Shown here in pieces: positions 1 through 64,000 of a stretch of DNA of 64,000 nt (its first letter is position 1; the number at the start of each line of letters is the position of its first letter). Location of the stretch: the NCBI GenBank assembly GCA_030285985.1, contig CP127384.1, forward strand, positions 1,414,501-1,478,500, written 5' to 3'. This DNA comes from Aquidulcibacter paucihalophilus (GTDB lineage Bacteria > Pseudomonadota > Alphaproteobacteria > Caulobacterales > Caulobacteraceae). The notes under the pieces were generated by a model. That model was not told the DNA's origin. It made no database searches and saw only the letters and a list, made by a program, of their open reading frames with translations. The position numbers and the translations under genes are program-made.

Positions 1-164
1 ACCGATTCCAGCAGGAAGGCATGGGTGCGGCCATGTCCGACCTTCAGAAAGGCCGAGACCGGTGTTTCGAGGTCGTCCACCAGCCGTCGGATGACGACCT
101 GCGGCCGGCCTTTCGACCAGCCGCGTTCGAAATCGGCGAAGCCGCCTTCGCCGCTGGCCGTCAT
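1..164 (-). CDS. trpE: anthranilate synthase component I (N-terminal fragment, runs off the window)
   Basis: The first 54 residues of a minus-strand protein are visible. It starts with ATG at 162-164, overlapping the ppiD stop codon in an ATGA junction, which implies translational coupling. The segment reading SAFLKVGHG followed by AFLLES matches the N-terminal tryptophan-binding lobe of TrpE, where a family-typical S-F-L-L-E-S motif occurs. TrpE with TrpG converts chorismate and glutamine to anthranilate, the first committed step of tryptophan synthesis in the cytoplasm. The ppiD-trpE neighbourhood is also known from Caulobacter relatives (general knowledge). The catalytic domain lies outside the window, so the call rests on the short N-terminus plus context. 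Confidence 0.75.
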   Translation of the reverse strand, partial: MTASGEGGFADFERGWSKGRPQVVIRRLVDDLETPVSAFLKVGHGRTHAFLLES

Positions 165-2089
165 TGCGCGGGCGGAGCGCCGGGCGTTGCGGGAGCGGCG
201 GGAGCCTCGGCCGGCAGGCCCAGGGACGTGCGCGCCAGCGACTCGTCGAACTCGGCCTTGCTGCGGGCGGCGGCGGCGGCGATGGCCACCTCGCCCACGG
301 CGTTGACGTGGTCACCGCCCATGCGCTGCCGGAACTGTTCGGCCATCGGAGCGGCCAGGGCCGGAACCGCCGCCGTGATGCGGTCCGTGCGGCCGATGAC
401 GAAGGTGTCGACCGTATTCTGCTGCGAGAAGGGCTGGCCGCGGCCGCTGCTGAACACGCCGGCGATGACGCCCTGACCGTTCTGCTCGGCGGACTGACGG
501 TTCAGTCCGGTTCCGGTCTGGAGCTTGGCACCGACCGAGGCGGCGACAGCAGCCAGATCCTCGCCGCCGCGCACGCGGGCCGCCAGGGCGCTGGCCCGGG
601 CGCTGAGCAGGCGGGCGTTTTCGCGCAGCACCCACTGCTGGGCCAGCGGTTCGCGGATGCCGGCCAACGGGGGCAGGGCGGCGGGCAGGATGTCGTCAAG
701 GCGAACCACGAAATACTGGCCCTGGCCCATGTCGACGACTTCGCTCTCGGCACCCTTGCCGAGGCTCCACATCGTCTGGATCAGCTGGGGCGGCAGGGCG
801 GGGTTGATGTCCTGGCCGTTACGGAGCTTGCCGTCCTGACGGATCGGCGGAATCCGGATCACCCGGGCACCGACCTCGCGGACGGCTACGTCCAGCGTCT
901 TGCCGTCCTGGCGGGCCTTCTCATAGGCCTCGACGCGGCGATAGACGGAGGCGCGGGCGTCTTCGGCGCGCAATTCGGCGATCACCTGCTCGCGAACGTC
1001 GGCCAGGGTCGCGGAGCGGCCCGGCTGGATGCTCGTCACCTTGGCGACGACGAAGCCCACACCGGCCTGGACCGGGGCGGACACCTGATTGGCGGCCAGG
1101 CCGAAGACAGCGGCGGCGACAGCCGGGTCGCCAAGGGCGCTGCGGGGCGTGTCGTTGTATTCGGCGGGCTGGATGCTGTTGGCGCGAGCCACGTCAGCGG
1201 GCGACTGGCCGGCGCGCAGGGCGGCGGCGATACGGTCGGCCGCGGCGCGGTTCGGGGCCGTCAGGGTGACGAAGCTGCGCTTCTCGGGGAGCGAGAGGGC
1301 GTCGCGGCGGAAGTTGAACCGCTCCTCGATGCGGGCCTCGGTCGGAGCCGCCGCCGGGGCTGCGCCGTCGTCGAACAGCACCACCGAAGCGGTGCGGGAT
1401 TCCGGCATGCGCAGCTGCTCGGCATTCTGGTTCATCAGGGCGGTCAGCTGGGCGTCGGTCGGAGTGCCGGCCGTGCCGGCCATGGCCTGGGTCACGGTGA
1501 ACCAGCGCGCGTCGCGGGTCTCCAGCGCCTGGCTGGCGAGGATGGCACCATAGATGCGCGGCAACCGCATGCCGGCACCGAGGGCGGCACCGTAGTGCTG
1601 GGTCGAATACTGGTCGCGCAACTGGGCTTCGAACATTTCCGGCGTGGCGTTATTCTCGGCGAGGGCGTTGCGGTACTGCTCCTCGCTGAACTGACCCGTG
1701 ACACTGTCGAAGAAATTCGGGGCCTGGCGGATCTGGCGCAGGACCAGCTCCTTGCCGGGGCGAATGCCAGCCTTCCAGGCCCAGTTCACGAAGCCGAGCT
1801 GCTCGGACTTCTGTTCCAGATACTGGCGCAGGCCGCCTTCACCGATCAGTTCCTCGAACGTCAGGGGACGTCCCGACTGTTGCCGGGCCTGTTCGAGGAT
1901 ACGGTCCAGCTCGCCGCGGAACTCGGCCTGGCCCATGCTGCGGTCGCCTGCGGAGACCACATGTTTGGGACCCAGGTTCGCCAGCACATCCATCTGGGAA
2001 CCGCCGGTGACCAGCAGGCCGATGGCCAGCAGGACCAGCAGGCCGATGGCCCATTTCGATTTGGCGAAGGTGCGGAAGGCGGTGAGCAT
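161..2089 (-). CDS. ppiD: PpiD/SurA-type peptidyl-prolyl isomerase, inner-membrane anchored
   Basis: A 642-residue periplasmic folding factor. An N-terminal anchor at about residues 13-32 follows a short basic cytoplasmic tail, then comes a SurA_N-like chaperone region containing a GEGGLRQYLEQKSEQLG-type helix. A parvulin (PPIC) rotamase-like domain lies at about 260-360, beginning near LPEKRSFVTLTAP and ending before VSAPVQAGVGFVVAKV. A second long C-terminal chaperone region and a P/A-rich tail follow. The length is close to E. coli PpiD (about 620). I chose ATG 2087-2089 because an AGGA sits just upstream and the anchor follows directly. A longer in-frame start at 2158 would add a poorly conserved-looking 23-residue leader. 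The gene overlaps trpE downstream and is divergent from tpiA. Parvulin activity in PpiD proteins is often weak, so catalysis is not assured. Confidence 0.88.
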   Translation of the reverse strand: MLTAFRTFAKSKWAIGLLVLLAIGLLVTGGSQMDVLANLGPKHVVSAGDRSMGQAEFRGELDRILEQARQQSGRPLTFEELIGEGGLRQYLEQKSEQLGFVNWAWKAGIRPGKELVLRQIRQAPNFFDSVTGQFSEEQYRNALAENNATPEMFEAQLRDQYSTQHYGAALGAGMRLPRIYGAILASQALETRDARWFTVTQAMAGTAGTPTDAQLTALMNQNAEQLRMPESRTASVVLFDDGAAPAAAPTEARIEERFNFRRDALSLPEKRSFVTLTAPNRAAADRIAAALRAGQSPADVARANSIQPAEYNDTPRSALGDPAVAAAVFGLAANQVSAPVQAGVGFVVAKVTSIQPGRSATLADVREQVIAELRAEDARASVYRRVEAYEKARQDGKTLDVAVREVGARVIRIPPIRQDGKLRNGQDINPALPPQLIQTMWSLGKGAESEVVDMGQGQYFVVRLDDILPAALPPLAGIREPLAQQWVLRENARLLSARASALAARVRGGEDLAAVAASVGAKLQTGTGLNRQSAEQNGQGVIAGVFSSGRGQPFSQQNTVDTFVIGRTDRITAAVPALAAPMAEQFRQRMGGDHVNAVGEVAIAAAAARSKAEFDESLARTSLGLPAEAPAAPATPGAPPAQ

Positions 2090-2128
2090 GGTCGGTCCTG
2101 GCGGATCAGCGGCAAGGGTGCTGCTTGG

Positions 2129-2158
2129 CCTATAGGGTGTCAGCGCCCCGCACGGCAA
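2129..2158 (-). promoter_or_regulatory. candidate housekeeping promoter for ppiD
   Basis: On the minus strand a TTGCCG box (2153-2158) is followed after 18 bp by TATAGG (2129-2134), about 40 bp upstream of the ppiD start. It resembles the alphaproteobacterial sigma-70 pattern TTGACG/-10, but this is a visual match only. Confidence 0.3.
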
Positions 2159-2300
2159 GACGAAGGCATACTTGTTGGGCCGCGGCCATCAGCCCTTCGG
2201 GGCGTCCCGATCCGATGCAACCTGGAATTCGACACCTCCCCGGGCTCCCGGCCGTCCCGGACGGCTTGGCTTGTCGGAGAGCGCCGCATAGAAAGTGCGG

Positions 2301-3047
2301 ATGATACAGACCGCAAAACTGATCGCCGGAAACTGGAAGATGAACGGCCTGGGCGCGAGCCTGGGCGAGGTTGAGGCGCTGCGCGTCGGCCTGGCGGAGG
2401 CGGCACCCGCCTGTCGCGTCGCCCTGTGCCCGCCCGCAACGCTGATCGAGCGGATGGCGCAGGCGGCCGGTGGCGGTATCGAAATCGGCGGCCAGGACTG
2501 CCGGGCCGAGACCCACGGAGCCTTCACCGGCGATGTATCGGCGGCCATGCTGAAGGATGCGGGCGCGACGCTGGTGATCCTTGGCCATTCCGAACGCCGT
2601 CAGGGCCACGGCGAGACGGACGCCCTGGTGGCGGCCAAGGCCGAGGCAGCGCTTGCCGCGGGCCTGTCGCCGATCATCTGCGTGGGCGAGACCCTGGAGC
2701 AGCGCGAGGCCGGCCGGGCCGTCGAGGTGGTGCGCGGGCAGGTCATGGCCTCATTGCCGTTGACCCTGGCGGGTACCGACTTCGCGGTGGCCTATGAGCC
2801 GGTCTGGGCCATCGGTACGGGCCTGACGCCCACGCTGGAGCAGATCGAGGAAGTCCACCGCGCCGTTCGCGCAGCGATGATCGAACGTCTGGGCCTGGGT
2901 GTCGCCGCGACGCCGATCCTGTATGGCGGCTCGGTCAAGCCGGACAATGCCCGCGAAATCCTCGCCGTCGCCGAAGTCGGCGGCGCCCTTGTGGGTGGGG
3001 CGTCATTGAAGGCGGCGGATTTTCTGGGCATTATCCGGGGTGCCTGA
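2301..3047 (+). CDS. tpiA: triose-phosphate isomerase
   Basis: A 248-residue TIM-barrel enzyme interconverting dihydroxyacetone phosphate and glyceraldehyde-3-phosphate. The family signatures are all present: the AGNWKMN substrate-binding lysine near residue 12, the GHSERR histidine near 94, the catalytic glutamate in AYEPVWAIGTG and the phosphate-binding YGGSVK. Length matches the family (about 250). ATG 2301 is preferred, but an in-frame GTG at 2295 two codons upstream is equally possible and the ribosome site (GAAAG) is weak. The gene is divergent from ppiD, separated by about 210 bp that hold no other gene, and is followed by secG. Confidence 0.97.
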   Translation: MIQTAKLIAGNWKMNGLGASLGEVEALRVGLAEAAPACRVALCPPATLIERMAQAAGGGIEIGGQDCRAETHGAFTGDVSAAMLKDAGATLVILGHSERRQGHGETDALVAAKAEAALAAGLSPIICVGETLEQREAGRAVEVVRGQVMASLPLTLAGTDFAVAYEPVWAIGTGLTPTLEQIEEVHRAVRAAMIERLGLGVAATPILYGGSVKPDNAREILAVAEVGGALVGGASLKAADFLGIIRGA

Positions 3048-3130
3048 TCCCGGCGTTTGCTCCCGTCCCGCATCAATGTTAGACGCCGCCGCTTGATCGG
3101 CGCCGCCTCGCGCCACACATATCGGCTGCC

Positions 3131-3547
3131 ATGCTCCAGACCATTCTCCTCGTCGCCATGATCCTCATTTCGGTCGCGCTCGCCGGCGTGATCCTGATTC
3201 AGCGTTCGGAGGGCGGCGCTCTCGGTATGGGCGGAGGCCCTTCGGGCTTCATGACCGCGCGCGGCGCGGGCAACCTGCTGACCAAGACGACCTGGGTGCT
3301 GGCCACGCTGTTCTTCCTGTGCGCCATCGGCCTGACCATTCTGGGCAATGTCGAGCGTTCCAACCGCTCGATCGTCGACGCCGACGCCGTTGGCGAGTTG
3401 ATGGCTCCGGCCACGACGGACGCGGCACCGGCCGTTGACCCGGCGGCTCCGGCCCAGCCGGCTGCGCCGTCGCTGCAGAACCTGGAATCCAGCCTGTCGG
3501 GTGTTTCGGCCGCTCCGGCGCCGGCGCAACCGGCTCCCGCGAACTAG
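3131..3547 (+). CDS. secG: protein-export membrane protein SecG
   Basis: A 138-residue small subunit of the SecYEG translocon. Two hydrophobic helices lie at about 4-22 and 52-71, separated by the family's conserved cytoplasmic loop with IQRSEGGALGMGGG and a following F-M-T-A-R-G-A-G-N-LLTKTT stretch. After residue 80 the protein has a Pro/Ala-rich tail, typical of alphaproteobacterial SecG and longer than the roughly 110-residue E. coli protein. It sits between tpiA and pyrG, the usual order in Caulobacterales. A strong hairpin directly after the stop suggests that transcription ends here. Confidence 0.95.
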   Translation: MLQTILLVAMILISVALAGVILIQRSEGGALGMGGGPSGFMTARGAGNLLTKTTWVLATLFFLCAIGLTILGNVERSNRSIVDADAVGELMAPATTDAAPAVDPAAPAQPAAPSLQNLESSLSGVSAAPAPAQPAPAN

Positions 3548-3552
3548 GGATG

Positions 3553-3573
3553 GGCGGGGACCTTATCCCCGCC
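3553..3573 (+). terminator. terminator-like hairpin after secG
   Basis: GGCGGGGA (3553-3560) pairs perfectly with TCCCCGCC (3566-3573) across a five-base loop and is followed by a pyrimidine-rich TTCCTCT. It begins five bases after the secG stop. Confidence 0.65.
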
Positions 3574-3630
3574 TTCCTCTCCCGCCCTCAAAGTCTCCGC
3601 ATCAAGCCGCTCGAATCAGCGGTAGAGTGA

Positions 3631-5289
<1,659 letters not shown>

Positions 5290-5331
5290 CGCCGGCAAGT
5301 GTCAGACCGCCAGCGCCCCCGGGCCTGACGG

Positions 5332-5511
5332 TCAGTCGTCCTTGTCCCTGCCGGCCGTGTCGTCCCCTGTAGAGGGCGGGGCTAGCCCTTCGAACGGTCT
5401 GCGGTGCCGGCAACGGACGCAGACCTGCGTTCCGGGCTGACTCCGGCTGTCGATGTAAACATGCCCCTTGAGCAGGCATTTCAAGGACTTGAGCATCGGT
5501 TTGCTTTGCAT
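5332..5511 (-). CDS. 59-residue cationic protein with a C-x2-C pair (hypothetical)
   Basis: A small minus-strand reading frame filling the gap between pyrG and gspJ. It starts at ATG 5509-5511 with an AAGG three bases upstream and ends at TGA 5332-5334. The core reads MLKSLKCLLKGHVYIDSR, then a CVRCRHRRPF zinc-ribbon-like half knuckle at residues 31-40, then a polar tail ending in DKDD. The composition is protein-like: Lys-rich N-terminus, a Cys pair and an aromatic/Arg segment. The overall look recalls small C-x2-C proteins (DUF1660-like) found in bacteria and phages, where Cys, Lys-Gly-His and a following Cys pair recur. I do not assign a function. The frame is too short for routine gene callers, so it may be missing from annotations. 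A shorter start at 5496 is possible but lacks a ribosome site. Confidence 0.6.
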   Translation of the reverse strand: MQSKPMLKSLKCLLKGHVYIDSRSQPGTQVCVRCRHRRPFEGLAPPSTGDDTAGRDKDD

Positions 5512-5537
5512 GTGCCTTGGCGGATCGACTTATGTCG

Positions 5538-5558
5538 AACAATGTTACGTATATTGTT
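5538..5558. promoter_or_regulatory. AT-rich inverted repeat between the small ORF and gspJ
   Basis: AACAAT (5538-5543) and ATTGTT (5553-5558) form a perfect 6-bp dyad with a nine-base spacer in otherwise GC-rich DNA, upstream of both the 59-residue ORF (minus strand) and gspJ (plus strand). It looks like a regulator operator or an AT-rich promoter core. A similar element lies at 19760-19780. Confidence 0.35.
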
Positions 5559-5674
5559 GCAGTGCAAGAGAAATGAAGCCGGTCGAGGCTTTCGTTTCGT
5601 CCATACGTCCGGACTTGCATGCTCCGCCGCGCCCGGGTGTAGTCTTCGGCGTGGCATGGCGGGGCGACAGGATC

Positions 5675-6277
5675 ATGATCATCCCGGCAGGGGAGCGGTC
5701 CGGCTTTACCCTCGTCGAGGCCCTGGTCGCACTGATGTTGTTCGGCCTGATCGCGGCAGCGGGCACGACCGTGCTCTCCGTCTCGATCGACAACCGTTTT
5801 GCGGTTCGCGCCGTCACCGACCGCACCGCCGGATTGCAGCGGACCCGCAGCCTGCTGAAGGCTGATCTCGGCCAGGCCACCGGTCGGCGGACGCGCGACA
5901 GGAACGGCGAACCCCAGGCCCTCGCCCTGTCGGGGGCGACGGTTCCGGGCAGCCCTGTCCTGATCCTCACCCGCGCGGGCTGGAGCAATGCCGGAAGGGC
6001 GGAGCGGTCGTCCCTTCAACGCGTCGAATACAGTCTCGTCGAAGGCCGGCTGGAACGCCGGGCGTCGCCCTTTCTGGACGGGTCGCGCCCGGGGCCGCCC
6101 CAGCAACTTCTGACCGGTGTCACGGATATGTCGGTGACCTTCCTTCAGGACGGCCGCGAAAGCCTGAACCCGGCCCCGGGCCCCTCCGGAAGCGCGCCTG
6201 ACGCTGTGCGGCTTGACTTCACACTGCGCGGGTACGGACGGGTCTCCCAGCTGTTCCTCGTCGGGGGCGGGCGATGA
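5675..6277 (+). CDS. gspJ: type II secretion minor pseudopilin GspJ-like
   Basis: A 200-residue prepilin-like protein. After a short leader, the class III signal cleavage site is G followed by FTLVEALVALMLFG, with the conserved Glu at mature position 5 and a hydrophobic helix of about 20 residues. The remainder, with RSLLKADLGQATGR and a late VRLDFTLRG strand, fits the GspJ globular domain. The start at ATG 5675 places the leader at normal length; the frame stays open upstream to 5468 but that extension is not pseudopilin-like. It overlaps gspK by ATGA. Minor pseudopilins J, K and I cap the T2SS pseudopilus in the periplasm. No other gsp gene is visible here. Confidence 0.82.
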   Translation: MIIPAGERSGFTLVEALVALMLFGLIAAAGTTVLSVSIDNRFAVRAVTDRTAGLQRTRSLLKADLGQATGRRTRDRNGEPQALALSGATVPGSPVLILTRAGWSNAGRAERSSLQRVEYSLVEGRLERRASPFLDGSRPGPPQQLLTGVTDMSVTFLQDGRESLNPAPGPSGSAPDAVRLDFTLRGYGRVSQLFLVGGGR

Positions 6278-7260
6278 AGGGCGGACCCGGGCCGACCCGC
6301 GAGGGCATGGCGCTGCTGACCGTCTTGCTGCTCGTTGCGGTGATGGCCCTGGTGGCGACCGCCGTGCTGGATGATGTGCGGTTCTCGGTGCGGCGCGCCA
6401 TCAACACCGAAACCGGCGGCCAGGCCCAATGGTATGCAGATGGCGCGGAGACCCTCGCGCGGCGGCGGATCGCCCGGCTGACCGCCCTCAATCCTGATCG
6501 GACACCGCTGCAGCCGGAATGGAACGGCCGGTCCATCACCCTGCCGCTCGACGACGGACGGGTGACCGCGACGGTGCGGGACGGTCAGGCCTGTTTCAAC
6601 CTGAACAGCGTCGTCACCTGGACCGGCGACAGGTTCACGGTTCGACCCGTCGGCGAGGCCCAGCTGTTGTCGCTGGGCCGTGCCATCGGGGTCGATGCGC
6701 TGACGATGCGGACGATTACCGACAGTCTGATTGACTGGATCGACAGTGACACCATCGCACGGCCGCTGGGCGCGGAGGACAGCGCCTATGCCGGCCGGGC
6801 CGAGCCCTACCGGACCGGCGGGACGCTTCTGGCCGAAGTATCCGAGCTACGAACGGTTCGCGGCGTGGGCTGGGACAACTATGCCCGGCTTCGTCCGCAT
6901 CTCTGCGCCCTGCCGACCGACCGGTCGCCCATCAACGTCAACACCTTGACTGCAGCGGACGCGCCCCTGTTGGTCATGCTCACGGGAGGGGCGCTCGGCC
7001 TGGCGGACGCCCGCGCCGTGATCGACCGTCGGCCGGAAGGCGGATGGCCCGATCCGGCCGCCTTCTGGCGTCAGCCGGCACTGACCCGGCTGGAGGTCCC
7101 GTTGGAGGCCCGTGAACAGGTGGCGGTCCGGACAGACTATTTCGATGTGCGTATCGATGTGGATCATGGCGGTACTCACGCCGTGCGCACGGCCTTGATT
7201 GAGTCCCGTCCGGGCGGAACGGCGAGGACGGTCATCCGACGCTGGACGCCTGAGGACTAG
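6274..7260 (+). CDS. gspK: type II secretion minor pseudopilin GspK-like
   Basis: A 328-residue protein with the GspK arrangement: a short leader ending in REG, then the hydrophobic MALLTVLLLVAVMALVATAV segment, which lacks the Glu5 that most pseudopilins carry, as is normal for GspK. The large periplasmic head includes the family-typical QACFNLNSVV, a DSLIDWIDSD calcium/SAM-like region, SPINVNTLTAADAPLL and a helix-hairpin-helix-like RAVIDRRPEGGW stretch. It is translationally coupled to gspJ (6274-6277). It would sit at the very tip of the pseudopilus with GspI and GspJ. It is followed by a 116-bp gap and then the multihaem cytochrome genes. Confidence 0.85.
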   Translation: MKGGPGPTREGMALLTVLLLVAVMALVATAVLDDVRFSVRRAINTETGGQAQWYADGAETLARRRIARLTALNPDRTPLQPEWNGRSITLPLDDGRVTATVRDGQACFNLNSVVTWTGDRFTVRPVGEAQLLSLGRAIGVDALTMRTITDSLIDWIDSDTIARPLGAEDSAYAGRAEPYRTGGTLLAEVSELRTVRGVGWDNYARLRPHLCALPTDRSPINVNTLTAADAPLLVMLTGGALGLADARAVIDRRPEGGWPDPAAFWRQPALTRLEVPLEAREQVAVRTDYFDVRIDVDHGGTHAVRTALIESRPGGTARTVIRRWTPED

Positions 7261-7376
7261 GGCTCCCGAGCGCCGGTTCAGGCGATGGGCGAGTCGGCTG
7301 ACAGGTTGCCAGGATTGGTGCTAACGTTGTTCGGTCGAGCGTTCGCCAGACGGTCGACGGGGGAAGCGGGGGCCTA

Positions 7377-8774
7377 TTGAAAACGACGACGATCAGCGTG
7401 GGTCGTATCCGCCCGGTTGCGGTCCGGGCGAGCGTCGCCCTGTTCCTGGCGCTCTGCATCGGGATTTGCGCTGTCCTGCCTTCGCGGGCATCCGCGACCC
7501 AGGTGTCATCACCCGGCGTGCATGAGGGCGTGGCCTCCTGCGCTGGCTCGACCTGCCATGGCCGCCAGGCCCCCGACGGGGCCGTCGTGCGCCAGAACGA
7601 ACTGGTCAGCTGGCAGGACCCCAGCGGTCCGGGCGGATCGCACAGCCGCGCCTGGCGCACCCTGACCTATCCCCGTGCCCAGGCGATCACCCGCCGGCTG
7701 GGTCTGGGGCCGGCCCAGAACGCCCCGGCCTGTCTGGGTTGCCATGCCGAGCCGGCTGCCGCGCGGGGGGCCCGGTTCCAGGTTTCCGACGGCGTGGGCT
7801 GCGAGAGCTGCCACGGACCGTCGGGCGGCTGGATTGCCAGCCACTATACGGTGGGCGTCAGTCATGCGGCCAATGTGGCGCGGGGCATGACGCCGCTCGA
7901 GGATCCGGTCGTCCGGGCCAATGTCTGCCTCGACTGCCACTGGGGCAGCGACAGGCCCAACCAGTTCGTGACCCACGAGATGATGAGCGCCGGCCATCCG
8001 CGCCTGTCGTTCGAGCTGGAGCTGTTCACCGCCTTCCAGCAGCATCACGACGTTGACGCCGACTATGTGCAGCGCAAGGCGACGATGGATTCCGCCCGGC
8101 TGTGGGCCATCGGCCAAGCCGTGGCGCTGCAGCGGATCCTGACGGTCTATGGCGACTCCGGGCGGGCCGGGAATGGCGTCTTCCCCGAGTTCTATTTCTT
8201 CGACTGCCACAGCTGCCACCGCCCGATCTCGGACGAGCCGACCGCGCCGCTGCTGGTGGAGACCAATCCCGGGCGGCCGATTCCGCCGGGCATGCCGCCG
8301 TTCAATGACGAGAACATGATCATGCTGGCCGCCGCCGCCCGGACCGCGCCGGCGTCGCTGGCCCAGCGGTTCCAGGCCGACTCGCGCGCCTTCCACCAGG
8401 CCCTCGGCTCCGATCGCGCCGGGGCCGTCGAGGCGGCCCGGCGTCTCGCCGGAACGGCCGGCCAGTTGTCGGCCAGTTTCGCCTCCAGCCCGTTCAGCCG
8501 CGCCGACACCTTCGCCATCCTCGAGGATGTGCTGGGGGAGGCGCTGGCGCCGCGCTACACGGACTATTCCGGCGGCGCCCAGGCGGTCATGGCGGTCGAC
8601 ACCCTGCTGAACGCCCTCGTCGCCCAGGGGGAGATCGAGGCTGCGGCGGTAAGGGCGATGCGGCCGGATATTGATCGCGCCTATGCCGCTGTCCGCGACC
8701 CCAACCGCTACCGGCCGCAGGAATTCCGCCGCGCCATGGGCGGCGTCGCAACCGCCGTGAGGCGCGCACGATGA
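7377..8774 (+). CDS. pentahaem cytochrome c554-like protein
   Basis: A 465-residue exported multihaem protein. A signal peptide ends near ASA (about residue 37). Haem sites are at residues 55 (CAGSTCH, an unusual C-x4-C-H), 119 (CLGCH), 142 (CESCH), 184 (CLDCH) and 277 (CHSCH). The spacing and surrounding motifs, such as CESCHGPSGGWI and THEMMSAGHPRLSFELE, fit the cytochrome c554/NrfB-like group. The C-terminal 180 residues have no haem site and look helical. The start codon is TTG with a GCGGGGG site upstream; there is no ATG nearby. Its stop overlaps the next gene in ATGA, so it opens an operon of outer-membrane and cytochrome genes. The electron donor and acceptor are unknown; a role in electron transfer is inferred from the haem content. 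Confidence 0.85.
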   Translation: MKTTTISVGRIRPVAVRASVALFLALCIGICAVLPSRASATQVSSPGVHEGVASCAGSTCHGRQAPDGAVVRQNELVSWQDPSGPGGSHSRAWRTLTYPRAQAITRRLGLGPAQNAPACLGCHAEPAAARGARFQVSDGVGCESCHGPSGGWIASHYTVGVSHAANVARGMTPLEDPVVRANVCLDCHWGSDRPNQFVTHEMMSAGHPRLSFELELFTAFQQHHDVDADYVQRKATMDSARLWAIGQAVALQRILTVYGDSGRAGNGVFPEFYFFDCHSCHRPISDEPTAPLLVETNPGRPIPPGMPPFNDENMIMLAAAARTAPASLAQRFQADSRAFHQALGSDRAGAVEAARRLAGTAGQLSASFASSPFSRADTFAILEDVLGEALAPRYTDYSGGAQAVMAVDTLLNALVAQGEIEAAAVRAMRPDIDRAYAAVRDPNRYRPQEFRRAMGGVATAVRRAR

Positions 8775-10741
8775 GCAGGCGGGCGAGGGGTCTGGTTCTG
8801 GCGGCTGTGGCCAGCCTGCTGCTGGCCGGCTGCGGCGGCGGCGGATCCTCCACCGGCGGCGGTAGCGGAGGCGGCGGTGGTGGTGGCGGCGGTGGGAGCG
8901 GCGCCCTCTATGCCGTGCCTGCGGCCGAGGCCTTGTCGGTGTCGGATGTCGAAGGCGTGCTGGCTCGCGCCGTGGCCGAGGCCCGCGCGCGATCGCGGCC
9001 CGCCGTGATCGCTGTCACCGATCGGGTCGGCAATGTGCTGGCGGTCTATTCCATGACCGGCGCGCCGGCGACGATCACCCTGCGCCCCGGCGCGACGGTC
9101 GATGTCGACCTGCAGGGCGTGGTCGCACCGGCCGCGGCGGGGGCGATCGCCAAGGCCGTAACCGGGGCCTACCTGTCCTCCGGAGGCAACGCCTTTTCCA
9201 GCCGTACCGCCAGTATGATCGTGCAGCAGCATTTTCCGCCCGCCCCTTCGACGGTAGGGCTGGAAAGCGGGCCGCTGTTCGGGGTGCAGTTCAGCCAGCT
9301 GCCCTGTTCCGACATTTCCAGCCGGTTCGTCGCGGGCGGCGGACCGTCGGCCCTGATCGGACCGAAGCGGTCGCCGCTGGGTCTCGCGGCCGATCCCGGC
9401 GGTTTTCCGCTGTACAAGAACGGGGTGCTGGTCGGCGGGGTCGGGGTTATCGCTGAGGGCGATTACGGCTTTGATGTCAACGTTCTGGACGTCGATGCTG
9501 ACGTTGAGGAGCATATCGCCCTCGCCGCCGGCACGGGGCTGTCGCCGTCCGTGGACATCGTCGCGGACCGGGTCGCGGTGGACGGAACGACCCTGCGCTA
9601 CAGCGACGCCACGGCGGCCACGCTGATGAGCACGCCGGCCTCGGCGACGGCCTTCGGGAGCCTGCCGGTGGGGACGGGCGTGTTCACTCCGGTCGCCGGC
9701 TACTACGCCGGGCCGGGCGCGATCGCGGGCCAGGCCTATGGGACCGAGGCCTCCGGCGTGCGCAAGGCGACGGCGGGCGAGTTCAACAATGTCGATGCCT
9801 TCATCCTGACCGACGGGTCGGGCGGTGCCCGCTATCCGGTGCAGGGCGGTACGGATGTGGGCTCCGTCGGCGCGCCCCTGACTGCCGCCGAGACGCGCGC
9901 GGTGCTGGAGGAGGCCTTCACCATCATGAGCCGGGCGCGGGCCCAGATCCGTCGCCCACTGGACAGCCGCGCCCAGGTCTCGATCGCGGTGGTCGACACC
10001 CACGGCGTGACCCTCGGACTGGTGCGATCGCCCGACGCCCCGCTGTTCGGGATCGATGTGGCCGTGCAGAAGGCCCGCACCGCCAGCTTCCTGTCGAACC
10101 CTGCCGCCGCCGCCGATCTGTCGGGCGACCCGTCGGCGGATGTGAATGCCTTTGTCGGCCAGACCCGGACCTTCCTGTCGATGCCCACGGCCCTGACCGG
10201 GCAGACCGCGTTCAGTGTGCGCGCCGTCGGCAATCTGGCACGGCCCTATTTCCCCGACGGCGAGGTCGGTCCGACCAGCGGACCCTTGTCGCGACCGATC
10301 GCCATGTGGAGCCCGTTCTCGACGGGCCTGCAGACCGCCCTGATCCTCGCCAACCTCGGCCAGCACGTCGGCTTCGTCAGCGGCCTGGGGCCGGATACGG
10401 TGGCGCGTTGCACGGCCCTGCCGGATGCCGCGCCGGGGCGGAACCGGCTGCAAAACGGCCTGCAGATCTTCCCCGGCGGGGTGCCGATCTATCGTGGCAC
10501 GCGGTTGATCGGAGCGATCGGTGTGTCCGGCGACGGGATCGACCAGGACGACATGATCTCCTTCCTCGGTCTCCAGAACGCCGCGATCCGGGTGGGTGGC
10601 ATCAGTCAGGCCCCCGCTGCGAACCGGTCAGACCAGATCGTCGTCACCCATCCCGGCGGCTCGACCCGGTTGCGCTACGTCAGCTGTCCGTTCGCGCCCT
10701 TCCTGGATTCCTCGCAACAGAACGTCTGCAGTGCGCCGTGA
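8771..10741 (+). CDS. lipoprotein with two HbpS/GlcG (DUF336) domains
   Basis: A 656-residue predicted lipoprotein. The lipobox LLLAGC places the lipidated Cys at residue 21, followed by a Gly/Ser-only linker to about residue 48 that would hold the folded part away from the membrane. Two related domains follow. The first starts at LSVSDVEGVLARAVAEARA with AVIAVTDRVGNVLAVYS; the second, near residue 370, has LTAAETRAVLEEAFTIMSRA with SIAVVDTHGVTLGLVRSPDA. Both match the haem-binding HbpS/GlcG-like fold in style, and later segments carry FPGGVPIYRGTRLIGAIGVSGDG, a family hallmark. It overlaps the cytochrome upstream (ATGA) and the barrel gene downstream (TGATG), so all three are probably translated together. 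A surface or periplasmic haem-binding partner of the cytochromes is an inference. Confidence 0.75.
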   Translation: MSRRARGLVLAAVASLLLAGCGGGGSSTGGGSGGGGGGGGGGSGALYAVPAAEALSVSDVEGVLARAVAEARARSRPAVIAVTDRVGNVLAVYSMTGAPATITLRPGATVDVDLQGVVAPAAAGAIAKAVTGAYLSSGGNAFSSRTASMIVQQHFPPAPSTVGLESGPLFGVQFSQLPCSDISSRFVAGGGPSALIGPKRSPLGLAADPGGFPLYKNGVLVGGVGVIAEGDYGFDVNVLDVDADVEEHIALAAGTGLSPSVDIVADRVAVDGTTLRYSDATAATLMSTPASATAFGSLPVGTGVFTPVAGYYAGPGAIAGQAYGTEASGVRKATAGEFNNVDAFILTDGSGGARYPVQGGTDVGSVGAPLTAAETRAVLEEAFTIMSRARAQIRRPLDSRAQVSIAVVDTHGVTLGLVRSPDAPLFGIDVAVQKARTASFLSNPAAAADLSGDPSADVNAFVGQTRTFLSMPTALTGQTAFSVRAVGNLARPYFPDGEVGPTSGPLSRPIAMWSPFSTGLQTALILANLGQHVGFVSGLGPDTVARCTALPDAAPGRNRLQNGLQIFPGGVPIYRGTRLIGAIGVSGDGIDQDDMISFLGLQNAAIRVGGISQAPAANRSDQIVVTHPGGSTRLRYVSCPFAPFLDSSQQNVCSAP

Positions 10742-12573
10742 TGAAGGTGGCATGGCCCGCCCTGATCGTTGTCGGCCTGGGGTGCCTTTCGGCATCCGAC
10801 GCCGCTGCGCAAGGCCTGCCTCTGGTCATCCAGCCTGCCACGCCGCAGCCGTCCCGGGACGTTGAACCGCCGCAGCAGGTCGATCCCGATGCGCCGATCC
10901 GTCGCCGCCCGGGCCGGGTCGAAAGCTATCCCGAGGCGATCATCCAGGCCAATCCGGGCGCGGTGCGCGCACCGCCGCCCGAGGCCTTTCCAGCCGACCA
11001 CCTGCCGCTTCCCGACCGCTGGCGGGTGATCGAGGCCGTCGGCGTCAACGAGCGCTGGTTTGACCCCTATAACCAGAACACGCTCAAGGGCGACCGGCCA
11101 TTGCCGGGCCATGAGAACCTGTTCGTGGTCGTCGCCGGGGTCTCGGACACGGTGATCGAGCCGCGGTCGCTGCCGCTGCCGGTCGGCGTGCAGACGACCC
11201 AGGACCCGAACAGCCTGGACGTCTTCGGCCGCTCGGACAGTCTGATCGTGTCGCAAACGCTTGTGGCGTCGGTGGCGCTGATCGAGGGGTCGACGGCGTT
11301 CAAGCCACCCGATTTCGAGGCCCGCCTGACCCTCGCCTTCAACTACAGTGATGTCAGCGTGCCGGAGAGGCGCATCCTTTCGGTGCGGCCGTCGAAAGGC
11401 CCTGACCGGCAGGATTCCTTCCTCGGCGTGCAGGAAGCCTTCATCGACTATCACCTCCGCAACGTCTCGGAGCGCTACGACTTCGACTCTGTACGGGTCG
11501 GAATCCAGCCCTTCACCTCGGATTTCCGGGGCTTCCTGTTCCAGGACAACCAGCTGGGCGTGCGGCTGTTCGGGAACCGCGACAACAACCGCTACCAGTA
11601 CAATCTGGGTCTCTTCCTGCGACTGGAGAAGGACACCAACTCCGGCCTGAACGACATCACCCAGTCGATCCGCGACGACCAGATCTTCGTCGCCAACCTG
11701 TATCGGCAGGACCTGCCGGTGCCCGGCATGACCTCGCAGTGGACGGTGATCTACAACCGCAATCGCGAGAGCGATGACATCCATATCGACGACAACGGCT
11801 TCCCGGCCCGCCCGGCGCTGCTGGGGGACCTGCGGGGCAGGGACTATGACGTCGCCTATCTGGGCTACAACGCCGACGGCCGGATCGGCCGGATCAATCT
11901 GACGGCCTCGGCCTATGCGGCTGTCGGCGAGGACCGGAACAGCATGTTCACGGGCCAGCCGGCGGACATCCGGGCCTGGTTCCTCGCGGTCGAGCCTTCG
12001 ATCGATTTCGACTGGATGCGATTCCGCGCCTCGGGCCTCTACGCCTCGGGCGATTCCGATCCCTATGACGACGTCGAGGAGGGGTTCGACGCCATCTTCG
12101 AGAACCCGCAGTTCGCCGGGGCCGACACCAGCTACTGGATCCGCCAGTCCATCCCGTTCGCGGGCGGCGGGCGGGCGATCGGCGTCAACGGCCGCAACGC
12201 GGTGCTGAACTCGCTGCGCTCCTCGAAGGAGGAGGGGCAGTCCAATTTCAACAACCCCGGCACCATCCTGGTCGGGTTCGGGACCGATCTGGATCTGACG
12301 CCCCAGCTTCGGGTCAGCGCCAACGCCAACCATCTGTGGTTCGCGGACACGGCGGTGGTCCAGGCTCTGCGCCAGGAAGGCTCGATCCCGAAGGCGCTGG
12401 GCTTTGACGTGTCGGTCTCGGCCATCTGGCGGCCGATGATGACCCAGAACGTCGTCCTGCGCGCTTCGGCAGCGGTATTCGAGCCCGGTGACGGCTTCGG
12501 TGACCTGTTCCAGGCGACGAATCGTGACGACCGCTTCTATTCCGTTCTATTGAACGCTGTTCTTAGTTTCTGA
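10741..12573 (+). CDS. outer-membrane beta-barrel protein of the cytochrome operon
   Basis: A 610-residue exported protein starting at ATG 10741, inside the stop codon of the lipoprotein gene. A signal peptide of about 23 residues ends near DAAAQ. A Pro-rich region to about residue 105 comes next, then alternating amphipathic strands with many aromatic residues: FEARLTLAFNYSDV, YNLGLFLRLEKD, TSQWTVIYNRNRES, INLTASAYAAVGED. The protein ends in LLNAVLSF, a C-terminal Phe typical of barrels assembled by the BAM complex. The nearest family look is an alginate-export/porin-like barrel. By context it is a candidate for the outer-membrane sheath of a porin-cytochrome conduit, comparable in role but not in visible sequence to MtrB/PioB. 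No haem site is present. Confidence 0.7.
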   Translation: MKVAWPALIVVGLGCLSASDAAAQGLPLVIQPATPQPSRDVEPPQQVDPDAPIRRRPGRVESYPEAIIQANPGAVRAPPPEAFPADHLPLPDRWRVIEAVGVNERWFDPYNQNTLKGDRPLPGHENLFVVVAGVSDTVIEPRSLPLPVGVQTTQDPNSLDVFGRSDSLIVSQTLVASVALIEGSTAFKPPDFEARLTLAFNYSDVSVPERRILSVRPSKGPDRQDSFLGVQEAFIDYHLRNVSERYDFDSVRVGIQPFTSDFRGFLFQDNQLGVRLFGNRDNNRYQYNLGLFLRLEKDTNSGLNDITQSIRDDQIFVANLYRQDLPVPGMTSQWTVIYNRNRESDDIHIDDNGFPARPALLGDLRGRDYDVAYLGYNADGRIGRINLTASAYAAVGEDRNSMFTGQPADIRAWFLAVEPSIDFDWMRFRASGLYASGDSDPYDDVEEGFDAIFENPQFAGADTSYWIRQSIPFAGGGRAIGVNGRNAVLNSLRSSKEEGQSNFNNPGTILVGFGTDLDLTPQLRVSANANHLWFADTAVVQALRQEGSIPKALGFDVSVSAIWRPMMTQNVVLRASAAVFEPGDGFGDLFQATNRDDRFYSVLLNAVLSF

Positions 12574-12580
12574 GGGGCGC

Positions 12581-15500
12581 ATGGGGACCTGGGGGGGCAA
12601 GCGGCTGGTAATCGGGGCGGTATCCGTCCTGATGATCCTCGTCGCCGGGTCTCCGGCCGCTGTGGTCGCTGACGATGACGAGGCTCCCGTCGCACGCGTC
12701 TATGTCGCCGCGCCGGCCGCGCCGCCCAGCCAGACCCCTGAACAGGCCGCCGCCAAGAGCGCCGGTTGCGTCAGCTGCCACAGTCCGGTGGACGCCGCGA
12801 GCATGCACGCCTCGCCGGCGGTCGTGCTGGGCTGCGTCGACTGTCACGGCGGCGACGCCACGGCCATGGCTCCGGCCGGCGCATCCAGGGATGCTCCTGA
12901 ATACAGCGCAGTACGCGATAGAGCTCATGTGCTGCCTCGCTATCCCGGGAGCTGGCATTTCCCCAGCTCGGCCAATCCCGAGCGGACCTACACCCTGCTC
13001 AACCGCGAGGCTCCCGAGTTCATTCGTTTCGTGAATCCCGGGGACTATCGGGTTGCGCGTCAGTCCTGCGGTAACTGCCACATGGAACTGATTGAAAGAG
13101 CAGAGCGATCCCTGATGGCGACGGGGGCGATGTTCTTCGGCGGCGCCTCGTACAACAACGGCATCCTGCCCTATAAAAACTACATCATCGGCGAGGCCTA
13201 TACGCCCGAAGGCGAGCCGGCGCGGCTGCTTTCCCCCGGCACGCCGCCCGGCACGGTGACGCTGGACGAGCAGCGGCGTGGTGCCCTGCCGGTCCTCTAT
13301 CCGATCCCGACCTGGCAGGTGACGCCCCCCGGGGACATCTTCCGGGTGTTCGAGCGCGGCGGACGCAACATCGCCACCCAGTTCCCCGAAATCGGCCTGC
13401 CCAGCCCGACGGGCCAGATCCAGCGACTTGAGGAACCGGGCCGTCCGGACTTCCGCCAGTCGTCGCGCGGACCGGGCACCGGCCTGCGCATCGCCGTGCC
13501 GGTCCTGAACATCCACAAGACCCGCCTGAACGACCCCTACACCTGGTTTATGGGCACCAATGACCAGCCGGGCGACTACCGCTCCTCCGGCTGCACCTCA
13601 TGCCACGTGGTCTACGCCAACGACCGCGAGCCGCGGCATAGCCTGGGCTATTCCCAGTTCGGGCGGGATGGCCAGACGGCGACCGTGGACCCGACCATCA
13701 ACCGCGAGGAATCGGGCCATCCGATCCGCCACGCCTTCAGTCGCGCCATCCCCACGTCCCAGTGCATGAACTGCCACATGCACCAGCCGAACATGTTCCT
13801 GAACAGCTACCTCGGCTACACGATGTGGGACTATGAGTCCGACGCGCCGACCATGTGGCCGGAGCGGCAGCGCTATCCGACCGCCGAGGAAATCCGCGCG
13901 GTTCTGGACCGCAATCCCGAGGGTGCCGCGCCGCGCGGCAACTGGGCCGATCTGGACTTCCTGCGCGCCGTCAACGACCTGAACCCGACCCTGCGCGACA
14001 CCCAGTTCGCCGACTATCACGGCCACGGCTGGAATTTCCGCGGCGTGTTCAAGCGTGATCGCGAAGGCAACCTGCTGGACGCGGAGGGGGCCATCGTCTC
14101 GCCGGACGATCCCGAGCGCTGGCGCCGGGAAGGGGAGGGCCAGTTCGTCCCGCCGGGGACCAATCCGGGCCGCACGGTCCACATGATGGACATCCACGCC
14201 GAGAAGGGCCTGCAGTGCGCCGACTGCCATTTCTCGCAGGACAGCCACGGCTCGGGCCTGATCATGGGCGAGGTGGCGGCGGCCGTGGAGATCGGCTGCA
14301 AGGACTGCCACGGCACCTCGCGGACCTACCCGACGCTGCGCACCTCCGGCCCGGCGGCGCCGCCCGAGGGGACGGACCTGACCCTGCTGCGCAACTCGGA
14401 CGGCCAGCGTCGCTTCGAATGGATCGAACGCGACAACCGCCGGGTGCTGATCCAGCGTTCGATCGTCGATCCGACCCTGGAGTGGGAGGTCGATCTGGTG
14501 CGCGACGCCGTTGACCGGGACAGCCCCGAGTTCAATCCGGCGGCGGCACGGGCCAAGCTGATGTCGGTTTCGCGGCCCGGCCAGGCCAGCTTCTCCTGGG
14601 GTCCGGGTGTCGCGACGACGGACCTGGCCCACGATGACGAGGAGATGGCCTGCTACAGCTGTCACACCTCCTGGACGCCGTCCTGCGGCGGCTGCCACCT
14701 GCCGGTCGAGGCCAACTGGCAGGCGACCAGCCACCGCGCCGAGGGCGGCACGACCCGCAACTACGCGACCTACAATCCGCAGGTGGCGCGCGACGACATG
14801 TTCCAGCTGGGCCGCCACGGAACCGCGCGTGGCGGGGTGATCGCCCCGGCCCGCTCGTCCTCGGCCCTGGTGCTGTCCTCGACCAATATCAACCGCGAGC
14901 GGATCTATGTGCAGCAGCCGCCGATCTCGGCGGTCGGCTTCTCGAGCCAGGCCTTCGCGCCGCATTTCCCGCACACGGTCCGGCGCACCGAGACCAAGAC
15001 CTGCACCGACTGTCACGTCTCCGAAGCCGAGGACAACAACGCCATCATGGCCCAGCTGCTCATGCTGGGGACCAACTCGGTCAATTTCGTCGGCATGAAT
15101 GCCTGGGTCGGGCTGGAGTCCGGTATCGAGGCGGTGCGGGTGACCGAGTGGGACGAGCCGCAGGCGGTGTTCGGCTCCTATCTGCAGCGCTACGCCTATC
15201 CCGACTTCTTCGCCCAGCACGTCGAGCGCAACGGGCGCGAGCTGATCAACTGGACGCGCGGCGAGGCCTTCGATCCGGAGGCCGGCGGCAGCGGGGATAC
15301 CCGATCCGTCGAGGAGATCGCCAATACCCTGCAGGGCACCGGGGGCGAGGCGCGCTGCCTGCAGCTGCGCGGGGAGTATATGTTCGTGGCCGAGGGCCGC
15401 GGCGGGTTCCGGGTCTATGATGTGGCCGCGATCGGCAACAAGGGCGTCTCGGATCGCATCCTGACCGCGCCCTTCTCGCCGCTCGGCAATGACACCCACG

Positions 15501-16507
15501 TGGCCTCCGGCAACGCCACCTGCATGGCCCTGCCGACCAACCAGCCGATCGCGCCGACCCGCAACACCGCGGAGATGCGGACCGCCAACCAGGAACAGGC
15601 CTTCCACCCGATCTACAGCTACGCCGTCGTCACCGACGCGCGTGAGGGGCTGATCCTGGTGAATGTCGACACCCTGGCCGACGGGGATCCGCGCAACAAC
15701 AACCTGCGTCGGGCCGCGACCTGGAACCCGGGCGGGGTGCTGGACGGTGCGCGGCACATCACGCTGGCGGGCCATATCGCCTATATCGCCGCCCGCTCGG
15801 GTCTGGTGGTGGTCGATCTCGATGATCCGCTGCGGCCACGGCATGTCACCACCGTGCGGCTGGACGACGTCCGGGCCTCGGCGCTGCAGTTCCGCTATCT
15901 GTTCGTGACGGACGCGCAGGGGATGCGGGTTCTGGATGTGACGAAACTGGACGCTCCGCGCGCCATCGAGGGTGCCGTCGTGCCGCTGGGCGATGCGCGC
16001 CGTCTTTATGTCGCCCGGACCTATGCCTATGTCGCCGCCAAGGGCGAGGGGCTGGTGATCATCAATGTGACCAACCCGCGCCAGCCCCGCCTGCAGCAGC
16101 GTGTGACCTTCGACGGGCGGCTGAACGACGCCGAGGACGTGGTCGTGGCCTCCACCAACGCCTCCCTGTTCGCCTATGTCGCAGACGGGCGGAACGGACT
16201 GAAGGTGCTGCAGCTGACCAGCCCGGACAGCCAGAGGAATTTCTACGGCTTCTCGCCGGAGCCACGGCCCGAACTGATCGCCTGGGCGCGCACGCCGTCG
16301 CCGGCCCTGGCCCTGTCCAAGGGGCTGGACCGTGACCGTGGCGTGGACGAGACGGGGCACCAGATCGCCATCTTCGGCCGGCTCGGCTCCCGGCCGTTCA
16401 ACAGGACCGAGATGGAGCGGCTGTTCCTCGACTATCGCGGCGAGGTGTACCGGGTCAGTGACCGGCCGTCGCTGGACGGCTGGCTGGCGGCTTCCGGCGG
16501 GCGGTAG
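12581..16507 (+). CDS. decahaem cytochrome c fused to an LVIVD-repeat beta-propeller
   Basis: A 1308-residue exported protein with a signal peptide ending near residue 30 and ten CxxCH sites at residues 63, 85, 163, 338, 395, 546, 573, 691, 702 and 808. Haems are clustered in pairs separated by long haem-free stretches, for example 163-338 and 395-546. From about residue 925 the haem part gives way to repeated strands of the LVIVD type: YMFVAEGRGGFRVYDV, AYIAARSGLVVVDLDDPLRP, YLFVTDAQGMRVLDV, AYVAAKGEGLVIINVTNP and FAYVADGRNGLKVLQL. About five to seven propeller blades are plausible. ATG 12581 has a GAGGGG site eight bases after the barrel stop, so it belongs to the same operon. No lipobox is seen. 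It probably carries electrons in the periplasm or at the cell surface; the propeller could be a docking or substrate module. Both roles are inferred. Confidence 0.88.
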   Translation: MGTWGGKRLVIGAVSVLMILVAGSPAAVVADDDEAPVARVYVAAPAAPPSQTPEQAAAKSAGCVSCHSPVDAASMHASPAVVLGCVDCHGGDATAMAPAGASRDAPEYSAVRDRAHVLPRYPGSWHFPSSANPERTYTLLNREAPEFIRFVNPGDYRVARQSCGNCHMELIERAERSLMATGAMFFGGASYNNGILPYKNYIIGEAYTPEGEPARLLSPGTPPGTVTLDEQRRGALPVLYPIPTWQVTPPGDIFRVFERGGRNIATQFPEIGLPSPTGQIQRLEEPGRPDFRQSSRGPGTGLRIAVPVLNIHKTRLNDPYTWFMGTNDQPGDYRSSGCTSCHVVYANDREPRHSLGYSQFGRDGQTATVDPTINREESGHPIRHAFSRAIPTSQCMNCHMHQPNMFLNSYLGYTMWDYESDAPTMWPERQRYPTAEEIRAVLDRNPEGAAPRGNWADLDFLRAVNDLNPTLRDTQFADYHGHGWNFRGVFKRDREGNLLDAEGAIVSPDDPERWRREGEGQFVPPGTNPGRTVHMMDIHAEKGLQCADCHFSQDSHGSGLIMGEVAAAVEIGCKDCHGTSRTYPTLRTSGPAAPPEGTDLTLLRNSDGQRRFEWIERDNRRVLIQRSIVDPTLEWEVDLVRDAVDRDSPEFNPAAARAKLMSVSRPGQASFSWGPGVATTDLAHDDEEMACYSCHTSWTPSCGGCHLPVEANWQATSHRAEGGTTRNYATYNPQVARDDMFQLGRHGTARGGVIAPARSSSALVLSSTNINRERIYVQQPPISAVGFSSQAFAPHFPHTVRRTETKTCTDCHVSEAEDNNAIMAQLLMLGTNSVNFVGMNAWVGLESGIEAVRVTEWDEPQAVFGSYLQRYAYPDFFAQHVERNGRELINWTRGEAFDPEAGGSGDTRSVEEIANTLQGTGGEARCLQLRGEYMFVAEGRGGFRVYDVAAIGNKGVSDRILTAPFSPLGNDTHVASGNATCMALPTNQPIAPTRNTAEMRTANQEQAFHPIYSYAVVTDAREGLILVNVDTLADGDPRNNNLRRAATWNPGGVLDGARHITLAGHIAYIAARSGLVVVDLDDPLRPRHVTTVRLDDVRASALQFRYLFVTDAQGMRVLDVTKLDAPRAIEGAVVPLGDARRLYVARTYAYVAAKGEGLVIINVTNPRQPRLQQRVTFDGRLNDAEDVVVASTNASLFAYVADGRNGLKVLQLTSPDSQRNFYGFSPEPRPELIAWARTPSPALALSKGLDRDRGVDETGHQIAIFGRLGSRPFNRTEMERLFLDYRGEVYRVSDRPSLDGWLAASGGR

Positions 16508-16513
16508 CCCGCC
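16496..16513. terminator. hairpin between converging genes
   Basis: GGCGGGC (16496-16502) and GCCCGCC (16507-16513) form a perfect seven-pair stem with a GGTA loop. It covers the stop codon of the decahaem gene and abuts the end of the opposing phosphodiesterase gene. There is no T-run, so it may slow rather than terminate transcription. Confidence 0.4.
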
Positions 16514-16515
16514 CG

Positions 16516-17385
16516 CTAGTGGTGGTGCGGTCCGGCCGTCCCGGCGCGTTCCTGCGCGAGATGCTTCATGAAGGCCTGCATCTTGTGCGTATAGCGGGCG
16601 AGGATCTTGTAGCGCTGCACCGCCGTGAAATGGCTGACCAGCTTGCGGCCGTTCCAGCGGTGGATGCCGAACGCCGGCGGCGCCTCGGCGATCATCGGCC
16701 GCTTGTCCGGGCGGTCCAGATTCATCGGCTTGAGGTCCAGCACCACCTGCGGGGCGGTTGAGGGACAGACCGTCAGCGTCGTGCCGGCCCATGAGGTGAC
16801 GATGGTGCGGTGGACGTGGCCGCACAGGGCGCCGACGACCTGACCGTGGCGCGAGACCACGTCGGTGAACCGCTGCACCCAGGGTTCGGCCGGGCCGATC
16901 GTCATCCACTCGATGCCGGTGTCGATAGGCGGGTGATGCAGGACCAGCAGGGTCGGCCGGTGCGGCGCCTCGGCGAGGCGGGCCTCCAGCCAGGCCGCCC
17001 GCTTCTCGCAGAAGCCGCCGCCATGGCGGCCTTCCTCGAGGGTGTCCACGACCACGATCCGCAGCGGATGGTCGTCGACGACATACTGGATGAAGCCGTC
17101 CTCCTGGGCCGTATCGGGGAAGACCTGACTGAAGTTGGCGCGGGTATCATGGTTGCCCATGCACATCAGGATGGGCAGGGAAAGCTGCTGGATTTCCTGA
17201 CGAAACCATTCGTACGACGCCACGTCGCCCTTGTCGGCGATGTCGCCGGTGATGACGATCAGGTCGGGCTTCGGGTCAAGCTTCGTCACCGCCTGGACCG
17301 TCTGGCGGAAGCGCTTCTTGTTCATCTCGAACCGGCTCTTCTGATCGAAGCCGATATGGATGTCGGTGATCTGAACGATCAACAT
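16516..17385 (-). CDS. CpdA-like class III cyclic-nucleotide phosphodiesterase
   Basis: A 289-residue calcineurin-fold metallophosphoesterase. The metal ligands appear in order: D-x-H in ITDIHIGF, GDIADKG, GNHDTR, the histidine in LVLHHPPIDTG and GHVHR near residue 206. This is the full GpdQ/CpdA signature, and the E. coli CpdA that hydrolyses cAMP has similar length (about 275). The C-terminal His-rich tail (HHH) is unusual. It starts 33 bp after the end of the adenylate cyclase gene with a GGGGGAAC ribosome site, so cyclase and phosphodiesterase form an operon. That makes cAMP the most likely substrate, although this fold also includes phosphodiester and 2',3'-cyclic phosphate enzymes. Confidence 0.85.
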   Translation of the reverse strand: MLIVQITDIHIGFDQKSRFEMNKKRFRQTVQAVTKLDPKPDLIVITGDIADKGDVASYEWFRQEIQQLSLPILMCMGNHDTRANFSQVFPDTAQEDGFIQYVVDDHPLRIVVVDTLEEGRHGGGFCEKRAAWLEARLAEAPHRPTLLVLHHPPIDTGIEWMTIGPAEPWVQRFTDVVSRHGQVVGALCGHVHRTIVTSWAGTTLTVCPSTAPQVVLDLKPMNLDRPDKRPMIAEAPPAFGIHRWNGRKLVSHFTAVQRYKILARYTHKMQAFMKHLAQERAGTAGPHHH

Positions 17386-17418
17386 GACGCTGTTCCCCCG
17401 TTCAAAGTCATGTCGCTT

Positions 17419-19704
17419 CTACTTCTCCAGCGCCTGGCTGATCCCGTCCCAGTCGTCGGACGGCGGATTCTGGCGGAAGTCGGCCACCCGCGTGGCGTAT
17501 ACGGCTGTCACACCCTCAAGACCCGGCAGCGTTCCCGCCCCCTTCAGCTTCTTCAGGGCAGCCTCGGCGCCGGTCCAGTCGCGCGACCGATAGGCCTCGA
17601 GAACCGCGGCCATCCGGGCACCCGTTTCGATGAAGGCCGGGTCGGACGACATGTCCGGCGGGCCCATCAGGGCGAAGACGCGCTCGGGTGTGTCGCGGCC
17701 GACGACGCGGATGAGGTCCAGTTCAATGAGGGCGAAGTCGGGCAGGCGGGCGGCGAGGTCCTCGCCGACGAGGATGTTCACCGCATAGGCCTTGGTCAGG
17801 CTCTCCAGCCGCGAGGCCAGGTTCACGGTGTCGCCGATCAGCGAATAGCTCAGGCGCTGGCGCGACCCCATGTTGCCCACGCAGCAGGGGCCTGTGTTCA
17901 GGCCGATGCCGATCGCCACCTCACCGGGCCAGGCGGGGTCGCGGGCGCTTTCGGTGTTCAGGCGCTTCAGCGTCACGAGCATTTCCAGCGCCGCAAACGC
18001 CGCGTTGCGTTCGTGCTCGGGATCGTCCAGCGGCGCGTTCCAGAAGGCCAGGACGGCGTCGCCGATGTATTTGTCGATCGTCGCCTTGCGGGCCAGAAGT
18101 ACGTCGGTCATCGGCGTCAGCAGGTTGATCAGGAAACCGATCAGCTCCTGCGGACCGAAGCGCTCGGAAATGCGCGAGAAGCCGCGGACGTCGCTGAACA
18201 GCACCGTCATCTGGCGAACCTCGCCGCCGAGCTCCAGCTGGCCCGGGTCGCGAGCGATCCGGTCGACCAGTTCGGGCGACAGATAGCGGTCAAAGGCGTT
18301 GTGGATGTGGCTCCGCGCCCGTTCCTCCCGGTAGAAGGAGACGGCGGTGATGGCGATATAGACCGAGACAACGCCCAGCGCCGGGAAGATGGGCTCCAGC
18401 AGCAGGCCGCTGTTCCGGAAGGCGAACCACGACCCCGCCAGCACGGCGCCCAGCGCCAGCATGGCCAGCACGCCACCGCGCAGCGCGCCCAGGGCCGGGG
18501 CGGAGAGGGCGATCAGCAGGCAGAGCGCGACCATCAGGATACGCTCTGCGCCCGGAGCCCAGTCGGGCCGGGTGAGGAATTTGCCGAGGATCATCTGCTC
18601 GGCGGCCTGGGCATGGATGACGACGCCGAGTTCACCGGCCTGGGTCGGGGTCGACCGGATGTCGCGAAGGCCGATCGCGCCCGTGCCGATGAAGACGATC
18701 TGACCCTCGAACAGCCGGCGCATCTCCGCTTCGGGCAGGTCGCCCTGAAGGATCCGCCAGGCCGGCACGATCCGCTCCGGGTGAGGCGCCGTGTAGTGCA
18801 TCCACAGCTCGCCGACGTCTGTGGTCGGGACCTGCAGGTCGCCGGTCTTGACGGCGAGGACGGTTGTGACGGGACCGCCGCCCCATTCGCCGCTGCCGTC
18901 GCTGCTGCGGACCAGGACCGCGCCCGCGCCCTGGGCGACCCTGAGGGCTTCAAGGGAGAGCGAGGGAATGATCTGGCCGTCGAGATTGGCGATCAGCGGG
19001 ACCGCCCGGATGATGTCGTCCCGGCCGGCGTCGAGGCTGACCGACCCCGCGCCGGCCGCGCGATCGCCGATCACCGGCAGGCTGACGATGGCTCCGTTGT
19101 ACTCCCGCAGGACGCCCAGCGGCGGCGTTCCCGAAACCGCGACCCCCGCGTGCTCGGCCGGCCGCGCGGTGTTCGCCTCCCCGGTAAGGAAATAGCCGGT
19201 CACGGTCGGTCCGCGCCCCATGGCCTGGCCCAGCAGTTCATCGTGGTCGGTCATGGCGACGATCTCGGCGTAGTCGCCGCGCGCCTCGGGGTTCTGCCGC
19301 AGGATCTCCACGGCGCGGGCCGGCGAGGTCCTGTCCGGCTCGGAGAACACAATGTCGAAGGCGATGGCCGCCGCACCGGCCTCGGTGAGGGCGTCCGTCA
19401 GGCGCACGACGTCCGTGCGCGGCCATGGCCACTGGCCGAGACGGCGGATGCTCTCGTCATCGATATCGACGACCCGGACCCCGGCGTCCTCATAGGGGCG
19501 CGGATACGCGCGCTGATAGGTGTCGAAGACCAGATTGCTGATGCTGCCGACGAACGGCGGCTGGAAGATGTGCAGGATCAGCAGCAGCAGCGCCATGGCC
19601 AGGCCTGGCCCGGCGGTCGCGATATACCGCGTAAGCGAAAGGCTGGAGCGCGCGAGGCGCGACCCAAGTTCCTTCAGTCGCTCGGTCTCAGGCTCCGCCC
19701 CCAT
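17419..19704 (-). CDS. CHASE2-domain class III adenylate cyclase
   Basis: A 761-residue sensor cyclase. An N-terminal membrane helix lies near residues 33-50. An extracytoplasmic CHASE2 sensor domain to about residue 360 includes VRVVDIDDESIRRLGQWPWPR and the characteristic IVFIGTGAIGLRDIRSTP. Three membrane helices span about 383-455. The cytoplasmic catalytic domain has both metal aspartates, Asp505 in FSDVRGFS and Asp549 in KYIGDAV, the adenine-selecting Lys545 and the NLASRLES segment with the transition-state Asn and Arg. So an active adenylate cyclase is predicted, not a degenerate one. The start at 19702-19704 faces the TPR/FecR genes across 131 bp. CHASE2 cyclases, FecR-domain and TPR proteins often co-occur (family knowledge). 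The ligand sensed is unknown. Confidence 0.92.
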   Translation of the reverse strand: MGAEPETERLKELGSRLARSSLSLTRYIATAGPGLAMALLLLILHIFQPPFVGSISNLVFDTYQRAYPRPYEDAGVRVVDIDDESIRRLGQWPWPRTDVVRLTDALTEAGAAAIAFDIVFSEPDRTSPARAVEILRQNPEARGDYAEIVAMTDHDELLGQAMGRGPTVTGYFLTGEANTARPAEHAGVAVSGTPPLGVLREYNGAIVSLPVIGDRAAGAGSVSLDAGRDDIIRAVPLIANLDGQIIPSLSLEALRVAQGAGAVLVRSSDGSGEWGGGPVTTVLAVKTGDLQVPTTDVGELWMHYTAPHPERIVPAWRILQGDLPEAEMRRLFEGQIVFIGTGAIGLRDIRSTPTQAGELGVVIHAQAAEQMILGKFLTRPDWAPGAERILMVALCLLIALSAPALGALRGGVLAMLALGAVLAGSWFAFRNSGLLLEPIFPALGVVSVYIAITAVSFYREERARSHIHNAFDRYLSPELVDRIARDPGQLELGGEVRQMTVLFSDVRGFSRISERFGPQELIGFLINLLTPMTDVLLARKATIDKYIGDAVLAFWNAPLDDPEHERNAAFAALEMLVTLKRLNTESARDPAWPGEVAIGIGLNTGPCCVGNMGSRQRLSYSLIGDTVNLASRLESLTKAYAVNILVGEDLAARLPDFALIELDLIRVVGRDTPERVFALMGPPDMSSDPAFIETGARMAAVLEAYRSRDWTGAEAALKKLKGAGTLPGLEGVTAVYATRVADFRQNPPSDDWDGISQALEK

Positions 19705-19790
19705 GCGTCCGCCCCACTCGGAAAAAGCACTGTTCGATTAGCTCATGCGCTTCTCGCGGAACAATGTTAGCCTGATTGCTCCGCAGTTCG

Positions 19791-19805
19791 GGGATAGACT
19801 ATCCC
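19791..19805. promoter_or_regulatory. GGGATA-N3-TATCCC dyad in the divergent cyclase/TPR promoter region
   Basis: The 131-bp gap between the cyclase and the TPR/barrel gene contains GGGATA (19791-19796) and TATCCC (19800-19805), a perfect inverted repeat, 30 bp before the TPR gene start. Further upstream at 19760-19780 is AACAATGTTA followed by five bases and ATTGCT, nearly the same element as at 5538-5558. Both could bind regulators controlling the two divergent units. Confidence 0.35.
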
Positions 19806-19835
19806 GGACATTCTGCAAGCGGTTGGGGGGATTAC

Positions 19836-21173
19836 ATGAAGCGTCCAGCGTCTCGTTCGGCCTCGATTTTTCGCGCCGGCTTGTTGGCTTCTGCGGTCAT
19901 GGGCCTCTCGGTCGCGACCGTCGGGGTCGCGGCGGCCCAGGATTTTGATGCTGTTCTGGCGGCTCCGGACGATATTGAGCTCAACCTCGAATACGCGAGA
20001 CGGGCGGCAGATGCGGGCGATCTCAATGGGGCAGCCGGTGCCCTTGAGCGTGTGCTGATCGCGGATCCGAACCGTCATGGCACCCGGCTGCTGTACGCCG
20101 TTGTCCTGTTCCGCCTGGATGACCTCCAGGGCGCGCGGGACCAACTCGATCTTCTGGAGCCGGTGGCCCTGACGCCCCTGCAGCGGGCCGAGGCGGCGCG
20201 TTATCGCGCCCGGATCGAGCGCAGCCGCTCGACGACCCGGTTCAGCGGAAATGCATCGGCCTCCGTCACCTATGAGGACGACGCGGCGGGCGCACTGACG
20301 ACCCAGTTCGACTCCCTCTTCGCGCCGCCGGTCAGCGAGGAGGGGGGCGCGGCGGTGTTCGCGGCCCGCCTCAATATCGCGCACGACCTCGACGGCGCTG
20401 CCGGCTATGCGGCCTTCGGTTCGATCGGTGGTTACGACCGGTCGACCTTTGACGACATTGACGGGAATGTGCGGCGCGGGGACATCGAGGCCGGCCTGTC
20501 CTATACCGGGAGGCTGAACTCGTGGAATGTCAGCGCCGTAGCGCGCGCGCTTGATCTGCTTGATGATCCCTACATGCGGGAAGTCGGCCTGAAGGCCCAG
20601 GCCCGCTGGCGGACGAGCAACGCCACCACCTTCTCCCTCTCGGGCGAGGCGGTGAGCCAGACCTTTGATGAGCCCGGCGTGGACGCCCTCGCGCTGTTCA
20701 TTGGCGGCGACCGGGACGGCTGGCGGTATGATGTCAATCTCGGCATGACCCACCGGCTGGACGCCCGCACCAGCTTCGGTGTCTCCGCCGGCTGGCAGGA
20801 CAAGCAGGCCGACTACGAACCCTTCGGATATTCGGGGCCCGGCATTCAGGTGCGTTACGACACCAGCAGCCGTCGCGGACAGTATCTGGCCATTTCCGGC
20901 GGCATGCAGTGGCTGGAGTATGACGCGCCCGATCCCGTCTTCATCGGATTCGGCGCGCCGGCGCGCGAGGATACCCGAAGCTGGGCGCGCGTGGCAGTCG
21001 GGGCACCATTCAGCGCCTTTACGGCGGCCGGTGCGACGGGCGACTGGCGGCAGGATGTGGGTGTCGAGGGCGCGCTGACCTACGGTGCCCGGGACTCCCT
21101 GGCCCCCCTCGCGGACTATGACAGCTGGGGTGCCGAACTGCGCCTGACGTGGCGCTTCGGCGCGGCCAACTAG
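19836..21173 (+). CDS. TPR and outer-membrane beta-barrel protein
   Basis: A 445-residue exported protein beginning at ATG 19836 behind a GGGGGG ribosome site; a longer frame to 19776 lacks a site. A signal peptide ends near VAAAQ (residue 35). Residues 40-145 form TPR-like helical pairs: IELNLEYARRAADAGDLNGA, then LIADPNRHGTRLLYAVVLFR and QLDLLEPVALTPLQ. From about 155 the sequence turns into barrel strands with many aromatic ends, such as RFSGNASASVTYED and WNVSAVARALDLL, finishing in LRLTWRFGAAN. The layout resembles TPR-barrel proteins of the PgaA/Slam type. It is five bases upstream of the FecR-domain gene, divergent from the cyclase, and may build or sense an envelope structure. Function is not known. 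Confidence 0.7.
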   Translation: MKRPASRSASIFRAGLLASAVMGLSVATVGVAAAQDFDAVLAAPDDIELNLEYARRAADAGDLNGAAGALERVLIADPNRHGTRLLYAVVLFRLDDLQGARDQLDLLEPVALTPLQRAEAARYRARIERSRSTTRFSGNASASVTYEDDAAGALTTQFDSLFAPPVSEEGGAAVFAARLNIAHDLDGAAGYAAFGSIGGYDRSTFDDIDGNVRRGDIEAGLSYTGRLNSWNVSAVARALDLLDDPYMREVGLKAQARWRTSNATTFSLSGEAVSQTFDEPGVDALALFIGGDRDGWRYDVNLGMTHRLDARTSFGVSAGWQDKQADYEPFGYSGPGIQVRYDTSSRRGQYLAISGGMQWLEYDAPDPVFIGFGAPAREDTRSWARVAVGAPFSAFTAAGATGDWRQDVGVEGALTYGARDSLAPLADYDSWGAELRLTWRFGAAN

Positions 21174-21178
21174 GAGAG

Positions 21179-22102
21179 ATGAACATGATCCCGGTTCGCA
21201 CCTTCGCCGCCGTCGCCGCCCTGGCCTGCGCCCTTGCGGCCCCCGCTGTTGCCCAGGCCCAGGAGGCCGTCGGCGTCAACGCCGCCATCCGCAACAGCGT
21301 CCGCACCCAGCCCGTCGGTGAGAGCGCGCTGCGGCCCGCAGCCCTGAGGGGGCAGGTCCGCACGGGCGACGTCTTCGTCAGCGGGGCGCAGAGCCAATTG
21401 CAGATCCTGCTTCGTGACCAGTCGATCTTCACGGTCGGCTCCAACGCGCGGGTGACCATTGATCGCTTCGTGATCGATACCGACCGGCGTGCAGGCGGGG
21501 CTTCGGCCTCGGTCGCGCGCGGCGCCTTCCGTTTCGTCTCCGGTCGCGGCGGGGCCCGGCCCGGCGCCGTGCGGACTCCTGTCTCGTCCATCGGGGTGCG
21601 TGGCACGGTGGTCGAGGCGGTCGTCGGCCCCGATGCCCTGCTGGTTCTTGCCGGACACCCCGGCCTGCCGCCCTTCAGCGGTTCGCCCGATGATGCCACC
21701 CTGATCGTTCTGCGCGGACCCGGCCCGCGGGGGGCTGGCTTCGATACGCCCGGCGCGATCGATGTCACCAGCGGCGATGCGACGTTTACGCTCGAACGTC
21801 CGGGCCTGGCGGTGTTCGCATGGGCGGGCGGGACCTTCGGGCCGTTTGAACTGTCCGACGAGGCCTCGTCCCGGCTGAGCGCCCTGCTCAGGGCCGGGCC
21901 GACGTCGAACAGCGATTCCGGTGCAGGCGATGTCCTGTCCGCGAGCCTCGACGGTGGCGACCTCTTCTTCGCCGACCAGGGGCCTGCCCTTGATCCGATC
22001 GAGCCGTCCGTCGGCTGTGAGTCGGGTGGCCCGATTCAAAGCCCCGGCGGCCCCAGTCAGGGTGGTGGCTGTAGCGGCAACGGACCCAATCCCGTTCCCT
22101 GA
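21179..22102 (+). CDS. FecR-domain periplasmic protein
   Basis: A 307-residue exported protein. ATG 21179 follows an AGGAGAG ribosome site five bases from the TPR gene stop; a signal peptide ends near AQAQ (residue 24). Residues 30-130 match the FecR domain pattern: a strand with VGVNAAIRNSVRT, LRGQVRTGDVFVSGAQSQL, LLRDQSIFTVGSNARVTID and a FRFVSGRGG segment leading to TPVSSIGVRGTVVE. The C-terminal third is Gly/Ser/Pro-rich with two Cys, probably disordered. FecR-domain proteins of this stand-alone kind, without an anti-sigma helix, commonly neighbour CHASE2 cyclases and are thought to be extracellular or periplasmic beta-structured modules. The role here is unknown. Confidence 0.82.
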   Translation: MNMIPVRTFAAVAALACALAAPAVAQAQEAVGVNAAIRNSVRTQPVGESALRPAALRGQVRTGDVFVSGAQSQLQILLRDQSIFTVGSNARVTIDRFVIDTDRRAGGASASVARGAFRFVSGRGGARPGAVRTPVSSIGVRGTVVEAVVGPDALLVLAGHPGLPPFSGSPDDATLIVLRGPGPRGAGFDTPGAIDVTSGDATFTLERPGLAVFAWAGGTFGPFELSDEASSRLSALLRAGPTSNSDSGAGDVLSASLDGGDLFFADQGPALDPIEPSVGCESGGPIQSPGGPSQGGGCSGNGPNPVP

Positions 22103-22122
22103 CCTGAAAGCGAGGACCGGCC

Positions 22123-23465
<1,343 letters not shown>

Positions 23466-23481
<16 letters not shown>

Positions 23482-25322
23482 ACCGCCGCTATCCGTCGGG
23501 GCGGCGTGCCGAAGTTCGGACGCGGCGGACGCGGCGTCGGATGCGACGGCGCATGGAAGCTGTGGCAGGTTTCGCAATTCTCCGGTGCCGGCGTAGGCGA
23601 CTGTGCCGTCGTCTGACCGTGGCATTCCACGCACTCACTCACCGACGGGAGCAGCAGGTCGGTCGCTGAGCCCGATGTTGCCGCGGCATGGCACTGGGTA
23701 CAGGACGGCTGGCCCTGACGGTCGACGCGGTGCTCGCGGACGCTGTGATCAAACGCCCCGCGGCTGAGGAAGTCGCCGGGCAGGCGGACCGGGGTGAAGC
23801 GGATCGTCGGCGTCCGGAAGATGGTGTGGCAGTCGAAACAGGCACCGCGCGGGCCGAAGGCACCGCCCACGGTGTTGACCGCGCTGGCCCCCGAGGGCGA
23901 GCCGCCGACGCCGGGGCCGGCTGCGCCTGCCTCGCCAGGCCGTCTCCGGGCGGTGGCACCACCGGCGACAGGGCCGCGGCCCTGCCAGGCCATCAGGGCC
24001 GCGACCACCTGGCCCGGCTCGCCGTGCGGCAACTGGCGGACGCCGCCGGGAGTGGCGAACGACAGGGCATGGCAGCTGGCGCAGTCGCGCTCCATCTGGA
24101 TGGGCGCAAACCCCGTCTGGTCCGCATCGGGCCGGTGACAGCTGGCGCAGGTCAGGGCGGCCCCATAGCCGCGCCCGCCCAGGGTCTGGGCCATGCGCGC
24201 CGGGCCGCCGCCGGGCGACAGGTGCAGATCGTGGGGGAAGGTCAGGCCGGACGCCTCGCGCGGGCGGCTGTCGAGGGACACCCGGGTCAGACCGGCGGGG
24301 CCGGGCAGGGTGGGGCGGAAATTCGGATGGCGGGCCCAGGACGGCGCATCGGCCAGGTCGGTGTCCTTCAGCCGGTGGGTCAGGCCGGTATGGCACTGGA
24401 TGCAGGTCTGGGTGGGCGTCAGGGTCGGGATCGGCTCGGGCGGACGGCCCGCGACCGGGTTGGCGACATGTTCGACGTGGCAGCTGGCGCAGCGTTGCTC
24501 GGGCAGATTGAAGGCGCGCCGGACCCAGGCGGTGGCCTGGCCGGTGATGCCGGCCGGAGGCGGTGCGCCCCAGAGAATCCGGCCGCGAGGCGCGTGGTCC
24601 CTGACGAACGACAGCGTGTCCGGCGAGCCGGCTTGGCGCACAGAGGTCGCCGCGGCGGCCATCATGGCGGGGGTCTGGTCGCCGGCGTGGCAGGTCTTGC
24701 AGGAGGCATCGGTGACCGCGACGAAGGCTTCCTGGTGGCAGGACTGGCAGTCGTCCTCGAGGAAGGCGTGCGCCGAGGAGAGGGGGCCGGTCGACCACTG
24801 CTGGTCCGGGTCGATCCGGGCCGTCAGGTGGCCGTGGAACGCGGCCAGCGGCCAGAGCAGGCAGAGGGCGACGATGCCCAGCCCGAGGGTCCATGCGATG
24901 CGACGGCGCCCGAAAATCCGGGCCTTGGGTATGACGCCGCCGGCCGGAACGCCCGAGGCGGAGTCGCCTTCCGCCGGCTCGGCGGTGGCGAGGTTGATCA
25001 GGATGCGGCCGCCGTCGCCGTGCGACAGCGTCAGGATGTGATCGCCGAAGGTCAGACGCGGGGCGCGGCTGACGTCGATGTCGGTGCGAGTGACGAACCG
25101 GCCGTCGACGCCGAACGGCTCGCGTCCGGCCGAGACGACGCTCACCTGTCCGGGCCCCGTCAGGGTCAGGGTGGCGTGGTGCAGGCTGACCGCCAGGTCG
25201 GGCAGACGGATCTCGCAGTCCGCGCCGCGTCCGATGCGTGCGACGTCGGTCGGAAGGACCTTCTCGCGGACGATTTCGGCCCCGCTGACGCGGCGTGTCA
25301 CCTGGCGAAGGACAAGGGTCAT
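23466..25322 (-). CDS. FHA domain - TM helix - decahaem cytochrome c fusion
   Basis: A 618-residue fusion protein. Residues 1-110 form an FHA domain: GR at 31-32 (IGRGADCEIRL) and the S-x2-H pair at 46-49 (SLHH), the elements that bind phosphothreonine. A basic stretch and a membrane helix at about 141-163 lead to a periplasmic part with ten CxxCH sites at residues 192, 208, 278, 307, 392, 414, 495, 541, 564 and 583. A Gly/Ala/Arg-rich haem-free loop separates 414 and 495, and the tail is Pro-rich. So the FHA domain faces the cytoplasm and the decahaem the periplasm. The start at 25322, seven bases after the cytochrome b stop, is preferred; ATG 25358 would overlap that gene. It is third in the operon after the FAD/CNB/Fe-S and cytochrome b genes. 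Confidence 0.88.
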
Positions 25323-25329
25323 CGGGCCA

Positions 25330-26202
25330 TCACCAGTAGATGAAGACGCTGAAGACATGGGCGGTGATCGCGGCGATGAGCGCGATGGTGGTCGGCACGT
25401 GGACCGCCAGCCAGACGCTCAGCCAGGCCCGGATCTGCAGGTGGCGACGGACCTGGGCGAGGGCGGCGGCCTTGCGCTGGAGCAGCTCCTCGATCCGGTC
25501 GAGCATCTGCAGTTGGACGTCCGTCGCCTGGCGACGCAGGCCACTCAGGCGTGACAGGGCGCGTCGGTTGCCGCAGCCCCCGCGTCCGCCCGACAGCCGC
25601 CGCCACAGGTGGCCGCCGACCCGGCTTTCGTCGAGCGACATCTGTACCACCCGCGCCTGCGCCTCGGACAGCGGCTGTGCGGCATCGTTGATCTGCCGGT
25701 CCAGCGCCTTGAGCGTCTCCAGCATCTGCTTCTGGGTCGTCTCGCCGCGGTTGCGGCTGAGGTAGCGCGGGAGGATGGCGTAGACGGTGATGCCGAACAG
25801 GCCGGAGACGACGACCAGAACCATCAGGCCGTAGGCCAGGGTGTGGACGTTCCAGCCGAACTGGAAGCCCGAATGCAGGGTCGCGACCACCATGACGGCC
25901 AGGCCCAGATAGACGTGGGCCGACACCCAGGCCTTCAGCGACCAGTCGCCCGAAGTTATGGCGCGCTTTCGCAGGCCCAGCAGCGTCAGCCAGAGCACCA
26001 GCAGCGCGGCGACGGTGCCGGCCACATAGCCGAAGACGCTGCCGCCGTTCGGCCGAGGTTCGGCGTCCATCAAAAAATAGGCCGCGATGGCGATCACACA
26101 GAGGGCACCCGCCCGCCAGGCCCAGCGAAAATTGCGGTAACCCAGGAAGCCGTCGTGCTGGCCGGGATTGGAGCGTTCGCCTGTTTTCGCTGTCTTCGCC
26201 AA
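25330..26202 (-). CDS. b-type cytochrome membrane subunit with coiled-coil loop
   Basis: A 290-residue integral membrane protein. Helices lie at about 28-45, 56-77, 92-110, 120-143 and 260-288. Histidines in the helices, His96 (AHVYLGLAVM), His110 (TLHSGF), His120 and the late pair His268 (VHVPTT) and His282 (AHVFSVFIYW), are placed as in cytochrome b561-like bis-histidine haem binding. A roughly 110-residue soluble loop at 148-258 with heptad-like Leu/Ala/Arg stretches separates helix 4 from helix 5; it also holds a Gly/Arg/Cys patch. The start codon is TTG (26200-26202), four bases after the oxidoreductase stop. By context it would move electrons through the inner membrane, from the quinone pool or the Fe-S protein to the decahaem encoded next. 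This role is inferred. Confidence 0.75.
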   Translation of the reverse strand: MAKTAKTGERSNPGQHDGFLGYRNFRWAWRAGALCVIAIAAYFLMDAEPRPNGGSVFGYVAGTVAALLVLWLTLLGLRKRAITSGDWSLKAWVSAHVYLGLAVMVVATLHSGFQFGWNVHTLAYGLMVLVVVSGLFGITVYAILPRYLSRNRGETTQKQMLETLKALDRQINDAAQPLSEAQARVVQMSLDESRVGGHLWRRLSGGRGGCGNRRALSRLSGLRRQATDVQLQMLDRIEELLQRKAAALAQVRRHLQIRAWLSVWLAVHVPTTIALIAAITAHVFSVFIYW

Positions 26203-26206
26203 GGGT

Positions 26207-28657
26207 CTAGTCGCCCCTGTTCATGCGTTTGACGGTCAGGAACTCTTCGGGCGAAACCCGGATCGCCGCCCCGGTCGGACAGGCGCGCACGCAGGCCGGG
26301 CCGCCCGCCTTGCCGATACACATGTCGCATTTGATGGCGACCTTGGGCGGTTCGGCGCCCTTGGCCTTGTTCTTCGCACGCCAGGCCTTGTCGGGCTCGC
26401 CCGGCCCGGGTCCGACACCGAACAGCAGCCAGGAGATCAGGTCCGGCTTCTTCGGCGGCCGCGAGTCCATGCGGATCACGTCATAGGGACAGTTCCGCTG
26501 GCAGTTGCCGCAGCCGATGCAGGTCTCGTCGATAAAGACCTCTCCGTCCGGCCCGCGATGGATCGCATTGGGCGGGCAGTCGGTCATGCAGTACGGATGT
26601 TCGCAGTGCCGGCACGAGGTCGGCACGTGCAGATGGGCGTAGGTTCGACCGGCCTCGCGATCCAGCCGCGACAGGCCGTCGTGAACGTCGGCGCAGGCCT
26701 TCTCGCAATTGTCGCAACCGATGCAGAGGGTTTCGTCGATCAGAAGGACGTCGGTGGCCTCGCCGATCCCCTGGTCTACCAGGAAGTCGGCCACGGCGCT
26801 GTACATGTCGACGACGTCGCCGAACTTGCCCTTCTGCTCCTCGATATAGCCGTTGACCTTGCGACGGTCGGCCATGTCGGCGCGGAGTTTCTCCTCCAAC
26901 TCGGGCTTGCGCTTCAGCAGGGCGCGGAAGCGATCGCCATCCAGTCTGACGACTTCGGAGCGGATCGCGGCCTGGACCGTGGCGCTGCGCCGGCCGCCGT
27001 CGACCAGCGCCATCTCCCCGACGTAGGAGCCCGCCGGCAGATAGGACAGGAAGACCGGCTTCCCGCCGATCTCCTTCTCGACGACCATGCTGCCCGAGCG
27101 GACGACAAAGATGTCGTAGCCGTCCTCGCCCTCGCGGATGATCGCTTCGCCGGTCTTCACCTGAAGGATTTCCGCCGTTTCCAGCACATCCGTCAGATCG
27201 GCGGGCGTCAGGCCCGAGCCGAACATCTGCAGCAACTGGCGCTCGGTGGTGATGCGGTTGACCGTGTCGCGCGCCTCCTTGACCGAGGCCATCAGGCGCA
27301 GGGCCGCGATGCGCGGAATCTCGAGCAGGATTGTGGGCTCGGCCGCCCGCACGGTGGCCCCCCGGGGGCGACCGGAGATGAGGCCGACCTCGCCGACGAT
27401 CGATCCCGTCGGGATCGGGACGGTCATCCGCCTCTTGCCGGCACCGACCTCGACCTCGACCGAACCGGAGGCGATCCCGAACAGCGAGGAGCCGACGGAA
27501 TTGCGCTTGAAGATGACGGCGCCCGGGTTGAAGGCGCGCACGTCTGAATCGAGCAGGAATTCCCGCATCTGAAGCGGCGACAGGCCGCGCAGGATTTCGA
27601 TCTCCTGGCGCAGGAACTCCAGCCACTGGGCGACTGACCGGTTGCCGGGCAGTCCTTTGAGCCGGGCTTCCAGAATGGGTTCGTCGGCCGGCTTCAGATC
27701 GACAGCACCGCCGATGTATTCGACGACGTCATAGCCCTGGTTGATGCAGTGTTTGATCAGCGGATAGCCGGCCAGGGCCCCGATCACATAGATGCCGGGC
27801 ACGGTACTTTCGAACGTCGGCGACAGTTTGGGGAAGGCCTCGCGCGCGGCGCTGGTGAACTCCAGCCCGATCGACTCCACGAATTTGCGCGGCGGGGCCG
27901 AGCCCAGTCGGGCGATGACCCGGTCGCACTGGAATCGGGTCGCGCCTTCCGGGGTGTCGACGGTGATCCAGCCCGGCTCGATCAGGGTCGTTTCTGCCGT
28001 GGTCAGCAGGGTGATGTGACCCGCTTCCTGCGCCGCCAGAAGGGCCTTGGCATTGGCCTCCTTGGCCCGTGCGAAGTCGGCACCGCGGTTGACGAGGGTG
28101 ACCGTATTGCCTTGCGCCCGGTCGGCGATGAGGCCCAGCGCGTTCTCGATGCCCGCATCGCCGCCGCCGACGACGCAGATGTGTTCGTCGACATATTCGG
28201 CGGGGTCGTCGAGCTGGTACTGGACGTGGGAGAGGCCGCCGCCCTCGCAGGACATGAGGTTCGGGTTGCCCTGGGTGCCGATGGCCAGGACGATCGTCTC
28301 GGCGCGGACCACGGAGCCGTCGGACAGGGCGATGCTGAAATTGCCCCTGGTGCCCGTGATGGATTTCACCTCGGCGTGGTAGCGGACTTTGACCTTGTGC
28401 TTCGCCGCCTCGTTCGACCAGGTGTCGAGTATGGTCTCGCGCTTGCCGGGCTCGAAACTGACATCGGCGCGCACGACCAGCTGGCTGGGCGTGGCCATGA
28501 TGTGTTTGCCGCGCTGGTAGCGGAATATGGTGTCCGACAGGTGGTCCGACTTCTCGAGCAGTACGTGGCTCACGCCGCGCGCAGCCGCGTGCGCGGCCGC
28601 ACTCAGGCCGGCGGGCCCAGAGCCCAAGATGGCGATCCGATGGACCCCCTCCACCAC
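26207..28657 (-). CDS. FAD/NAD(P) oxidoreductase with two cyclic-nucleotide domains and four [4Fe-4S] motifs
   Basis: An 816-residue cytoplasmic multidomain protein. Residues 5-330 are a thioredoxin-reductase-like flavoprotein with AILGSGPAGLSAAAHA for FAD and ICVVGGGDAGIENAL for NAD(P). It lacks a redox CxxC and so resembles YpdA/Bdr. Two cyclic-nucleotide-binding domains follow at about 365-470 (cassette VGEVGLISGRPRGATV) and 490-600 (VGEMALVDGGRRSATV). The second keeps the Glu and Arg-Ser that bind cAMP phosphate in CRP. From residue 645 there is an NrfC/PhsB-type ferredoxin region with CIGCDNCEKAC, CRHCEHPYCMTDCP, CIGCGNCQRNCP and a CDMC...CVRACP set. The start is GTG 28655-28657 after GGGGGG; a second GTG is next in frame. 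It heads the operon with the cytochrome b and FHA-decahaem genes. It probably feeds electrons from NAD(P)H, with cAMP control, but no activity has been shown here. Confidence 0.88.
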   Translation of the reverse strand: MVEGVHRIAILGSGPAGLSAAAHAAARGVSHVLLEKSDHLSDTIFRYQRGKHIMATPSQLVVRADVSFEPGKRETILDTWSNEAAKHKVKVRYHAEVKSITGTRGNFSIALSDGSVVRAETIVLAIGTQGNPNLMSCEGGGLSHVQYQLDDPAEYVDEHICVVGGGDAGIENALGLIADRAQGNTVTLVNRGADFARAKEANAKALLAAQEAGHITLLTTAETTLIEPGWITVDTPEGATRFQCDRVIARLGSAPPRKFVESIGLEFTSAAREAFPKLSPTFESTVPGIYVIGALAGYPLIKHCINQGYDVVEYIGGAVDLKPADEPILEARLKGLPGNRSVAQWLEFLRQEIEILRGLSPLQMREFLLDSDVRAFNPGAVIFKRNSVGSSLFGIASGSVEVEVGAGKRRMTVPIPTGSIVGEVGLISGRPRGATVRAAEPTILLEIPRIAALRLMASVKEARDTVNRITTERQLLQMFGSGLTPADLTDVLETAEILQVKTGEAIIREGEDGYDIFVVRSGSMVVEKEIGGKPVFLSYLPAGSYVGEMALVDGGRRSATVQAAIRSEVVRLDGDRFRALLKRKPELEEKLRADMADRRKVNGYIEEQKGKFGDVVDMYSAVADFLVDQGIGEATDVLLIDETLCIGCDNCEKACADVHDGLSRLDREAGRTYAHLHVPTSCRHCEHPYCMTDCPPNAIHRGPDGEVFIDETCIGCGNCQRNCPYDVIRMDSRPPKKPDLISWLLFGVGPGPGEPDKAWRAKNKAKGAEPPKVAIKCDMCIGKAGGPACVRACPTGAAIRVSPEEFLTVKRMNRGD

Positions 28658-28685
28658 GTCCCCCCAATGTAGCGCCTGGACGACA

Positions 28686-28704
28686 AGCGGCGCATTTTGC
28701 CGCT
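28686..28704. promoter_or_regulatory. hairpin/dyad in the divergent promoter region before ccmF
   Basis: The 123-bp gap between the divergent oxidoreductase and ccmF genes contains AGCGGC (28686-28691) and GCCGCT (28699-28704), a perfect six-pair inverted repeat around an AT-rich GCATTTT. It may be an operator shared by both units. Confidence 0.3.
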
Positions 28705-28780
28705 ACGGTCCATCCCCCGCGCAGCTTTACCATAGGGGTGCTGCTCGCTACAGTACAGGTCGGGCGGTGGAGCATACTGA

Positions 28781-30760
28781 ATGAGCGCGGAAATCGGCCA
28801 GCTGGCGCTGATCCTCGCCTTCATGCTCGGACTGGTCCAGGGGGTTGCTCCCCTGCTGGGCGCGCACCGCGGCGATCGCGTTCTCATGTCCCTCGGACGG
28901 GCCTCGGCCCTGCTGCAGATGGTCTTTGTCGTCCTGGCCTTCGGGGCTCTGGCCACGGCCTATGTGACGATGGACTTCTCCGTCGAACTGGTCGCCAAAC
29001 ACAGTCACAGCACCCAGCCGCTGCCCTATCGGATCGCGGCCACCTGGGGGAGCCATGAGGGCTCAATGCTGCTGTGGGTGCTGATTCTCGCCCTGCACGG
29101 CGGTGCCATCGCCTTCTTCGGACGCACGCTGCGCGAGACGCTGCAGGCCCGGGTGCTGGCGGTTCAGGGGATGCTCAGCGCGGCCTTCCTCGGCTTCTGC
29201 CTGTTCACCTCCAACCCGTTCTCCCGGCTGAATCCGATCCCGCTGGACGGGACCGAGCTGAACCCGCTGTTGCAGGACCCCGGCCTGGTGATGCACCCGC
29301 CGCTCCTCTACCTCGGCTATGTCGGCTTTTCGGTCGCCTTCTCCTTTGCCGTCGCCGCCCTGATCGAGGGCCGGGTTGATGCGGCCTGGGCGCGCTGGGT
29401 CCGTCCATGGGTCTTGTCGGCCTGGATTTCGCTGACCGTCGGCATCGCCCTGGGCAGCTGGTGGGCCTATTATGAGCTCGGCTGGGGCGGCTGGTGGTTC
29501 TGGGACCCGGTCGAGAACGCCTCGCTGATGCCGTGGCTGATGGGCACGGCGCTGCTGCATTCGGCCCTTGTGCTCGAAAAGCGCGGTGCCCTGATCAGCT
29601 GGACCATCCTGCTGGCCATCCTGACCTTCTCGCTCAGCATGATCGGCACCTTCCTGGTCCGGTCCGGGGTCCTGACCAGCGTGCACGCCTTTGCCGTCGA
29701 TCCCGAGCGGGGTGCCTATATTCTGGTCTTCATCCTGATCGCCACCGGTTCGGCGCTCGGCCTCTATGCCTGGCGCGCGCCGGCGATGCGGACCGGGGCC
29801 TTGTTCTCGCCCCTGTCGCGCGAGGCGGGGATCACCGTGAACAACCTGTTCCTGCTGGCGGCCACCGCCACCGTCTTCCTCGGCACCTTCTATCCGGTGT
29901 TCATCGATGTGCTGAACGGCGACAAGATCTCGGTCGGGCCGCCCTACTACGCCATGACCTTCGCCCCGCTGTTCGTCCCCCTGCTGGTGCTGGTGGCCTT
30001 CGGGCCGATGCTCAACTGGAAGCGCGATACAGCGCGGGCGGTGCTGATGCGGCTCCGCTGGCCGATCGCTGTCACAACCATCGCGGCGGGCGTCGGGGTT
30101 GTGGCCTTCGGTATCGCGAAGGTCGGTGCGGCGCTGGGCATCGCGCTCGGCGTCTGGCTGATCGCGGCCGCCTTCATGCTTCTGGCCCGGCGCTGGGGCA
30201 TCGGCCGCAAGGGGGCAGAGACCGGACGACTGATCCGCACCACGCCACTGGCTTTCTGGGCCGTTGCGGTGGCCCACGCCGGCCTGGGTGTCACCACCAT
30301 TGGCGTCACGGCCATGACCGCCTGGACCGTGAGCGAGGTCGTGACCATGGTCCCGGGCCAGACCATCGAGTTCGCCGGCCGGCGCGTCACCCTGGATGCG
30401 CTCGGGCCCGGGACGGGGCCAAATTACCAGGCGGACCAGGCCCGGTTCCGCATCGAGGGCGGCGGGCAGCCGTTCCTGATGCTGTCCGAGAAGCGTTTCT
30501 ATCCGTCCAGCCAGACCCAGACCACCGAAGCGGGGATCCGCGGCGAGGCGATGGGCAATCTCTATATTTCCGTCGGTGAGAGCGCGACCCTCGGCGGTGC
30601 CACCGTGCGGCTCTGGTGGCATCCCCTGGTCGGCTGGATCTGGGGCGGGGCCCTGATCATGGCCTTCGGTGGCGTCCTGTCGCTGTCCGACCGCCGTACC
30701 CGGCTTGGCATGCCTGTCCGCAAGGCCGCACCGGCCAAGGCAGGGAAGGCGGCGGCATGA
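28781..30760 (+). CDS. ccmF: cytochrome c haem lyase subunit CcmF/NrfE
   Basis: A 659-residue polytopic membrane protein with about 14-15 helices. The WWD haem-handling motif is intact as GWGGWWFWDPVENASLMPWL at about residues 232-251. Conserved histidines around it include TWGSHEGSMLLWVL and VMHPPLLYLGYVGFSVAFSFA-type segments. The later GTFYPVFIDVLNGDKISVGPPYY region is typical of CcmF. It attaches haem to CxxCH apocytochromes on the periplasmic side together with CcmH/I. It opens a four-gene set, each overlapping the next by ATGA, and is divergent from the oxidoreductase operon. It could be the cell's only CcmF or a second copy dedicated to the nearby multihaems (NrfE-like); this cannot be decided from the window. 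Confidence 0.95.
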   Translation: MSAEIGQLALILAFMLGLVQGVAPLLGAHRGDRVLMSLGRASALLQMVFVVLAFGALATAYVTMDFSVELVAKHSHSTQPLPYRIAATWGSHEGSMLLWVLILALHGGAIAFFGRTLRETLQARVLAVQGMLSAAFLGFCLFTSNPFSRLNPIPLDGTELNPLLQDPGLVMHPPLLYLGYVGFSVAFSFAVAALIEGRVDAAWARWVRPWVLSAWISLTVGIALGSWWAYYELGWGGWWFWDPVENASLMPWLMGTALLHSALVLEKRGALISWTILLAILTFSLSMIGTFLVRSGVLTSVHAFAVDPERGAYILVFILIATGSALGLYAWRAPAMRTGALFSPLSREAGITVNNLFLLAATATVFLGTFYPVFIDVLNGDKISVGPPYYAMTFAPLFVPLLVLVAFGPMLNWKRDTARAVLMRLRWPIAVTTIAAGVGVVAFGIAKVGAALGIALGVWLIAAAFMLLARRWGIGRKGAETGRLIRTTPLAFWAVAVAHAGLGVTTIGVTAMTAWTVSEVVTMVPGQTIEFAGRRVTLDALGPGTGPNYQADQARFRIEGGGQPFLMLSEKRFYPSSQTQTTEAGIRGEAMGNLYISVGESATLGGATVRLWWHPLVGWIWGGALIMAFGGVLSLSDRRTRLGMPVRKAAPAKAGKAAA

Positions 30761-31293
30761 GGCGGCTGGCCTTCATCGTTCCCATCGTGCTGTTCCTGAT
30801 GGTCGCGGCAGCCCTCGGTCTGGGCCTGCGCCGTGACCCCAGCATCCTGCCTTCGATGCTGATCGACCGGCCGATCCCGACCTTCGACCTGCCGGGCCTG
30901 ACGCCCGAGGACACCGTGGGGCTGGCCTCCTCGGACTTCACCGGCAAGCCGGTGCTTCTGAACGTCTTCGCCTCCTGGTGCGTCGCCTGCGTGATCGAGC
31001 ATCCGATGCTGCTGCGCCTCCAGTCCCAGGGCGTGACCATCCATGGACTGGACTGGAAGGACGAGCCCGCCGACGGGGCCGCGTGGCTCGCCCAGCGCGG
31101 CAATCCCTACACCCTGATCGGTTCGGACCCGCGCGGCCGCACCGGCATCGACTTCGGCGTCACCGGCGCGCCCGAGACCTTCGTCATCGACGGGCACGGC
31201 CGGGTTCGCTACCGCCACGTCGGCCCGATCACCCCGGAGGTCTGGACGGAGACGCTGCAGCCGATGCTGGCTCGACTGGAGAACGAGACATGA
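30757..31293 (+). CDS. ccmG: thiol:disulfide oxidoreductase CcmG/DsbE
   Basis: A 178-residue membrane-anchored thioredoxin-fold protein. An N-terminal helix spans about 5-23. The redox site WCVAC, in VFASWCVACVIEHP, sits near residue 75. The cis-proline equivalent lies in GVTGAPETFVIDGHG, and the family-typical GLDWKDEP precedes it. It reduces the apocytochrome CxxCH cysteines (with CcmH) so that haem can be attached. I chose ATG 30757, which overlaps the ccmF stop by ATGA and starts directly before the membrane anchor; an upstream in-frame start would run through ccmF. Length matches the family (about 180). Confidence 0.95.
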   Translation: MRRLAFIVPIVLFLMVAAALGLGLRRDPSILPSMLIDRPIPTFDLPGLTPEDTVGLASSDFTGKPVLLNVFASWCVACVIEHPMLLRLQSQGVTIHGLDWKDEPADGAAWLAQRGNPYTLIGSDPRGRTGIDFGVTGAPETFVIDGHGRVRYRHVGPITPEVWTETLQPMLARLENET

Positions 31294-31763
31294 AACGTTT
31301 CGTCCTCGGCCTGTTCTGCGCCCTGTTGATCGCCGGACCCGTTGCGGCCGTGCTGCCGGAAGAACAGCTGGCCGATCCGGTGCTCGAGGCGCGGGCGCGG
31401 GCGATCAGTCAGGAACTGCGCTGCGTCGTCTGCCAGAACCAGTCAATCGACGACTCGGACGCGCCGCTCGCCGCCGACCTGAGGGCCATTGTGCGGGAGC
31501 GGCTGTCAGCCGGGGACACCGACGCGGAGGTGATGGCCTATATCGTCGACCGGTACGGCAATTTCGTCCTGCTCAAGCCGCCGCTGGACCTCGAGACCAT
31601 CCTGCTGTGGAGCGCGCCGCTGCTGGTGCTGATCCCCGGCGGCCTCGGCCTTGCTCTCTATCTGAGACGTCGCAGCCGCGCCGGCGGCGCCGATCCCGCG
31701 CCACTGTCGGCCGAGGAGCGCCGCGCGCTCGCAGACATTCTGAAAACCGGTGACGCGCCATGA
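31290..31763 (+). CDS. ccmH: cytochrome c maturation protein CcmH (NrfF-like)
   Basis: A 157-residue periplasmic, membrane-anchored protein. A signal peptide ends near PVAA (residue 19). The redox motif ELRCVVCQNQSIDDSDAPLA is the signature LRCxxCQNxSIxxSxA. A following helix with DADLRA-type and MAYIVDRYGNFVLLKPP sequence and a C-terminal transmembrane helix (LLWSAPLLVLIPGGLGLALYL) complete the CcmH layout. It keeps apocytochrome cysteines reduced and hands them to CcmF. Start ATG 31290 overlaps the ccmG stop by ATGA. The short form, without a fused TPR part, fits the separate ccmI gene downstream. Confidence 0.95.
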   Translation: MKRFVLGLFCALLIAGPVAAVLPEEQLADPVLEARARAISQELRCVVCQNQSIDDSDAPLAADLRAIVRERLSAGDTDAEVMAYIVDRYGNFVLLKPPLDLETILLWSAPLLVLIPGGLGLALYLRRRSRAGGADPAPLSAEERRALADILKTGDAP

Positions 31764-32959
31764 TCCTCTGGATTGTCCTGACCCTGATGATCGCCCTGGC
31801 CGTGGTCGGGCTGGCCATACCGCTGATCCGTCCGGGCGGCGTGCTGGACCGACGGACCACTTCCGCCGAGGTGCTCAAGGCGCAGCTGGCCGATCTCGAC
31901 CGGCAGGCCGAGGCGGGCACGGCCCCGGCGGAGGACATTGCGGCCCTGCGTCTGGAGGTCGAGCGTCGCGCCCTGGCTGAGGGAGTCGAGGCGACGCCCA
32001 CCGGCCGGCCTTTGGGTGAGAAGGCCCTGATGCGACTGGCATTGGGCCTCGCAGCGGTCGTGGCCCTGGGCGGGGCCGGTCTGTACGCCCTTCTGGGACG
32101 GCCTGATCTTCCCGGCGCGGGCCCTCGCAGCGCAGCCATGGCCGCGGCTCCGGCGGATGCGGCGCATGACGGCGCGGACGTCCAGGCCATGATCGGCCAG
32201 CTCGAAACCCAGCTCAGGCAAACGCCGGAGGACGTCAACGGCTGGCGGCTGCTCGGCTGGTCCTATTTCCAGACCGGCCGGTTCGCCGATGCGGCTGAGG
32301 CCTATGGTCGTGCGGCGACGCTGGAGCCGGCAAACGCCGAGCATTTCTCGGCCCAGGGCGAGGCCCTCGTTCAGGTCGGAGGCGGGCAGGTGACGCCGGC
32401 GGCCCTGACCGCCTTCCGCGGTGCATTGCGTGCGGACCCGCAGGATCCCCGCGCCCGCTATTTCATAGCCGTCGAGATGGACCAGCGCGGCGAGCGCGAG
32501 GCGGCGATGACGGCCTGGATCGACCTGATCAATTCGGCCCCGGCCGGCGCGCCCTGGGCGGCCGAGGTCCGCACCTTCGTCGAGGATCTGGCGCGTGAGC
32601 GCGGTCAGGACATCTCCAGCCGCCTGCGGCCCGCGCCGGCGGGATCTGCGGCTCCGGCGGCGGTTCCGCCCGGGATCCCCGGACCGACAGCGGCCCAGGT
32701 CGCCGAGGCCGGTTCGATGTCCGAGGCGGACCGACAGGCGATGATCCAGGGCATGGTCGGGGGGCTCGAAGAGCGGCTCCGGACCTCGCCGCGGGATCGC
32801 GACGGCTGGGTGCGGCTGATGCGGGCGCGGATGGTGCTGGGTGACGCGGCCGCGGCGACGACGGCATATCGCAACGCGATGCGCGCCTTCACCGGGTCTC
32901 CGACCGAGCAGGCCGCCCTGACCGAGGCGGCGCGCGGGCTGCGCGTACCGGGCGCCTGA
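31760..32959 (+). CDS. ccmI: cytochrome c maturation TPR protein CcmI
   Basis: A 399-residue apocytochrome chaperone. Two membrane helices (about 3-22 and 91-110) flank a cytoplasmic leucine-zipper-like loop with STAEVLKAQLADLDRQ-type sequence. The periplasmic part contains TPR helices, e.g. WRLLGWSYFQTGRFADAAEAYGRA and a second set near residue 345 (VRLMRARMVLGDAAAATTAY). CcmI binds the C-terminus of apocytochromes c and presents them to CcmF/CcmH. It overlaps ccmH by ATGA and ends the ccmFGHI unit. The four-gene order F-G-H-I without ccmE differs from the usual alphaproteobacterial cycHJKL order (I-E-F-H). Confidence 0.92.
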   Translation: MILWIVLTLMIALAVVGLAIPLIRPGGVLDRRTTSAEVLKAQLADLDRQAEAGTAPAEDIAALRLEVERRALAEGVEATPTGRPLGEKALMRLALGLAAVVALGGAGLYALLGRPDLPGAGPRSAAMAAAPADAAHDGADVQAMIGQLETQLRQTPEDVNGWRLLGWSYFQTGRFADAAEAYGRAATLEPANAEHFSAQGEALVQVGGGQVTPAALTAFRGALRADPQDPRARYFIAVEMDQRGEREAAMTAWIDLINSAPAGAPWAAEVRTFVEDLARERGQDISSRLRPAPAGSAAPAAVPPGIPGPTAAQVAEAGSMSEADRQAMIQGMVGGLEERLRTSPRDRDGWVRLMRARMVLGDAAAATTAYRNAMRAFTGSPTEQAALTEAARGLRVPGA

Positions 32960-33045
32960 TCAGACGGACTAGCGCGCGGCGCGACCGCGCGTGACAAATA
33001 ACAGCGTTCCGGTTCAAGGTGCCGCGCAGGCGGGGGCTGGGCGCA

Positions 33046-34932
33046 ATGACGGTGTCATCGATAGGGGACGCGATCCTGCCGGCGGTCGCCCATCCGCTGG
33101 TGGCCGGAGCGCTTCTGGCCGGCGGGCTGATCGTCGTGCTGGCCGCCATGGCGCGGCGCCGTCGCCGGCCCGTACCGGGCCATCCTGCCGCCTCGCCGGA
33201 ACAAGCCAATCCCGTAGCGCTTTCCCCATCCGCCCGGTCCGTGCCCGCGCCGGCCGCCGCTCCCGTATTGGAAAAGACGATGACCAAGGCCTCGGATCTT
33301 TTTGTCGCCTGTCTGGAAGAGGAAGGCTGCGAATACGTCTTCGGTGTGCCGGGCGAGGAGAACCTCGATTTCCTCGACAGCCTGTCACGCAGCCGGAAGA
33401 TCAGGCTGATCCTCACCCGGCATGAGCAGGGGGCGGGCTTCATGGCGGCCACCTATGGCCGGCACACGGGCAAGGCCGGTGTCTGTCTGGCGACCCTGGG
33501 ACCGGGCGCGACCAATCTGGTGACGGCCGCCGCCTATGCCCAGCTGGGCGGGATGCCGATGCTGATGATCACCGGGCAGAAGCCGATCAAGTCGTCCAAA
33601 CAGGGCCGGTTCCAGATCCTCGACGTGGTCGACATGATGCGGCCGATCACCAAATTCACCCACCAGCTGGCCTCGGCCGACAACATCCCGGCGAGGGTGC
33701 GCGAAGCGGTGCGGCTGGCCCAGGAAGAGAAGCCCGGCGCGACCCATCTGGAGTTCCCCGAGGACGTCGCCCACGAGCAGACGACCTCGCCGGTCATCGT
33801 CGCCAGCCAGGTGCGTCGCCCGGTGGCCGACGACAAGTCGATCCGCATCGCCGTCGATCGCATCGCGCGGGCGAAGTCGCCGCTGTTGATCATCGGGGCG
33901 GGCGCCAACCGCAAGCTGACCAGCCGGATGCTGACTGAACTGGTTGAAAAAACTGGCATTCCCTACATCACTACCCAGCTGGGCAAGGGGGTGATCGACG
34001 AGCGCAATCCGAAATATCTGGGCTGCGCGGCCCTCTCCTCCGGCGACTTCGTGCACCGGGTGATCGAGGCGGCTGACGTCATCATCAACGTCGGCCACGA
34101 CGTGATCGAGAAGCCGCCCTTCTTCATGAAGCCGGGTGGGTGCGACGTGATCCACATCGGCTTCCGGACGGCCGAGGTCGATCCGGTCTATTTCCCGCAG
34201 ATCGAGGTGGTCGGCGACATCGCCAATGCGATCTGGCAGATCAAGGAGGGCCTGGCGGCCCAGCCACACTGGACCTTTGAGTCCATGGTCCGCGCCCACC
34301 GGGCGGAACTGGATCACACCGCCGCCGCCGTCAGTGACATGCGCTGCCCGGTCTATCCGCAATATCTGGTCGATCAGGTTCGCAAGGTCATGCCGTCGGA
34401 CGGCATCCTGTGTCTCGACAATGGCGTCTACAAGATCTGGTTCACGCGCAGCTATCCGGCGCACATGCCCAACACCTTCCTGGTCGACAATGCGCTGGCG
34501 ACCATGGGGGCGGGCCTGCCGTCGGCCATGGCCTCCAGCATGATCTTCCCGAACCGCAAGGTCATGGCGGTCTGCGGCGACGGCGGCTTCATGATGAACA
34601 GTCAGGAGCTGGAGACCGCGGTGCGGCTGAAGCTCAACCTCGTGGTGCTGATCCTGAACGACAACAGCTACGGCATGATCCGCTGGAAGCAGGCCAATAT
34701 GGGCTTCGAGGACTGGGGCCTGACCTATGGCAATCCGGACTTCGTCAAATACGCGGAGAGCTATGGTGCCCATGGCCACCGGGTGACCTCCGCCGAGGGC
34801 CTGCCGGCGCTCCTGAAACAGTGTCTTGATACGCCGGGGGTGCATGTGGTCGAGGTGCCTATCGACTATGCCGACAACGACCGCATCCTCAACAAGGATG
34901 TCCGTGAACTCAGCGCGGCCTTGCCGGTTTAA
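33046..34932 (+). CDS. acetolactate synthase-like thiamine-diphosphate enzyme with N-terminal membrane segment
   Basis: Core of about 550 residues belonging to the acetolactate synthase/AlsS group. The catalytic Glu is in TRHEQGAGFMAATYGR, the middle FAD/ADP-like domain begins near SPLLIIGAGANRKL, and the C-terminal domain binds ThDP-Mg through GDGGFMMNSQELETA and NDNSYGMIRWKQ. Catabolic ALS makes acetolactate from two pyruvates. ATG 33046, with a GGGGG ribosome site, yields 628 residues. The extra 78-residue N-terminus contains a strong hydrophobic helix (VAGALLAGGLIVVLAAM) followed by RRRRR and a Pro/Ala linker, which would anchor the enzyme to the membrane. An alternative start at 33280 (MTKASDLF) gives a conventional soluble enzyme. 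It is followed 27 bp later by an aldehyde dehydrogenase gene. Confidence 0.85.
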   Translation: MTVSSIGDAILPAVAHPLVAGALLAGGLIVVLAAMARRRRRPVPGHPAASPEQANPVALSPSARSVPAPAAAPVLEKTMTKASDLFVACLEEEGCEYVFGVPGEENLDFLDSLSRSRKIRLILTRHEQGAGFMAATYGRHTGKAGVCLATLGPGATNLVTAAAYAQLGGMPMLMITGQKPIKSSKQGRFQILDVVDMMRPITKFTHQLASADNIPARVREAVRLAQEEKPGATHLEFPEDVAHEQTTSPVIVASQVRRPVADDKSIRIAVDRIARAKSPLLIIGAGANRKLTSRMLTELVEKTGIPYITTQLGKGVIDERNPKYLGCAALSSGDFVHRVIEAADVIINVGHDVIEKPPFFMKPGGCDVIHIGFRTAEVDPVYFPQIEVVGDIANAIWQIKEGLAAQPHWTFESMVRAHRAELDHTAAAVSDMRCPVYPQYLVDQVRKVMPSDGILCLDNGVYKIWFTRSYPAHMPNTFLVDNALATMGAGLPSAMASSMIFPNRKVMAVCGDGGFMMNSQELETAVRLKLNLVVLILNDNSYGMIRWKQANMGFEDWGLTYGNPDFVKYAESYGAHGHRVTSAEGLPALLKQCLDTPGVHVVEVPIDYADNDRILNKDVRELSAALPV

Positions 34933-34959
34933 CCTCCAGTCCCCCGCCGGAGCCGTCCC

Positions 34960-36498
<1,539 letters not shown>

Positions 36499-36629
36499 GC
36501 GCGCGTCTGCCTCCGCCCTTGGCAACGGTCCGCAGAATGAACTCTTTGTCACGCGGCAGCAGGTTGTGGCGCTTCCGTGACTGGGCCATGGTCTCACTCG
36601 TTCGGGTTGGAGCCCTGAGGGAGAGAAGC

Positions 36630-36995
36630 ATGCGTTTCCGTATGATGTTGGCCGGCGTGGCGGCGGCCGGTTTGATGGCGTTTCCGGCGATGGCCGAGGA
36701 CGGCCAGTATGCGCCGCAACTGACCCGGATCATCGGCGAGGCCGCGCAGGGAACCTGCCTTGCGGCCCTGATGGCACAGCCGCTGCTTGACGCCTGCAAC
36801 GGCCAGATTGCCGCGATGTCGCCGGGGCTCCAGGCGCTCGGCCCGATCGAGACAATGACCTTTGTAAGCGCGCAGGACACGCCCGAGGGCAAGGTCGAGA
36901 CCTACAGCGTGAAATTCACCAGCGGCCGGACGATGAACTGGTTCATCGGCCAGGAACGCGACGGCAAATTCAGCGTCGTCGGCGCCGGAGGCTAG
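36630..36995 (+). CDS. small secreted protein of unknown function
   Basis: A 121-residue exported protein. ATG 36630 follows a GAGGGAGAG ribosome site and leads straight into a signal peptide ending AMA (about residue 22). The mature part is short with two Cys residues (GTCLAALMAQPLLDAC) that could form a disulfide. The C-terminus forms likely strands (VETYSVKFTSGRTMNWFIGQERDGKFSVVG). I recognise no family. It lies five bases upstream of the DUF305 gene, with a TTG start there, so the two are probably co-transcribed. A longer frame back to 36519 exists but precedes the ribosome site. Confidence 0.7.
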   Translation: MRFRMMLAGVAAAGLMAFPAMAEDGQYAPQLTRIIGEAAQGTCLAALMAQPLLDACNGQIAAMSPGLQALGPIETMTFVSAQDTPEGKVETYSVKFTSGRTMNWFIGQERDGKFSVVGAGG

Positions 36996-36999
36996 AGCC

Positions 37000-37665
37000 T
37001 TGGTTGCGGCCGCTGCCGCGGCGCTATGGCTGGCCGGACTTGCGGCGGGGCCGCAGACGCCGCCGATCTTCAATCCCGGTGCGCCGGGTGCGTCCTCCCG
37101 CGTCATCAGCGCCGCGGAGGCTGTGGAGCTCGGTCGCACCAGCTTCACGGCCGATGATGTCGCCTTCATGCAGCATATGATCGTTCACCACGGTCAGGCC
37201 GTGGAGATGGTCGAACTGCTGCGGACGCGGGGCGTCCATCCGACGGTGCGCCGGCTTGGCCAGCGGATCGCCATGAGCCAGGAAGCCGAGATCGCCGTCA
37301 TGCGCGGCTGGCTGACGGATCGCGGGCAGCCGCTGGAAATGCCGGGCATGGGCGGCGGGCATGCCGGGATGGATCACTCGGCCCACGCCGGCCACGCCAT
37401 GCCGGCCTCCGACACACCCATCATGGCCGGCATGCTCTCGCCGGCGCAGATGCAGGCGCTGGCCGCCGCCAGCGGTCCGGCCTTCGACCGCCTGTTCCTC
37501 GAAGGCATGATCCGGCACCATCAGGGGGCGCTCGACATGGTCGACGCCTTGCTGGCCAATCCGGATGCAGCCGAGGATACGATGTTGTCCGACTTCACCA
37601 CCTCTGTCGTCGCCGACCAGTCGGCGGAAATCCTGCGTATGCAGTCCCTTTTGTCTGACCTCTGA
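37000..37665 (+). CDS. DUF305 (CopM-like) His/Met-rich protein
   Basis: A 221-residue protein with two DUF305 halves. The first is FMQHMIVHHGQAVEMVELL near residue 50, with SQEAEIAVMRGWL; the second is FLEGMIRHHQGALDMVDALL near 165. Between them is a Met/His-rich linker, PGMGGGHAGMDHSAHAGHAMP. Such H-H and M-x-M arrangements bind copper or silver in CopM-type proteins, so a periplasmic metal-binding role is plausible. A signal-like hydrophobic N-terminus follows the TTG start at 37000; no ATG or GTG start is available. It precedes an LVIVD-repeat protein by 22 bp. DUF305/LVIVD pairs are seen in other bacteria (family knowledge). Confidence 0.85.
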   Translation: MVAAAAAALWLAGLAAGPQTPPIFNPGAPGASSRVISAAEAVELGRTSFTADDVAFMQHMIVHHGQAVEMVELLRTRGVHPTVRRLGQRIAMSQEAEIAVMRGWLTDRGQPLEMPGMGGGHAGMDHSAHAGHAMPASDTPIMAGMLSPAQMQALAAASGPAFDRLFLEGMIRHHQGALDMVDALLANPDAAEDTMLSDFTTSVVADQSAEILRMQSLLSDL

Positions 37666-37687
37666 ATCCCTTCCCGAAGGACCGGCC

Positions 37688-39535
37688 ATGAACGTTCGCA
37701 GCACACTGCTTTCCACTGTCGCCGCCCTCGGGCTGGTCCTGGGGGCCAATGCCGCCGCGGCCCAGTCCAGCGGGCCGGGCGACGCCCAGGTCATCCAGGC
37801 TGACGGCCGCAGCACCCTGTCGGCCGGGCTGGCGGACGCCGGTCAGCTGGCGTCGGGCATGGTGCTGGAGCATTCCATCGGCATGGCGCCGGGGTTTGCA
37901 GATCCGGACATCGGCTTCTCGCCCCCGACCAGCCGCGAGGAAGGTGAGGCCATGATGGCCCGCGCGCGCGGCAATCCGAACTTCAGCCCGCTGGGGCGGG
38001 CCAACACCGACATGGCGGTGTCTGACGGCAAATTGTTCGTCGGCAATTTCAACGGTTTCAACGCCTATGACATCTCCGGCGACGGCGCGCCGCAGCTGGT
38101 CATGTCGGTCGTCTGCCCCGGTGGTCAGGGCGACGTCTCGGTGCACGGCGACCTGCTGTTCATGTCGGTCGAGGAGAACCGGGGTCGCCTGAACTGCGGC
38201 GCCGCGACCAATGAGGACGACGTCGTCAGCCAGCGGTTCCGCGGCATCCGCATCTTCGACATCAGCGATCTGAACGCTCCGCGCCAGATCGCGGCCGTGC
38301 AGACCTGCCGGGGTTCACACACCCATACGCTGGTCCCGCATCCGACCGACGCCAATGTCCTGTACATCTACAACTCGGGCACGGCGGATGTCCGCGGCGC
38401 GGCGGAGCTGGCCATCTGCACCGACGGCCAGCCGGACCAGAACCCCGAGACCGCCCTGTTCTCGATCGATGTGATCAAGGTCGAGCTGAACCGCCCGCAG
38501 GACGCGGCGATCGTCAACCGGCCGCGCATCTTCGCCGACAGCCAGACCGGCCGCGTGGCGGGTCTGTGGCGTGGGGGCCGGGCCGGCATCGCCAGCCAGA
38601 ACACCGCCCAGACCAACCAGTGCCACGACATCACCGTCTTCCCCGAACTCGGCATGGCGGCCGGTGCGTGCAGCGGCAACGGCATCCTGCTGGACATCTC
38701 CGATCCGGAGAACCCGCGCCGGACGTCGGACATCTTCGACCCGGACATGGCCTACTGGCACTCGGCCACCTTCAACAATACCGGCGAAAAGGTCGTCTTC
38801 ACCGATGAGTGGGGCGGCGGCATCGGTGCCCGTTGTCAGGCCACGAACCCGGCGACCTGGGGCGCCAACATGGTCGCGACCATCGAGAACCGGACCCTGG
38901 CGGGCAAGAGCTTCCACAAGCTGCCGAGCGCCCAAGGCGCGACGGAAAACTGTGTCGCTCACAACGGGATGATCATCCCGGTGCCCGGCCGCGACCTGAT
39001 GGTCCAGGCCTGGTACCAGGGCGGCGTCTCGATCATGGACTTCACCGATCCGGCCAAGCCGGTCGAGATCGCCTTCTTCGACCGGGGACCGATCGACGCG
39101 AGCCGGCTGTATGTCGGCGGGTCGTGGTCGGCCTACTGGTTGAACGGCCGGATCTATTCCAGCGAGATCGCGCGTGGTCTTGATGTGCTGCGTCTGGTCC
39201 CGAGCGACCAGCTGTCTGCGGCTGAAATCGCGGCGGCAGAGGCTGTGTCCCTGGAGACGATCAATCCCCAGACCCAGACCCGGATCACCTGGGCCGATAC
39301 GCCCGACGTCGCCGCCGCCTATCTGGATCAGCTGACCCGCGCCGGCGGCGTGGAGGCGGACCTCGCCGGCCAGGTCCAGACCGGAATCGATCAATGGCGG
39401 CGTGGCGGTCGCGCCGACCGGCGCGGCGCGGCGACGCTCGCCGGCCTTCTGAACGAGGCCTCGGGCAAGGCTACCGGGTTGAACAAGACCCGGCTGAAAT
39501 CCCTGGCCGATCTGTTCGAGCGTCGCGGCCGCTAG
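37688..39535 (+). CDS. LVIVD-repeat beta-propeller protein, exported
   Basis: A 615-residue exported protein. Start ATG 37688 is followed by a signal peptide ending near AAAAQ (residue 26); an open frame further upstream overlaps the DUF305 gene and is not used. Propeller-type strands recur: MAVSDGKLFVGNFNGFNAYDI, DVSVHGDLLFMSVEENRG, FRGIRIFDISDLNAPRQIAAV and GNGILLDISDPENPRRTSDI. These match the LVIVD repeat (PF08309). Several Cys residues and a Gly/His region (GSHTHTLVPHP) lie on loops. The C-terminal 120 residues are helical and Arg/Ala-rich. The same repeat type is fused to the decahaem cytochrome at 12.6-16.5 kb. Possible roles are surface adhesion or metal handling with DUF305; none can be proved. 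Confidence 0.82.
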   Translation: MNVRSTLLSTVAALGLVLGANAAAAQSSGPGDAQVIQADGRSTLSAGLADAGQLASGMVLEHSIGMAPGFADPDIGFSPPTSREEGEAMMARARGNPNFSPLGRANTDMAVSDGKLFVGNFNGFNAYDISGDGAPQLVMSVVCPGGQGDVSVHGDLLFMSVEENRGRLNCGAATNEDDVVSQRFRGIRIFDISDLNAPRQIAAVQTCRGSHTHTLVPHPTDANVLYIYNSGTADVRGAAELAICTDGQPDQNPETALFSIDVIKVELNRPQDAAIVNRPRIFADSQTGRVAGLWRGGRAGIASQNTAQTNQCHDITVFPELGMAAGACSGNGILLDISDPENPRRTSDIFDPDMAYWHSATFNNTGEKVVFTDEWGGGIGARCQATNPATWGANMVATIENRTLAGKSFHKLPSAQGATENCVAHNGMIIPVPGRDLMVQAWYQGGVSIMDFTDPAKPVEIAFFDRGPIDASRLYVGGSWSAYWLNGRIYSSEIARGLDVLRLVPSDQLSAAEIAAAEAVSLETINPQTQTRITWADTPDVAAAYLDQLTRAGGVEADLAGQVQTGIDQWRRGGRADRRGAATLAGLLNEASGKATGLNKTRLKSLADLFERRGR

Positions 39536-39551
39536 AAAGCGGACCGGACGG

Positions 39552-39579
39552 CGACGGGCGGTCGAACGGCCGCCCGTCG
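39552..39579 (+). terminator. terminator-like hairpin after the LVIVD protein
   Basis: CGACGGGCGG (39552-39561) pairs with CCGCCCGTCG (39570-39579), ten pairs with an eight-base loop, 17 bp after the stop codon. No T-run follows. The 397-bp gap 39536-39932 holds this, the repeats at 39876-39912 and otherwise no feature I can identify. Confidence 0.5.
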
Positions 39580-39875
39580 GGTCTCAGGCCCTGATCCACG
39601 ATTCGGCCTCGCCCGGCAGTCGCCCATGACGGCGATTGCCGGGCAGGATGGCTTGCGCTCCGGCTCCAATCTTACCGTGCACGCCATAAAAGAGTGGGCG
39701 GAGAGTCCTCGCGAAAATCCCGGCCAACCCGAAAATGCTGCACTAGCGAAGAGCTTCGAGAGGCAGTAAATTTACGGTGAAGGCGCTGCGAGAGCGATAA
39801 AATACCCCCGTATCCGTCGTTTCCAGCAGCCTCAGAGCGACAATTAATCGAAAGCCCCCGGAGGCCCGCTTGCTA

Positions 39876-39912
39876 ATTTCGCAAACGCGGTAAACATTTC
39901 GCAAATGCGTAA
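39876..39912 (+). promoter_or_regulatory. tandem direct repeat upstream of amtB
   Basis: ATTTCGCAAACGCGGTAA (39876-39893) and ATTTCGCAAATGCGTAA (39896-39912) are near-identical repeats 20 bp apart, about two helical turns, and end 20 bp before the amtB start. The local composition is much AT-richer than its surroundings. Two aligned regulator sites, perhaps for nitrogen control, are likely; the regulator cannot be named. Confidence 0.45.
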
Positions 39913-39932
39913 TGTTGTCCTTGGGGGATCAA

Positions 39933-41288
39933 ATGACACGACTTCGTATCGGGCTTTCGGGTGCAGTCCTTCTATTGGCCGGGGGCGTAGCCGGCACAGC
40001 CTCGGCGGCGGCCAGCGCGACGCCCGCGCTGCTGGCGCATCAGGTACCGCTGGCGCTTGACGGGGCGGCGACCGGCTGGATCCTGACCTCCACGGCGCTG
40101 GTCCTGCTGATGACCCTGCCGGGGTTGGCCCTGTTCTATGGCGGCATGGTGCGTCGCAAGAACGTCATCGCCACCATCACCCAGTCGTTGGGCGTTGCGT
40201 CCGTCGTCACGCTGGCCTGGTTCATTGCCGGCTACGGGCTGTCCTTCGGCGTCGGCCAGCCGATCGGCGGCTATTCGGGCGATGACGTTCAGCCCTACAT
40301 CGGCTCCTTCCAGGCGCTGTTCCTGAACGGCGTCACGACGACCACGGCGCACAGTCTGGCACCCGGCCTGCCGGAGTTCCTCTGGATCGCCTACCAGCTG
40401 ACCTTCGCCATCATCACGCCGGCACTGATCGCCGGGGCATTCGCCGAGCGGATCAAATACTCCGGCCTGCTGCTGTTCACCGGCCTTTGGACCCTGCTGG
40501 TCTATGCGCCCATCTGTCACTGGGTCTGGGGCGGCGGCTTCCTCGGTGCGGCGGGCGTGCTTGATTTCGCCGGCGGTGCCGTCGTGCACGTCAATGCCGG
40601 CGTGGCCGGTCTGGTCTGCGCGATCTTCCTTGGTGCCCGGAAGGGCTACGGCAAGGAGAGCATCGTTGCCCACAATCCGGTGCTGACCATGATCGGTGCC
40701 TCCCTGCTGCTGGTCGGCTGGATCGGTTTCAACGCCGGCTCGGCCTGGACGGCGGACTCGATCGCATCGGTCGCCCTGCTGAACACCATCCTGGCCGCCA
40801 TGGCCGGATCGCTGACCTGGAAGATCGTCGAGATCATGGAGAAGCGGAAGCCGTCGCTGATCGGCGTGCTGTCCGGTCTGATCGCCGGTCTGGTCGCCAT
40901 CACCCCGGCCGCCGGACTGGTCGACCCCAAGGGGGCGGTGATCATCGGCCTGGCCTCGGGGCCGGTCTGCTACGCGGCCTCGGTCTGGATCAAGAAGCTG
41001 CTGCGCTATGACGACAGCCTCGACGCGTTCGGCATCCACGGCGCCGGTGGCATCCTGGGTGCGGTTCTGACCGGCGTGTTCGCCTCCGCCGCCGTCAACG
41101 GCGTCGCCGAGGGCGCGACCGTCGCCAAGCAGGTCTGGGGTCTGGGTGTCACCATCGGCTGGAGCGCCGTCGCGACCTTCCTGATCCTGATCGTCTGCAA
41201 ATTCACCACCGGCCTGCGGGTGACCGCGGAACAGGAGCAGGAGGGCCTCGACGGGCACCTGCATGGTGAGGTGATGGAGGGCGTCTGA
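39933..41288 (+). CDS. amtB: ammonium transporter Amt
   Basis: A 451-residue inner-membrane channel with about 11-12 helices and an N-terminal signal-like segment. The pore twin histidines are present in DFAGGAVVHVNAGVAGL and DAFGIHGAGGILG, along with the phenylalanine-gate region and the conserved LFYGGMVRRKNV loop. It conducts ammonium into the cell when it is scarce. ATG 39933 has a GGGGGAT ribosome site; a start seven codons upstream is less likely. No glnK/glnB gene lies beside it, unlike the common glnK-amtB operon. Downstream are a TorF-like porin gene and gltD-gltB, so the cluster handles nitrogen uptake and assimilation. Confidence 0.95.
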   Translation: MTRLRIGLSGAVLLLAGGVAGTASAAASATPALLAHQVPLALDGAATGWILTSTALVLLMTLPGLALFYGGMVRRKNVIATITQSLGVASVVTLAWFIAGYGLSFGVGQPIGGYSGDDVQPYIGSFQALFLNGVTTTTAHSLAPGLPEFLWIAYQLTFAIITPALIAGAFAERIKYSGLLLFTGLWTLLVYAPICHWVWGGGFLGAAGVLDFAGGAVVHVNAGVAGLVCAIFLGARKGYGKESIVAHNPVLTMIGASLLLVGWIGFNAGSAWTADSIASVALLNTILAAMAGSLTWKIVEIMEKRKPSLIGVLSGLIAGLVAITPAAGLVDPKGAVIIGLASGPVCYAASVWIKKLLRYDDSLDAFGIHGAGGILGAVLTGVFASAAVNGVAEGATVAKQVWGLGVTIGWSAVATFLILIVCKFTTGLRVTAEQEQEGLDGHLHGEVMEGV

Positions 41289-41300
41289 CCTCCATCCGAC

Positions 41301-41330
41301 GGCGGCGCGGAGCCTCCCCTCCGCGTCGCC
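41301..41330 (+). terminator. hairpin between amtB and the TorF-like gene
   Basis: GGCGGCGCGGAG (41301-41312) and CTCCGCGTCGCC (41319-41330) form a 12-pair stem with one mismatch and a six-base loop, 12 bp after the amtB stop. It may partly terminate or stabilise the amtB transcript. Confidence 0.5.
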
Positions 41331-41376
41331 ACCAGTATGCGTGAGTCTCGAAAACCATCGACAACAAGGGGATACG

Positions 41377-42057
41377 ATGATGAGAACCGCTCTTGCCTGC
41401 GCGGCTGCCGTAGCCGTGCTTCTGACCGCCGGGGCCGCTTCGGCCCAGGAGGCACCCGAGGTCGCCTGGAACCTGGGGGTGACCAGCGACTATGTCTTCC
41501 GCGGCTACAGCCAGACCAGCGAAGACCCCGCCATCTTCGGCGGCGTGGACGTCACGGCCGGCAGTTTCTACGCCGGGGCCTGGGCCTCGAACGTCGACTT
41601 CGGCGACGACACGGAAGCCGAGTTCGACATCTATGGCGGCTATCGCACCGAGGTCTCCGGCTTCGCGGTCGATGTCGGCGTGGTGGGCTATCTCTACGTC
41701 TCCCAGCCCGGCGGTGCGGACTATGACTATGCCGAGTTCAAGGCGGCTGCGTCGCGGGCGATCGGGCCGGTGACCCTGGCGGCTGCCGTCTACTGGTCGC
41801 CCGACTTCTTCGGGGTCGACGAGGAGGCCACCTATGTCGAGGCCAATGCGGCCTTCTCACCGGCCCCCCAATGGACGGTATCGGGAGCTGTCGGGCGCCA
41901 GGCGCTGGACGTCAACGCCGACTACGCCACCTGGAACGCCGGCGTCGCCTATGCCTTCAGCGACAATGTCGCGATCGATGTCCGCTACCACGACACAGAC
42001 GTAACGGGTCCGCTGTCCGATGATCGGGTGGTCGCAGGACTCAAATTCCTGTTCTGA
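41377..42057 (+). CDS. TorF/Gcw_chp family putative porin
   Basis: A 226-residue exported beta-barrel protein. ATG 41377, with AAGGGG upstream, starts a signal peptide ending near ASAQ (residue 22). The mature N-terminus has the family signature WNLGVTSDYVFRGYSQT. Alternating strands follow (SGFAVDVGVVGYLYVSQPGG, VTLAAAVYWSPDFFG) and the protein ends in VAGLKFLF with a C-terminal Phe. Gcw_chp (TIGR02001) proteins are often found beside ammonium transporters in Proteobacteria, as here after amtB, so it is probably an outer-membrane pore for small nitrogen solutes. That function is inferred. Confidence 0.88.
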   Translation: MMRTALACAAAVAVLLTAGAASAQEAPEVAWNLGVTSDYVFRGYSQTSEDPAIFGGVDVTAGSFYAGAWASNVDFGDDTEAEFDIYGGYRTEVSGFAVDVGVVGYLYVSQPGGADYDYAEFKAAASRAIGPVTLAAAVYWSPDFFGVDEEATYVEANAAFSPAPQWTVSGAVGRQALDVNADYATWNAGVAYAFSDNVAIDVRYHDTDVTGPLSDDRVVAGLKFLF

Positions 42058-42079
42058 TATTTGCGTTGCACAAATCGAG

Positions 42080-42114
42080 CCGGTCGAACGTTGCGAAAAA
42101 ATCTGTTCGGCCGG
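42080..42114 (+). repeat. inverted repeat after the TorF-like gene
   Basis: CCGGTCGAAC (42080-42089) and GTTCGGCCGG (42105-42114) pair at nine of ten positions around a 15-base AT-rich loop. It could be a terminator for the porin gene or an operator for gltD. Confidence 0.35.
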
Positions 42115-42151
42115 TTCAACTTTGCACGATGGGCGGCATGATGTGCACGCA

Positions 42152-42167
42152 CTGCACGGAAGTTGCT
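42152..42167 (+). promoter_or_regulatory. candidate sigma-54-type promoter upstream of gltD
   Basis: CTGCACGGAAGTTGCT (42152-42167) matches the -24/-12 pattern TGGCACG-N4-TTGCW except in its first two bases, where the second of the invariant GG is kept but the first is T. It would start transcription near 42178, about 38 bases before gltD. A TGCAC (42124-42128) and a GTGCA (42143-42147) lie just upstream. Confidence 0.3.
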
Positions 42168-42215
42168 GTTGCGCTGACGGACTCCTAAGCCTTGTGCAGT
42201 AGCGAAAGGCTTGCA

Positions 42216-43645
42216 GTGGCGTCGTTGAACCAGACATTCGTGATCACCCCGAGGACGGGACCGGCCAAGACGCCGGCGGCCGACCGCGTGCGTGACTTCT
42301 CCGAGATCTACGCGGACTTCAGTCCGGTGGCCGGGGCGGGTCAGTCGAGCCGCTGCGCCCAGTGCGGCGTGCCCTTCTGTCAGACCGGCTGCCCGCTTCA
42401 GAACAACATCCCCGACTGGCTGCGCCTCGCCGCAGAAGGCCGCGCCGAGGAGGCCTGGCGCCAATCGGAAGGGACCTCGACCATGCCCGAAATCTGCGGC
42501 CGGATCTGTCCGCAGGACCGGCTGTGCGAGGGCGCCTGCACACTCGAGCAATCGGGATGGGAGACGGTGACCATCGGTTCGGTCGAGCGCTGGCTGGGCG
42601 ATCTGGCGTTTGAAAGCGGCTGGGTTGAGCCGATCCGCCCGCGGGTCGAACGCGGTCAGTCCGTGGGAATCGTCGGCGCCGGGCCGGCGGGGATGGCGGC
42701 GGCGGACCGCCTGCGGTCGGCCGGCTATGCGGTGACGATCTACGACCGGCACGACCGTGCGGGCGGCCTGCTGATGTACGGCATCCCCGGATTCAAGCTG
42801 GAGAAGCCCGTGGTCCAGCGACGGCTCGACCGGCTGGCCGACGGCGGTGTGACCTTCCGGCTGGGCGTGGACGTCGGAGGCGATCTGCCGTTCGCCGAGG
42901 TGCGGGCGGCGCACGACGCCGTGCTGGTGGCGACGGGGGTCTATCAGGCACGGCGTCTGACGGCTCCGGGATGCGGCTCGACCGGGGTGATCGCGGCGCT
43001 GGACTATCTGATCGCCTCGAACCGCAAGGGGCTGGGCGATCCGGTCGCGGCCTTCGACAGTGGTGCGCTGGACGCATCAGGCAAGCGGGTGGTCGTGATC
43101 GGCGGCGGCGATACGGCGATGGACTGCGTGCGCACGGCGGTGCGGCAGGGCGCGACGTCGGTGACCTGCCTCTATCGCCGCGATCGGGACAATATGCCGG
43201 GCAGCGCCCGCGAGGTCGCCAACGCCGAGGAGGAAGGCGTGGTCTTCGAATGGCTGGCCGCGCCCCGGGCGGTGCTGGGCGAGGCGGATCGGGTGACCGG
43301 AGTCCGGGGCCAGCGCATGACCCTCGCTGCCCAGTCCGCGGACGGCCGCTGGAGCGTTGAACCGGTTCCGGGCGGAGAGTTCGACCTGGCCGCCGATCTG
43401 GTCATTGAGGCGCTCGGCTTCGAGCCCGAGGATATGCCGGGCCTGTTCGCCGAGCCCGATCTGGCCCTGACCGACTGGCGGACGATCCGCACGGCAGGGC
43501 ACACCAAGGCGACGACCCTGGAGGGCGTATTCGCCGCCGGCGACATCGTGCGGGGAGCGTCGCTCGTCGTCTGGGCCGTCAGGGACGGGCAGGACGCCGC
43601 GGCTGAAATCGAGGCCTGGCTATCCAGCCGGGAGAGGGCGGCCGC

Positions 43646-43649
<4 letters not shown>
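42216..43649 (+). CDS. gltD: glutamate synthase small subunit
   Basis: A 477-residue flavoprotein that passes electrons from NADPH through Fe-S clusters to GltB. The N-terminus carries two Cys clusters, CAQCGVPFCQTGCP and CGRICPQDRLCEGAC. FAD is bound at GIVGAGPAGMAAADRL and NADPH at VVIGGGDTAMDCVR. The C-terminal GVFAAGDIVRGASLVVWAVRDG is the usual second FAD motif. Start GTG 42216 is preferred because GAAAGG lies about eight bases upstream; the in-frame TTG at 42192 has none. It precedes gltB with an ATGA overlap. The small-before-large order is common in Alphaproteobacteria. Confidence 0.96.
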
Positions 43650-48130
<4,481 letters not shown>

Positions 48131-48177
48131 CGCCGTCCGGATCCGCGCCCGCCGGCCCGGGGCTGCCCTTGGGCTGC

Positions 48178-48206
48178 GCGCCACAGGCCGTCAGGGCCCG
48201 TGGCGC
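48178..48206. repeat. hairpin in the gap after gltB
   Basis: GCGCCAC (48178-48184) and GTGGCGC (48200-48206) pair perfectly around a loop that itself contains GGCC twice. It lies between the converging gltB and the 89-residue gene; termination of one or both is possible. The rest of 48131-48297 shows nothing I can support. Confidence 0.3.
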
Positions 48207-48297
48207 AAGAGGCCGAAGAAATGACCTGGCAAGGCGTCTGCTCTGCGGGGCCGGCCGGGTTGTACAGACCGACGCAAGACGGTCAGGACGGGCAAAC

Positions 48298-48567
48298 TCA
48301 GGCGGCTACTGCCTCCGTGGGGTCGAGCCCGCGGACAAAGGCCTGCAGGCGACGGAGGGCTCTTTGGTCGCGACCGTCGCCCCGGCCATCAGGGCCCTGT
48401 TCGACGAGCACCTCGAGAAGCACTTCGGCCTCGCGGGAGTTTCTCGGCCTGTGGTCGAGAATGAAGGCTTCGGCGGCGACGAAGCGATCCCAAACGATTT
48501 CAAGATCGCTGCGGTAGTGTTGGCGCCAAAATGCAATGGCCGCCTCCAGGGTCCATCTCTGAGACAT
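48298..48567 (-). CDS. 89-residue soluble protein of unknown function
   Basis: Start ATG 48565-48567 is preceded by AAGGAGG, an almost perfect ribosome-binding site. The predicted protein begins MSQRWTLEAAIAFWRQHYRSD and is rich in charged helices (IVWDRFVAAEAFILDH, SREAEVLLEVLVEQG), consistent with a small all-helical cytoplasmic protein. It ends in a DPTEAVAA tail. I recognise no family. It lies 62 bp downstream of the membrane protein gene on the same strand and is the last of a four-gene set led by a LuxR-type regulator, although the distance could indicate its own promoter. Confidence 0.65.
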   Translation of the reverse strand: MSQRWTLEAAIAFWRQHYRSDLEIVWDRFVAAEAFILDHRPRNSREAEVLLEVLVEQGPDGRGDGRDQRALRRLQAFVRGLDPTEAVAA

Positions 48568-48629
48568 GACTCCGCCCTCCTTGGGCAAGATCAAGGCGGC
48601 CACAGCCGCCGTGCTGATAGAAAAATGGC

Positions 48630-49058
48630 CTAGCGAGTGAGCCGGGCGGACCGGGCGTAGGGCGCGTTCCGGCACTCCCAGACGCCGAACAGGCCGATCA
48701 ACATGAGCTCCACCCAGACCACGATGCGAAACGTAACGCTGGCCCAGACCTGGACGTCCGGCGTGAGAAGGGCGACCAGATAGGTGGCGATCGACAACAG
48801 CTGGATTCCCGCCGCGGCCAACAGCCACCACCGTTCAGTCGTCAGACCCAGCCAGACCAGGGTCCCGAAGAGGAGTATGGCCAGAAGGCCGACGCCCCAT
48901 CGCAGACCGTCGACCTGAAAGCCGTCGACGAGTGGCGTCGCCAGCATGGCGACCAGAAAGGCCGTCGCCGCGATCCGCTCAGCCGTCCTTCCCTTCCACA
49001 GCTGCAAACCAATGCTGACTGCGCTGAGGCAGAGAATGGAGAGTTGGATGACGCTCAT
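48630..49058 (-). CDS. four-helix membrane protein of unknown function
   Basis: A 142-residue integral membrane protein with about four to five hydrophobic helices: MSVIQLSILCLSAVSIGLQL, IAATAFLVAMLATPLV, LLAILLFGTLVWLGL, WWLLAAAGIQLLSIATYLVAL and IVVWVELMLIGLFGVWEC. ATG 49058 is chosen because GGGGA lies seven bases upstream; ATG 49064 would place that site too close. The tail is basic (NAPYARSARLTR). It starts 19 bp after the preceding small gene, consistent with an operon under the LuxR-type regulator. No family recognised. Confidence 0.7.
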   Translation of the reverse strand: MSVIQLSILCLSAVSIGLQLWKGRTAERIAATAFLVAMLATPLVDGFQVDGLRWGVGLLAILLFGTLVWLGLTTERWWLLAAAGIQLLSIATYLVALLTPDVQVWASVTFRIVVWVELMLIGLFGVWECRNAPYARSARLTR

Positions 49059-49077
49059 GCTCATTCCCCGGCCCCGG

Positions 49078-49410
49078 TCAGGCCGCCGCGCCGATCGCTC
49101 CGACGACCACTGGCCTGGTCTTCTCTTCGAGAGGCCCTTCAAGGCGCCAGAGGACGCCATGGGTCGAAGCGACGGCCGCAAGTCCTCCGTGGCCCTCCAC
49201 GACCGCGCCCCGCGCTTCGGCAAGCTGGTTCAGGCCGCGCACGACATTGAGCAGGGCAGGGTGGCCGACATCGGCGGCGAACCCGGCATCTGCCCGCCCC
49301 TCGATCATGGCTTGAATCAGGGCCGTCGTCTCGATCATGGCCCTGTCGACCGCGTGTTCCGCTGTCTGGAGGCGGCGGGCAATCCGCACGCCGACATGTC
49401 TGCTATTCAT
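49078..49410 (-). CDS. 110-residue protein of unknown function
   Basis: A small cytoplasmic protein that looks helical: VRIARRLQTAEHAVDRAMIETTALIQAMIEG, then VVRGLNQLAEARGAVVEGHGGLAAVA. It has no signal peptide. ATG 49410 sits eight bases after AGGAG; the ATG two codons upstream at 49416 is only two bases from that site and less likely. The sequence resembles small proteins found beside LuxR-type regulators in related bacteria in general style only; I do not assign a family. It lies 25 bp after the regulator gene, so co-expression is likely. Confidence 0.65.
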   Translation of the reverse strand: MNSRHVGVRIARRLQTAEHAVDRAMIETTALIQAMIEGRADAGFAADVGHPALLNVVRGLNQLAEARGAVVEGHGGLAAVASTHGVLWRLEGPLEEKTRPVVVGAIGAAA

Positions 49411-49435
49411 TGGCATAGCTCCTAACGCTCAAGAG

Positions 49436-49894
49436 TCAGTCAGGCGTCAGGACGGCGTTCGGCGGCGCATGGGAGGCGAGGGCTCCAACGGCCCCTGACA
49501 CCACATTGACGATACCGACCGTGATCAGGGCGGCGACGGCGGCGAAGACGAAGATCAGGGCCAGGCGGGCACTTGGCCGCGGAGGCGGCGGCAGAATCCA
49601 ACCTGATAATTTCCCGACCGTGCTGGCCGTGTCGTCGACCGGATCGCCCGGCGCAGGCCGATCTGGGCCGGGATCGACGGGGGCCGGTATAGCCTCTGAT
49701 CCGTATAGCGGATCCAAGGCTAGGCGGCGCAGGGCGGCCTTGCGTGATGAGACCTGCAGGCGTCGCATGGCCTCGCGGACGTGGAGGCTGACGGTGTGGT
49801 GCGAGATGCAAAGGTGCCGACCGATGTCCTTGTCGGTCATCGTCGCTGAGAGCCGAAGACACTCCAGCTGCCGCTCCGTAAGTCGACCCGTCAT
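49436..49894 (-). CDS. LuxR-type HTH regulator with a C-terminal membrane helix
   Basis: A 152-residue protein. Residues 1-62 form a GerE/LuxR DNA-binding domain at the very N-terminus: LTERQLECLRLSATMTDKDIG, then HLCISHHTVSLHVREAMRRL, with the recognition helix in TVSLHVREAM. A Pro-rich linker follows (about 65-100). A hydrophobic segment at about 107-135 (RLALIFVFAAVAALITVGIV) then anchors it in the membrane, leaving a short periplasmic tail. No receiver or ligand domain is present, so it probably reads membrane state or is controlled by the adjacent small proteins. It heads the four-gene minus-strand set down to 48298. The domain order, HTH first, is unusual for a LuxR regulator. Confidence 0.82.
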   Translation of the reverse strand: MTGRLTERQLECLRLSATMTDKDIGRHLCISHHTVSLHVREAMRRLQVSSRKAALRRLALDPLYGSEAIPAPVDPGPDRPAPGDPVDDTASTVGKLSGWILPPPPRPSARLALIFVFAAVAALITVGIVNVVSGAVGALASHAPPNAVLTPD

Positions 49895-50008
49895 CGCCCC
49901 TCCGCTCCGGAACCTATGTTGGTCAGGGCGGGGATACCAGACGATTTTCGGACCAGGTGAGTCTGCCGGACAGCCACGCCGGTCGGGCGGACGTCCATGC
50001 CCCGGACG

Positions 50009-50150
50009 TCAGCGCACCCGCTTGACTGTCAGGATCGTCGTCGCCCCTCCGATGGCGATGAGACCTGACAGGGCGAACAGCAGCCGGAGATCGTCGCCGA
50101 CAGGCTGCAACACCCGGTTCGCACTGAACGCAGCGGCTCTGCCAGTCCGG
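50009..50150 (-). pseudogene. possible C-terminal remnant of an MFS-type transporter
   Basis: In the gap between the LuxR-type gene and the LysR gene the minus strand reads VGDDLRLLFALSGLIAIGGA followed by TTILTVKRVR and a stop at 50009-50011. A hydrophobic last helix with a basic end of this kind is typical of the final helix of major-facilitator transporters. No start codon, ribosome site or upstream helices are found, and the LysR gene begins immediately after on the same strand. So it may be debris of a lost transporter. It could also be chance. The remainder of 49895-50192 shows nothing else. Confidence 0.3.
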
Positions 50151-50192
50151 GTGCACCGCGTGCGCGGACCGGCGGCCTCATCCCCGGTCAAA

Positions 50193-51071
50193 TCAGTCCA
50201 TGATCGACTGATAGCTGAGCTTGAAGGCATCGCGGAGCGCCGAGACGCGACGGTTGTCGAAATCAGCGCCCCGGCAGGCGAAGGCGATCTGGCGGGTCGG
50301 CGCGTTCTTCCCGAGCGATATCTGGCGGACGGGATAGGCGTCGACCATCGCGCCCCGCGCATCGGGAATGATCGAAACACCCAGCCCGGATGAGACCATG
50401 GCCAGCACCGCTTCGATGGACTCGAGCTCGAACTTGGGGGTCATCGAAGGCGCGATCCGGCGCATGTAGGTCGCGGCGACCCGCCCGCTGGTCAGCGAGG
50501 TGTCGAACTGCAGCCAGTTGTAGCGTCGGACCAGGGCCGCGATCGATTCGCCTTCGCTGTCCGGCGGGGCGACGAACACGAACGGCTGTTCCGTCAGATC
50601 CTCCCAGTACAGCCGGCTTGATCCGCCGGAGGTAGGACGGATCAGGGCGACACCATCGAGGCGGCCCGCCTTCAGCTGGTCGAGGAGTTCGACGGAATCG
50701 CCCTGGATCACCCGGACGCTCAGCTCCGGATGCCGGCGGTTGATCTCGCGCAGGACCAGGGGAATCATCGTCGGTTGCAACGACCGGATGGTGCCCAGAA
50801 CCACCCGGCCAGTGAGGGCGATGGTCTGACGCGTGCGCGCGGCCTCGACGGCATCCAGCGCGGCGCGCACGTTTTCGGTCAGTTCCCGGGCGAGCGGTGT
50901 CGGCTTCGACGTCCGTCCGGACCTGTCGAACAGCGGCTGCCCCAGATATTCCTCAAGGCGTTTGACCTGAAGGCTCACGGCACTGGCGCTCAGGCCCATG
51001 TCCTCCGCTGCGCCGGCGAAACTGCCATTCCTCAGGATGGAGTCCAGGGTGATGAAGAACTCAAACTTCAT
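50193..51071 (-). CDS. LysR-family transcriptional regulator
   Basis: A 292-residue protein. The N-terminal winged helix-turn-helix (about 1-60) reads FFITLDSILRNGSFAGAAED, then SASAVSLQVKRLEEYLGQPLFDR, the LysR signature. From about residue 85 comes the periplasmic-binding-like effector domain in two lobes, with a GRVVLGTIRSLQP start and LAMVSSGLGVSIIPD near 230. It is divergent from the aldehyde dehydrogenase operon across 226 bp containing a T-N11-A dyad at 51140-51156, so it very likely controls that catabolic operon in response to a pathway compound. The inducer is unknown. Confidence 0.93.
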   Translation of the reverse strand: MKFEFFITLDSILRNGSFAGAAEDMGLSASAVSLQVKRLEEYLGQPLFDRSGRTSKPTPLARELTENVRAALDAVEAARTRQTIALTGRVVLGTIRSLQPTMIPLVLREINRRHPELSVRVIQGDSVELLDQLKAGRLDGVALIRPTSGGSSRLYWEDLTEQPFVFVAPPDSEGESIAALVRRYNWLQFDTSLTSGRVAATYMRRIAPSMTPKFELESIEAVLAMVSSGLGVSIIPDARGAMVDAYPVRQISLGKNAPTRQIAFACRGADFDNRRVSALRDAFKLSYQSIMD

Positions 51072-51139
51072 GTGGGCTCTCGCGGCTTGAGCAGCACAGT
51101 TCGCGCGCCGGACCCGGTATACGCCTATGATGCATAATC

Positions 51140-51156
51140 GATGAGCTTATCTCATC
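51140..51156. promoter_or_regulatory. LysR-type T-N11-A operator
   Basis: GATGAG (51140-51145) and CTCATC (51151-51156) form a perfect inverted repeat around CTTAT, with T at 51142 and A at 51154 satisfying T-N11-A. It lies between the divergent LysR gene and the aldehyde dehydrogenase operon. Confidence 0.65.
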
Positions 51157-51297
51157 TTTGGCTGAACGAAACATCACTATTGCTTTAGTGCAGCCGGGTC
51201 TACGTCTCTCCATACGGGTTCAGGTCCAGGGATGAGTCCCGGCCTGCACCCCGACCGACACGCCCGGAGAGGCGCTTGCGGTTAGGAAGGAAATACG

Positions 51298-52728
51298 GTG
51301 CCACGCCAACAAGCGATCAAGCTGCTCATCGACGGCGTCTGGGTTGAAGGCGACGGGGAGTCCATCTCCGTTGTCGACAAATACTCGGGCCAGCCGATCG
51401 GTCTTATCCAGTGTGCCTCGACCGCCCAGGTCGACGCCGCGGTTGCTTCGGCGCGCCGGTCTTTCGAGTCCATCAAGCTTGAGCCCCATGAACGCTACCG
51501 GCTGCTGATGCGGGTGGCGGACCTGATCGAGGCGAACCGCGAGGCGCTCGCCGGGCTGATCATCAGCGAATCCGGCGTGCCCTGGAAGGATTCGAACAAT
51601 GAGGTCGGCCGCGCCGCCGAGACCTTCCGCCTGTCCGCAGAAGAAGCCCGCCGCCTGGTCGGTGAAATGGTGCCGATCCAGGGCGCGGCCGGTCAGTCGC
51701 ACCGGATGGCTTTCACAATCCGGGTTCCGCGCGGCGTGGTCGGCGGGATCAGTTCGTTCAACTCACCGCTCAACATGGTCGCCCACAAGGTCGCCCCGGC
51801 CCTGGCGGCCGGCAACAGCGTGGTCTTCAAACCGCCGGCGGCGACGCCCCTGTCCGCCACCCGGCTGTTCGAGCTGATGCTCGAGGCCGGCGTGCCGCCA
51901 ACCCACATCAACCTGGTGCATGGCGAAGGCCGCGGCGTCGGTCAGCAGCTGGTCGACCATGAGGGCATCGACTTCTTCACCTTCACCGGCAGCACGCCGG
52001 TCGGGAAGCTGATCCGCCAGAGCCGCGGTCTGCGCCCGGTCGCGCTCGAGCTTGGCAGCATCGCCGCCACCATCGTCTGCGCCGACGCCGACCTGGACCG
52101 GGCCGCCGTGCGATGCGCCCAGTCGGGCTTCCGCCGTCAGGGGCAGGCCTGCACCTCGACCCAGCGGCTGTTCGTCCAGCGGGAGGTCCTCCGGACCTTC
52201 ACCGCGAAACTGATGTCGGAGGTCGCGTCACTGGTGGTCGGAGATCCGCGCGATCACCACACCGATGTCGGGCCGATGATCAGCGAGAAGGACGCGGCTC
52301 GCGCCGAGGCCTGGGTCCAGGAGGCCGTCGCCCGGGGCGCGACGCTTCTGGCCGGCGGTGTCCGGACCGGTGCCGTCCTGCCGCCGACCGTGCTGACGGA
52401 CGTCACGCCGGACATGCGGGTGATGTGCGAGGAGATCTTCGCGCCGGTGCTGTCGATCATTCCCTTCGACACGCTCGATGAGGCCATCGACCGGGTCAAC
52501 GCCACGGAGTTCGGCCTCGCCGCCGGCCTGTTCACCCGGGACATCCAGCGAGCGCTCGAAGGCGCGGCGCGCCTGCATGTCGGCGTGGTCCACCTCAACG
52601 ATGCCTCGAGCAGCCGCGTCGATCTCATTCCGTTCGCCGGGGTGAAGGAGAGCGGCGTCGGCGTCGAAGGCCCGAAATACGCGATCCGCGAAATGACCGA
52701 AGAGCGCCTCGTGACGGTGACCCTGTGA
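51298..52728 (+). CDS. aldehyde dehydrogenase of the catabolic island
   Basis: A 476-residue ALDH-superfamily enzyme. The catalytic Cys is in RRQGQACTSTQRLFV and the Glu in VALELGSIAATIV; the cofactor segments are SFNSPLNMVAHKVAPALAAG and FTFTGSTPVGKL. The start is GTG 51298 after a GGAAGGA site. Its stop overlaps the ThDP enzyme start (TGATG), which implies coupled translation. The order aldehyde dehydrogenase, ThDP enzyme, CoA-transferase, CitE-like lyase suggests that it oxidises an aldehyde, or acts as an acylating dehydrogenase, released by one of the lyases. Substrate unknown. It is the first gene after the LysR-controlled promoter. Confidence 0.92.
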   Translation: MPRQQAIKLLIDGVWVEGDGESISVVDKYSGQPIGLIQCASTAQVDAAVASARRSFESIKLEPHERYRLLMRVADLIEANREALAGLIISESGVPWKDSNNEVGRAAETFRLSAEEARRLVGEMVPIQGAAGQSHRMAFTIRVPRGVVGGISSFNSPLNMVAHKVAPALAAGNSVVFKPPAATPLSATRLFELMLEAGVPPTHINLVHGEGRGVGQQLVDHEGIDFFTFTGSTPVGKLIRQSRGLRPVALELGSIAATIVCADADLDRAAVRCAQSGFRRQGQACTSTQRLFVQREVLRTFTAKLMSEVASLVVGDPRDHHTDVGPMISEKDAARAEAWVQEAVARGATLLAGGVRTGAVLPPTVLTDVTPDMRVMCEEIFAPVLSIIPFDTLDEAIDRVNATEFGLAAGLFTRDIQRALEGAARLHVGVVHLNDASSSRVDLIPFAGVKESGVGVEGPKYAIREMTEERLVTVTL

Positions 52729-54488
52729 TGGATGGAACGATGAACGACCAGGGCGTGACCGGCGCGATCTTCATGGCCCAGTGCCTGAAGGAGGAGGGCG
52801 TCGAGAAGGTCTTCGGCCAGTGCGGTCACACCAACTACGCCCTCATCGACGCCTGCCAGCGGCTGGGCATCGAATACATCTCCTTCCGCCACGAGCAGCA
52901 GGCGGTCCATGCCGCCGACGCCTACTACCGGGTGTCGAAGAAGCTGGCGGTCATCAATGTCCACCTGTCGCCCGGCCTGACCAATACGGTCACCGGCGTC
53001 GCCTCCGCTGCCATGGACGGCACGCCGATGGTGGTGATCACGGGCAACACGCCGTCCTACCATCACCCGCGTGAGGCCCATCAGAGCATGCGGCTGCATG
53101 CCGACGCGTCCCAGGGCGATATCTTCCGGCCGATCTGCAAACGGGTCTGGCGCGTCGACGACGCCAAATTCCTGCCCGAGATCATGCACCGGGCGCTGAA
53201 CATCGCCCAGACCGGGCGGCCCGGCGCCGTGCTGCTCGACATCCCCATGGACGTCTTCTCGCAGAAGATCTCCGCCGCCCCGGTGACCCGCTCGCGTCGC
53301 CCCAACTTCCCCCGCTCCATGGGCGACGCCCAGGGCGTGGCCGAGGCGGCCCGGCTACTGTCCTCCGCCGTCAATCCGGTGATCTTCGCCGGCAATGGCG
53401 TGGCCCTGTCCGGCGCCTTCGCAGCACTCCAGGCGCTGGCCGAACGCCTGGGCGCGCCGGTGGCGACCACCCTGGTGGGCAAGGGCGTCTTCCCCGAGAC
53501 CCACCCCCTGTCGCTCGGCACCACCGGGATCTGGGGCTCGCGGGTCGCCAACGAGAGCGCGCGCAACGCCGACGTCATCCTGGCCGTCGGCACGGCCTTC
53601 GGCGAGGCGGACTGCAGCTCATGGCGGCCGGAGCACACGTTCAATATTCCCGGGACGACCCTGATCCAGATCGACATTGATCCGCAGGAGATCGGCAAGA
53701 GCTATCCCGTCGACATCGGCATTCTCGGTGACGCCAAGGCGACCCTGGCCCAGCTCGCAACCGCGCTCCTGGATACGCCTCGCCCGTCGGCCGCAGCCCA
53801 GGCCCAGGCCGCGGTCACGGCCACGCGCAAGGCGGCCTGGCGCGAGGAGCTCAAGGACACCCAGCTGGTCGACACCAAGCCGATCCATCCGGCCCGCCTG
53901 CTGATGGAACTGTCGAAGGCGGCCCCGGCCGACGCCGTGTTCGTGACGGACGTCGGCTGGAACAAGAACGGCGCCGGCCAGCAGCTGGAGATCGCCAGCC
54001 CGGCCGGCTTCATCACCAGCGGCGGCATGGCGACCATGGGCTATTCGCCCGGTGCCGCGATCGGGGCCAAGCTGGGCGCGCCGAACCGCAAGGTGCTCGG
54101 CCTCGTCGGCGACGGCGGCCTGATGTCGGTGCTGGGTGCCCTGACCACGGCGGTCGAGCTGGATATTCCGGTCCTCTGGGTCCTGTTCAACAACTTCTGC
54201 TATTCGACGATCCGCACCGTCGGCACGACCTATTTCGACAACAGCTACGGCACCGAATTCCGGACCCCGGACGGTGAGCTCTACAACCCCGATTTCCAGA
54301 TGCTGGCCAAATCCTTCGGGATCGAGTCGGCGCTGATCGAGGAGCCTGACGACCTCGAGGCGGGCATCAAGGCCGCGCTGGCGAAGGATGTCCCGTTCCT
54401 GCTCGAGGTCCGCACGCGCGGCGACGTCCCCATGCCGCGTACGGGGTACTGGGACATCGCCGACTTCCTGGCGCACGGCAATGACTGA
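52728..54488 (+). CDS. thiamine-diphosphate enzyme (acetolactate synthase / 2-hydroxyacyl-CoA lyase superfamily)
   Basis: A 586-residue ThDP enzyme with the usual three domains. The catalytic Glu is in FRHEQQAVHAADAYYR near residue 53. The middle domain starts near NPVIFAGNGVALSGA. The C-terminal domain binds ThDP-Mg at GDGGLMSVLGALTTA with NNFCYSTIRTVG. It could be a decarboxylase or a C-C lyase acting on a 2-hydroxyacyl-CoA or 2-keto acid. The neighbouring class III CoA-transferase and CitE-like lyase favour CoA-ester chemistry, such as an oxalyl-CoA decarboxylase- or HACL-like reaction. This is an inference. ATG 52728 is used; ATG 52740 is also possible. It overlaps the next gene by eight bases. 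Confidence 0.88.
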   Translation: MDGTMNDQGVTGAIFMAQCLKEEGVEKVFGQCGHTNYALIDACQRLGIEYISFRHEQQAVHAADAYYRVSKKLAVINVHLSPGLTNTVTGVASAAMDGTPMVVITGNTPSYHHPREAHQSMRLHADASQGDIFRPICKRVWRVDDAKFLPEIMHRALNIAQTGRPGAVLLDIPMDVFSQKISAAPVTRSRRPNFPRSMGDAQGVAEAARLLSSAVNPVIFAGNGVALSGAFAALQALAERLGAPVATTLVGKGVFPETHPLSLGTTGIWGSRVANESARNADVILAVGTAFGEADCSSWRPEHTFNIPGTTLIQIDIDPQEIGKSYPVDIGILGDAKATLAQLATALLDTPRPSAAAQAQAAVTATRKAAWREELKDTQLVDTKPIHPARLLMELSKAAPADAVFVTDVGWNKNGAGQQLEIASPAGFITSGGMATMGYSPGAAIGAKLGAPNRKVLGLVGDGGLMSVLGALTTAVELDIPVLWVLFNNFCYSTIRTVGTTYFDNSYGTEFRTPDGELYNPDFQMLAKSFGIESALIEEPDDLEAGIKAALAKDVPFLLEVRTRGDVPMPRTGYWDIADFLAHGND

Positions 54489-55758
54489 AGCGCGCCCGGT
54501 CTCATCTCCCGCCCTGCGTCTTCGGGACTATGAACCCGGGGCCGGCGGCCCGCTGGATGGTGTGCGGGTGCTCGACCTGTCGCGCCTGTTCGCCGGCAAC
54601 GTCCTGACCCAGATGCTCGGCGACTTCGGTGCCGAGGTGATCAAGGTCGAGCCGCCGAACGGCGACACCCTGCGCGGATGGAAGACGCGCGGTGTATCGA
54701 CCCACTGGAAGATCTACGCCCGCAACAAGAAGAGCCTTTGCCTCGATCTTCGCTCGACCAAGGCCCGCGAACTCCTGCTCGATCTCGTCCCGTCGGCGGG
54801 GATCATCGTCGAGAGTTTCCGCCCCGGCGTGCTTGAGGCCATGGGTCTCGCGCCCGAAATCCTGCTCAAGCGCAATCCCAAACTGGTGATCGTGCGCATC
54901 TCGGGCTGGGGCCAGGACGGTCCCTACTATCAGCGCCCTGGCTTCGGCACTGTGATCGAAGGCATGTCCGGCTTCGCCTCGATCAATGGCTTTGAAGATC
55001 GCGAGCCGATCCTGCCACCCATGTATCTCGCCGACGGCGTCGCCGGGGTTTACGGCGTTTCCGCCGCTCTGCTGGCGCTGCGCGAAGCCGAGCGGCCCGA
55101 GGGCAGGGGACAGGTCATTGACCTGCCGCTCTATGACCCGCTGTTCGCCCTGCTGGGCCCGCAAGCCGCCAATTTCCGCCTCACCGGTGAGACCCGCAAG
55201 GCCACCGGCAGCCGGTCCAGCAACTCGGCGCCGCGAAACGCCTACCGGTGTCGCGATGGAAAATTCGTCAGCCTGTCGGGCTCGACCCAGTCCATGGCCG
55301 AGCGGATCTTCAATGCAATCGGCCGGCCGGACCTGATCCTTGACCCCCGCTTCCGCACCAATGCGGACAGGCTGAACAATGTCGCCGCGCTGGACGAGGT
55401 GATCGGCGGCTTCATCGCCGGCTTCGACCAGACCGACCTCGTCGCCCTGATGGAAAAGGCCGAGGTGACCGTCGGCCCGATCTACGACATCGGCCAGATC
55501 ATGGTCGATCCGCATGTGGTGGAGCGCGAGATCCTCGCGGACTACCCCGACGCCGACATCGGCAGCCTGCCGATGCACCATGTGGTGCCCCGCATGTCGG
55601 AGACGCCCGGCTCCATCCGCTATCCGGCGCCACGGCTGGGCGAACACAACCGCGCCCTCCTCGGCGAGCTCGGGATCGGCGATGCCGACTACGAAAGACT
55701 GGTCGACGCCCGGGTGGCGATCGAGGATCGCGCGCCAGACGCGGGAGCGGAGGCATGA
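54481..55758 (+). CDS. CaiB/BaiF class III CoA-transferase
   Basis: A 425-residue enzyme of the formyl-CoA-transferase family. Markers are LDGVRVLDLSRLFAGNVLTQMLGDFGAEVIKVEP (quoted in part: LDGVRVLDLSRLFAGN), the catalytic Asp region YLADGVAGVYGVSAALLALR and SAPRNAYRCRDGKFVSLSGS. These enzymes move CoA between carboxylic acids through a covalent Asp-linked intermediate. The start at ATG 54481 lies inside the end of the ThDP enzyme gene. Together with it the pair would load an acid onto CoA and cleave it. The 3' end overlaps the CitE-like gene by ATGA. Confidence 0.93.
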   Translation: MTEARPVSSPALRLRDYEPGAGGPLDGVRVLDLSRLFAGNVLTQMLGDFGAEVIKVEPPNGDTLRGWKTRGVSTHWKIYARNKKSLCLDLRSTKARELLLDLVPSAGIIVESFRPGVLEAMGLAPEILLKRNPKLVIVRISGWGQDGPYYQRPGFGTVIEGMSGFASINGFEDREPILPPMYLADGVAGVYGVSAALLALREAERPEGRGQVIDLPLYDPLFALLGPQAANFRLTGETRKATGSRSSNSAPRNAYRCRDGKFVSLSGSTQSMAERIFNAIGRPDLILDPRFRTNADRLNNVAALDEVIGGFIAGFDQTDLVALMEKAEVTVGPIYDIGQIMVDPHVVEREILADYPDADIGSLPMHHVVPRMSETPGSIRYPAPRLGEHNRALLGELGIGDADYERLVDARVAIEDRAPDAGAEA

Positions 55759-56672
55759 CCCCCGTGTGGCGCTCGCTCCAGTATGTGCCGGCCCACGTCG
55801 AGAAATACGTGGCGAGCCCGCATATCGCGGCTGCGGACGCCGTCATCCTCGACCTGGAGGACAGTGTGCCGGCCGACCGCAAGGCGGTCGCCCGGGCCGG
55901 GCTCGCGGCTGCCATTCCGACGGTCGGGCGGGCGGGTGCCGATGTGCTTGTCCGGATCAATGACGGCGACATGGCCGCGCAGGACATCGCCGCCGCGGTG
56001 CAGCCCGGCGTGGCAGCGCTCGTCATCCCCAAGGTCCGCAACGCGACGCGGCTGAAACATCTCGACGGTCTGGTCTCGGACGCTGAGGCGCGGGCCGGGC
56101 TGGCGTCCGGATCGGTGCGGTTCGTGGTCCTTATTGAGACGGCGGATGGTTTCCTGGACATGCCCGCGATCGCCGGAGCGAGCCCGCGGACCATCGCGAT
56201 CAATCTGGGCAATGAGGATTTCGCCTTCGATCTGGGCATGGAGGCCAGCGAGGAGACCCTGCTGATGCCGCGGCAGCAGCTGGTCATCGTTGCGGCGGCG
56301 GCCGGGCTGATGCCGCTGGGTCTGATGGGCCCCGCCACCCGGTTCGACGACCCCGATGCCTATCGGGCGCTGGCGCTCAGGTCCCGGCGGTTCGGCTTCG
56401 TCGGATCCAGCTGCATTCATCCGTCGCAGATCGCGCTCCTGAACGAGGCGTTCTCGCCGACCGCTGAACAGGTCGTCGAGGCGCGTCGTCTGGTTCAGGC
56501 CGCCGCGGAGGCGGACGCTGATGGCCGTGGGGCCTTCTCCATCGACGGCCGGATGATCGATGGGCCGATCGTCGCCCGGGCCCGGACACTGATCGACAGG
56601 CATCAGGCAATAGAAGCGCGACAATCGAGGCGCGAAAGAACTGAAAACAGTTCAATGAAGTCAATACACTAA
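55755..56672 (+). CDS. HpcH/HpaI aldolase/citrate lyase (CitE-like) CoA-ester lyase
   Basis: A 305-residue TIM-barrel enzyme. It begins with RSLQYVPAHVEKYVASPH and has the acid-rich VILDLEDSVPADRKAVAR segment, metal-binding Glu in LIETADGFLDM and NLGNEDFAFDLGMEA. Family members cleave acyl-CoA esters such as malyl-, methylmalyl- or citramalyl-CoA. A C-terminal tail after residue 280 (RQSRRERTENSSMKS) is basic and probably unstructured. The gene is the last of the overlapping four-gene operon. A regulatory dyad for the downstream receptor gene begins inside its 3' end (56638). Confidence 0.92.
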   Translation: MTPVWRSLQYVPAHVEKYVASPHIAAADAVILDLEDSVPADRKAVARAGLAAAIPTVGRAGADVLVRINDGDMAAQDIAAAVQPGVAALVIPKVRNATRLKHLDGLVSDAEARAGLASGSVRFVVLIETADGFLDMPAIAGASPRTIAINLGNEDFAFDLGMEASEETLLMPRQQLVIVAAAAGLMPLGLMGPATRFDDPDAYRALALRSRRFGFVGSSCIHPSQIALLNEAFSPTAEQVVEARRLVQAAAEADADGRGAFSIDGRMIDGPIVARARTLIDRHQAIEARQSRRERTENSSMKSIH

Positions 56673-56707
56673 AAACAAAAACAAGTGCGGCCCAGTTCAA
56701 TGGAGCC
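56638..56707 (+). promoter_or_regulatory. dyad plus direct repeat upstream of the TonB receptor
   Basis: GAACTG (56638-56643) and CAGTTC (56648-56653) form a perfect dyad around AAAA. The unit CAGTTCAATGRAGYC then occurs at 56648-56662 and again at 56693-56707 (13 of 15 identical). The stretch ends 29 bases before the TonB receptor start and lies in AT-rich DNA. It resembles a multi-site regulator operator. Confidence 0.4.
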
Positions 56708-56736
56708 GATAAAGCAACATAGAGGGAGGAAGAGTA

Positions 56737-59586
56737 ATGAGCGTGATTCAAAAGAGTGCAGGTGTTGATATCCGGCGTGTCGGCCAGCTCGGCTGGCGAG
56801 CGGGACTGATGAGTTCGGTCGCCCTCGCTCTGGTCGCGGTGCCCTCCCTTGCCTGGGCCCAGGACACCGGCCGCACCACCGCCGCGGCGGCCGCCCGCGC
56901 ACAGGATCCGGAGTCTCAAGAGGCCGACGAAGACGCCGCAGAACTCGACGACGTCGTCGTAACCGGAACGGCCATCCGCGGCGTCGCGCCGGTCGGCTCC
57001 GCCACGGTCGGGATTTCCCAGGAAGACATCGTCCAGGCCCCCGCTCGCGACGCAAGCGCGCTGGTCGCCCGACTGCCGCAGGCTTCCAGCCAGGGCACCA
57101 CATTGACGTCCAGCGGCGGTCGCGCCGCCGGCGTCAACCTGCGGGGTCTCGGCAACAATGCCACCCTCGTCCTCTTCGACGGCCGTCGCGTTGTTCCCCA
57201 GGGCGGCAACGCCCAGGTGTCCGACCCCAACCTGGTGCCGTTCTCGGCCATCGAGCGGGTCGAGGTCGTCACGGACGGGGCGTCCGCCATCTACGGTTCG
57301 GACGCCGTCGCCGGCGTGGTCAACTACATCCTCCGCCGGAATTTCGACGGCCTCGAACTCAGCAGCCGCTACACCACCACCCTGTATGACCAGTACGCCA
57401 TCGATGGTGTGTTCGGACGGACGTGGGACGGCGGCAGCCTGCTGGTCGCCGGCTCCTATGACACCAACGACAGCGTGGGCCGTGATGTGCGCGACTACAT
57501 GTTGCAGGACCTGCGCCCCTACGGCGGCAACGACAACCGCTTCATCGGCACCACGGTCTTCCCGGACGAGCGCGGTGCCCTGATCATCGGCAACACCGTC
57601 TACGGCCTGCCGTCCACCAATGGCGTGAGACCGACGTCGGCGCAGGTTCTGCCGCTGGCGGGAAATCCCTCGCTCAATGATCAGTCGAACCTCTATGATT
57701 TCTACACGGGCCGCGAACGCTATGCCTTCCTGATCAAGGCGCGCCAGGAAATCGCGCCCGGCATCGACGTCGGCTACACCGGAATCTACAACCGACGGAC
57801 CAATGAATCCCGCGCCGGTGACGGCTTCGAGCGCATTTCCATCCGGGTGCAGCCGACCAGCCCCTACTATATTCCGGGCATGCCGAGCCCCACGGGCAAC
57901 CAGACGGTCGTCTACAACTATTCGCTCAACAACCCGGACACGTCCCGCTCGCAGGACAACCTCGAAGAGACGTTCAACCACTCGATTGACCTGACGGCTG
58001 AACTGCCGATGGACTATCGCTTCACCGGCCTGATCACCTACGGCAAGACGGATTCCTGCAACGTCTGCCAGGCCCAGGTGAACACCACGCGGGCCAGCGT
58101 CATCGCCAATGACCTGTCCTACGGGTTCAACCCCTATCTGACGGGACGCCAGGCCGCGGCTGATGCGCTCGTGGGTGGTTTCATCCAGCAGTACGACACG
58201 GTTCTGTTCGACTCGGTCGCCAAGATCGATGGGGCGCTCTTCACCTTGCCGGCCGGTGACGTCCGGGTGGCCGTGGGTGCCGAGTTCTCGCGCTACAAAC
58301 TGTATCTGAAGGCCCAGAACACGCTCAACCTGACCAATACCTACCAGACCTCGCGCTTCACCAAGAGCGACCGGGACGTGGTGTCGGGCTTCGGTGAGGT
58401 GTTCATCCCGATCGTCGGCGGTGCGAACGCAATGCCGTTCATGGAGTCCCTCGATCTGAGTCTGGCTGTCCGCTACGACGACTATTCGGACGCTGGAACA
58501 ACCACCAATCCGAAGGTTGGCCTGACCTGGCGCGCCAATGACGAACTGCTGTTCCGGGCCAGCTGGGGCACCTCTTTCCGGGCACCGACCCTGATCGAGT
58601 CCAATCCCGCCACCGTGGGTCAGACCAACCGGGCCTTTATCAGCAACGGGGCCGGCGATCCCGCGATCCCGATCACCAACGTCAGCACCGGCCAGAGCGC
58701 TGTCCTGACCCGCACCGGCAACACCGCCGGCCTGCAGCCCGAGTCCGCTGAAATCTGGTCGATGGGTGCCGAGTACACTCCGAACTTCATCCCCGACCTG
58801 CGGCTGAGCCTGACCTACTATAACGTCGCCTACGTCGACCGGATCGAGAACCTGCCGAACCAGACCCTGATCCTGGCGAGCCCGGGCAACCTCGCCCTCT
58901 ACCGCGACTTCTTCATCACCGCGCCCCAGCCCACGACCTGCGTCAACGGCAACATCTCCACCTACAACCCGGCCTATGTGCCGTGGTTGACGGACCCCAA
59001 TGCGGTGTTCTCGCCGTCGACGATCAATGACTGCTCGCTGGTGGGCATCATCGCCGGTGGACGCCTGAACCTCGGTGATGTGCGCCAGAGTGGTCTCGAC
59101 TTCTCGGCAAACTACAATCTCGAGACCGAAATGGGCGACTTCCGCTTCTCGGGCAGCTTCTCCAAGATCCTGAACCTTGAGAAGAGCATCGTCGCCGGCG
59201 GTCCGCTGTTCGATGCGCTGGACACCATCGGCTTCCAGGTCAGCGAACGGGGGCGGTTGGGTGTCAACTTCAACCGCGGCGGCTTCGACGCCAATCTGTC
59301 CGCCAACTACACCGGATCGTATCTGAACAATGCGACCATCACCGTCGGCGGCCTGAGGTTGCCGAACACCGAGGTGCCGTCGTGGACCACGCTCGACGCC
59401 GGGATCGCCTATGAGTTCGAAGGGGGCGCATCCGGTGCCTTCGACGGTGTCCGCGCCTCCCTGAGCATCCAGAATGTCCTGGATGAGGAGCCGCCGATCG
59501 TTCTCAGCGGTGCCACTGCGGTGGATCTCGGCAATCACAACCCGTTCGGGCGGATCTTCTCGTTCGAGATCAGCAAGCGGTTCTAG
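56737..59586 (+). CDS. TonB-dependent outer-membrane receptor
   Basis: A 949-residue receptor. An unusually long leader with a signal peptide ends near LAWAQ (residue 43). A TonB-box-like DDVVVTG segment sits near residue 72, then the plug domain with LVARLPQASSQG, GVNLRGLGNNATLVLFDGRR and IERVEVVTDGASAIYGSDAVAGVVN. The 22-strand barrel follows and ends with ILRSFEISKRF-like sequence (visible end FEISKRF). Family members import siderophores, B12 or carbohydrates and oligomers. Position in the catabolic island suggests uptake of the growth substrate rather than iron. An AGGGAGGAAGAG ribosome site precedes ATG 56737. A strong hairpin separates it from the next gene. Confidence 0.95.
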   Translation: MSVIQKSAGVDIRRVGQLGWRAGLMSSVALALVAVPSLAWAQDTGRTTAAAAARAQDPESQEADEDAAELDDVVVTGTAIRGVAPVGSATVGISQEDIVQAPARDASALVARLPQASSQGTTLTSSGGRAAGVNLRGLGNNATLVLFDGRRVVPQGGNAQVSDPNLVPFSAIERVEVVTDGASAIYGSDAVAGVVNYILRRNFDGLELSSRYTTTLYDQYAIDGVFGRTWDGGSLLVAGSYDTNDSVGRDVRDYMLQDLRPYGGNDNRFIGTTVFPDERGALIIGNTVYGLPSTNGVRPTSAQVLPLAGNPSLNDQSNLYDFYTGRERYAFLIKARQEIAPGIDVGYTGIYNRRTNESRAGDGFERISIRVQPTSPYYIPGMPSPTGNQTVVYNYSLNNPDTSRSQDNLEETFNHSIDLTAELPMDYRFTGLITYGKTDSCNVCQAQVNTTRASVIANDLSYGFNPYLTGRQAAADALVGGFIQQYDTVLFDSVAKIDGALFTLPAGDVRVAVGAEFSRYKLYLKAQNTLNLTNTYQTSRFTKSDRDVVSGFGEVFIPIVGGANAMPFMESLDLSLAVRYDDYSDAGTTTNPKVGLTWRANDELLFRASWGTSFRAPTLIESNPATVGQTNRAFISNGAGDPAIPITNVSTGQSAVLTRTGNTAGLQPESAEIWSMGAEYTPNFIPDLRLSLTYYNVAYVDRIENLPNQTLILASPGNLALYRDFFITAPQPTTCVNGNISTYNPAYVPWLTDPNAVFSPSTINDCSLVGIIAGGRLNLGDVRQSGLDFSANYNLETEMGDFRFSGSFSKILNLEKSIVAGGPLFDALDTIGFQVSERGRLGVNFNRGGFDANLSANYTGSYLNNATITVGGLRLPNTEVPSWTTLDAGIAYEFEGGASGAFDGVRASLSIQNVLDEEPPIVLSGATAVDLGNHNPFGRIFSFEISKRF

Positions 59587-59594
59587 GCCTCTGG

Positions 59595-59623
59595 TCGGTC
59601 CCGCTCACGTCGAGCGGGACCGA
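59595..59623 (+). terminator. strong hairpin between the TonB receptor and ThuA genes
   Basis: TCGGTCCCGCTC (59595-59606) pairs perfectly with GAGCGGGACCGA (59612-59623), 12 pairs and a five-base loop, eight bases after the receptor stop. No T-run follows, so attenuation or mRNA-end protection is as likely as full termination. Confidence 0.55.
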
Positions 59624-59645
59624 TCGATCCAGGAAGGTTTCCCCG

Positions 59646-60554
59646 ATGAAGACGTCAATCCTCGCACGTTTTGCAATCGCTTCTGCGGTGGCCGTCCTCA
59701 TCGTCGGCTGCGCGCACGCACAGGCCCCGGCCCCCGTTTCGGCCGCCCCGACGGTCCGCCCGCAAGGGCCTCCGGATCCCTATGAGGGTCGAAAGAAGCT
59801 GCTGGTCGTTGCCGACGTCCAGACCGGCTTTCATCACAACTCGATCAGCCATGCGATGGCGACGATCGAACAGATGGGGCGCGAAAGCGGCTTCTACGTC
59901 GCCTTCCTGCGGACGGATTCCCAACTCATCACGTCCGAGCCGATCGTCGGCAGTGGCGCGCGATACGCGGGCCGGCAGATCAACGCCCGCAACCTCGACT
60001 ATTTCGACGCCATCTTCTTCCTGGGCAGCGGGGAGGGGACCCTGACCGACCAGCAGAAGGCGGATCTGCTCGCCTTCGTCCACGATGACGGCAAGGGCTT
60101 CATCGGCGGCCACGCCTCGACCGTCGCCTTCTACAACTGGCCCGAATACGGCGAGATGATCGGCGGCTTCATGGATGGCGAGTTCGCGGTCCAGCCCATG
60201 CAGCTGGTCGTCGAGGACCCGGACTTCCCCGGTGCCCGCGATTTCCCGACCACCTTCACGGACCAGTTCCAGTTCCTGAAGGCGCCCTATGACACCGGAG
60301 ACGTCCACACCATCCTGCGTCTGGATCCGGCCCGACTGACAGCCGAGCAACTGGCCCGGCGACCGGACGGCGATTTCCCTGTTGTCTGGGCGCGCAACTA
60401 CGGCCGGGGCCGGGTCTACATCTCCACCTTCGGCCATCTCGATGATCCCTGGGACCAGCCGGCGGTCCGCGAACTTTACCTTGAAGGCATCAAATGGGCG
60501 CTGGGCCTGACCGATGCCGACGTCACACCTGACACCCAGCCCCAGCCCCAGTAA
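59646..60554 (+). CDS. ThuA-domain lipoprotein
   Basis: A 302-residue lipoprotein. The lipobox VLIVGC sets Cys22 as the lipidation site. The mature part is a class I glutamine-amidotransferase-like ThuA fold: KKLLVVADVQTGFHHNSISHAM, NLDYFDAIFFLGSGEGTL, DDGKGFIGGHASTVAFYNW, YGEMIGGFMDG and a final VVWARNYGRGRVYISTFGH with HLDDPWD. ThuA-domain proteins often neighbour sugar-oxidising PQQ or GMC dehydrogenases, as here, yet their reaction is rarely known. The Cys nucleophile of true amidotransferases is absent. The gene is 16 bp upstream of the PQQ dehydrogenase. Confidence 0.9.
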   Translation: MKTSILARFAIASAVAVLIVGCAHAQAPAPVSAAPTVRPQGPPDPYEGRKKLLVVADVQTGFHHNSISHAMATIEQMGRESGFYVAFLRTDSQLITSEPIVGSGARYAGRQINARNLDYFDAIFFLGSGEGTLTDQQKADLLAFVHDDGKGFIGGHASTVAFYNWPEYGEMIGGFMDGEFAVQPMQLVVEDPDFPGARDFPTTFTDQFQFLKAPYDTGDVHTILRLDPARLTAEQLARRPDGDFPVVWARNYGRGRVYISTFGHLDDPWDQPAVRELYLEGIKWALGLTDADVTPDTQPQPQ

Positions 60555-60570
60555 CGAGACGGAGCGAGCC

Positions 60571-62535
60571 ATGAGAACGACCATGATGAAGGGTGTGGGC
60601 GCGAGCCTGGCGCTGGCCCTGCTGGCCGGCTCCCCCGTCCTTGCCCAGACGCTGCCGACCGACCAGTGGCCGAGCTACGGCCAGAACGCGGGCAGCACCA
60701 ATTTCTCGCCGCTGGACCAGATCACGGCGGCAAACGTGTCGACCCTCCGGCGGGCCTGGACCTTCAACTATGGAGGAGGCACCGACAATGAGGGCGACCG
60801 CGGCCTGAGCTTCCGCTGGGAGGCCACTCCGCTGATCATCGGCGGCGTGATGTACGTCTCGACGCCATCCAACCCGGCCATTCCGGACCTCAAGTCGACG
60901 ATCACGGCGCTGGAGCCCGAGACCGGTCGTGTGATCTGGAAATATGAGTCCGATCGCAACATTCACGGCCGGGGCCTGGCCTACTGGCCGGGCGACGGCG
61001 AGGTCGGTCCGCGGCTCTTCTTCGCGACCGAGCAGGGCTATCTCCGCGCCCTCGACATGGGCACCGGTCAACTCGCTGCCAGCTTCGGAGAGCAGGGCGA
61101 GATCGATGCCTATGTGGGCGTCGTTTCCGAACTGGTGGGCGAGACGCGCCGGGATACCTGGACCATCCCCAATCCGGCTTCGATCTACCGCAACCTGGTC
61201 ATCACCGGCGCCCGGCCGGGGGAGGCAGGACCTCCGGGACCGCGCGGCGACATTCGTGCCTGGGATGCCCGGACCGGCGCCCTGGTCTGGACCTTCCACA
61301 CGGTGCCGCAGGAAGGCGAAGCCAACAACGACACCTATTCCAACGACGAATGGCGCGACCGCAGCGGGGCCAACGTCTGGTCGACCATGACGGTCGACGC
61401 CGAGAACGGAATCGTCTTCGCGCCGGTGGGAGACCTGAACGGCCGCGCTGCAGGGCCAGAGCTCTATTCGGCCAGCCTGCTGGCGCTGGACGCCGCCACC
61501 GGCCAGCTCAAATGGTTCTTCCAGATGACCCACAAGGATCTGTGGGACTGGGACCAGCCGACGCCGCCCGTACTGGTGGATTTCACCGCGAACGGCGAGA
61601 CCGTCCCGGCCATCGCCCTGACCGGCAAGCAAAGCCTGTTGTTTGTGTTCAACCGACTGACCGGCGAGCCGTTGCATGAGGTCGAGGAGCGGCCGACGCC
61701 GCGCAGTGATGATCCTGCGGATCTGGCCTGGGCCACGCAACCCTTCCCGGTCCGGCCCGGCCCGCTCGCGCGGACCAGCATGACCCGCGATGAAATCCCC
61801 AACATCACGCCGGAGCAGTACGCCTACTGCACCACCTTCTGGGACCAGAACAACATTCTGAGCACCGGCCTGTACGGCCGTCCGCTGCTGACCCGCGGCA
61901 CCCTCAGCTTCCCGTCGACCCTGGGCGGTCCGAACTGGGGCGGCCCGTCGTGGAGCCCTCAGACCGGCCTGTTCATCGTCAACGTCCAGAACATGGGCCA
62001 GTACCGCCCCGCCGGGCCGGCCGGCCGTGGCTTCGGCGTCGGCGCGGGCCCCCGTCCGCCCGCTCCGGCGGCCCGCCCCGCAGGCGAAGCCGGCGCTGCG
62101 CCGGCAATCGTCCAGTCGGGCTTCAACTTCCGGGTCGACGCCAACACGGTGTTGCCCTGCACGCCCACACCGTGGGGCGAACTGGTGGCGGTCGATATCA
62201 ACAAGGGCGAGATTGCCTGGCGCGCGCCGCTCGGATCGATCCCGGGTCTCGGGGCCGAAGGCGTCGATCTCGGCGCGCGCAATCTGGGTGGCAACATCCA
62301 GACCGCGGGCGGACTGGTCTTCATCGGCGCCACCAATGACCGCCAGTTCCGCGCCTATAACTCGCGGACCGGGGAACAACTCTGGTCCGTCGAACTGGAC
62401 GCCAGCGCCCACTCCACGCCGATCACCTACATGGGCAAGGACGGAAAACAGTATGTCGTGGTGGTCGGAGCGGGCGGCACCGCCGTCGGCTCGCGGCGCA
62501 TGTCCGACACCCTGAACGCCTTCGTCCTTCCCTAG
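60571..62535 (+). CDS. PQQ-dependent periplasmic dehydrogenase
   Basis: A 654-residue quinoprotein with an eight-bladed propeller. A signal peptide ends near VLAQ (residue 26). WPSYGQNAGSTNFSPLDQI opens blade 1; blade motifs with G-x-W or A-x-D-x-x-T-G occur (LDMGTGQLAASFGEQG, ALDAATGQLKWFFQMTHKDLWDWDQPTPP). The K-D-L-W-D-x-D segment is the PQQ/metal site. A Gly/Pro/Ala-rich insertion lies around residues 475-515 (PAGPAGRGFGVGAGPRPPAP), absent in most relatives. There is no haem c motif, so electrons go to a separate cytochrome or ubiquinone. It likely oxidises an alcohol or sugar in the periplasm. No pqq synthesis genes are present here. Confidence 0.92.
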   Translation: MRTTMMKGVGASLALALLAGSPVLAQTLPTDQWPSYGQNAGSTNFSPLDQITAANVSTLRRAWTFNYGGGTDNEGDRGLSFRWEATPLIIGGVMYVSTPSNPAIPDLKSTITALEPETGRVIWKYESDRNIHGRGLAYWPGDGEVGPRLFFATEQGYLRALDMGTGQLAASFGEQGEIDAYVGVVSELVGETRRDTWTIPNPASIYRNLVITGARPGEAGPPGPRGDIRAWDARTGALVWTFHTVPQEGEANNDTYSNDEWRDRSGANVWSTMTVDAENGIVFAPVGDLNGRAAGPELYSASLLALDAATGQLKWFFQMTHKDLWDWDQPTPPVLVDFTANGETVPAIALTGKQSLLFVFNRLTGEPLHEVEERPTPRSDDPADLAWATQPFPVRPGPLARTSMTRDEIPNITPEQYAYCTTFWDQNNILSTGLYGRPLLTRGTLSFPSTLGGPNWGGPSWSPQTGLFIVNVQNMGQYRPAGPAGRGFGVGAGPRPPAPAARPAGEAGAAPAIVQSGFNFRVDANTVLPCTPTPWGELVAVDINKGEIAWRAPLGSIPGLGAEGVDLGARNLGGNIQTAGGLVFIGATNDRQFRAYNSRTGEQLWSVELDASAHSTPITYMGKDGKQYVVVVGAGGTAVGSRRMSDTLNAFVLP

Positions 62536-62543
62536 GAACACCC

Positions 62544-62577
62544 GGGCGGCCGCGTCCCTGACGGGGCGCCGCCGCCC
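62544..62577 (+). terminator. weak hairpin between the PQQ dehydrogenase and MFS genes
   Basis: GGGCGGC (62544-62550) and GCCGCCC (62571-62577) form a seven-pair stem around a 20-base loop rich in GC. It is a possible terminator or processing site; there is no T-run. Confidence 0.3.
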
Positions 62578-62624
62578 GCCCGCGCGCCTGTCGCGTGCCG
62601 GGTCACTGCAAAAGGATTTCGACC

Positions 62625-63941
62625 ATGGACTCCGCCGCATCCGCCGCGCCCCGCAGGACGAACGCCCGTTACGGCGTTCTCGCCCTGATCGCGGTCGGCA
62701 CCATGATCAACTACCTGGATCGCTCCCTGCTCAGCGTGGCGGCGCCCTCGATGACGGCGGAGCTCGGCATCGGCGCGGCGACCATGGGCATCCTGTTCTC
62801 GGTCTTCTCCTGGAGCTATGCGATGGCCCAGATTCCGGGCGGCGTGCTGCTAGACCGGTTCGGGGTTCGCCTGACCTATTTCTGGTCTGTCACCCTCTGG
62901 TCGATCTTCACCCTGCTGCAGGGGCTGGCCACCAGCCTGGGCGCCCTGCTGGGCTTCCGGTTCGCGCTCGGCGCGGCCGAGGCTCCCTGCTTCCCGGCCA
63001 ACAGCCGGGTGCTGGTCAGCTGGTTCCCGCAACATGAGCGGGCCCGGGCCAACAGCGTCTACACGGTCGGCATGTACTCGGGGATCGCCTTCCTCAGCCC
63101 GGTCCTGTTCTGGATCACGGCGACCTGGGGGTGGCGGGCGCTGTTCATCATCGCCGGCGCGGTGGGGCTGGTCTTCGCCGTGATCTGGCTGCTGCGCTAT
63201 CGCGAGCCCCAGGAGAGCCCCAAGGCCAACCAGGCCGAGCTGGACTATATCACCGCCGGCGGCGGCATCGCCGCCCAGGGCCGCACGCCGTTCGCCTGGA
63301 AGGATGTGGCCTGGCTGCTCAGCAAGCGTCAGATCCTCGGCGCCTCGATCGGCCAGTTCGCGACCAACGCAACCCTGGTCTTCTTCCTCACCTGGTTCCC
63401 CACCTATCTGGTCACCGAGCGTGGCATGCCCTGGCTCAAGGTCGGCTGGGTTGCCGTCCTGCCGTTCATCGCCGCCTCCATCGGCGTCCTGATCGGCGGG
63501 CAGCTGTCCGACCGTCTGGTCAAACACAGCGGCTCGGCCACCTTCGGCCGCAAGCTTCCGATCGTCGGCGGCCTGCTGCTGTCCTCCACCATCATCCTCG
63601 CGGCCTTCCTTGAGAGCGACACCATGGTGATCGCCGTCATGTCGATCGCCTTCTTCGGCCAGGGCATGTCGAACCTCGGCTGGACCCTGATCTCGGACGT
63701 TGCCCCGAAGCGGCTGGTCGGGCTGACGGCGGGCGTGTTCAACTTCTGCACCAACCTGGCCGGCATCGTCACGCCGATGCTGATCGGCTTCATCGTCGCC
63801 GCGACCGGCTCGTTCCTGGGCGGCCTCGCCTTCATCGGCGTGATGGCCCTGATCGGGGCGCTTTCCTACACATTCCTCGTCGGCAAGGTCGAACGCATCA
63901 TCGAACCCGCCGACCGCCAGCCGCCGGCAGAGGGCGTGTGA
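62625..63941 (+). CDS. MFS transporter of the anion:cation symporter (ACS) family
   Basis: A 438-residue inner-membrane transporter with 12 helices. The first-helix motif TMINYLDRSLLSVAAPSM and the loop IPGGVLLDRFGVRLTYFW are hallmarks of ACS carriers for hexuronates, glucarate, galactonate or similar carboxylates. APCFPANSRVLVSWFPQHERARANS is the second conserved segment (core quoted: FPANSRVLVSWFP). Start ATG 62625 follows AAAGGA; the open frame before it has no site. It most probably imports the acid made in the periplasm by the PQQ dehydrogenase, or the primary substrate itself. It follows the dehydrogenase by 89 bp. Confidence 0.93.
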   Translation: MDSAASAAPRRTNARYGVLALIAVGTMINYLDRSLLSVAAPSMTAELGIGAATMGILFSVFSWSYAMAQIPGGVLLDRFGVRLTYFWSVTLWSIFTLLQGLATSLGALLGFRFALGAAEAPCFPANSRVLVSWFPQHERARANSVYTVGMYSGIAFLSPVLFWITATWGWRALFIIAGAVGLVFAVIWLLRYREPQESPKANQAELDYITAGGGIAAQGRTPFAWKDVAWLLSKRQILGASIGQFATNATLVFFLTWFPTYLVTERGMPWLKVGWVAVLPFIAASIGVLIGGQLSDRLVKHSGSATFGRKLPIVGGLLLSSTIILAAFLESDTMVIAVMSIAFFGQGMSNLGWTLISDVAPKRLVGLTAGVFNFCTNLAGIVTPMLIGFIVAATGSFLGGLAFIGVMALIGALSYTFLVGKVERIIEPADRQPPAEGV

Positions 63942-63997
63942 GTTCGGCCAGACCCGAACGCTCGCCGCACAGTAATTCCCAGTTCAGGAAGTTTGAG

Positions 63998-64000
63998 ATG
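63998..64000 (+). other. probable start codon of the next gene (cut off)
   Basis: The window ends with CAGGAAG followed by seven bases and ATG at 63998-64000. This has the form of a ribosome site plus start codon for a further gene of the catabolic island, whose product cannot be seen. Confidence 0.4.

Follow-up and report, generated by a model that had tools for sequence, protein, structure and literature searches.

The locus under study covers positions 7377..32959 of the window, by which we mean the whole 64,000-nt stretch of Aquidulcibacter paucihalophilus (CP127384.1) that was analysed (Table 1). The initial annotation had described here three haem proteins, an outer-membrane barrel, an HbpS-type lipoprotein, a membrane cytochrome b, a FAD/Fe-S oxidoreductase with cyclic-nucleotide-binding (CNB) domains, an adenylate cyclase, a phosphodiesterase and ccmFGHI, and each of these was found where it had been placed. 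Genes for a TPR protein, a FecR-domain protein and a glutamate dehydrogenase, which it had not listed, also lie in the locus.

Table 1. Genes of the locus, with their positions in the window
Gene	Position	Strand	Product and remarks
pentaC	7377..8774	+	Exported pentahaem cytochrome, cytochrome c554-like; true start maybe later
HbpS2	8771..10741	+	Lipoprotein with HbpS-like domains
barrel	10738..12573	+	Exported, predicted outer-membrane type; start GTG 10738 or ATG 10741
decaLVIVD	12581..16507	+	Exported decahaem cytochrome with C-terminal LVIVD-repeat region; outer-set marker
PDE	16516..17385	-	Calcineurin-type phosphodiesterase, SpdA/CpdA-like (under both cut-offs)
cyclase	17419..19704	-	CHASE2-type membrane adenylate cyclase
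TPR protein	19776..21173	+	N-terminal hydrophobic segment; true start probably later
FecR-domain protein	21149..22102	+	Named from domain search
glutamate dehydrogenase	22123..23481	+	NADP-specific; PRK09414 724 bits (cut-off 536)
FHAdeca	23466..25358	-	FHA domain, one membrane segment (154-172), ten-haem part
cytb	25330..26202	-	Membrane protein, five segments; near-invariant His 16, 96, 110, 120, 268, 282
CNBFAD	26207..28657	-	FAD/NAD(P)H domain (YpdA-like), two CNB domains, four [4Fe-4S] motifs; inner-set marker
ccmFGHI	28781..32959	+	Cytochrome c maturation; probably the cell's general set

Haem proteins, barrel and cyclic-nucleotide genes

A search of the DNA of the window for the haem motif CxxCH gave 26 matches against 3.1 expected, a number that none of 100 shuffles reached, and 24 of the 26 fall within pentaC, decaLVIVD and FHAdeca. 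Translation yields four CxxCH and one Cx4CH site in pentaC and ten CxxCH in each of the other two, in agreement with the 25 haem sites (5, 10 and 10) first reported. All five sites of pentaC are kept in 13/13 aligned sequences and all ten of decaLVIVD in 21/21. For FHAdeca, the 20 haem Cys and 10 haem His are kept in 70/70 sequences, this being the count of 75 minus L047, whose frame of 530 aa holds 7 sites, and L079, L089, L094 and L096, for which no frame was read. PentaC, which matches PF13435 at 42 bits, is a probable periplasmic link. DecaLVIVD matches the LVIVD domain at 59 bits and showed no sequence match to solved structures, among which FHAdeca was matched in its FHA domain alone. 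Despite a weak score against the Pfam cytochrome b model (20.7 bits, cut-off 30.1), the five hydrophobic segments and six near-invariant His of cytb uphold its description as a membrane cytochrome b.

The barrel found no family in Pfam or NCBIfam and, as a 23-sequence profile, no match among PDB sequences at E<=10, the comparison being by sequence. Its signal segment, C-terminal residue and gene place predict a protein of outer-membrane type: the N-terminus is hydrophobic, and the last residue is aromatic in 22/23 homologue rows, or 21/22 when L020 and L021, which are the same gene, are counted once, the remaining exception (L018) being a broken frame. A crude count of strand patterns gave 60 windows, which is within the range of the shuffles (mean 38.5, sd 11.6, maximum 73). 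HbpS2 carries the lipobox LLAGC and matches PF03928 in three stretches (87 bits, cut-off 25), as the description of a haem-binding-type lipoprotein had it, haem binding being predicted from the domain type. The lipobox is present at the signal in 7/16 full-length homologue rows and missing in the more distant ones.

Domain searches with CNBFAD recovered two cNMP-binding domains, a pyridine-nucleotide oxidoreductase and 4Fe-4S domains, and thus every part of the oxidoreductase as annotated. Its score against PF00027 (116 bits, two stretches) assigns it, by sequence, to the CNB family. In both phosphate cassettes the Gly-Glu, the Arg and the following Thr or Ser are kept in 102/102 proteins, as are the 16 Fe-S Cys. 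We take these G-E...R-x-x-[TS] residues to mean what they mean in PKA and CRP; the two adjacent CNB domains can be aligned to PKA regulatory subunits, and their cassettes then fall in register.

The cyclase has CHASE2 and class III cyclase domains, both above cut-off (171 and 74 bits), which bears out its annotation as an adenylate cyclase; we take its Lys/Asp residues, read by eye against the motif as we know it, to be of the adenine type. The phosphodiesterase stood as regards its calcineurin-type phosphoesterase domain, but not as regards a substrate family, since it scored under cut-off for both the cAMP (CpdA, 110 of 225 bits) and the 2',3'-cyclic (SpdA, 164 of 400 bits) models. A PDE-like gene follows FHAdeca on the same strand within 600 bases in 51/69 loci, and all five genes run in one direction in L023 (cyclase-PDE-CNBFAD-cytb-FHAdeca) and in L049 (CNBFAD-cytb-FHAdeca-cyclase-PDE). 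Cyclic-nucleotide enzymes thus accompany the electron-transfer genes in many genomes, as had been suggested, with a cyclase match at >=40% identity in only 6/80 CNBFAD loci. In some relatives the TPR gene adjoins FecR and CHASE2 cyclase genes, and the FecR-domain protein is possibly a sensor partner of the CHASE2 cyclase.

The ccm genes are present as annotated: TIGR00353 is matched above cut-off, domain searches gave CcmF, CcmH and a CcmH/CycH-type TPR protein (ccmI), and the product of 30757-31293, which matches redoxin/AhpC-TSA, is named CcmG because of its gene position. They are not clearly the locus's own, as had been proposed, since ccmF is matched in only 26/80 CNBFAD loci (some of them cut short), and are probably the cell's general set.

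Scans for FNR and CRP boxes found no convincing promoter site, and regulation by either was set aside; FNR-type sites numbered 16 against a shuffle mean of 7.0, with 1/100 shuffles reaching 16, and nearly all are intragenic. A sigma-70 and terminator scan of 7200-27000 returned nothing above shuffles, and an Rfam scan gave no match.

Inner and outer sets are co-inherited

We followed the locus through other genomes with CNBFAD as marker of the inner set and decaLVIVD as marker of the outer set. Among 61 relatives, decaLVIVD was found in 5 and CNBFAD in 6, including those 5. The class sample (n=190) gave 11 and 17 genomes, respectively, and the phylum sample (n=249) 4 and 8, with every decaLVIVD genome again among the CNBFAD genomes; two of these phylum-sample decaLVIVD genomes had also been part of the class sample. 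In the family sample (n=119), CNBFAD occurred in 40 genomes and decaLVIVD in 41, with 40 common to both (Fisher p 5e-31, which overstates the strength because the sampled genomes are related); the single exception is a genome 67% complete. Over all four samples, 54/55 distinct decaLVIVD genomes have CNBFAD. Co-occurrence across genomes, the check put forward with the initial annotation, was therefore strongly positive, and the genes do travel together.

This holds even where the two sets are unlinked. When a CNBFAD locus had no decaLVIVD within 10 kb, decaLVIVD was present elsewhere in 31/31 genomes examined (32 of 46 such loci were taken in and 1 was left out). The 40 family pairs comprise 20 within 15 kb, 13 farther apart on the same contig and 7 on different contigs. 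Both sets form a single co-directional run in eight class-sample genomes and in G040; pentaC belongs to none of the eight joined runs of the class sample, and four of those stretches were seen to contain it. Within 80 CNBFAD loci, cytb was matched in 77 and FHAdeca in 75. Glutamate dehydrogenase recurs in relatives as a neighbour of either set. The distance matrices of the two sets agree (r 0.90, 33 loci), which is weak evidence because common descent alone would produce the same correlation.

CNBFAD can occur without decaLVIVD, since at E 0.001 no convincing decaLVIVD was found in 10/65 distinct CNBFAD genomes (G017, G085, G112, G120, G164, G179, G248, G274, G385 and G386). G017 belongs to the same genus and is 97% complete in 230 contigs; G120 and G164 have instead an alternative set, made up of cytochromes plus a protein of 535-538 aa; the CNBFAD of G179 has no cytochrome neighbours; and G386, with only a weak partial decaLVIVD match, has HbpS2 and the barrel, where its contig ends. 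In G237 decaLVIVD lies beside CNBFAD on a 10-kb contig without a match to cytb or FHAdeca. As for wider distribution, at least 571 CNBFAD relatives at E<=1e-3 among the pattern matches listed from one genome collection, and 7373 of 8000 scored proteins at E<=1e-10 to decaLVIVD, are upper-end guesses because both numbers include other proteins.

Likeness to known systems

MtrCAB joins multihaem cytochromes to an outer-membrane barrel. The same logic of multihaem cytochrome(s) plus barrel is seen here and in PioAB and MtoAB (PMC10654088). In contrast, the proteins differ: the MtrA/DmsE model TIGR03508 (cut-off 192.2) gave 25.7 bits for FHAdeca and 20.8 for pentaC, the OmcA/MtrC-family decahaem model PF22113 gave 20.4 (cut-off 30), and the barrel is not of the MtrB/PioB family by sequence (Pfam, NCBIfam, PDB). 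The proposed entry point, too, is not CymA: CNBFAD is a flavo-Fe-S protein that carries cyclic-nucleotide domains and lacks a membrane segment.

The extHIJKLMNOPQS genes of Geobacter (selenite/tellurite) likewise include a porin-like protein, the pentahaem ExtKL, a large ExtM and a cytochrome b, according to the portions of PMC5877670 consulted. The best NCBIfam match of decaLVIVD is indeed ExtM (NF040943), at 73.7 bits against a cut-off of 800. PentaC, in contrast, had no match to ExtKL at E<=0.01, and only the 5-haem protein of L114, an alternative set, gave a weak one (27 of 250 bits). ExtKL of Geobacter contains selenocysteine, and the ext gene list has neither a CNB-FAD-Fe-S nor an FHA-decahaem protein (PMC5877670, in the same portions). 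The Mtr and Ext scores and the lack of a PDB match for the barrel bear out what was noted at the outset, that the parts differ from those of the porin-cytochrome conduits.

Two consecutive CNB domains recall PKA regulatory subunits, but in CNBFAD the pair has a flavin domain resembling YpdA on one side and a 4x[4Fe-4S] domain resembling HycB on the other. Four-cluster ferredoxin regions are shared with AegA/YgfT and with ferredoxin subunits of the HycB/NrfC/DmsB type, and AegA/YgfT also join theirs to a flavin domain; we know of no cyclic-nucleotide domains in these families. Among the matches listed for CNBFAD in NCBIfam (25 of 120 models) all were below cut-off, including the YpdA bacillithiol-disulfide reductase TIGR04018 (134 bits, cut-off 339.9). 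Membership of the Mtr, Ext, YpdA, CpdA and SpdA families was rejected, every score tried lying under its cut-off.

We found no description of the gene set in the open-licence PMC literature, which is no proof of absence but agrees with its not having been recognised as described; among the papers listed for extracellular electron transfer jointly with cyclic-nucleotide-binding domains, none contained the second term. The sole trace in print that we found is a table row in a pangenome of the iron-oxidising Gallionellaceae, a 'Forkhead-associated protein' (cluster 403) with 10 haem motifs, classed under 'Other' in 27/87 FeOB (PMC10734462, Table 1); the part of that paper seen gives it no role or gene set, and its main text uses 'Forkhead-associated' a single time. 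Three Gallionella proteins (P0148, P0171, P0173), 46-50% identical to a Magnetococcales FHA-decahaem protein near a CNBFAD gene, presumably correspond to cluster 403.

A proposed electron path and its alternatives

Our leading explanation, which we hold to be reasonably probable, is that these genes specify a single co-inherited machine for electron transfer between the cytoplasmic NAD(P)H pool and the outer membrane, most probably in the outward direction and under the control of a cyclic nucleotide. NAD(P)H would reduce the FAD of CNBFAD, from which electrons would cross the four [4Fe-4S] clusters and reach the b haems of cytb with its five membrane segments, then pass to a ten-haem part of FHAdeca facing the periplasm, and on to pentaC. 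PentaC would hand them to the barrel, HbpS2 and decaLVIVD, which may carry them across the outer membrane to the surface and to an external acceptor, candidates being Fe(III), a flavin or humic shuttle, or a metalloid oxyanion. A cyclic nucleotide might gate the entry of electrons by binding the two PKA-R-like domains that separate the flavin part from the Fe-S part; in many lineages this nucleotide would be made and broken by enzymes encoded nearby.

The same machine might instead run in reverse, taking electrons from an external donor such as Fe(II) to quinone or NAD(P)+, for which the FHA-decahaem relatives in Gallionella (P0148, P0171, P0173), Rhodocyclaceae (P0188) and Magnetococcales speak, as does the ten-haem protein in 27/87 iron-oxidiser genomes (PMC10734462, part of the text). 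However, the best 80 named loci come from Caulobacterales, Sphingomonadales, other Alphaproteobacteria or unnamed bacteria, and the Magnetococcales genomes G274 and G385 lack a decaLVIVD match. Those Alphaproteobacteria, Caulobacterales and Sphingomonadales included, are mainly aerobic heterotrophs. Moreover, NAD(P)+ reduction by Fe(II) requires energy input, and no energy-coupling device was seen in the gene run. We regard this direction as unlikely.

To about the same degree we doubt that the chain ends in the periplasm, where decaLVIVD would serve as a reductase and the barrel, otherwise unrelated, as the porin that admits its substrate. DecaLVIVD does have a signal-type N-terminus, with no lipobox at the signal in 24 homologue rows (some incomplete, two of them one gene), and the protein that its cytochrome part best matches, far under cut-off, ExtM, was reported from the periplasm as well as from both membranes (PMC5877670). 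On the other hand, the barrel adjoins decaLVIVD in the loci read wherever the stretch is long enough, mostly together with HbpS2. LVIVD-repeat propellers are also usual on surface proteins, which favours an outer-membrane end.

Less probable still is a role in iron or haem acquisition, in which the chain reduces Fe(III) or feeds the HbpS-like protein for haem handling and not for respiration; HbpS-like domains are above cut-off in the window and in one distant relative of the run, but HbpS2 has no conserved His save one, at 14/15. That two independent cytochrome operons are neighbours by chance, as their opposite strands here and a separation of 1.7 Mb in G056 might suggest, is already contradicted by co-inheritance when unlinked and by the joined run elsewhere, and we give it hardly any credence.

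Outward transfer thus remains our preferred reading. Extracellular electron transfer has been studied mostly in a few metal-respiring genera, and this set looks like an undescribed envelope electron route, a 25-haem wire whose genes many bacteria of soil and water inherit together. The set is frequent in presumed aerobic heterotrophs, occurring in about one-third of the 119-genome sample of one family; if electrons are exported, large and commonplace lineages of soil and water possess an electron outlet of which we found no description in the literature. More tentatively, and with rather less than even confidence, we suggest that such export is widespread in aerobic Alphaproteobacteria, that a PKA-like pair of sites, by acting directly on the NAD(P)H-flavin-Fe-S enzyme, gates the wire at the protein level and that glutamate dehydrogenase may supply its NADPH. 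The gene set offers a direct test case for second-messenger gating of an electron wire.

Type II secretion was considered as a possible route of export to the surface: gspJ/gspK lie directly upstream of the locus here, but G029 has no gspK match beside pentaC, and of three secretin genes in the genome none is within the window. GC is even across the stretch (0.64-0.69), so that composition gives no sign of a horizontal island. DecaLVIVD does, however, occur on large plasmids in Sphingobium and in Sphingopyxis (13 records).

Gene layout and haem sites

The source genome is a single contig of 3.10 Mb. The initial annotation had proposed one multihaem electron path, and translation and domain searches located every one of its listed parts where it had placed them. 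They form two tight gene runs in the window. The outer set, a pentahaem cytochrome (pentaC), HbpS2, an outer-membrane-type protein (barrel) and a decahaem cytochrome with LVIVD repeats (decaLVIVD), reads forward, with adjoining genes overlapping by 1–4 bases or separated by 7 bases. The inner set, a flavin, cyclic-nucleotide and Fe-S protein (CNBFAD), a membrane cytochrome b (cytb) and an FHA-domain protein with ten haems (FHAdeca), reads backward, with a 4-base gap between CNBFAD and cytb and a 29-base overlap between cytb and FHAdeca. Between the sets lie a backward pair, 33 bases apart, encoding a calcineurin-type phosphodiesterase (PDE) and a CHASE2 adenylate cyclase, and forward-strand genes for a TPR protein, a FecR-domain protein and an NADP-type glutamate dehydrogenase (GDH). 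Next after the inner set, on the forward strand, comes ccmFGHI. Two type II secretion pseudopilin genes immediately precede pentaC; no gspK match adjoins pentaC in genome G029.

Coordinates of features in the window and in loci of other genomes
Source	Feature	Position	Strand	Remark
Window	gspJ + gspK	5468-7260		
Window	pentaC	7377-8774	+	outer set
Window	HbpS2	8771-10741	+	outer set
Window	barrel	10738 or 10741-12573	+	outer set
Window	decaLVIVD	12581-16507	+	outer set
Window	GDH	22123-23481	+	
Window	FHAdeca	25358-23466	-	inner set
Window	cytb	26202-25330	-	inner set
Window	CNBFAD	28657-26207	-	inner set
Window	nitrogen-assimilation stretch adjoining the locus	39912-48130		ammonium transporter, both glutamate synthase subunits
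Window	looks like a substrate-use cluster	51298-62535		in order: ALDH, TPP enzyme, CoA-transferase III, HpcH aldolase, TonB receptor, ThuA, PQQ-propeller dehydrogenase
L112	protein between FHAdeca and HbpS2	8076-8603		
L114	alternative partner set of inner module	12419-18519		pentahaem-like protein(s), 5-haem C554/NapC-like protein, 535-538-aa protein
L115	alternative partner set of inner module	2347-7306		same make-up as in L114

A DNA pattern search gave 26 haem-pattern matches against 3.1 expected; the three cytochromes account for 24 of these. In alignments that took in no partial sequences, the ten sites of FHAdeca were conserved in 70/70 relatives, the ten of decaLVIVD in 21/21 and the five of pentaC in 13/13. 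The FHAdeca alignment left out 5 of 75 rows, namely L047 (530 aa, seven sites) and four more, among them L089, whose ten haem sites stand outside the count of 70. The haem sites of the three cytochromes are real.

Co-inheritance of the inner and outer sets

By co-inheritance, the inner and outer sets are one system. We used CNBFAD as the marker for the inner and decaLVIVD for the outer set. Among the nearest relatives (E 1e-20 for both), CNBFAD was present in 6/61 genomes and decaLVIVD in 5/61, those five being common to both; the CNBFAD-only genome, G017, has its inner set on a 3.3-kb contig, and decaLVIVD was not found there at E 0.001. In the class sample (E 1e-150 for CNBFAD, E 1e-100 for decaLVIVD, as in the family sample), the markers were found in 17/190 and 11/190 genomes, with all 11 shared, and in the phylum sample (E 1e-120 and E 1e-30) in 8/249 and 4/249, with all four shared. 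The family of G204 had CNBFAD in 40/119 and decaLVIVD in 41/119, with 40 in common (Fisher p 5e-31, which overstates the strength because related genomes are not independent). G528, a decaLVIVD genome without a CNBFAD match at E 1e-150, is an assembly 67% complete. Across the four samples, 54 of 55 distinct decaLVIVD genomes also have CNBFAD, and the co-occurrence that the initial annotation had named as a check is thus borne out.

Within the 40 family pairs, 20 lay within 15 kb, 13 farther apart on one contig and seven on different contigs. The marker link is therefore more than adjacency, since pairs are often far apart or on separate contigs. A 10-kb flank contained decaLVIVD in 34 of the best 80 named CNBFAD loci; in all 31 whole genomes searched, drawn from the 46 loci without it, decaLVIVD lay elsewhere in the genome.

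Both markers occurred together in 11 class-sample genomes, and eight of these have a co-directional CNBFAD-cytb-FHAdeca-HbpS2-barrel-decaLVIVD run (G219, with the barrel frame recognised from place only; G185; G152; G181; G089; G146, with the CNBFAD frame placed from the marker search; G126; G216). In these eight pentaC lies outside the run, and is present in the stretch in four (L105, L112, L119, L122). Some runs carry a small exported protein between FHAdeca and HbpS2. This exported-looking protein (148–219 aa; L112, L105, L107, L109) comes from distant alphaproteobacteria, and the one example searched had no Pfam match. Both sets are convergent in G204, as in the window. G040 has CNBFAD-cytb-FHAdeca-pentaC-GDH-HbpS2-barrel-decaLVIVD in a single direction; G237 has barrel-decaLVIVD-CNBFAD-pentaC, with neither a cytb nor an FHAdeca match on its contig; and in G056 the sets are 1.7 Mb apart. 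Sphingobium herbicidovorans carries both on a 959-kb plasmid, annotated merely as cytochrome, heme-binding, hypothetical, metallophosphoesterase and cyclic nucleotide-binding proteins; we confirmed barrel, decaLVIVD and CNBFAD by sequence, while the remaining parts are assigned from order and annotation. Large plasmids with decaLVIVD comprised 13 records (L149, L150 and 11 more; 12 Sphingobium, one Sphingopyxis), two of them typed conjugative; gene order was read in two.

Against a strict unit, a convincing decaLVIVD is missing from 10/65 CNBFAD genomes. Of these, G120 and G164 carry a different partner set, made up of a pentahaem-like protein, a protein with five haems and one of 535–538 aa, the last without a Pfam match in L114. 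A contig end truncates the locus of G085, CNBFAD of G179 has no cytochrome neighbours, and G274 and G385 are Magnetococcales. In G067, an eleventh case, decaLVIVD was seen only as a contig-edge fragment. A second CNBFAD copy in G248, of another class (L140, at ∼8.5 kb), lies ∼5 kb or less from a CHASE2-cyclase-like gene and has no FHA-decahaem match with it.

CNBFAD and the proposed carrier chain

CNBFAD, 96% identical in the window to that of Brevundimonas denitrificans, combines a YpdA-like flavin domain, two tandem cyclic-nucleotide-binding domains and a HycB-like four-cluster ferredoxin; the tandem aligns along the regulatory subunits of PKA. We counted residues in 102 distinct sequences (at least 760 residues covered, identity down to 42–45%). 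All 102 had the Gly-Glu and the Arg of each phosphate-binding cassette, the T/S at the position following and the full 16 cluster cysteines; the Ala preceding that T/S was less strict (95/102 and 99/102 in the two cassettes). Of the six glycines in the flavin and NAD(P)H motifs, one position changes G to A in 14/102, and the others were kept. We take the cassette residues to be cAMP contacts, as in PKA and CRP. Selection has thus kept both predicted cyclic-nucleotide sites as strictly as the redox centres, given the invariance of cassettes and cysteines. In FHAdeca, Gly-Arg and His of the FHA domain were present in 70/70; read by eye, the Asn typical of classical phosphothreonine readers appears to be missing from it.

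We propose that electrons would pass from NAD(P)H to the FAD of CNBFAD, through its four [4Fe-4S] clusters to the b haems of cytb, then to the FHA-decahaem, the pentahaem and, via the outer-membrane set, an external acceptor; the cyclic nucleotide would act as a gate. The hydropathy pattern fits this chain: CNBFAD has no membrane segments, cytb five, FHAdeca one (after the FHA domain) and each outer-set protein one at its N-terminus. The outward direction is the probable one; with FHA-decahaem relatives present in Gallionella, electron uptake through the same chain in reverse is a less likely alternative.

By the family models tested, this set falls outside both Mtr and Ext. The open-licence literature searched held no published description of it. 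Geobacter ext clusters (PMC5877670, PMC6148476) and the Pio and Mto operons (PMC10654088) have been described, and a 10-haem 'Forkhead-associated protein' is reported in 27/87 FeOB, the sole occurrence of the term in the main text of that paper (PMC10734462).

Signalling and metabolic neighbours

Of the 69 loci that extend 1.5 kb or more beyond FHAdeca, 51 have a same-strand PDE match within 600 bases past that gene. Among PDE models SpdA (2′,3′-cyclic) ranked best and CpdA next, both under cut-off. Cyclase and PDE follow FHAdeca in L049 (Caulobacter sp.) and precede CNBFAD in G056. Six of the best 80 named CNBFAD loci had a cyclase match of at least 40% identity, four a FecR match and three a TPR-protein match.

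GDH is a recurrent neighbour of either set in several gene orders, which suggests a metabolic link with the electron system, perhaps as NADPH supplier. Matches of >45% identity occurred in 25 of 118 loci searched, some genomes counting twice (L015 and L026). GDH lies directly ahead of pentaC in L150, where the stretch read shows no inner set, and in L144, with the inner set 670 kb off; it is convergent with FHAdeca in some loci, upstream of CNBFAD in others and inside the run in L021.
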